This document shows, one piece after another, positions 1-21,221 of a stretch of DNA of 21,221 bases. How positions within the stretch are numbered: position 1 is the first letter of the stretch; every line of letters starts with the position of its first letter. The notes under the pieces are model-generated. The model saw only the letters and a program-made list of their open reading frames with translations, was not told where the DNA came from and did not search any database. A program made the position numbers and the translations under genes. This stretch comes from a virus: IMG/VR virus record IMGVR_UViG_3300028925_006839, positions 1 to 21,221 of that record; one strand, written 5' to 3'.

Positions 1-155
1 GCTGCCTGTTCAGCGAGCCACACCATGCAGCCGACCGTCTTGCCTGACTTCGTAGAAGCCTCGACCACGCTGTAACGCTCATCGCAGAAGATAGCTTCTT
101 CCTGCTTCTTATACAGCCACGGTCGTGTGTAAAGAATTTTAGTCTTGGTTGTCAC
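1..155 (-). CDS. terL: Terminase large subunit, N-terminal fragment (runs off left edge)
   Basis: The first 51 codons of the packaging motor ATPase are present. Translation begins at a GTG that overlaps the TGA stop of the methyltransferase gene (GTGA). Residues 32-40 read EASTKSGKT, an adenine-binding plus Walker A P-loop signature typical of phage TerL N-terminal ATPase domains. The preceding RPWLYKKQEEAIF resembles the stretch before the P-loop in these proteins. TerL cuts concatemeric DNA and pumps it into the prohead with TerS and portal. The Walker B motif and nuclease domain lie outside the window. The position just downstream of a TerS-like gene supports the call. Confidence 0.85.
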   Translation of the reverse strand, partial: MTTKTKILYTRPWLYKKQEEAIFCDERYSVVEASTKSGKTVGCMVWLAEQA

Positions 156-775
156 GATAACGACATTGCTAGTTGTGACATTCGCTTCGCTGCAATCTCG
201 CAGTAGCGTTCTTCCAGTTCGACACCGATTGCTTTGCGGTTCAAGTCTTTCGCTGCTCGTAACGTCGTACCACTTCCCATGAATGGGTCGAGGATTGTTT
301 GGGCATCAGGGAAGAACCCTAAGCACCACTTCATAAGGCTTATTGGCTTTTGAGTAGGGTGTTTTCGTCCTATGTCTGAACGGTTAGCATCGTATACACG
401 CATCACGTTATCTCTGGTAGTCCACGCCAACTCTGCTTCCGACAACGTGAACCCCCTCTCTGGTTTATTCCATATCAACCAGCCGCGAGATATGGGCAAC
501 GGGTAATAGTTCCCACCCCAAACAACTGCATCCTTTCCGAGAGCGACACACTCCATAATTAAATCTATGGAAGGGGCGGCAGAGTCCCAATCGTTACGAA
601 CCGCTTTTTGTGTGTCTGCGTTCCCCCACCCGTGACCTTTTCCTCCGTTCCATATATCACCAATCCCATACGGAGGGTCAGTCAGCACTAGGTCAACCTT
701 GTCCAATGTCGGCAGTACGTCACGGCAGTCAGCGTTGTAGATGGTCACGCTTTCATCTTGGTAATAGGGGTTCAT
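152..775 (-). CDS. DNA methyltransferase, beta-class (probably N6-adenine)
   Basis: A 207-aa stand-alone DNA methyltransferase. The catalytic motif IV DPPYGIG is at residues 33-39 and the S-adenosylmethionine-binding motif DPFMGSGTT at 163-171, preceded by HPTQKP at 139-144. Catalytic motif before AdoMet motif defines the beta class. DPPY favours N6-adenine over N4-cytosine methylation, but the target site cannot be read from sequence. No restriction partner lies beside it. The ATG overlaps the end of the terS stop region (ATGA) and its own stop overlaps the terL GTG, so it is translationally coupled inside the packaging operon. Likely roles are protection against host restriction or marking DNA at packaging. 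Confidence 0.92.
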   Translation of the reverse strand: MNPYYQDESVTIYNADCRDVLPTLDKVDLVLTDPPYGIGDIWNGGKGHGWGNADTQKAVRNDWDSAAPSIDLIMECVALGKDAVVWGGNYYPLPISRGWLIWNKPERGFTLSEAELAWTTRDNVMRVYDANRSDIGRKHPTQKPISLMKWCLGFFPDAQTILDPFMGSGTTLRAAKDLNRKAIGVELEERYCEIAAKRMSQLAMSLS

Positions 776-1140
776 TCATCGTCCTCGTAGTCGCTTACGC
801 TCGGCAGTTCCAAGAAGTTCGCAGGGTTCATTTCAATTGTGAAGTCGCCCGGTACTAACTGCACGACTGGCTTGTTCTTCCAAGCATCGCCGCCTCTGCG
901 CTCCAGCCAGAACATCATCGCTTTCACATCGCCTTCCATTGCTCGGTCGAATAATCGGGTCGCAACCTTCGTATTCGCTTCAGCAGTCGCCGTTGCTAAT
1001 TCTTCTGAATAATGCCGCTCTAATGCTTTCCGCTCGATTCCGACCACTGGTGCAATGTCGGCGTGCGGTATCCCATACGAAGCCATTGCCTTGACGATGG
1101 TGCGCTGCTCGGTTGTTGGCTTATGCGCTGGCGTTGGCAT
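772..1140 (-). CDS. terS: Probable terminase small subunit
   Basis: A 122-aa protein. Residues 8-50 form a helix-turn-helix-like region (TTEQRTIVKAMASYGIPHAD followed by IAPVVGIERKALERHY), of the kind that recognises packaging sites. A helical central part (ATATAEANTKVATRLFDRAM) could drive ring oligomerisation, and the tail is acidic. Length and HTH-plus-helix layout fit small terminases, which recruit TerL to viral DNA. The call rests mainly on this layout and on position, with terL two genes downstream. A GGAG ribosome site precedes the ATG at 1140. Some other small HTH protein is possible but less likely here. Confidence 0.72.
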   Translation of the reverse strand: MPTPAHKPTTEQRTIVKAMASYGIPHADIAPVVGIERKALERHYSEELATATAEANTKVATRLFDRAMEGDVKAMMFWLERRGGDAWKNKPVVQLVPGDFTIEMNPANFLELPSVSDYEDDE

Positions 1141-1204
1141 CTAATCGCTCCGCAGCCAGTTCGTGCGCGAGAGGGTGTTCATCGGTGCTTCCTACTTCTG
1201 CCAT
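1121..1204 (-). CDS. Possible 27-aa leader peptide before terS
   Basis: A very small frame, MAEVGSTDEHPLAHELAAER plus seven residues, begins at 1204 after AAGAGGAACAACA, a good ribosome site resembling the leader motif of the early genes. It ends inside terS, overlapping its start by 20 nt, so it could couple terS translation. A longer in-frame extension to 1354 exists but has no good ribosome site and an unlikely composition. No homology is recognised. It may simply be a translated leader. Confidence 0.4.
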   Translation of the reverse strand: MAEVGSTDEHPLAHELAAERLDANASA

Positions 1205-1391
1205 TGTTGTTCCTCTTGGCTTATTAGATTGGGCGGTTCCTCTAGGTGACAGGCGTACCAAGCCATGAACCCGTCGGAGCGAGAGGAACCACGCCCACGC
1301 TAGAGAATACCACATCGCCGCCGGGTAACTCTCTCTGGTGAGTCTACGGGGCAAGGAAGCAACTTCTGAATCTTTGCGACTTGTCCTATCT

Positions 1392-1495
1392 GTAACTCTA
1401 AATATTTAAATAATAATTGTTGAGTTACTTAAGTTACTGAGTAACTGTTTAAGAGACTTAATATATGGAGTTACATAAGTTACTTAACTAGTTAC
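1392..1495. repeat. AGTTAC/GTAACT hexamer array 1 (AT-rich)
   Basis: Seven hexamers AGTTAC or its complement lie at 1392, 1423, 1432, 1441, 1469, 1478 and 1490, several exactly 9 bp apart. The AT-rich tract AATATTTAAATAATAATT lies inside the array. The right flank is CGCACGCGCACGCG. A matching array lies at 15586-15667, and both share TAACTAGTTAC. This is the main content of the roughly 420-bp gene-free stretch 1205-1626, together with the repeats at 1528-1596 and a terminator. A replication origin or a regulator-binding cluster is possible. Confidence 0.75.
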
Positions 1496-1527
1496 TTAAG
1501 TTTCTACGCACGCGCACGCGAAGCTTG

Positions 1528-1596
1528 ACCCGTGCGGCTACCGTGCAGTTACCCGTGCGGCTTGACCCGTGCGGTTCCGATTGCATACCCGTGCGG
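1528..1596. repeat. ACCCGTGCGG short repeats
   Basis: Four exact copies of ACCCGTGCGG lie at 1528, 1551, 1565 and 1587, with a degenerate copy (TACCGTGCAG) at 1539. Two of the exact copies are preceded by CTTG. The block lies between the early-region terminator and the AGTTAC array. Such clustered direct repeats look like binding sites, for example for TerS (a pac site) or a replication initiator, but no function is shown. Confidence 0.7.
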
Positions 1597-1597
1597 C

Positions 1598-1626
1598 AAA
1601 AGAAAACCCCGACATTTCTGCCGGGG
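1598..1626 (-). terminator. Rho-independent terminator ending the early region
   Basis: On the minus strand CCCCG and CGGGG arms (with an A-C mismatch, then two more pairs around a GAAA loop) are followed by TTTTCTTTT. It lies about 65 nt after the gene ending at 1690 and separates the early region from the packaging genes. Confidence 0.8.
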
Positions 1627-1684
1627 CTAACTCAGATCGTGGGCATATTTTTCAGCATGTGCCAGACCGTATTTATTAGAGCAT
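1627..1684 (-). pseudogene. Possible frameshifted 18-codon mini-gene
   Basis: The last codons of the 1690-2229 gene form the early-gene start motif (CGAAAAGGAACTGACC), followed by ATG CTC TAA. Removing one T after CTC would give MLNKYGLAHAEKYAHDLS and a TAG at the edge of the terminator. As written it is a two-codon frame. It may be a decayed gene, a sequencing or assembly indel, or chance. The same codons also follow the TGA of the upstream gene in its own frame. Confidence 0.3.
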
Positions 1685-1689
1685 GATGG

Positions 1690-2229
1690 TCAGTTCCTTT
1701 TCGGGTTATTTACCCACTCTTGGATTGGTTCGATGATGAAGATTCGCACCATTTCTTCTATGTGAGACAGTCCGAAATAATTATCGAAGTGTGCTTGCAG
1801 TTCGATTTGCATTGCGTCGGTGTCAACGTCGCCTTCAGCCAAATCCACTTCAGTTAGTAAGCGTTCGGTGTCGGCTTTCAGAACCTTTGCGCCTTGCATC
1901 GGCTCACGGTTGTATCGGTCATATTTGCAACCAGCCATAAAGTCCAATTGCTTTTCCACCATGCTCTTGTCGGTCATATCTGCCGCAAGTGTGACGGTGA
2001 AGCCGAAAGACTTGAACCGCTCGACTGCGTTACTGACTCGGAACGACGGCATGAACACGTTCCAGCGGTTTACATCAAAAAGTTCAATTCGGTCGCCCAT
2101 ACTTGCGTTGTATCCCCTGCGCTCAACCCAGCCTTTCATATCCTCAACAGCATCGTTGCCGTTGCCTAGTTCTGAGAAATCCGCTTTCGGAAGCGTTACG
2201 TGGAATGTTTCCATTATTGCTGATGCCAT
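1690..2229 (-). CDS. Hypothetical protein, 179 aa
   Basis: The start ATG at 2229 follows GAAAAGGAACCACAGAT, the early-gene start motif. The protein is acidic, has no membrane segment or clear motif, and is probably a soluble alpha/beta protein (for example ETFHVTLPKADFSEL, NRWNVFMPSFRVSNAVERFK). It is the last gene of the transcription unit starting at the promoter near 2585 and is preceded by RNA element copy A. The gene end doubles as a start motif for a tiny downstream frame. No family is recognised. Confidence 0.85.
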   Translation of the reverse strand: MASAIMETFHVTLPKADFSELGNGNDAVEDMKGWVERRGYNASMGDRIELFDVNRWNVFMPSFRVSNAVERFKSFGFTVTLAADMTDKSMVEKQLDFMAGCKYDRYNREPMQGAKVLKADTERLLTEVDLAEGDVDTDAMQIELQAHFDNYFGLSHIEEMVRIFIIEPIQEWVNNPKRN

Positions 2230-2254
2230 ATCTGTGGTTCCTTTTCTAGTGCCT

Positions 2255-2323
2255 AGAGCCGTTTGGTTCTTTAACCCTTTAGCCCCTGCTCAGTATTCTG
2301 GCAGGGGCGGTTGGGCTATATGT
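2255..2323 (-). promoter_or_regulatory. Intercistronic RNA element, copy A
   Basis: Coding-strand order: ACATATAG, AACC, P1 (GCCCCUGC/GCAGGGGC with inner CAG/CUG and a bulged A), UAAAGGGUUAA, P2 (AGAACC/GGCUCU, one mismatch, AAAC loop), then the start motif of the 2229 gene. It fills the gap after the stop at 2332. Confidence 0.8.
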
Positions 2324-2331
2324 CAGTGTGG

Positions 2332-2514
2332 TTAGCTGACTAAAGCAGGTTGCTCACTGAAAGGCTTGACGGTTGTAACTGTTAGCCAGTCCCGCCTCAA
2401 CGTCACTTGCATGGCGAAGTCAATCTCATCTTTACGCTCGATAAAATCTACGTCCCACGGAGCGCACCAGTAGTCGATGCCGTTGATAACGTATGCTCGG
2501 TCGCTGAATCCCAT
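2332..2514 (-). CDS. Hypothetical protein, 60 aa
   Basis: A short acidic frame (MGFSDRAYVINGIDYWCAPW...) starts at 2514 after GAAAAGGAACCGACCAA. It is the first gene after the promoter at 2558-2585 and is followed by RNA element copy A. Aromatic residues are clustered at 14-23. No domain is recognised. Start motif, promoter and spacing make it a real gene despite its size. Confidence 0.75.
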   Translation of the reverse strand: MGFSDRAYVINGIDYWCAPWDVDFIERKDEIDFAMQVTLRRDWLTVTTVKPFSEQPALVS

Positions 2515-2557
2515 TTGGTCGGTTCCTTTTCGGTCGGTCGCTAACTGCGATATATCT

Positions 2558-2585
2558 ATTATCTACACATAAAAGCTATTGTCAA
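2558..2585 (-). promoter_or_regulatory. Sigma70-type promoter
   Basis: TTGACA (2585-2580), 16 bp, GATAAT (2563-2558) on the minus strand, upstream of the 2514 gene. The leader contains ATATCGCAGTTAGC (2553-2540), also found in the leader of the 4208 gene. Confidence 0.8.
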
Positions 2586-2602
2586 TACTAATTACTTCCT
2601 GA

Positions 2603-2830
2603 TTAGTTGCCGATGTAAAGTTCGTCGTAATCTTCGTAGTAAGCAGCAAGACCGTATTCGTAATCGTCTGTGAAGTGTCCGTTGCCGTCCCAGTCCTCTT
2701 TGTCAGCCCACTCAGCTACAAGTTCCCTAGCAACGTTTTTACTTATTTTTACGTTGCCCTGTACGCCGCCGCCGAGTGCGACTCCGACGTATATCTTGCT
2801 GGCTTTGTTGATTGCTGTGCTGAGTTTCAT
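2603..2830 (-). CDS. Hypothetical acidic protein, 75 aa
   Basis: The ATG at 2830 follows AAAAGGAACCAAGACC. The N-terminal half is basic and glycine-rich (KASKIYVGVALGGGVQGNVK), while the C-terminal half is strongly acidic and tyrosine-rich (DDYEYGLAAYYEDYDELYIG), a charge layout seen in small phage proteins that bind host factors. That role is inference. It is second in a unit with the 2885-3106 gene, separated by a GCAA-capped hairpin, and its stop lies 17 nt before the next -35. Confidence 0.75.
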   Translation of the reverse strand: MKLSTAINKASKIYVGVALGGGVQGNVKISKNVARELVAEWADKEDWDGNGHFTDDYEYGLAAYYEDYDELYIGN

Positions 2831-2852
2831 GGTCTTGGTTCCTTTTAGTTCT

Positions 2853-2868
2853 GGCGGGTTGCCCCGCC
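2853..2868 (-). promoter_or_regulatory. GNRA-type hairpin in intercistronic leader
   Basis: On the minus strand GGCGGG, loop GCAA, CCCGCC: six G-C pairs closed by a GNRA tetraloop, 12 nt before the start motif of the 2830 gene. It occupies the place filled by the RNA element in other gaps but lacks ACATACA and GGGUUAA, so it is a different or reduced structure. Confidence 0.65.
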
Positions 2869-2884
2869 GGTGATGGGTGGTGAG

Positions 2885-3106
2885 TTAGTTGGTCGCTGTC
2901 ATAATGGCTGCACATTCTTCGCACCATTCTGGAACGACTGCGTGGTACTCAGCAAGTTTGCGGGTTTCGTGTCCAACAAGACTGCCGTGAGTGTCGCAGA
3001 GCGTGTACCAGTTCTGGTCATCGTCCATCCATATCTTGCTGCGGTTGTCTACTACTACGATTTGCGAGCCTGTGATTCGGTTCTTTTTTGATGTGACTTC
3101 GAGCAT
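2885..3106 (-). CDS. Small zinc-binding-type protein, 73 aa
   Basis: The start at 3106 follows AAAGGGAACCGACGACC. The C-terminal half reads WYTLCDTHGSLVGHETRKLA, then a stretch ending WCEEC. The arrangement C-x2-H ... C-x2-C suggests one structural zinc site. Small proteins with this WYT.C..HG...H.TR..A...W C..C pattern are, from memory, common in actinobacterial phages, with no assigned function. It is headed by its own promoter (3151-3179) and a palindrome that could be an operator. Confidence 0.75.
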   Translation of the reverse strand: MLEVTSKKNRITGSQIVVVDNRSKIWMDDDQNWYTLCDTHGSLVGHETRKLAEYHAVVPEWCEECAAIMTATN

Positions 3107-3132
3107 GGTCGTCGGTTCCCTTTAGTGCTTGT

Positions 3133-3151
3133 TTCGTTCCTGTGGAACGAA
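3133..3151. promoter_or_regulatory. Perfect palindrome, candidate operator or leader hairpin
   Basis: TTCGTTCC TGT GGAACGAA, eight-base arms, directly downstream of the -10 of the promoter for the 3106 gene. It could bind a dimeric repressor or fold in the leader RNA. Confidence 0.6.
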
Positions 3152-3179
3152 TGGTAAGCGCGTATGTGGCTATTGTCAA
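3151..3179 (-). promoter_or_regulatory. Sigma70-type promoter
   Basis: TTGACA (3179-3174), 17 bp, TACCAT (3156-3151) on the minus strand, upstream of the 3106 gene and just after the weak terminator of the preceding unit. Confidence 0.72.
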
Positions 3180-3194
3180 CAGCAATATTGAACT

Positions 3195-3212
3195 GCGGGA
3201 GCCTATCCCCGC
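3195..3212 (-). terminator. Weak terminator-like hairpin
   Basis: GCGGG/CCCGC arms around GATAGGCT on the minus strand, 16 nt after the stop of the 3228-4208 gene. The following sequence is only modestly U-rich (AGTTCAATATT), so termination is uncertain. Confidence 0.4.
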
Positions 3213-3227
3213 GAAAGGCTTGGTTGA

Positions 3228-4208
3228 CTAACTACTAAAATCCTTTTGGATATGTCGAAGAACTTTGGCATATTTCTTTCGGTCAGCTTCGGTAGTGACC
3301 AACTTTGCTTTGGTCGGTCGCTTGCCGAAGGCGAACTTCGGGTCATCGTCGCTTGGTGTAACCGTCGCTGTTAGCGTTACGGTCTTGCCTGTCAACATCT
3401 GGTTAGTTCCCATGATGCTGTTCGGTACTGTGACCCATAGCTTCCAGCCAGCTTCGGTCTTGACTACCATCTTCAAAGTCGAGCCGTACATTGTCTCTTG
3501 AGACTTTACCGATAGAATCTCGCCAGTGACCGTTACCTTGCCCGTAGGCGCATCGGCAGCCGTTTCAGCTTCGGTTGCCCATACTGCTTCGCGCTCGGCT
3601 CGCTCTGCGTCACGCTCGATTGTCTTTAGAACCGCTGCAAGCTGTCGCTCGGTAATTTCACCCTTGCGGTCGAAGCGTCGCATTACGTCTTGAACGAATG
3701 AGTTGGTCGAGTCGTAACCCGCTGCCAGTCCGGGGTTCTCTTTGAGTGCGGTGTTCTTGCGTTCCATGCTTCGGGTCGCTGCCGCTTTTGCTTTGGCTTC
3801 TTCACGTAACTGCTTGAAGTCGAAGGCGGTTACATTATCGAAGCGGTTATCTAGGCAATCTTCGCCGATAACGATGAGTGACTTTTCCGAGTCATTGGTC
3901 ATGAGTGCGCCGTACTTCAATCGCTGTCCACAGTGGGCGCATTGGTGAGCGTGTACGCTGTCCCGCTCGTTACCGTTACCGTTGGTAATAATGTCGGTTG
4001 ACCAGCCGTGGGATTCAAGTGCTTCGGTTTCGATTGCGAAGGGCGAAGGCTCCATGTGGCTGTGTTCAATCCAGATGCTAGGCGGGACAAACTCAACAGA
4101 GTCGATAATCTTTACCAACTTGGAAAGCTGGAATACTCCAAACAGTTCGTATGCCTGTGGGTCGAAGTTCTCTGCGCTCGGTCGGTGTATGTCTGTTCGT
4201 GTGGTCAT
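3228..4208 (-). CDS. Zinc-motif protein with C-terminal OB-like domain, 326 aa
   Basis: The largest protein of the small-gene region, transcribed alone from the promoter at 4252-4280. Residues 88-118 carry HQCAHCGQRLKYG ... VIGEDC, a C-x2-C plus distal C pattern seen in many actinophage hypothetical proteins. The middle part (135-215) is helical and highly charged. Residues 222-305 (TGKVTVTGEILSVKSQETMY and onward) have the alternating pattern of an OB-like beta barrel and end basic. Zinc plus OB architecture suggests nucleic-acid binding. This is inference from composition, not a family match. The start ATG follows GAAAAGGAACTAAGACC. Confidence 0.8.
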   Translation of the reverse strand: MTTRTDIHRPSAENFDPQAYELFGVFQLSKLVKIIDSVEFVPPSIWIEHSHMEPSPFAIETEALESHGWSTDIITNGNGNERDSVHAHQCAHCGQRLKYGALMTNDSEKSLIVIGEDCLDNRFDNVTAFDFKQLREEAKAKAAATRSMERKNTALKENPGLAAGYDSTNSFVQDVMRRFDRKGEITERQLAAVLKTIERDAERAEREAVWATEAETAADAPTGKVTVTGEILSVKSQETMYGSTLKMVVKTEAGWKLWVTVPNSIMGTNQMLTGKTVTLTATVTPSDDDPKFAFGKRPTKAKLVTTEADRKKYAKVLRHIQKDFSS

Positions 4209-4251
4209 GGTCTTAGTTCCTTTTCGGTCGGGGGCTAACTGCGATATGAAT

Positions 4252-4280
4252 ATAGTCTAGAACTCAATACCTATTGTCAA
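4252..4280 (-). promoter_or_regulatory. Sigma70-type promoter
   Basis: TTGACA (4280-4275), 17 bp, then a poor -10 GACTAT (4257-4252) on the minus strand. The leader shares ATATCGCAGTTAGC (4247-4234) with the 2514 gene, suggesting common control of the two units. Confidence 0.65.
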
Positions 4281-4318
4281 TACTTTTAGCATATCAATTT
4301 AGTCTATTAAATAAAGTT

Positions 4319-4346
4319 GCCCCGGTAGCGACCAAACTACCGGGGC
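4319..4346 (-). terminator. Strong terminator hairpin
   Basis: GCCCCGGTAG/CTACCGGGGC, ten perfect pairs with an 8-nt loop, followed on the minus strand by AACTTTATTTAA. It ends the unit whose last gene stops at 4397. Confidence 0.75.
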
Positions 4347-4357
4347 GAAAAGGAACC
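4347..4357. other. Anti-SAS sequence beside terminator
   Basis: The plus strand reads GAAAAGGAACC, so the minus-strand transcript carries GGUUCCUUUUC, the exact complement of the start motif used by the early genes, directly before the terminator hairpin. A second case lies at 15471-15480. Confidence 0.6.
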
Positions 4358-4396
4358 TGCTGCCGTTCACCTGTGGTTACTAGGCAGCAAGAAAAT

Positions 4397-4639
4397 CTAA
4401 GGTTCCATTCGTGCGTGCTTGCTCCATATCAGCTTCGGGTTGATGAACGCACCTGTCGCCATAGCGTAGATGAAGTTGCCCTCGCCTTTGCATAGCTTCC
4501 ATGCGGTGCGATTGTCGAACTGGTTCTGGTATTCGATTATGTGCGTGTATCCCTCGCTGCCACCGTGGTCTTTTCTTTCCTCAATACCGTTAGCTGCGAT
4601 AACTGCATCAACTATCGCTTTGTCATCAATGCTGGTCAT
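4397..4639 (-). CDS. Hypothetical protein, 80 aa
   Basis: The start at 4639 overlaps the stop of the preceding gene (ATGA) and has a GGAG site inside that gene. The protein (MTSIDDKAIVDAVIAANGIE...) looks soluble, with a helical N-terminus and an aromatic-rich centre. No motif or family is recognised. It is the last gene of the three-gene overlapping set 5195-4397, before a strong terminator. Confidence 0.75.
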   Translation of the reverse strand: MTSIDDKAIVDAVIAANGIEERKDHGGSEGYTHIIEYQNQFDNRTAWKLCKGEGNFIYAMATGAFINPKLIWSKHARMEP

Positions 4640-4875
4640 ATCGAGGACTCCAATGCTGCTGCTACTTCATCGTATTGAGCCTTCAACTGCTCATAGTGTG
4701 CCGCTACCACTTCATATTGAGCCTTCAACTGCTCATAGGTCGGTCGGTCGCAACGCTCGGCATGGTTACTTGGGCAAGTGCAGTCGATATGCCCCTCTCG
4801 ATACGGTTGGGCGCATACGGTGCATACGTCCATTTCAATCGTTCCATTAGTCATCACCCATTTACTGCTGCTCAT
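4636..4875 (-). CDS. Zinc-motif and coiled-coil protein, 79 aa
   Basis: I place the start at 4875, where TAATG joins it to the upstream stop and AGGTGAAGTA supplies the ribosome site; an ATG at 4911 is less likely. Residues 18-35 hold C-x2-C and C-x-C (CTVCAQPYREGHIDCTC), then another Cys. The rest is a coiled coil built on a 14-residue repeat, YEQLKAQY.VVAAH/YEQLKAQYDEVAAA. The adjacent gene carries the same two modules in the opposite order. Confidence 0.75.
   Translation of the reverse strand: MSSSKWVMTNGTIEMDVCTVCAQPYREGHIDCTCPSNHAERCDRPTYEQLKAQYEVVAAHYEQLKAQYDEVAAALESSI
4673..4738. repeat. In-frame tandem repeat, 42-nt period
   Basis: A 24-nt sequence ending CTTCAACTGCTCATAG occurs exactly at 4673-4696 and 4715-4738. 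It encodes the duplicated YEQLKAQY heptad pair of the coiled-coil protein, and the period of 14 codons keeps the helix register. Confidence 0.85.
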
Positions 4876-5195
4876 TACTTCACCTGCTCCAGTGCTGCTC
4901 GTACTTTGCAATCGTTAGCGTGGTCATATTCTTCACAGACCAAGCATGTTTGTGTACCACGGTTGCTTTCCACAGCTTCCAACGCTGCTACTAGGGCATC
5001 GTGTTGAGCCTTCAGTTTGTCAACAGTGTCCAATGTGTGGTCTATGCGTCGTGCTTCGCTACGTAACGCAGTCACGTACCCCTGTGCATATTTGTTCTGC
5101 AACAGTTTTACGGTTCCTTTGCTATCAATAAGTGTGCTGCGAACAACGGCAAAATCTTTGTCGCTCCCTTGCAGCAGTTGTGTTGCTTCGGTCAT
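4875..5195 (-). CDS. Coiled-coil and zinc-motif protein, 106 aa
   Basis: The start at 5195 follows ATAAAGGAACCGACCGAA. A helical N-terminal half leads into VDKLKAQHDALVAALEAVES, related in sequence and phase to the repeat of the next gene. It is followed by CLVCEEYDHANDC, a C-x2-C-x8-C zinc-type motif. It is first in a three-gene translationally coupled set and preceded by RNA element copy B. No family is recognised; pairing with the next gene product through the coils is plausible. Confidence 0.78.
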   Translation of the reverse strand: MTEATQLLQGSDKDFAVVRSTLIDSKGTVKLLQNKYAQGYVTALRSEARRIDHTLDTVDKLKAQHDALVAALEAVESNRGTQTCLVCEEYDHANDCKVRAALEQVK

Positions 5196-5217
5196 TTCGG
5201 TCGGTTCCTTTATCTTG

Positions 5218-5285
5218 CAGGATTGTCCCTGTTAACCCTTTAGCCCCTGCTCAGTTCGACTGGCAGGGGCGGTTGGGTTGTATGT
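5218..5285 (-). promoter_or_regulatory. Intercistronic RNA element, copy B
   Basis: ACATACA, AACC, P1 GCCCCUGC/GCAGGGGC with inner CAGU/ACUG and bulged A, UAAAGGGUUAA, P2 CAGGG/UCCUG (one G-U pair, ACAA loop), then the start motif of the 5195 gene. Confidence 0.82.
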
Positions 5286-5294
5286 GGGCGGTGG

Positions 5295-5522
5295 TTATTC
5301 GACTCCTGAGTCCATCGCCATTATTCGAATGTCGAGTGCTTCTTGAATATCCAAGCCCTTGAATAGTTGCGTGCTGAATATCTCATTAACTGCTTCGGCT
5401 GCTTCCTTGACCGGCTGCGTGATGATTGGAGCATCTTGCAGTCGAGGAGAGTTTGCTAATTTGCTAGCTGCGTCAACAAGGTTTCTGAGAACTACGATTT
5501 CGGTTGTTGTTAGGTCGGTCAT
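5295..5522 (-). CDS. Hypothetical helical protein, 75 aa
   Basis: The start at 5522 follows GAAAAGGAACTGACCGAA. The sequence (MTDLTTTEIVVLRNLVDAAS...) is mostly helix-forming and acidic, ending AMDSGVE. No motif is recognised. It sits between RNA element copies C and B, which mark both of its borders as intercistronic. Confidence 0.72.
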   Translation of the reverse strand: MTDLTTTEIVVLRNLVDAASKLANSPRLQDAPIITQPVKEAAEAVNEIFSTQLFKGLDIQEALDIRIMAMDSGVE

Positions 5523-5545
5523 TTCGGTCAGTTCCTTTTCTTATG

Positions 5546-5612
5546 CAGGAAAGTTCCTGTTAACCCTTTAGCCCCTGCTCAGTCAGGCTGGCAGGGGCGG
5601 TTGGGTGTATGT
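5546..5612 (-). promoter_or_regulatory. Intercistronic RNA element, copy C
   Basis: ACATACA, AACC, P1 GCCCCUGC/GCAGGGGC with inner CAG/CUG and bulged A, UAAAGGGUUAA, P2 CAGGA/UCCUG with ACUU loop, then the start motif of the 5522 gene. Confidence 0.82.
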
Positions 5613-5621
5613 GGCTATTGA

Positions 5622-6020
5622 CTAGAAGTTGTAGTCGTAGTGCTTGCTGGCTCCGAGGCTGGCGTTCTTGCCGTCGGATACGAAACGCTGCTTCTTGTTG
5701 CTCCAGTTCATCTTGCGGACGTATCCAGCTTCGTCGCTCTCAATGTCCCAAACTTGCTTGCCAGAAGTGTGTGCTGCGAAGCCACCGACTGTCTGGACTA
5801 GGGTGGATTCGTCACGGTTGAGTGTGGCGTTCATGCTGCGGATAGTTGCCTGTTGCCCGGTCTTGGATACTGCAATAATTTCGTAAGGGTTACTGTCAGT
5901 CCAGCCGTGAAGTGTGATGCCCTGTCCAACCTTGATATCAGCGGGGTTGAATGACTTAGGTGCTACATCGCTGAGATTGAAGAAGTGGTGAGCCTGTTTG
6001 ATTTGAAGTTCGGTAGTCAT
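5622..6020 (-). CDS. Hypothetical protein, 132 aa
   Basis: The start at 6020 follows CGAAGGAACCGACCACC. Residues 30-60 (VGQGITLHGWTDSNPYEIIA) and the C-terminal VWDIESDEAGYVRKMNW.. are beta-rich. The pattern of a potential SH3-like barrel with 'trouble converting' residues around S/T-D resembles widespread phage hypotheticals, but I do not assign a family. First gene after the promoter at 6072-6099, which shares a 57-bp leader with another unit. Confidence 0.75.
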   Translation of the reverse strand: MTTELQIKQAHHFFNLSDVAPKSFNPADIKVGQGITLHGWTDSNPYEIIAVSKTGQQATIRSMNATLNRDESTLVQTVGGFAAHTSGKQVWDIESDEAGYVRKMNWSNKKQRFVSDGKNASLGASKHYDYNF

Positions 6021-6021
6021 G

Positions 6022-6078
6022 GTGGTCGGTTCCTTCGGTCTTTTGGTCGTATCGAAAATGTCGATGTAATAAATCTAC
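6022..6078 (-). repeat. 57-bp leader repeat, copy 1
   Basis: Identical to 7253-7309. It spans the -10 region (GTAGATTTATT), a small hairpin (AUCGA/UCGAU around CAUUU) and the start motif CGAAGGAACCGACCAC of the downstream gene. Upstream of it only the -35 is shared. Confidence 0.9.
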
Positions 6079-6099
6079 AGGCTTTCCCAGTGTTGTCAA
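6072..6099 (-). promoter_or_regulatory. Sigma70-type promoter
   Basis: TTGACA (6099-6094), 16 bp, TAGATT (6077-6072) on the minus strand, driving the 6020 gene. The exact -10 register is uncertain; TTTATT just downstream is an alternative. Confidence 0.72.
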
Positions 6100-6125
6100 T
6101 AGCAATGTTAAGGCAATTCTGTCGG

Positions 6126-6593
6126 CTAGTCCTTCCACTGGTCGCCGTATGAACCGCAGACGTTACCAGCGGAATCACGGTGGTAACAGGCGTTCATGCT
6201 GTGCTGGTACTGTCGGCAGTCGTGACCGCTTCGGAACTTCCAGCCGCCTTTGATTTTGCGAACATGCCCGACCTCAAAGTTGCTGCCAGCCTCGCCCATC
6301 AAGATGTATTCGTCAGCCTGTTTGTAAACGTTTCCGTAGTAAACCGTTGCGCCGTCCCGCATCTTGCCGTCGATGTAAAAGCCTTTGGTGCGAATTCCGT
6401 TGTCAGTCTCTATGACGTTGACTGGCGAATTGAACAACTTGTCATCGTAGTCCCAGTCGCTCAGTTTTCGATACCAGCGATAAGTGTGGATTGCGTAGGT
6501 TGTGTCTGTGTCTACGCCTGTGCCGTCCCATGTGCCGGTCTGGTGAACTGCTGTGACAGTCTTGGCGTTCTTGCGTGAAACTTGGATTCCCAT
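6126..6593 (-). CDS. Hypothetical protein with Cys/His-rich C-terminus, 155 aa
   Basis: The start at 6593 follows GAAAAGGAACCGACCAA. The protein is beta-rich and aromatic (TYRWYRKLSDWDYDDKLF). Near the end HDCRQYQHSMNACYH and VCGS provide Cys and His in possible metal-binding spacing. No family is recognised. It is the last gene of the unit starting at 7303-7332 and ends 27 nt before the next -35. RNA element copy D precedes it. Confidence 0.77.
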   Translation of the reverse strand: MGIQVSRKNAKTVTAVHQTGTWDGTGVDTDTTYAIHTYRWYRKLSDWDYDDKLFNSPVNVIETDNGIRTKGFYIDGKMRDGATVYYGNVYKQADEYILMGEAGSNFEVGHVRKIKGGWKFRSGHDCRQYQHSMNACYHRDSAGNVCGSYGDQWKD

Positions 6594-6620
6594 TTGGTCG
6601 GTTCCTTTTCGTTACGGTCT

Positions 6621-6684
6621 ACGGTCGCCTGACCGTTTTAACTCCTAAACCCGGCATGAAGCCGGGCATTGGGTGGGTGTATGT
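6621..6684 (-). promoter_or_regulatory. Intercistronic RNA element, copy D (subtype 2)
   Basis: ACATACA, P1 CCCGGC/GCCGGG with UUCAU loop, UUUAGGAGUUAA, P2 ACGGUC/GACCGU with AGGC loop, then the start motif of the 6593 gene. Confidence 0.82.
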
Positions 6685-6695
6685 GCGGTTGGTGG

Positions 6696-6959
6696 TTAGT
6701 GGAATTTGACCATGCTGCGAATTTCGTCAGCAGTCTTTCCATGCTCGTCCGCTGCGGCGTGTAGCCAACCATCAAACGAGTCAGCAATTGCCTCGTCCCG
6801 CTTTATCTCAGCAAGTGCTTCTTCTGCATCAGCCCTGTTGTAGTGAGTTGAATCAACAACCGGGTGAGTAGGGTGCGGGTCAATAACCACGAACATGGTT
6901 CTTTCGCCTTGACTTGCTATGAATGTGTTCAGCTTCTGTTCAATAATTTCGTATGCCAT
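6696..6959 (-). CDS. Hypothetical protein, 87 aa
   Basis: The start at 6959 follows GAAAAGGAACCGACCAA. The protein has a short beta segment (TMFVVIDPHPTHPV), then acidic helices (NRADAEEALAEIKRDEAIAD), ending VKFH. This strand-then-helix order is common in small phage accessory proteins with no known role. It is flanked by RNA element copies E and D. Confidence 0.74.
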   Translation of the reverse strand: MAYEIIEQKLNTFIASQGERTMFVVIDPHPTHPVVDSTHYNRADAEEALAEIKRDEAIADSFDGWLHAAADEHGKTADEIRSMVKFH

Positions 6960-6981
6960 TTGGTCGGTTCCTTTTCGTATG

Positions 6982-7047
6982 CAGGGAAACCCCTGTTAAC
7001 CCTTTAGCCCCTGCTCGACGAATCGGCAGGGGCGGTGGGTTGTATGT
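6982..7047 (-). promoter_or_regulatory. Intercistronic RNA element, copy E
   Basis: ACATACA, AACCC, P1 GCCCCUGC/GCAGGGGC with inner CGA/UCG, UUCG loop and bulged A, UAAAGGGUUAA, P2 CAGGG/CCCUG with GUUU loop, then the start motif of the 6959 gene. Confidence 0.83.
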
Positions 7048-7059
7048 GTCGTTGGTTGT

Positions 7060-7251
7060 TTAGTTGCGAACTCTGATAACCGTTTCAGTCAGCGATGCTT
7101 TCAAGGCTTTCATTTCTTCAGATGTAAACCTGATGGTGTCGGTTCGGTCGTAGTAAGAGTTGTATCGGTTCAAATACCACACGCCTTCTTTGGCGTTACG
7201 TGTCAGCTTTACGTTGTCTGTGACGTTGATATCCCGGTTACTGTTAGGCAT
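7060..7251 (-). CDS. Hypothetical protein, 63 aa
   Basis: The start at 7251 follows CGAAGGAACCGACCACA. A basic small protein (MPNSNRDINVTDNVKLTRNA...), predicted as beta hairpins plus one helix (TSEEMKALKASL). No family is recognised. It is the first gene of its unit, under the second copy of the 57-bp leader. Confidence 0.73.
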   Translation of the reverse strand: MPNSNRDINVTDNVKLTRNAKEGVWYLNRYNSYYDRTDTIRFTSEEMKALKASLTETVIRVRN

Positions 7252-7252
7252 T

Positions 7253-7309
7253 GTGGTCGGTTCCTTCGGTCTTTTGGTCGTATCGAAAATGTCGATGTAA
7301 TAAATCTAC
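7253..7309 (-). repeat. 57-bp leader repeat, copy 2
   Basis: Identical to 6022-6078; covers the -10, leader hairpin and start motif of the 7251 gene. The coding sequences that follow the two copies are unrelated. Confidence 0.9.
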
Positions 7310-7332
7310 TCCCCTTGTTTTTCTATTGTCAA
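7303..7332 (-). promoter_or_regulatory. Sigma70-type promoter
   Basis: TTGACA (7332-7327), 18 bp, TAGATT (7308-7303) on the minus strand. It lies 6 nt after the stop codon of the 7339-7533 gene. Confidence 0.7.
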
Positions 7333-7338
7333 CACCAA

Positions 7339-7533
7339 TTACATCGCCACTTCGGTCTTTGCGATTGTCTCCAGATGCGCCTCATGCTCATCAATGGCTC
7401 GCTCTATCTCTGCGGATAGTTCCTCTGCCCCTGCTGCTGTCAGCGGATAGGCGTAGCCGTCGGCAGAAGCGATTGGAATACTGTGGACAGTGTTGCCGCT
7501 CTTGTCCGTCACGCTGACGATGTAGCTGCTCAT
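7339..7533 (-). CDS. Hypothetical protein, 64 aa
   Basis: The start at 7533 (MSSYIVSVTDKSGNTVHSIP...) overlaps the stop of the 36-aa zinc-ribbon gene (ATGA), which sets this start rather than an upstream in-frame codon at 7740 that would overlap two genes. It has beta strands followed by an acidic helix (AAGAEELSAEIERAIDEHEA). No family is recognised. It is the last gene of the unit from the promoter at 9336-9362. Confidence 0.75.
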   Translation of the reverse strand: MSSYIVSVTDKSGNTVHSIPIASADGYAYPLTAAGAEELSAEIERAIDEHEAHLETIAKTEVAM

Positions 7534-7640
7534 TTCGTGCAACCACACCAAAGGACTTTGCCAATCGGTACAGCAAACTTGCCACACTTTTTGCAAATTG
7601 CTTTGCCAGTTATACGGTCGATAACTATGTTCTGCCCCAT
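7530..7640 (-). CDS. 36-aa zinc-ribbon protein
   Basis: A tiny gene fitted exactly between two others: its ATG overlaps the upstream stop (TAATG) and its TGA overlaps the downstream ATG (ATGA). GAGGAAG provides a ribosome site. The product begins MGQNIVIDRITGKAICKKCG and ends VLWCGCTK, with C-x2-C at 16-19 and C-x-C at 32-34, enough for one zinc ribbon knuckle pair. Perfect coupling on both sides makes it very likely real. Confidence 0.82.
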   Translation of the reverse strand: MGQNIVIDRITGKAICKKCGKFAVPIGKVLWCGCTK

Positions 7641-7882
7641 TAGTTTGCTTCCTCGGTAATTGCATCAAGTGGAAGTTCGGCGTACTGGTAAAATCCAGTG
7701 ACCTGATTCTGCCATTCGATTTCCACTCGGACTTCAACACCTGCTGCGGTCGGTGCTGAGATAACTTCGATATGAGTGACCTTGTAGTTACCAGTCACCT
7801 CGTCAGAGTCAACGAGGTAGACCTTGCCAACCTCAACGCTGAGTCCATCGCCTGTGTTGATTGCTTGTATTTTCATTCCCAT
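7640..7882 (-). CDS. Hypothetical protein, 80 aa
   Basis: The start at 7882 (or the second Met at 7876) follows CGAAAAGGAACCGACTA. Beta-rich and acidic: MKIQAINTGDGLSVEVGKVY then alternating strands (VRVEIEWQNQ), probably a small barrel. Two translationally coupled genes follow. Preceded by RNA element copy F with its enlarged P2 loop. No family recognised. Confidence 0.75.
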   Translation of the reverse strand: MGMKIQAINTGDGLSVEVGKVYLVDSDEVTGNYKVTHIEVISAPTAAGVEVRVEIEWQNQVTGFYQYAELPLDAITEEAN

Positions 7883-7914
7883 TAGTCGGTTCCTTTTCGT
7901 ACTTGTTTAGTTTT

Positions 7915-8060
7915 AGATGCGTCCATCTGGCGGTGTACCACTTGCCAACTTCTTAAGTCTTTGTTGCCCGTTGCGTTAGGGCTGTGGCTTCGACGGAGAG
8001 CATCTGTTAACCCATAAGCCCCTGCTCGGTTAGACCGGCAGGGGCGGTTGGGCTGTATGT
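7915..8060 (-). promoter_or_regulatory. Intercistronic RNA element, copy F (expanded P2)
   Basis: ACATACA, AACC, P1 GCCCCUGC/GCAGGGGC with inner CGGU/ACCG and bulged A, UUAUGGGUUAA, then P2 AGAUGC (8005-8000) pairing with GCAUCU (7920-7915) across 79 nt. The start motif of the 7882 gene follows. The 190-nt gap holds no gene. Confidence 0.72.
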
Positions 8061-8073
8061 CGAAGCGGTGTGT

Positions 8074-8700
8074 CTACTTAGTCCCCCTGTATGCTTCTTT
8101 AGCGTTCTTGAAGTACCTAAGTTCGACAGCGTGTATCAGAGCAGTTAATTCTGCTACGTCAATTTCGACTTTACCTGACCAATTGATTCGCATATTTTCG
8201 GCTACATCAGGGTAGAGAAGTGTGATGTTGCCCAGTAGGTAACGCGTTTCGTTGTCCCGTTTATTGTCAGCTTCGGCAGCTTCACGACGAGCGATGCGGT
8301 CGGCTTCGTTTCGTTCACTTCTCTTGATTGCTGAAGTTATAACGCCCATGTGCAAGCCGCACATTCGGACAATTTTTTCAGACCCGGTTAAGTGTGCTTC
8401 GCCGCTTGTAACCCATGCAGAATTCTTTAATCCGTAGCCGTCATAAATCATGTCGCCAACTGCTGGCTTACAGCATTGGTTTCCGTTCCAATCTTGCAAG
8501 CTGACCTGACAGATGTTTTCTGCACAGTCTTGGCATGTTCCTGCACCGTTTAGTGCAAGGACGCTTTCGCCAATTCCACGACGGTATGCCTCGTCAGCGT
8601 TATTAGGTGTCTCGCCGCAACCTTCGCAAAAGTCGTGGTTATTAGGGTTCGTGTACCCTCGGCGGCGTGCAAGTGCTTCGTAAAATAAGTCGCTAGTCAT
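8074..8700 (-). CDS. Cysteine-rich hypothetical protein, 208 aa
   Basis: The start at 8700 follows CGAAAAGGAACTGACCA. The N-terminal part carries CEGCGE (25-30), CQDCAENIC (56-64) and a CC pair near 76, in spacing fit for two treble-clef or ribbon zinc sites, then MCGLHM. The middle (125-155) is a charged helix (KRSERNEADRIARREAAEAD). The C-terminus is alpha/beta with no motif. The zinc sites suggest nucleic-acid or protein binding. No family is recognised. Confidence 0.78.
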   Translation of the reverse strand: MTSDLFYEALARRRGYTNPNNHDFCEGCGETPNNADEAYRRGIGESVLALNGAGTCQDCAENICQVSLQDWNGNQCCKPAVGDMIYDGYGLKNSAWVTSGEAHLTGSEKIVRMCGLHMGVITSAIKRSERNEADRIARREAAEADNKRDNETRYLLGNITLLYPDVAENMRINWSGKVEIDVAELTALIHAVELRYFKNAKEAYRGTK

Positions 8701-8722
8701 TGGTCAGTTCCTTTTCGTTTGA

Positions 8723-8783
8723 CAGAGAAGCCTCTGTTAACTCCTAAACCCGGCATGAAGCCGGGCGTTGGGTGGGTGTATGT
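8723..8783 (-). promoter_or_regulatory. Intercistronic RNA element, copy G (subtype 2)
   Basis: ACATACA, AAC, P1 CCCGGC/GCCGGG with UUCAU loop, UUUAGGAGUUAA, P2 CAGAG/CUCUG with GCUU loop, then the start motif of the 8700 gene. Confidence 0.82.
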
Positions 8784-8794
8784 GGATTAGTGAG

Positions 8795-9004
8795 TTACTC
8801 AGTGAATAAATCGTTCTCTATCAGCATATCTTTCGCAAAGATGCCGATGATGCCCTTAGTCTCTTTTCCGTCGAGCAGAAGTTGCACCTGTTCTTCAACG
8901 TCGTTTGCTTTCAAATCTGCATACCCAAACTCTTTCAAATTGGCGTGGATATTCAAGCAGATTGCCTTGAAGTTATCTCGGAGAGTTTTGTTCTTCTCGT
9001 CCAT
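8795..9004 (-). CDS. Hypothetical protein, 69 aa
   Basis: I start it at 9004 because AAAAGGAACCAGTA lies directly before that ATG; a Met at 9025 would fall upstream of the ribosome site. The protein (MDEKNKTLRDNFKAICLNIH...) is helical and acidic, resembling small phage proteins without known role. Flanked by RNA element copies H and G. Confidence 0.75.
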   Translation of the reverse strand: MDEKNKTLRDNFKAICLNIHANLKEFGYADLKANDVEEQVQLLLDGKETKGIIGIFAKDMLIENDLFTE

Positions 9005-9027
9005 TACTGGTTCCTTTTCTCGCACCT

Positions 9028-9090
9028 AGAACCGCTTGGTTCTTTAACTCCTAAACCCGGCATAGAGCCGGGCGTTGGTTGTTTGTATGT
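9028..9090 (-). promoter_or_regulatory. Intercistronic RNA element, copy H (subtype 2)
   Basis: ACATACA, AAC, P1 CCCGGC/GCCGGG with UCUAU loop, UUUAGGAGUUAA, P2 AGAACC/GGUUCU with AAGC loop, then the start motif of the 9004 gene. The stop of the upstream gene is 9 nt before ACATACA. Confidence 0.83.
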
Positions 9091-9099
9091 GGGCGGCGG

Positions 9100-9291
9100 T
9101 TAGTCAGCCCAGATAGCCTCGTTCTCTGCCTCTGCTGCGAGTACAGCAGACTTGCGATACTGAACCGAGTCAGCCGATGGGTCATCGAACTGGCAAGCCG
9201 TGACCGTGATGGTCGTAGCGTTGAAATCACTCGCACCAGCGAGGACTTGCACATCTTCCCACTTGCATCGTGGGCAGGTTGTAAGGGGCAT
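9100..9291 (-). CDS. Small protein with N-terminal CxxC, 63 aa
   Basis: The start at 9291 follows CGAAAAGGAACCGACCC. MPLTTCPRCKWEDVQVL opens like a zinc ribbon, but the second half of the site is reduced to one Cys (TACQ). The rest is an acidic helix. It is first in its unit, driven by the promoter at 9336-9362 with a candidate operator. No family is recognised. Confidence 0.72.
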   Translation of the reverse strand: MPLTTCPRCKWEDVQVLAGASDFNATTITVTACQFDDPSADSVQYRKSAVLAAEAENEAIWAD

Positions 9292-9314
9292 GGGTCGGTT
9301 CCTTTTCGGGCTGT

Positions 9315-9326
9315 GTCAAAGTTGAC
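9315..9326. promoter_or_regulatory. Candidate operator palindrome
   Basis: GTCAA AG TTGAC, perfect five-base arms, between the -10 of the 9336-9362 promoter and the start motif of the 9291 gene. Position fits a repressor site; no regulator is identified. Confidence 0.4.
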
Positions 9327-9335
9327 TTTTTATTT

Positions 9336-9362
9336 TTACTACACATGCTTCAGTGTTGTCAA
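9336..9362 (-). promoter_or_regulatory. Sigma70-type promoter
   Basis: TTGACA (9362-9357), 15 bp, TAGTAA (9341-9336) on the minus strand; GTAAAA at 17-bp spacing is an alternative -10. The stop codon TGA of the upstream gene is part of this -35. Confidence 0.68.
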
Positions 9363-9742
9363 TAGTTTAGTAAATCAATTATCGGAATAAGTATCATTTC
9401 GGTGGCGTTATATTGCCCGCCTGTTGTTGTAAGACCGTTTATGAATCTGCGGTACGCTATCTTCTTCAACTTAACTGTTGGAATGTTGAGCCTGTACCGG
9501 ATTGAACCATCTTCCTCAACAATGACAAAGAAATACTCATCTGATTTTGTTGTCTGGATTCCGCTTGGTCTGCCCCGGTAGCGAAACTCAACAGCAATAT
9601 TCCCTGTCTTTACAGCAAGGCGGTCTGTCTTAACTTCAATTGTGACGTTGCCAGTTTTCGACAACGACTGAAACAACAGTTGTTCATGGAACTCACCGAA
9701 TTTCAAATCGAGGTCAAAGTCAGGTGCTGGCTTGCCGCCCAT
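9359..9742 (-). CDS. Possible PD-(D/E)XK-type nuclease, 127 aa
   Basis: Residues 10-40 contain an acidic segment, KFGEFHEQLL, then VTIEVKTDRLAVKTGN, which matches the E-x-K strand of the PD-(D/E)XK fold with upstream acidic residues in DLDLK. It continues IAVEFRYRGRPSGIQTTKSD, a pattern I associate with small phage nucleases of this superfamily. Such enzymes process DNA ends or branches during recombination, fitting the RuvC-like gene just upstream. Start at 9742 with GGAG. The assignment is by motif, not by full family match. Confidence 0.6.
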   Translation of the reverse strand: MGGKPAPDFDLDLKFGEFHEQLLFQSLSKTGNVTIEVKTDRLAVKTGNIAVEFRYRGRPSGIQTTKSDEYFFVIVEEDGSIRYRLNIPTVKLKKIAYRRFINGLTTTGGQYNATEMILIPIIDLLNY

Positions 9743-9762
9743 TCAGTTGCTCCAGAGTGTGG

Positions 9763-10314
9763 TCACAAACGATTTATAAGCAGCCTATCGTGATGCGTTA
9801 GCCCAACTGCTAGAGCTGACCATACATGACCACTGATGCCATGCAAAACCCCGGCTGGCGTTACAGTTCCACGCCCTTCGCAATCATCGCAAGATTCATG
9901 GTCACGACCGAGCCAGCCTTTCCCTTTACAGCCTTTGCATTTCTTCCCGCCTATTGCAATCTCATCACCGCCGTAGTGGTCTATCAATGCTTGCCGAATC
10001 GTGCTGTCGTTCGCTCTAGGTGAGCCGCACAGAGCCAGCTTCACATCTGGACGAGTAACATACGTCACCATCAATGCCGAAGCCTCTGCGTGACGGTCGA
10101 ACCGACCAGTCCAGCGGATTGTCTGGAATACGTCTTTACCGACCGGCATACCGTAGTGAGCAATATCCTCAATGGCTAACGGAGATTGGAACTTATTTAT
10201 GAGCGCATAAATCTTTTCGTTATCCGACCAGCCCCAATCAATAGGCACGCTGTCCTCGATGTAGCACCACCCTGACTTCGTTGTACCGGGGTCGATTGCA
10301 AGTAAGTTGCTCAT
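9763..10314 (-). CDS. RuvC-like Holliday junction resolvase with DnaJ-type zinc finger
   Basis: 183 aa of RNase H fold. Residues 4-17 (LLAIDPGTTKSGWC) give the first catalytic Asp (D8) in the RuvC DPG signature; E49 in LAIED is the second acid. YGMPVGKDVF and the C-terminal SALAVGLTH resemble phage RuvC-like proteins. Between them, residues 126-149 form CKGCKGKGW and CDDCEGRG, two CxxCxGxG halves of a DnaJ-style zinc finger. The last acid of the classical HxxD is S166 (HVWS). Likely role: resolving branched replication intermediates before packaging. The start overlaps the upstream stop (ATGA). Confidence 0.85.
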   Translation of the reverse strand: MSNLLAIDPGTTKSGWCYIEDSVPIDWGWSDNEKIYALINKFQSPLAIEDIAHYGMPVGKDVFQTIRWTGRFDRHAEASALMVTYVTRPDVKLALCGSPRANDSTIRQALIDHYGGDEIAIGGKKCKGCKGKGWLGRDHESCDDCEGRGTVTPAGVLHGISGHVWSALAVGLTHHDRLLINRL

Positions 10315-10643
10315 CGTGTATTCCCTTCAAGTCCTACTCTTGCCGATGGTCGCCAGCCGCAAGCGAAACACGCAACAGCATCTTCGTAATGACTGCCGTT
10401 CCCGTATATCAATTTGCCAGAACACTTCGGGCAAACTGTCATTGCTGATGTGTCCTCGACTTCTACTTCATGCTTCGATAACTCAACCTGCTCGCCTCTG
10501 GTGTACCCGTAGACATTCCGATTCTTTGCTGACAGCCGAACGCACTCTCGACATTCTTCGATGACCACGCCATGCTTCCGTCGGTGTTGAGTATTCGGCT
10601 TTGTCATGCTGTGACCAGCGGTGCATGTCTTTGCTTCTACCAT
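10311..10643 (-). CDS. Two-zinc-module protein, 110 aa
   Basis: I start it at 10643, just after AACGAAAGGAACTTGGA; an upstream GTG at 10736 lacks a ribosome site and would overlap the previous gene, although that stretch (CSFENCPSSLEC) is Cys-rich and could be genuine. Module 1: CTAGH (7-11) with CREC (31-34). Module 2: CPKC (71-74) with CFAC (92-95), a classical zinc ribbon. Such arrangements bind nucleic acid or modify nucleases. Coupled to the RuvC-like gene, so likely works in the same recombination step. Confidence 0.75.
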   Translation of the reverse strand: MVEAKTCTAGHSMTKPNTQHRRKHGVVIEECRECVRLSAKNRNVYGYTRGEQVELSKHEVEVEDTSAMTVCPKCSGKLIYGNGSHYEDAVACFACGWRPSARVGLEGNTR

Positions 10644-10692
10644 TCCAAGTTCCTTTCGTTTACGAATACATTCCAAGCTACTAGGACAGTTT

Positions 10693-11058
10693 TCAAAACT
10701 GCATTTCGGACTGTGTTCCGTCAACATTGCAAACACACGTTTTGCAATGTGAGCGGACGTTGATACCGTTCGGGTCTACTCCAACCCACCAGCGTTGCTG
10801 ACTATGCCCGTTGAACTTATGTTCGCCGTCTGGATAAACCTTTCCAGCGTTGTGCAGGTCAGCCATTCTGCGACTAATCTGATGAGAGTCTAAATCTGTG
10901 ACTGTGGCATATTGCCCACCAGTTCCACCCTGCCGCTTTTTCACGGCAGCCAGTAAGATTTCGGCTTGCGTATACCTTGCGCCACTTTCGGTTATTTCTT
11001 TTGCAGCCTTATGGCTTGTTGCCGGGTCGGTATTTCGTCGCCCTGTTAAACCGTCCAT
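10693..11058 (-). CDS. Winged-helix DNA-binding protein, 121 aa
   Basis: The ATG at 11058 has AGGGGGG at 9-nt spacing and lies one base after the primase stop; a GTG at 11067 is too close to that site. RRNTDPATSHKAAKEI (7-22) and YTQAEILLAAVKKRQGG, then HQISRRMADLHNAGKV (59-74), match a phage winged HTH family. The tail SHCKTCVC has closely spaced cysteines. It probably binds DNA next to the replication machinery or regulates it. Confidence 0.75.
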   Translation of the reverse strand: MDGLTGRRNTDPATSHKAAKEITESGARYTQAEILLAAVKKRQGGTGGQYATVTDLDSHQISRRMADLHNAGKVYPDGEHKFNGHSQQRWWVGVDPNGINVRSHCKTCVCNVDGTQSEMQF

Positions 11059-11059
11059 A

Positions 11060-13069
11060 TCACGCACCCCCCTGCGGTAGCTGAATACTGATAAGCGTCC
11101 AAGCGTTACTCATTCCATCGACCCGTATAAACGTATCGGTCATGCGCTCTAGCGTCGCAAGAATCACGTTCTCTGGTGAGTCTGTTCTTTGGCTCAGTTG
11201 GTCAACAGTCATTGAGCCATTCCGCATCAACCCAATCAGCCGTTCCCGTAGCCCTGTTCCTTTCGCAAGTTCTGGCACAGTCTGAATATCTTGGGCAACA
11301 TACCTGATAGATGCGTTGTCAGATTCGGTGCTGCCACTGAACTCAACATCGTAAGCAACCGGGGCTATCAGTTTTGAGCGGTTCGACTTTTCGTGGTACA
11401 GCCCAAGCACCGGGTTAGTCTCTGGCTCAGAAATGCTCGTTAGTCTGAAAACCTGTCTCGCTAAATTCCAAAAAAATCGACTTCCAAAGAGCGTGTCCGA
11501 TTTGTTGGTGTGAGTAATGGCAATCGAAGCCACATTCAGCGACCGAACAGAGTTATGGAACAGCCTCGCTGCTTCTGCATCGGTTACGTCGCCACCAGCC
11601 GAAGCCACAAGTGAGTCCACGATTATTAGTTCAATATCGTTTTCGACAATGATTTCAACCAGTTCGTCACAATGGTCAATAAATGCGCCGCTCATACTCT
11701 GATAATGAATATGATTGTCAGGTATTTTATGTTGCGCTCCACGGCTGATTTCTTTCAGCATACTTGCCACATCATCATCGTCAGCTTCCCAGTCAAGGTA
11801 GAGGGTTTTTATTGGTCGCCCTGCCGTATTACTGATGCCGGGAATAAACGATTTCTGTGTTGCACCTGTCGCTGCTACTGCAAGAGCAAACGTAGATTTT
11901 CCAGAGCCACCGTCAGCATATAGAACCGTACTTTGATTCTGCCGAACAAGCGGGAATATCAAATAAGGGCTATCGTTTTTCGGAACGTGCCTTGCAAGGT
12001 CTATCGTCACGCCCGGCTTCTCTGAATGGCTGTCCACCGTCGCTGCTATCTGGTGCAGTATTGAGTTCCAATCAGCAAGCGGGTGCTGCTGCATCAGGTA
12101 GTCAATGATTTCCTTGCGGCTGCGCTGGTCGTACAGGCTCACAGAAGCCATGTAAATCATTCCACGTTTGCCAGTCCACACTTTCATCTTCGCGTAGGCT
12201 CTAGTGCCTCGCCTATCTATCTTGCTCAACTCAACGCGAATGTCTGGCTCTGCCCAATAGAAGGTCGTGCGCCGCTCGGTCTGAGATTCCACCATCGGCG
12301 GGTCAACTAGCTTGCCGCTGTATTGCAGTTTCTTCCCTGCGTCGTATCGCATCGCCGAAGCAACAATGCTCGCAACTTCATTGTCAGGAAGTGGCGGGTC
12401 GTTCTTTGCATTTGCTTCGTCGAGAAGCATCTGCATTTCTTCGGCTTCATGCCCCATCTGCCGATACGCCGCAGCGAGTCGGAACAGTCGGTCATTGCGG
12501 TTGCCCTGCAACGCTCCGTTGCCCTGCAACTCTGCGACCCAATTCTTTACAGTTGATTGGTTCGCTTGGTAGCCGTTCTTGAATATCGGCGGGAAGTCCC
12601 AAGTCGCAACAGGTGTTTCATTCAATGCTGTATAAGTTACTCCATCGACCTCAGAGCCAGCCGCTACGACATAGCCACCAGTATTCCGTATGTCGCACTT
12701 CTCGACCCGTCCTGCTGACTGGCTAATCGTTGCGTCGTACTGAAAATATAAATGCCAGCCTCTTGGAGTTTTCACCCCATAAGTCGGTGGCGGTGGCTTG
12801 AATCCCGGCAACGCCTTCATCTTCGCCATTGAGGTCGTTCGGTCATCAAGGTCGAGTACGGTCAGCCCTGATGCTTCACCCGTTGCGATTCCTACATTTG
12901 CATTTGGATACTCGCCCCACAGAATTCTGATTGTGTTCGGGTTATCGGTCGCATCTTTAGAGCCATGCTCTTGAAGTGCTGATGCAATAGGAATTTTCTT
13001 ATTGGGTTGCAGCGCGAGAACCTTCCAGCCTCGCGCTGCATATGCCAATGCGTAATCTACTTTATTCAT
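11060..13069 (-). CDS. Primase-polymerase / helicase fusion, 669 aa
   Basis: The N-terminal 1-165 is a bifunctional primase/polymerase (prim-pol, archaeo-eukaryotic primase fold): VGIATGEASGLTVLDLDD supplies the metal-binding D73/D75 and TPRGWHLYF the conserved H106. A helical linker (175-245, PriCT-like) follows. Residues 370-540 are a RecA-fold helicase/ATPase of the AAA_25/RepA type: Walker A GGSGKST (387-393), LYLDWEADDDD (423-433), Walker B LIIVDS (481-486) and ITHTNKSD. A winged-helix-like end spans 605-660. It should unwind DNA and make primers at phage forks. Start at 13069 after AGAAGGAACCAAGACC. Confidence 0.93.
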   Translation of the reverse strand: MNKVDYALAYAARGWKVLALQPNKKIPIASALQEHGSKDATDNPNTIRILWGEYPNANVGIATGEASGLTVLDLDDRTTSMAKMKALPGFKPPPPTYGVKTPRGWHLYFQYDATISQSAGRVEKCDIRNTGGYVVAAGSEVDGVTYTALNETPVATWDFPPIFKNGYQANQSTVKNWVAELQGNGALQGNRNDRLFRLAAAYRQMGHEAEEMQMLLDEANAKNDPPLPDNEVASIVASAMRYDAGKKLQYSGKLVDPPMVESQTERRTTFYWAEPDIRVELSKIDRRGTRAYAKMKVWTGKRGMIYMASVSLYDQRSRKEIIDYLMQQHPLADWNSILHQIAATVDSHSEKPGVTIDLARHVPKNDSPYLIFPLVRQNQSTVLYADGGSGKSTFALAVAATGATQKSFIPGISNTAGRPIKTLYLDWEADDDDVASMLKEISRGAQHKIPDNHIHYQSMSGAFIDHCDELVEIIVENDIELIIVDSLVASAGGDVTDAEAARLFHNSVRSLNVASIAITHTNKSDTLFGSRFFWNLARQVFRLTSISEPETNPVLGLYHEKSNRSKLIAPVAYDVEFSGSTESDNASIRYVAQDIQTVPELAKGTGLRERLIGLMRNGSMTVDQLSQRTDSPENVILATLERMTDTFIRVDGMSNAWTLISIQLPQGGA

Positions 13070-13099
13070 GGTCTTGGTTCCTTCTGGATTTGGTTGTAA

Positions 13100-13792
13100 T
13101 TACCACGGAAGTTCTGTTACGTCCTCTGCTGGTGGCGGTGCTGATTCTACGCTAGTAACTACGCCACCAGCTTGTATCGCCGCATTGACCATTGGCGTGT
13201 CTGGAATCTCAGGCAATTCCGACTCGTTCAGTTTTGCCAACGCTCGTTCTCTTACGCTGTCCCGCATCATCAGCATCGCTGTGTCGAAGTATGCGACCAG
13301 TAATGCTTCCTGCTGCTCCACTGGAAGCTGTGCCAGAATCTCATGGTCAAGGTTGTTATAAAACGATTGCTCACGTATCGAGTTATTTCGACGGGTTTCT
13401 CTATCATCGGCAAAGGGCGATGCAATAAGCGCGGGTGCGTTATTACCCTGTGCAGCCCCTTGCTGCGTCTGTACTGGCGCAGTAGCCCCGCCTAACGCCT
13501 TGATTCGGCTGATGTTCTGGTAGCGTTTGCCGTTAGCCTTGTGACCGCCGAGCGATAACACAACCTCGGACGGTGCGCCTTGAACAATGTTTGTAGCTGC
13601 GCCCTGATATGTCCAGAAGCCTTCCAAGTCCTCAAATGCCCAACCACCGAACTCGCCTTGCAGCTTCGGTATCAGTTGCATTGGCGGCGATTGAACGAGT
13701 TCCGTTCCATCTTTGCTAGTTACTGGTGTCTCTCCATCAGGCTTTAGGACTTTCTGCCAGTCGATTTGAATGGTTCCGTATTCGCTCGTCAT
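13100..13792 (-). CDS. Possible single-stranded DNA-binding protein, 230 aa
   Basis: Residues 1-100 are beta-rich with aromatic residues (GGWAFEDLEGFWTYQG, GKRYQNISRIKAL). A flexible Gln/Ala/Gly linker follows (105-120), then a helical domain and a proline-rich tail ending AEDVTELPW. An acidic tail with a hydrophobic tip is the hallmark by which SSBs recruit partners. Position directly upstream of the primase/helicase supports the role. No clear OB signature can be confirmed by eye. The start overlaps the upstream stop (TAATG), with AAGGGG as ribosome site. Confidence 0.5.
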   Translation of the reverse strand: MTSEYGTIQIDWQKVLKPDGETPVTSKDGTELVQSPPMQLIPKLQGEFGGWAFEDLEGFWTYQGAATNIVQGAPSEVVLSLGGHKANGKRYQNISRIKALGGATAPVQTQQGAAQGNNAPALIASPFADDRETRRNNSIREQSFYNNLDHEILAQLPVEQQEALLVAYFDTAMLMMRDSVRERALAKLNESELPEIPDTPMVNAAIQAGGVVTSVESAPPPAEDVTELPW

Positions 13793-13986
13793 TAGTTTGT
13801 TCCCCTTGCCGCTGCTGCGGCTGCTTCTTTACTTTTCACAATCTGCTGACAACGCTGCGATGTAAGGTCGAAACCTAGTCGCAACATTTCTCTACTTATT
13901 TTGTTGTACGACACGCCCTTGCGGTGCATGTCGATGATGATTCTATTGCGCGGCGTGTCCGCTGCGCCCTTAATAATTCGTGCCAT
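13792..13986 (-). CDS. Small helix-turn-helix protein, 64 aa
   Basis: MARIIKGAADTPRNRIIIDM leads into RKGVSYNKISREMLRLGFDL and TSQRCQQIVKS, a resolvase/repressor-like HTH (about residues 22-50). The N-terminus is basic. Joined to both neighbours by TAATG overlaps. Likely a DNA-binding accessory or regulator of the replication operon. Confidence 0.72.
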   Translation of the reverse strand: MARIIKGAADTPRNRIIIDMHRKGVSYNKISREMLRLGFDLTSQRCQQIVKSKEAAAAAARGTN

Positions 13987-14375
13987 TAGTTTCGCTTCTT
14001 AACTTTCTGCCTGATGGTTAGTTCTGGCGTTCCATCTTGTTTAGCGAAGTCGATAATGCGCTTTATCTCGCCGCCCTTCTTCGCTTCTTTAGTTAGCTTA
14101 GTTTTGTTGAATTTCGGAATCGCTACCTTGTTCTGCAATGACTTGATTTCTTCAGAGTCGTAATGCTCCAGTAGCGGAATCAATGCTTCCTCATTCCATT
14201 TGGTCGGTGCTTTGATTTCAGCTACCCAACCATCGTCCTCATAAAGCACAGCATCATCTTCTTCCAACTGCTGTTTTATTTGCTCCGTAACAATTCCAAT
14301 ATCTTTGTTCAGTTTCACACGCTCTTGCTTCAATCCGTCCAGCGTGTCCAGCCTTGCTCTAATATCAATCTTCAC
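13986..14375 (-). CDS. Hypothetical coiled-coil protein, 129 aa
   Basis: The GTG start at 14375 follows CGAAAGGAACTGAT. Residues 1-42 are a coiled coil (LDGLKQERVKLNKDIGIVTE). A conserved-looking DGWVAEIKAPTKWNEEALIP core follows, then a very basic tail (KVKKRN). The layout of a coiled coil plus a short alpha/beta core is common in phage replication operons, but I do not recognise the family. The basic end suggests DNA contact. Confidence 0.75.
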   Translation of the reverse strand: MKIDIRARLDTLDGLKQERVKLNKDIGIVTEQIKQQLEEDDAVLYEDDGWVAEIKAPTKWNEEALIPLLEHYDSEEIKSLQNKVAIPKFNKTKLTKEAKKGGEIKRIIDFAKQDGTPELTIRQKVKKRN

Positions 14376-14397
14376 ATCAGTTCCTTTCGTTAGTTGC

Positions 14398-14429
14398 GGG
14401 GCAACACCAATGTCCGTCGGTGCTGCCCC
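14398..14429 (-). promoter_or_regulatory. Strong leader hairpin with G-U pair
   Basis: On the minus strand GGGGCAGCACC pairs with GGTGTTGCCCC over 11 positions, one of them G-U, around a 10-nt loop. On the plus strand that position is an A-C mismatch, so the structure belongs to minus-strand RNA. It lies between RNA element copy I and the start motif of the 14375 gene. Confidence 0.7.
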
Positions 14430-14432
14430 TTA

Positions 14433-14515
14433 CCGGGTTCAGTGAGGCGTTCCCATTGCCCGGTTAACCCATAAGACCCACGACGCTGTGCGAGGTGGGT
14501 CTGTGGGCTGTATGC
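14433..14515 (-). promoter_or_regulatory. Intercistronic RNA element, copy I (divergent)
   Basis: GCATACAGCCCACA, P1 GACCCAC/GUGGGUC with inner CGC/GCG, UUAUGGGUUAA, P2 CCGGG/CCCGG around 21 nt. P1 is wholly different in sequence from the other copies yet still pairs. Confidence 0.72.
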
Positions 14516-14526
14516 GGGTTGGTGGG

Positions 14527-14916
14527 TTAGAGGTCGCCTGATTTTTGTTCAGCCATTCGTTTGTCTTGCTTCCGAATCCAAGCCGCTTCTTTTCCAGAGC
14601 GACTTCGGTTTTCCTTCTGCAAGGTTTTCGACTGAGACTGTATGCGACTAATCACACGCCCATCAACTTTGATTCGTTGCGAGTCGCCGAACTCGTCCGT
14701 CCATTCTAAGAACGCTGTGATTTCACCGTCGGTGCTTCGGACAACAACGATGTTGACCACGTACTCAGGCAAGGTCAGAGTCTCTGGTACAACCACCGTT
14801 GAGCGTTTGTAATTCGACCAACCGTCATGGTTGTCGTGCATAGCGTCCCTGCGTGTCTCATGCCACCCATAAGGGTCACGCCACGGTGCTGCTTCTGTGC
14901 CGGGTCTTGGTTCCAT
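14527..14916 (-). CDS. Hypothetical protein, 129 aa
   Basis: The start at 14916 follows GAAAAGGAACAAGACCA. The N-terminal third is rich in Trp, His and Asp (RDPYGWHETRRDAMHDNHDG); the middle is beta-rich (EYVVNIVVVRSTDGEITAFL); the end is basic and helical. No family is recognised. RNA element copies J and I lie on its two sides. Confidence 0.73.
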   Translation of the reverse strand: MEPRPGTEAAPWRDPYGWHETRRDAMHDNHDGWSNYKRSTVVVPETLTLPEYVVNIVVVRSTDGEITAFLEWTDEFGDSQRIKVDGRVISRIQSQSKTLQKENRSRSGKEAAWIRKQDKRMAEQKSGDL

Positions 14917-14941
14917 TGGTCTTGTTCCTTTTCTCGTTCCT

Positions 14942-15011
14942 CAAAGCGATTTGCTTTGTTAACCCTTTAGCCCCTGCTCAGTTGGACTGGCAGGGGCTGT
15001 TGGGCTGTATG
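14942..15011 (-). promoter_or_regulatory. Intercistronic RNA element, copy J
   Basis: CCATACA, AAC, P1 GCCCCUGC/GCAGGGGC with inner CAGU/ACUG and bulged A, UAAAGGGUUAA, P2 CAAAGC/GCUUUG with AAAUC loop, then the start motif of the 14916 gene. Confidence 0.82.
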
Positions 15012-15032
15012 GTCAGTTGTTACATCGCTCGC

Positions 15033-15344
15033 TTAAGCTGCATCTTTTCGGTTTTCATATAGATTCGTTGCGTTGCAAGTTCCGATTGCGCCCACTGCGT
15101 ACATATCCATCGTGAGCATGTGCGGGTAGCTAGGCACATCGTTTGAAACTACTTCGTAAGTCACGGTTGAATTCCAACCTGCTCGATTCCGTTTCGTTGA
15201 AGTGTCGATAACTTTGACGTAGTGACCATTTGAGTCGCCGAACGATGAAAGCCAGTAAGTGTCGCCAATTACGATTTCGTTTGTTCGCGCTTCGATTCGC
15301 TTCTGTGCATCTACGTTTGAGCGGCGGCGGTATCGTCGTGTCAT
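15033..15344 (-). CDS. Hypothetical basic protein, 103 aa
   Basis: The start at 15344 (MTRRYRRRSNVDAQKRIEAR...) is fixed by GAAAAGGAACCGACCAA and by the promoter just upstream; a Met at 15401 would lie inside that promoter. A very basic N-terminus is followed by a beta-rich barrel-like part (GDTYWLSSFGDSNGHYVKVI). First gene of the replication unit. No family recognised. Confidence 0.75.
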   Translation of the reverse strand: MTRRYRRRSNVDAQKRIEARTNEIVIGDTYWLSSFGDSNGHYVKVIDTSTKRNRAGWNSTVTYEVVSNDVPSYPHMLTMDMYAVGAIGTCNATNLYENRKDAA

Positions 15345-15387
15345 TTGGTCGGTTCCTTTTCGGTCTGTTTTCGTAACTCCGTTAAAC

Positions 15388-15414
15388 TTACTACCGCTCA
15401 CAATGTATTGTCAA
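15388..15414 (-). promoter_or_regulatory. Sigma70-type promoter of the replication unit
   Basis: TTGACA (15414-15409), 15 bp, TAGTAA (15393-15388) on the minus strand, the same spacing and -10 as the 9336-9362 promoter. GTAAGT at 17 bp is an alternative -10. Confidence 0.7.
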
Positions 15415-15432
15415 CACCTAAAACCACCCATT

Positions 15433-15466
15433 ACAAGAAACAGCCCCGGCATTTCTACCGAGGCTG
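15433..15466 (-). terminator. Rho-independent terminator ending the late block
   Basis: CAGCCTCGG/CCGGGGCTG arms (one T-G wobble) followed by TTTCTTGT on the minus strand. With the AGTTAC array and the promoter at 15388 it fills the 335-bp gap 15345-15679. It stops transcripts from the late genes before the replication promoter. Confidence 0.75.
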
Positions 15467-15470
15467 CAAC

Positions 15471-15480
15471 AAAAGGAACC
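15471..15480. other. Anti-SAS sequence beside terminator
   Basis: The plus strand reads AAAAGGAACC; minus-strand transcripts therefore carry GGUUCCUUUU five bases before the terminator hairpin, complementary to the early-gene start motif. On the plus strand it could instead serve a 33-codon TTG frame (15485-15586), which I do not annotate. Confidence 0.55.
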
Positions 15481-15585
15481 AGACTTGCACTCAACTATCA
15501 GGCGACCAAACCCAATAGGAGTTGTCCATGACAAGCTAGGTCACCACCAATCATACCACCCACAAAAAAATACTGTGTTCGCCTA

Positions 15586-15667
15586 GTAACTTTAAGTTAC
15601 TTAGTAGCTATATATATATTTAATATATTGAGTTACTAAGTAACTAGTAACTTAAGTAACTAGTTAC
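15586..15667. repeat. AGTTAC/GTAACT hexamer array 2 (AT-rich)
   Basis: Seven hexamers at 15586, 15595, 15631, 15640, 15647, 15656 and 15662, many 9 bp apart, enclosing TATATATATATTTAATATATT-like AT-rich DNA. GTAACTAGTTAC at 15656-15667 is a perfect 12-bp palindrome, and CGCACGCG follows directly. Same copy number, orientation and flank as array 1. Confidence 0.78.
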
Positions 15668-15679
15668 ACGCACGCGAGG

Positions 15680-15862
15680 CTATTCGCCTTCTAGCAGTTT
15701 GAAACCCAGTCCAGTGATGCCGCCGATGCAGCCTGTGGCTATCTCGTTCATCTCGTTATTGATGCCGTAAATCGCCAGTACGCACAGCCCGACAATCGCC
15801 ACAAAGATTTGCGGTCGCAGCTTGCCGAGGAATGGAGTCAGTCCGTCGAGTATTGATTTCAT
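15680..15862 (-). CDS. Small membrane protein, putative holin partner, 60 aa
   Basis: The start at 15862 has AAGGTG at good spacing; an in-frame codon at 15886 lacks one. MKSILDGLTPFLGKLRPQ is followed by a transmembrane segment (IFVAIVGLCVLAIYGI), a short charged turn (NNEMNE), a second hydrophobic stretch (IATGCIGGITGLGFKLL) and an acidic end. Two-segment proteins of this type are found next to phage holins. Its start overlaps the upstream 33-aa membrane peptide (ATGA). Confidence 0.7.
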   Translation of the reverse strand: MKSILDGLTPFLGKLRPQIFVAIVGLCVLAIYGINNEMNEIATGCIGGITGLGFKLLEGE

Positions 15863-15960
15863 AAAATCACCTTCGTAATTAGCCACACGCCAGCGAGTGC
15901 AAGAATTGCGCCAAGCATGACTAGATAAATATGGAATAAAGTTTCAGTTGAGATGCCCAT
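15859..15960 (-). CDS. 33-aa single-pass membrane peptide
   Basis: A tiny gene: MGISTETLFHIYLVMLGAIL and ALAGVWLITKVIL, almost entirely one membrane helix with a short polar N-terminus. It starts 3 nt after the upstream stop and its TGA overlaps the next ATG (ATGA). Position inside the holin cassette suggests a lysis accessory (pinholin, antiholin or spanin-like role cannot be told apart). Confidence 0.72.
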   Translation of the reverse strand: MGISTETLFHIYLVMLGAILALAGVWLITKVIL

Positions 15961-15963
15961 TTG

Positions 15964-16245
15964 CTATTTGCTTTTCTTGCCTAGCGCAGAGCCGGTCAGT
16001 AACGCTCCGAAAGCCAGATGGAACAGCCCGCCTCCTTGAAGTGTGAACGGGTCATGCTGACTGACTAACTTCTTTAAGTATTCCATTTGCACCATTGGGT
16101 CGTCTATTAGCTGTAAGTTTGCCATGAAGCTATCTACATTCAAACCCACCCTAGACAGTCCGTACCATACAGGCACGACCACAAAATCGTAGACGCAAAT
16201 GATGAGGTAGGTAACTAAGGCAGTCCATCGCCAATAATCAATCAT
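15964..16245 (-). CDS. Putative holin, 93 aa
   Basis: MIDYWRWTALVTYLIICVYD then FVVVPVWYGL gives one or two membrane helices, followed by a polar middle and a C-terminal hydrophobic stretch (GLFHLAFGALLTGSALG) ending in a basic tail (KKSK). This matches the WR...DF..P pattern of phage holins of the three-segment type. Holins form the membrane lesion that triggers lysis. The start overlaps the upstream stop (TAATG). No endolysin is recognised in the window. Confidence 0.68.
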   Translation of the reverse strand: MIDYWRWTALVTYLIICVYDFVVVPVWYGLSRVGLNVDSFMANLQLIDDPMVQMEYLKKLVSQHDPFTLQGGGLFHLAFGALLTGSALGKKSK

Positions 16246-17294
16246 TAGCTAGGACTAGCTGCGGCTGCTGGTGAAGAAATGGATACTTCAATATTGTCCT
16301 CGTTTACAAAGGTCTTGTAGACGACGCTGGTGGCGATGGTAAATTCTTTAGTTGCGAAACCATTCCCAAGACCGACCTCGTTCAGAATTATTTCCAGAGT
16401 GCCAGCTTTGATTCTATCCAGAACACATGCTCCACCCTTCGTCCACAGGTTGCTGAGTATGAGCCGGTCAATCTTTCCGTTTACGTTTGTGGTTGCTGCT
16501 GTGATTTTGAGTTGGTCATAGTAGCCACCAGATGTCAGCATGTCGTCCGCTCTGTTACCGCCTGAGATTGCCCTATCTCTAGGCGTACCGGCAACCGCAG
16601 AGATTGATTGACCATCACTAGCGTTGTCCTTGACGATAAGGTTGTGCGCCTCGATGTTCGTTAGAGTCAAAGTATCGCATCGCCAGCGGTCAACAGTCAT
16701 GTGTCCGACTTCAAGAAATGTCTCAGCAAAAGCAGGGTCAGCAACCGTTGGCAAACCACCAATGATAACTGGCTTAGTTTCGCCTGATGGTAGAGCCGAG
16801 TTAGTGTACGCAGTCCCTAACGTAATGTCCTCGATTTTGACTAAGCCAATCGGTGTTGTGCCTAAGTCTAGGCGCAACGTATTGAACTCTGCGGCACTAA
16901 AAACGGGCGAGTCGGTTGGTGCGTTATAAATGCCGGGGTCGCCAGCAGCGAATGAAGGCGGCTTCATAGCCTCAACAGCAACCGCACCAGTCGCAGCAGT
17001 TGAACCTACCGCCAACAAGCCGACTGCCATTTGTGGACTAAGCCCCATTGACCGCAGGATTGAGTACGGAGCCTTCAGCGTGTTGAATGTCCTGCGCCAT
17101 TTGTCCGACTCGCCTTGCAGGTAATCTATCTTTGCAAGCAGCCAGTCACGCCACACAGCCGCCTTGTAATACAACTGCACAGGTGAACGCCCGACCGCTG
17201 CTGGTGTCGCCGCTATGCCGTAGCAAAGTTGCCGCAATGCGCGAAGGACTAACAGCGGAATCCAGAGAAGAACCTTGAAGAATTTGTGGAGCAT
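16245..17294 (-). CDS. Membrane-anchored beta-rich protein, 349 aa
   Basis: I start it at 17294, two bases after the upstream stop; a codon at 17330 would overlap that gene by 35 nt. Two hydrophobic segments lie near the N-terminus (FKVLLWIPLLVLRALRQL and MAVGLLAVGSTAATGAVAVE), separated by a polar stretch. The rest is a long Thr/Asn-rich beta region (LTLTNIEAHNLIVKDN, IDRLILSNLW), as in structural or adhesion proteins, ending AAAASPS. Between the nuclease and the holins, it may be a virion-associated or cell-envelope protein. No family recognised. Confidence 0.75.
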   Translation of the reverse strand: MLHKFFKVLLWIPLLVLRALRQLCYGIAATPAAVGRSPVQLYYKAAVWRDWLLAKIDYLQGESDKWRRTFNTLKAPYSILRSMGLSPQMAVGLLAVGSTAATGAVAVEAMKPPSFAAGDPGIYNAPTDSPVFSAAEFNTLRLDLGTTPIGLVKIEDITLGTAYTNSALPSGETKPVIIGGLPTVADPAFAETFLEVGHMTVDRWRCDTLTLTNIEAHNLIVKDNASDGQSISAVAGTPRDRAISGGNRADDMLTSGGYYDQLKITAATTNVNGKIDRLILSNLWTKGGACVLDRIKAGTLEIILNEVGLGNGFATKEFTIATSVVYKTFVNEDNIEVSISSPAAAASPS

Positions 17295-17295
17295 T

Positions 17296-17715
17296 TCACT
17301 GTGTTTCTTTTTCCAGTTTCTTGTATACATCGTTCATCGCTGCGTACCGAACCAGCATTTCTTGATAGTCCATTTTCTTTTCGCCGGTGTAAGGATACGC
17401 ATAACCCTTATCTATCAACTCAAAATTTATATTTACGCCGTCAGCATAAACGATTCCAAGCGCACGACCAAACTTGCCAATGTCTTTCACTGTAATAACT
17501 AGTTTTTCGGTTCCCACCAGCAACGCTCCGAGGAACTTCTTTGCTGCCAAGCCATGCCGTTTCTCGTCAAGGTCGCGTGTGCGGCTCTCAGGTGTGTTTA
17601 TACCCGACATGCGGACGGTTTCTTTGCGTACCGTATTGAACCCTAAGTCCAACTCTGCAACAAAAGTATCGCCGTCAATTATCCGAACCAGCTTGGCTGC
17701 GTATTCGTACATCAT
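17296..17715 (-). CDS. Staphylococcal-nuclease-like (thermonuclease) protein, 139 aa
   Basis: SNase fold: VRIIDGDTF holds the calcium ligands D14, D16 and T17; R35 (VRMSGI) and E43 (INTPES) are the catalytic pair; R84 in KFGRALG is the second catalytic Arg. ADGVNINFELIDKGYAYPY matches the conserved C-terminal strand and helix. All key residues are present. No signal peptide is visible, so it acts in the cell or in the virion rather than by Sec export. It cleaves DNA or RNA at phosphodiester bonds. The start overlaps the upstream stop (ATGA). Confidence 0.92.
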   Translation of the reverse strand: MMYEYAAKLVRIIDGDTFVAELDLGFNTVRKETVRMSGINTPESRTRDLDEKRHGLAAKKFLGALLVGTEKLVITVKDIGKFGRALGIVYADGVNINFELIDKGYAYPYTGEKKMDYQEMLVRYAAMNDVYKKLEKETQ

Positions 17716-18125
17716 TGAGCCTCAGACGCGGTGATTATTGCTTGCTTCGCTTCGACTGTATCGTCTGCCATAAGGGTTCCAATAGCGTCAGGCTTGTAGT
17801 CCACACCGTCCTTTTGTAGCATCGGGGCAGCATCGAATTTCGCACGCATAGTCGGCACATCATCTAAGTCAATTTGCGCCGCCCAAACATCGAGAATTTC
17901 CTGCTCTGCCGGGGTATCTGCATCGAACGTCAAGAACGCCCGCAATGTTCCATCTTCGGCAGGTTCATAATCGGTGCGGCACATAACCGTCGAAACGCCA
18001 CAAGCACCGTAAATGAACTCAAAATGCTCCATGTCCATTGTGCCGACTTTTACACCTTCAATTGCTAACGGGTTTTTATATTTTGTTATTCGCCCCTCAA
18101 CAGGAACTTCAGTTCTTATTCGCAT
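17712..18125 (-). CDS. Hypothetical protein, 137 aa
   Basis: The start at 18125 has AGGAAATTCG as ribosome site. An acidic protein, N-terminal half beta-rich (MRIRTEVPVEGRITKYKNPL), C-terminal half helical (AEQEILDVWAAQIDLDDVPT). The layout of the last 40 residues resembles tail-associated accessory proteins, but no family is recognised. It sits between fibre and nuclease genes in an overlapping chain. Confidence 0.78.
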   Translation of the reverse strand: MRIRTEVPVEGRITKYKNPLAIEGVKVGTMDMEHFEFIYGACGVSTVMCRTDYEPAEDGTLRAFLTFDADTPAEQEILDVWAAQIDLDDVPTMRAKFDAAPMLQKDGVDYKPDAIGTLMADDTVEAKQAIITASEAQ

Positions 18126-18799
18126 CGAATTTCCTGTACGCTTTGACCGCCGCCGATGAAAGTAAAAGCCGTTCCACCTGCGTCAGTTTTACCCTCAACA
18201 GTAAATGCCGTTGATGAAGCAGCCGGTTCAATGTAAACGTCTGTTACGACAAACCCATAAGTGCCGCCTGTTCCAATGCTTTTCGACCGTACTGCTGTCT
18301 GAACCCCTGCCTTCAAAAGCCGAAGGTAGCCGGTTCCAGACAATGACCCAGCGACCGAAGTGGCATAAGCCGCAGTATGCACCGTGACGTGTTTAGCACC
18401 TTGTGGCGTGAATGTATTTGTCGCCAGTTGCTCATATGTATCGTTGCCCGTTGCCTCGTTCGGGTAATTTTCCGTGGTGTTGAGCGTACCTTCCGCAATC
18501 GTGTGCGTGTGATTTGCTAATGATATTGCAATTGCAGCACCGGAAGCACCTTGCCGAACTTTTAGCGTTTCGGATTCGCTGAATACATTTACTTTCGACG
18601 AGCCGGGAGCTGACGGAGTGCTGCCTTGATTGACGAACGTAACTGTCGTAATCGGAGCCAATGCCGCAGAACCATCACCAGCAGCACCGCTATGTGCATG
18701 AGTTGAAAGAACATCTAGGTTCGCTTTGATATGGGTGTTCAAATCGTCAGCGTCAGGAATGTCACCGTCAGCCCAAGTTTTAGGAGTTGTCCATGCCAT
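18116..18799 (-). CDS. Fibre-like structural protein, 227 aa
   Basis: The N-terminal 1-45 (TPKTWADGDIPDADDLNTHI then LDVLSTHAHSGAAGDG) is a short module typical of phage tail-fibre attachment regions. A beta-rich Ser/Thr/Gly body follows, with NHTHT at 96-100, and a C-terminal jelly-roll-like part (TFVGG...). Likely a receptor-binding or fibre protein. It is a paralog of the next upstream gene. TAATG coupling at the start. Confidence 0.72.
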   Translation of the reverse strand: MAWTTPKTWADGDIPDADDLNTHIKANLDVLSTHAHSGAAGDGSAALAPITTVTFVNQGSTPSAPGSSKVNVFSESETLKVRQGASGAAIAISLANHTHTIAEGTLNTTENYPNEATGNDTYEQLATNTFTPQGAKHVTVHTAAYATSVAGSLSGTGYLRLLKAGVQTAVRSKSIGTGGTYGFVVTDVYIEPAASSTAFTVEGKTDAGGTAFTFIGGGQSVQEIRCE

Positions 18800-19092
18800 T
18801 AGTGTGTGTGTCCTTGTAGGCTAATTGCTAACACTGTTCCCGCTGAGTTCTTGACCTTCAAAGTCGTTCCATCAACCCACAGAATAATGCTTCCAGAATC
18901 CGGTGAAGAAGGCGCAGAGATACTTGCCTCGGTAAGTGTGTTCAATGCGCCAAGCGCAGCCGCTCCGTTGCCAGCAGCCCCGGTGTGGGCATGTGCGCCG
19001 AGAACGTCGAGGTTGCCTTTGAGTTGAGCGTTGAGAATTGCAGCGTCGATGAGGTCGCCTGTCTCATATGACTGCGGTGTTGTAAATGCCAT
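18799..19092 (-). CDS. Short fibre-like paralog, 97 aa
   Basis: The start at 19092 is set by the TAATG overlap; the extended codon at 19143 would lie inside the previous gene. Residues 1-45 (MAFTTPQSYETGDLIDAAIL ... LDVLGAHAHTGAAGNG) align almost position by position with the 227-aa neighbour. It then ends at ISLQGHTH, exactly where the neighbour continues from ISLANHTH into a C-terminal domain. A tandem duplication with loss, or later gain, of that domain. Confidence 0.75.
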   Translation of the reverse strand: MAFTTPQSYETGDLIDAAILNAQLKGNLDVLGAHAHTGAAGNGAAALGALNTLTEASISAPSSPDSGSIILWVDGTTLKVKNSAGTVLAISLQGHTH

Positions 19093-20678
19093 TAGTACGT
19101 CAACCTTGTATCTCGTCCGAGTGCCGAAGTTCCAAGAACCCAAAAGCCAGCGAAGCCAGCCGTGTCGCTCAATGAATAGCTGGTCTGGTGCGCTCCACCC
19201 GGCTTTATCTGATGCGTTATTGATTCGATATAGAAGTCTCGGTCTAATCCAAGTTTAGCATTTGCCGATGCCTTCACCGTTACCCTGTCAGATACATCAA
19301 GTTCCAACGCCTTTGTCAGAACTGCTCCGCTCTGGTTTGCAGAATATGAAATCTGAATGACTGGAGTGGGCTGCTTATGGGAACCAAGATTCTGCAATGA
19401 CCATGACTTTGCTTCCTGCTGAGTTGGAACCCATTTCGCTTCACTTGCGCGTGGGTACGAACGTACTCCATAAGCAGTCTGACTTGCTGAGTCGCTCGCC
19501 AATACTGTTGCAGGATTCGATACAGTCACCGCCGTCCCTCTTGCTTGGAACTTGGTCAGGTGTACCGTCACCGCTGCGTTGTTCGTAACTTGAATCTGCA
19601 TGTTGTTTGCAGACTTGACCGTGGATATGCCGAGGCTCGATGTGTAGTTGGTTCCCCCGCCGCCGGTCGCAGCGTTCGCAAGATAATCCGTTGTCGCCGC
19701 TGGAGTTGTCCAAGCGTTCACCGCAACAGCACCGTTCGCCGTATCAGGGTTCGGGTACTCAGCAAGAATTGTTATCACTTCACCGGCTGCTAATGTCGGA
19801 GCGTTGCCAGCAGTATCAGCAAGTGGGTGTGTCCATAATGTCGTCACGCTGCCAGTCGCATAAGTGGATACCGGACACAAGAACTCGTTGTATAAAAGGC
19901 TCATCGCATCTTGCTGCTGGATAGCCATGTAACTAAAACCAGTTCCATCGTCTGCGAACGTCGCTTGTGACGTTGTGGAAGCTGCTGTATTCAGCCGGTG
20001 GTATCTATCCTCAAATGCCACCTTGCCGTCTTTGGTTTCGCGCAAGAAGCCCGACTCAGTTGATTCAACTTGTCGCATTAGGTCGAGTGCTTTACCGCTA
20101 CCGAAGAATCTCGTCATCGTGGTCTGTCCGGTGTCGATACTACGGAGTGAGCCTGACCAACTAACAGCGTCGAGAACGTCGCCTATGGCTGCACCAGTAG
20201 CCCTAGAAGTCTGCATGGTTACGCGTGCATCGGTCGTGGCGAATTTCTTGAATATACCGAGTGCCTTAATACTTGCTGAAGTGTATGCACCTTTGGTTAC
20301 TGTCGGTTGAATATTCTCAATGTAGCCCGACCAGATTGTTGTCTCGGTTGGAAGGTACGCAGCTACTTCGATGCGGCGGTTTGGAAACAGATTACCGGTC
20401 AGAACGCTGCTGGTATTGAACGGCGAATATTTGCCTGTGTTGTTTTTCAGTTTTACTTCAAGAGTGCCAGCGACAGCCTTGCCCGTAAGCTGCGAAGCAA
20501 ATGCCCGCCCCTGCTTGCAAGTGATTTCCAGAACATCGTCTGTTATCTGGTCGTAGGTATCGAGGAAATCTCCGTCGTTGTTCCAATCAACGCGAACAAT
20601 GTAACGCGCAAATCCTAGAGGAACACCGTCCCATGCGAGTGCTACATCATAATCACGCCCTGCGTCATAAAGTGCCAT
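19092..20678 (-). CDS. Large tail protein (minor tail / distal tail type), 528 aa
   Basis: VRVDWNNDGDF (28-38), then strands such as KAVAGTLEVKLKNNTGKYSP and LFPNRRIEVAAY .. IWSGYIENIQPTV, form a pattern found in minor tail or baseplate-hub-related proteins of siphophages. The long beta-rich middle (TTLWTHPLADTAGNAPTLAA...) and the C-terminal DRDFYIESITHQI are of the same type. Likely at the tail tip, bridging tube and fibres. TAATG coupling at both ends. Confidence 0.72.
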   Translation of the reverse strand: MALYDAGRDYDVALAWDGVPLGFARYIVRVDWNNDGDFLDTYDQITDDVLEITCKQGRAFASQLTGKAVAGTLEVKLKNNTGKYSPFNTSSVLTGNLFPNRRIEVAAYLPTETTIWSGYIENIQPTVTKGAYTSASIKALGIFKKFATTDARVTMQTSRATGAAIGDVLDAVSWSGSLRSIDTGQTTMTRFFGSGKALDLMRQVESTESGFLRETKDGKVAFEDRYHRLNTAASTTSQATFADDGTGFSYMAIQQQDAMSLLYNEFLCPVSTYATGSVTTLWTHPLADTAGNAPTLAAGEVITILAEYPNPDTANGAVAVNAWTTPAATTDYLANAATGGGGTNYTSSLGISTVKSANNMQIQVTNNAAVTVHLTKFQARGTAVTVSNPATVLASDSASQTAYGVRSYPRASEAKWVPTQQEAKSWSLQNLGSHKQPTPVIQISYSANQSGAVLTKALELDVSDRVTVKASANAKLGLDRDFYIESITHQIKPGGAHQTSYSLSDTAGFAGFWVLGTSALGRDTRLTY

Positions 20679-20836
20679 TAGTCAATCGCTTCAGCTTCGA
20701 TTCGCTGAGTGTTCTCTGCTCTCATACGAGATATTGCAGCAGCGAATAACAACTGGTTAAAATCAGGATTTACCTGTCGCACCACGTCAACATCTTGCAA
20801 GGTTATAAGGATATTTTGTTCGGCTGATTCTTCCAT
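20678..20836 (-). CDS. Small hypothetical protein, 52 aa
   Basis: A short gene starting at 20836 after AGAGGAAAAC, ending TAATG at the next start. The product (MEESAEQNILITLQDVDVVR, with QLLFAAAISRMRAENTQRIE and a short acidic end) is helical and acidic. Tight packing on both sides supports it. Possibly a tail-assembly accessory by position only. Confidence 0.72.
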   Translation of the reverse strand: MEESAEQNILITLQDVDVVRQVNPDFNQLLFAAAISRMRAENTQRIEAEAID

Positions 20837-20844
20837 GTTTTCCT

Positions 20845-21189
20845 CTACGGCTTTGCGTACTTAGTCTTGACTGCTGCGATTGCAGCAGCCCATGTGGTCG
20901 TGCTGTTCACACCGTCATGGTATTGCATATCTAACTGGTCAGCGATGCTTGGGTACTCAGCAGCACGTTTGCGACTGTAATCAGCAGCGGCATGTGCCGC
21001 TTGTGCATCGGATAAACCTTGAATAAGCGAGGCTTCTGATGGCTTATTATGGGTTACTCCCAGCCATTCATATATTTCAAGATTGGCATAAACCTTGTTT
21101 GTATGGTCTGACCAGCCGAACCACTGCCCCGTATGCAGCCGAATAAGGATATCTTCGATGTGATTGGCTCGACCAGTAGCATAGTCCAT
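20845..21189 (-). CDS. Possible tail-fibre chaperone-like protein, 114 aa
   Basis: The start at 21189 has TTAGGAGA as ribosome site. The C-terminal YPSIADQLDMQYHDGV and WAAAIAAVKTKYAKP match a motif (YP.I.DQLD ... W...I..VK..Y.K) that I know from many phage tail-region hypotheticals, some linked to tail assembly. The middle is helical and Ala-rich. Role inferred from the motif and from the tail genes that follow. Confidence 0.65.
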   Translation of the reverse strand: MDYATGRANHIEDILIRLHTGQWFGWSDHTNKVYANLEIYEWLGVTHNKPSEASLIQGLSDAQAAHAAADYSRKRAAEYPSIADQLDMQYHDGVNSTTTWAAAIAAVKTKYAKP

Positions 21190-21191
21190 TT

Positions 21192-21221
21192 TTAAGTGTC
21201 TCCTAATCTCACGACTCGTAC
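21192..21221 (-). CDS. Possible 3' end of an upstream gene (fragment)
   Basis: Only 30 nt are visible. One frame ends VRVVRLGDT at a TAA just before the next ribosome site; another frame stops at a TGA (21211-21209). Which is real cannot be decided from this window. Confidence 0.3.
   Translation of the reverse strand, partial: VRVVRLGDT

Follow-up and report, generated by a model that had tools for sequence, protein, structure and literature searches.

A stop-to-start unit in ten intercistronic gaps

What does a repeated two-hairpin element do between the genes of one phage region, in which ten intercistronic gaps carry a copy of it? The window analyzed here is the whole of a 21,221-base IMG/VR virus record, with nearly all genes on the minus strand; those recognized encode a DNA methyltransferase, terminase small subunit, Prim-Pol/AAA replication protein, Holliday junction resolvase, and staphylococcal-type nuclease. 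A search of the GenBank phage collection returned no DNA match and no close relative of the window. An earlier note on this DNA had described one order of motifs shared by ten gaps, and all ten were found to hold that order on the minus strand.

The unit proved larger than the element first described, running from the upstream stop codon to the AUG. From 5' to 3' it comprises the upstream stop, a C/A-rich linker, CAUA(C/A)A, an outer helix, hairpin P1, GUUAA, hairpin P2, about 10 nt, the start motif, and AUG, and it sits on the coding (minus) strand in a single orientation, between stop codon and start motif. The unit opens with the upstream gene's stop codon, in most cases UAACCACC, and this stop (TAACCACC...) lies 11–17 nt ahead of CATA in 21 of 24 copies. 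Two copies have their real stop at 24 and 49 nt and nevertheless retain a UAA at 11 and 13 nt, so that UAA is part of the repeat. The linker is composed of 49% C, 38% A, and 5% G, compared with 26% G genome-wide. The heptamer ACATACA, reported as common to all gaps, was exact in seven of ten, the others reading ACATATA (2255), GCATACA (14433), and CCATACA (14942); across the relatives, almost every copy conforms to CAUA(C/A/U)A. A proposed pairing of a short AAC(C) with (G)GUU did not hold generally: the outer helix consists mainly of CCC/GGG; in some copies a flanking A or G extends to the UU, and in the GGAGUUAA copies the helix is shifted and spans only about 2 bp.

P1 occurs in three apical shapes, type A being bulged, type B having no bulge, and type C containing a 2x2 internal loop. 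GUUAA is unpaired between P1 and P2 and invariant in 25 of 25 collected copies, in a copy search that it partly guided. P2 follows GUUAA directly as a compact hairpin in 8 of the 10 window copies. The view that P2 pairs in every copy with one mismatch was right for these eight, including an A.C mismatch at 2255, and needed amending for the copies at 7915 and 14433, which have a long-range stem with an enlarged loop. Among relatives, L124:1523 has a weak P2, L124:3646 a displaced one, and L211_739 a broken one; with at least 3 of 25 copies so affected, P2 is not strictly needed everywhere. The 3' part consists of the start motif (C)GAAAAGGAACC followed by AUG, and the CATA-to-AUG distance is 79–95 nt in most copies, the exceptions including those with an enlarged P2.

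All ten window units lie on the minus strand. Type A P1 is found in unit 1 (2230..2334; CATATA, GGGUUAA, P2 AGAACC/GGCUCU with one A.C mismatch, start motif GAAAAGGAACC, AUG at 2229), unit 2 (5196..5297; P2 CAGGG/UCCUG, start motif AUAAAGGAACC), unit 3 (5523..5624; P2 CAGGA/UCCUG), unit 5 (6960..7062; apical CGA/UCG, P2 CAGGG/CCCUG), unit 6 (7883..8076; apical CGG/CCG, long-range P2 AGAUGC...GCAUCU with an enlarged loop), and unit 10 (14917..15035; P2 CAAAGC/GCUUUG), where a TAA is kept 11 nt before CATA and the gene's own stop is further upstream. Type B P1 and GGAGUUAA are present in unit 4 (6594..6698; P1 GCCCGGC/GCCGGGU, P2 ACGGUC/GACCGU), unit 7 (8701..8797; P2 CAGAG/CUCUG), and unit 8 (9005..9102; P2 AGAACC/GGUUCU). 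Unit 9 (14376..14529) has a type C P1 (GACCCAC/GUGGGUC), a P2 with a long loop (CCGGG...CCCGG), and an extra hairpin ahead of the start motif.

Extent of the family

Relatives were collected through DNA pattern searches and the large terminase (TerL) of contig G002. The resulting set of 25 distinct copies came from seven contig groups: the window (with the near-identical G003 and G004), G002 (3300006736_000048), L119, L123, L124/L212, L125, and L211. Wherever TerL was seen, element-bearing relatives had a TerL at least 84% identical to that of G002. The element was absent from TerL relatives at 83% identity or less, from cellular genomes, and from other tested loci, and among the start-motif-only contigs G005–G012 and 69 loose pattern matches, those outside the clade lacked it by the covariance model. 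The family is therefore real but narrow, with no copy found outside a single clade.

A covariance model of P1 trained on type A alone recovered the type B and C copies of the window with E of about 1e-4 to 1e-7 (unit 4, 3e-4; unit 9, 1e-7), and matched untrained copies in relatives, such as L124:1523 (E 7e-17). No Rfam family matched the window at the gathering threshold; there was one chance match elsewhere (E 0.4). The element is an undescribed phage RNA family with covariation support.

Evidence for selected RNA structure

Across 18 type A sequences, pairing in the inner helix of P1 was complete (100%), and four of its pairs had both partners changed. Its covariation score was 0.185, compared with 0.080 for shuffled alignments (0/500), and collapsed on sliding the partner; the test was also made in a 14-sequence version. 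Types B and C are replacements of the whole helix, and the type C orthologues of the window and G002, the latter with P1 GCCCCAC/GUGGGGC in its counterpart of unit 9, differ by an A-U to C-G change. For P2, ten compact 6-bp hairpins had 95% of cells paired, compared with 66% in shuffles, with double changes at 6 of 6 pairs and free loops. A per-copy hairpin test gave a combined p of about 7e-11, for copies that are related and not independent. G.U pairs recur on the coding strand together with one A.C mismatch, as expected for RNA of that strand, in a count biased by minimum-energy folding. Many copies are paralogues related by recombination, so that independent events are fewer than cells.

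Compensatory change thus exceeded chance in more than one helix, as is looked for in a selected cis-acting RNA, within the limits that related copies set on independence. Selection on an intercistronic RNA structure is well supported by these alignments, in which covariation spans relatives and not paralogous copies alone, and the original argument from compensatory change was upheld.

Multicopy inverted repeats are common among DNA-binding or mobile features, and the element might accordingly be a DNA-level feature, such as an inverted-repeat protein site, a transposon end, or a replication hairpin, instead of an RNA. We consider this very improbable, as the orientation to genes is constant and the position always stop-to-start, G.U is tolerated on the coding strand, the covariance model gives the opposite strand much lower scores (in L119, 26 bits against 72 bits on the coding strand), and target duplications were not seen. 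An attC or integron reading of GCCCAAC...GUUAAC was rejected: attC-like sites have RYYYAAC / GTTRRRY cores that pair at the stem base, and here the 5' cores are present, but the 3' side is GUUAA and the base helix CCC/GGG.

Promoters, terminators, and gene exchange

Between 15.4 kb and 1.7 kb the window contains 17 gaps of at least 60 nt, ten with the element and seven with TTGACA, none having both and none neither. Genes that overlap or almost touch a neighbor have neither element nor TTGACA. This exclusivity over 17 gaps indicates that the element marks junctions that lack a promoter and lead into a gene with a start motif of its own. The first early transcription unit has its TTGACA promoter box at 15409..15414 (minus strand), with equivalent boxes at 9362, 7332, 6099, 4280, 3179, and 2585, and at each of these the start motif is present and the element absent. 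No promoter-like site was called inside the ten elements, and none of the ten follows a promoter, in agreement with the earlier observation that they occur between genes and never behind promoters. A promoter within the element (TTAACA ... TAAAGG) was rejected, the -10 being inconsistent among copies and the SD falling within the promoter; GUUAA as the stop of a leader peptide was also rejected, the CATA-GTTAA distance varying in frame.

No U-tract terminator was called on the coding strand within the elements, which confirms that they are not ordinary terminators and rules out an intrinsic terminator. The coding-strand terminators called in the window lie at 15467, 4346, and 1628, with a weak intragenic one at 7196. 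The C-rich, G-poor linker does resemble the RNA on which Rho loads, and the GC hairpin P1 is strong, so we considered whether the element attenuates transcription or makes it pause, by tail-less or Rho-dependent termination or as an antitermination signal, and so grades expression along the operon. This appears rather improbable: proper U-tract terminators exist in the same region (15467, 4346, and 1628) and the elements have no U-tract, strong termination would silence the downstream genes because no promoter follows the elements, and P2 would be left without a role.

Comparison of the window with G003 revealed identity through the element up to the AUG and different ORFs thereafter, one ORF being exchanged precisely at that codon, with flanks more than 99% identical, and P1 type, P2 type, and leader turn up in varying combinations beside unrelated genes. 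The stop-to-start repeats thus also serve as exchange boundaries. The same two observations could mean that the element is mainly a recombination boundary, allowing whole ORFs to be exchanged by homologous recombination with reading frames intact. That this is its principal function seems quite improbable, as it leaves unexplained the helix-preserving substitutions in P1 and P2, the coding-strand G.U pairs, and the promoter exclusion, and the exchange of ORFs may simply be a side effect of the repeats; a boundary role by itself would not preserve helices.

Proposed role of the linker

Starting from the observed structure and position of the unit, and its observed exclusion of promoters in the window, we infer from the sequence that it insulates neighboring cistrons and may be cleaved at GUUAA. 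Our main reading, to which we assign a probability of about one half, is that the element acts in cis as a structured RNA linker, standing in for the promoter leader at internal junctions of the early operons, and would make the downstream cistron independent. The C/A-rich, nearly G-free linker would leave the first ~15 nt past the stop unfolded, about the footprint of one terminating ribosome, and P1 and P2 would fold just past that ribosome. The helices could then halt run-on and re-initiation of upstream ribosomes, with P2 holding the start motif single-stranded and open to new 30S subunits, and the two helices would cap the mRNA segments on both sides. If GUUAA were cut, the upstream message would have its 3' end shielded by P1, and the downstream message its 5' end by P2; this cut is the least certain step of the proposal. 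The leader left by the hypothetical cut would be ~37–40 nt, similar to the leaders predicted from phage promoters (about 37–45 nt), a match that is suggestive of cleavage at GUUAA and not proof of it. GUUAA matched none of the RNase sites that could be tested, and the sequence fits translation insulation and RNA processing alike.

Intercistronic hairpins of phages and bacteria, among them REP elements and ompA-type 5' stems, can cap the ends left by processing and uncouple neighboring cistrons in their expression, and the linker hairpins are similarly located between cistrons. We know of no such hairpin that forms a homologous stop-to-start unit in ten copies, with two covarying helices, within one phage operon system.

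The most conserved parts of the element are unpaired (GUUAA in 25/25 copies, CAUA in nearly all) and the helix sequences drift, which could mean that an RNA-binding protein of the phage or host uses the element as a platform, reading the single strands CAUAMA, the internal loop, and GUUAA that P1 and P2 hold, and turning the internal cistrons on or off jointly. We regard such a platform as unlikely: no candidate protein was identified, the apical shape of P1 varies by type A/B/C, the P2 loops are unrelated, and the conservation of GUUAA is qualified by its partial use in finding copies.

Putative anti-start RNAs

The start motif CGAAAAGGAACC has a perfect complement of 10–12 nt, GGUUCCUUU(U), which we refer to as the anti-start. 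On the coding strand it occurs only directly upstream of terminator hairpins, with two copies in the window (15480 and 4357), two in G002, and one each in L124 and L125. A pattern match in L217 was discarded as chance, with no start motifs on the matching strand and an apparent location in coding sequence. The copy at 4357 belongs to the early operon 3' end (4309..4390, minus strand), composed of a hairpin UGCUGCC/GGCAGCA (4389-4358), the anti-start GGUUCCUUUUCG (4357-4346), and a T-tailed terminator hairpin (4346-4319). This 3' end is conserved in G002 and L125 and, diverged and covarying, in L124, where the stems of the two hairpins flanking the anti-start are wholly changed and the anti-start is kept. 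The terminator that bears it comes after the early operons to which nine of the ten linkers belong. The copy at 15480 looks like part of a free-standing sRNA: the putative small RNA of about 110 nt (15431..15558, minus strand) would follow an extended -10 (TGGTATGAT, 15558-15550), with the anti-start GGUUCCUUUUG from 15480 and a terminator at 15467-15440, and it has an orthologue in G002 (L104:7518-7700). The earlier note contained neither these RNAs nor the stop codon and C/A linker of the unit, the shuffling of P1/P2 types, or the ORF swaps at AUG.

The anti-start of L124 has three U and its start motifs three A, whereas those of the window have four U and four A, which amounts to one covarying event only. 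Predicted anti-start/start duplexes had energies of -19.7/-17.7 kcal/mol for cognate and -12.8/-15.3 kcal/mol for crossed combinations. In the icaR 3'-UTR of Staphylococcus aureus, an anti-SD has been proven to pair with its own single mRNA (PMC3868564). As in icaR, the 3'-UTR GGUUCCUUUU ahead of the phage terminators complements the Shine-Dalgarno region; unlike icaR, the phage anti-start matches a motif common to many genes. A 3'-UTR complement of the SD that covaries with it is present in the sequences of four genomes, with one covarying event. A literature search, with most subscription papers outside its reach, found no reports of phage anti-SD RNAs. Separately, a possible late leader upstream of the terminase region (1200..1315, minus strand) contains GGUUCCUCU ... 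AGAGGAACC able to pair in cis, and overlaps a block 88% identical in G002.

We tentatively propose, with somewhat less confidence than even odds, a control by RNA in two parts: linker and start motif would form one, and terminator-ended anti-start RNAs, as the other, would repress or hold back all start-motif cistrons, for example in an early-to-late switch, with the same principle, in unrelated sequences, operating in cluster K mycobacteriophages. Each early cistron would display an unpaired CGAAAAGGAACC, behind either a promoter or the double-hairpin linker, and the ~110-nt sRNA and the operon 3'UTR, carrying its exact complement, could shut off these cistrons jointly.

Comparison with other phages

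The extended start-associated sequences (ESAS) of cluster K consist of 17-bp inverted repeats upstream of the 13-bp SAS GGGATAGGAGCCC (PMC3203893, PMC11373665). Shared with the SAS/ESAS system (PMC3203893, PMC11373665) are a start motif of more than SD length in many non-structural genes of one phage, an extra upstream element at about half of them, in gaps above 50 bp, and one reverse-oriented copy of the motif away from gene starts. However, ESAS inverted repeats have no RNA-type covariation (PMC3203893) and ESAS contains SigA-like promoters (PMC11373665), so that its citation as a precedent did not stand. The phage linker excludes promoters, begins at a stop codon, and has two covarying RNA helices, and the sequences are unrelated. 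The element was accordingly not assigned to ESAS by promoter, element and TTGACA being exclusive in 17 gaps, or by sequence, the start motif being CGAAAAGGAACC and the two separate helices of other sequence. In Citrobacter phage Mordin, 26-bp SAS-like repeats similarly stand just before several start codons (PMC4611695), but the paper on them describes neither an RNA structure nor an intercistronic double hairpin (PMC4611695).

Cluster K mycobacteriophages also have one reverse SAS of unexplained meaning (PMC3203893). In Adephagia and Anaya we found it within a long intergenic gap, as the loop CCUCCUAUCCCC of a strong hairpin, and the anti-SAS interval of Adephagia is the reported start of late transcription (PMC11373665). 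The hairpin region was present in 124 Mycobacterium phages, some records annotating a hypothetical ORF over it. The loop was kept in eight of nine phages examined, with stem pairs changing compatibly; DarthP reads CCCTCCTTCCCC. Cluster K, as an independent case, makes it more probable that start motifs are targets of RNA, a role that we infer there from sequence.

Occurrence of the same two-hairpin unit at ten promoterless junctions, together with anti-start RNAs, suggests an undescribed viral way to control many genes together, and offers a testable explanation for a long-standing puzzle, the over-long start motif that many genes have in common in some phages. Should the anti-start RNAs work as we propose, one antisense RNA could regulate tens of phage genes. 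If true, a mechanism testable in laboratory M. smegmatis would become available for the SAS of cluster K, some of whose phages serve in therapy and genetics.

Perfect complements of the start motif, the SD-containing signal before the AUG of many early genes (GGUUCCUUUU; − strand, 4357–4346 and 15480–15470), were found directly 5′ of two terminators in the window, which has three real ones on the coding strand. The complement before terminators was kept in a related contig (G002) and in the related loci L124 and L125; in L124, it covaries with the start motif. The start motif AAAAGGAACCGACCAAATG was also used by the unrelated contigs G008, G009, and G010 (L111, L112, and L032), in these contigs without the double-hairpin linker, and was preceded by a single GC hairpin at two sites (L111:275 and L112:1085).

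Comparison with the near-identical contig G003 (L106) revealed a swapped ORF at 2229–1652. The swap boundary coincides exactly with the AUG that follows linker 1, the first double-hairpin unit, and the ORF brought in is paralogous to window 5295–5522. Two window promoters share a near-identical leader (TTATTACATCGACATTTTCGATACGACCAAAAGACCGAAGGAACCGACCAC; 7320–7251 and 6080–6020). Dense TAAGTAACTTA-type repeats at 15680–15580 and 1510–1390 flank both structural/early gene block boundaries, and are possibly binding sites or replication signals. The − strand at 1315–1200, overlapping a block with 88% identity in G002, contains GGUUCCUCU and AGAGGAACC, which are capable of cis pairing, and is a possible late leader.

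In cluster K mycobacteriophages, the sole reverse-oriented copy of the start-associated sequence (SAS; L216:30683 in Adephagia, L215:31871 in Anaya, also L219–L225) forms the loop of a covarying hairpin, invariant except in DarthP, where it is altered. The hairpin region is present in 124 phages, and this covarying hairpin with the reverse SAS in its loop would constitute a putative anti-SAS RNA.
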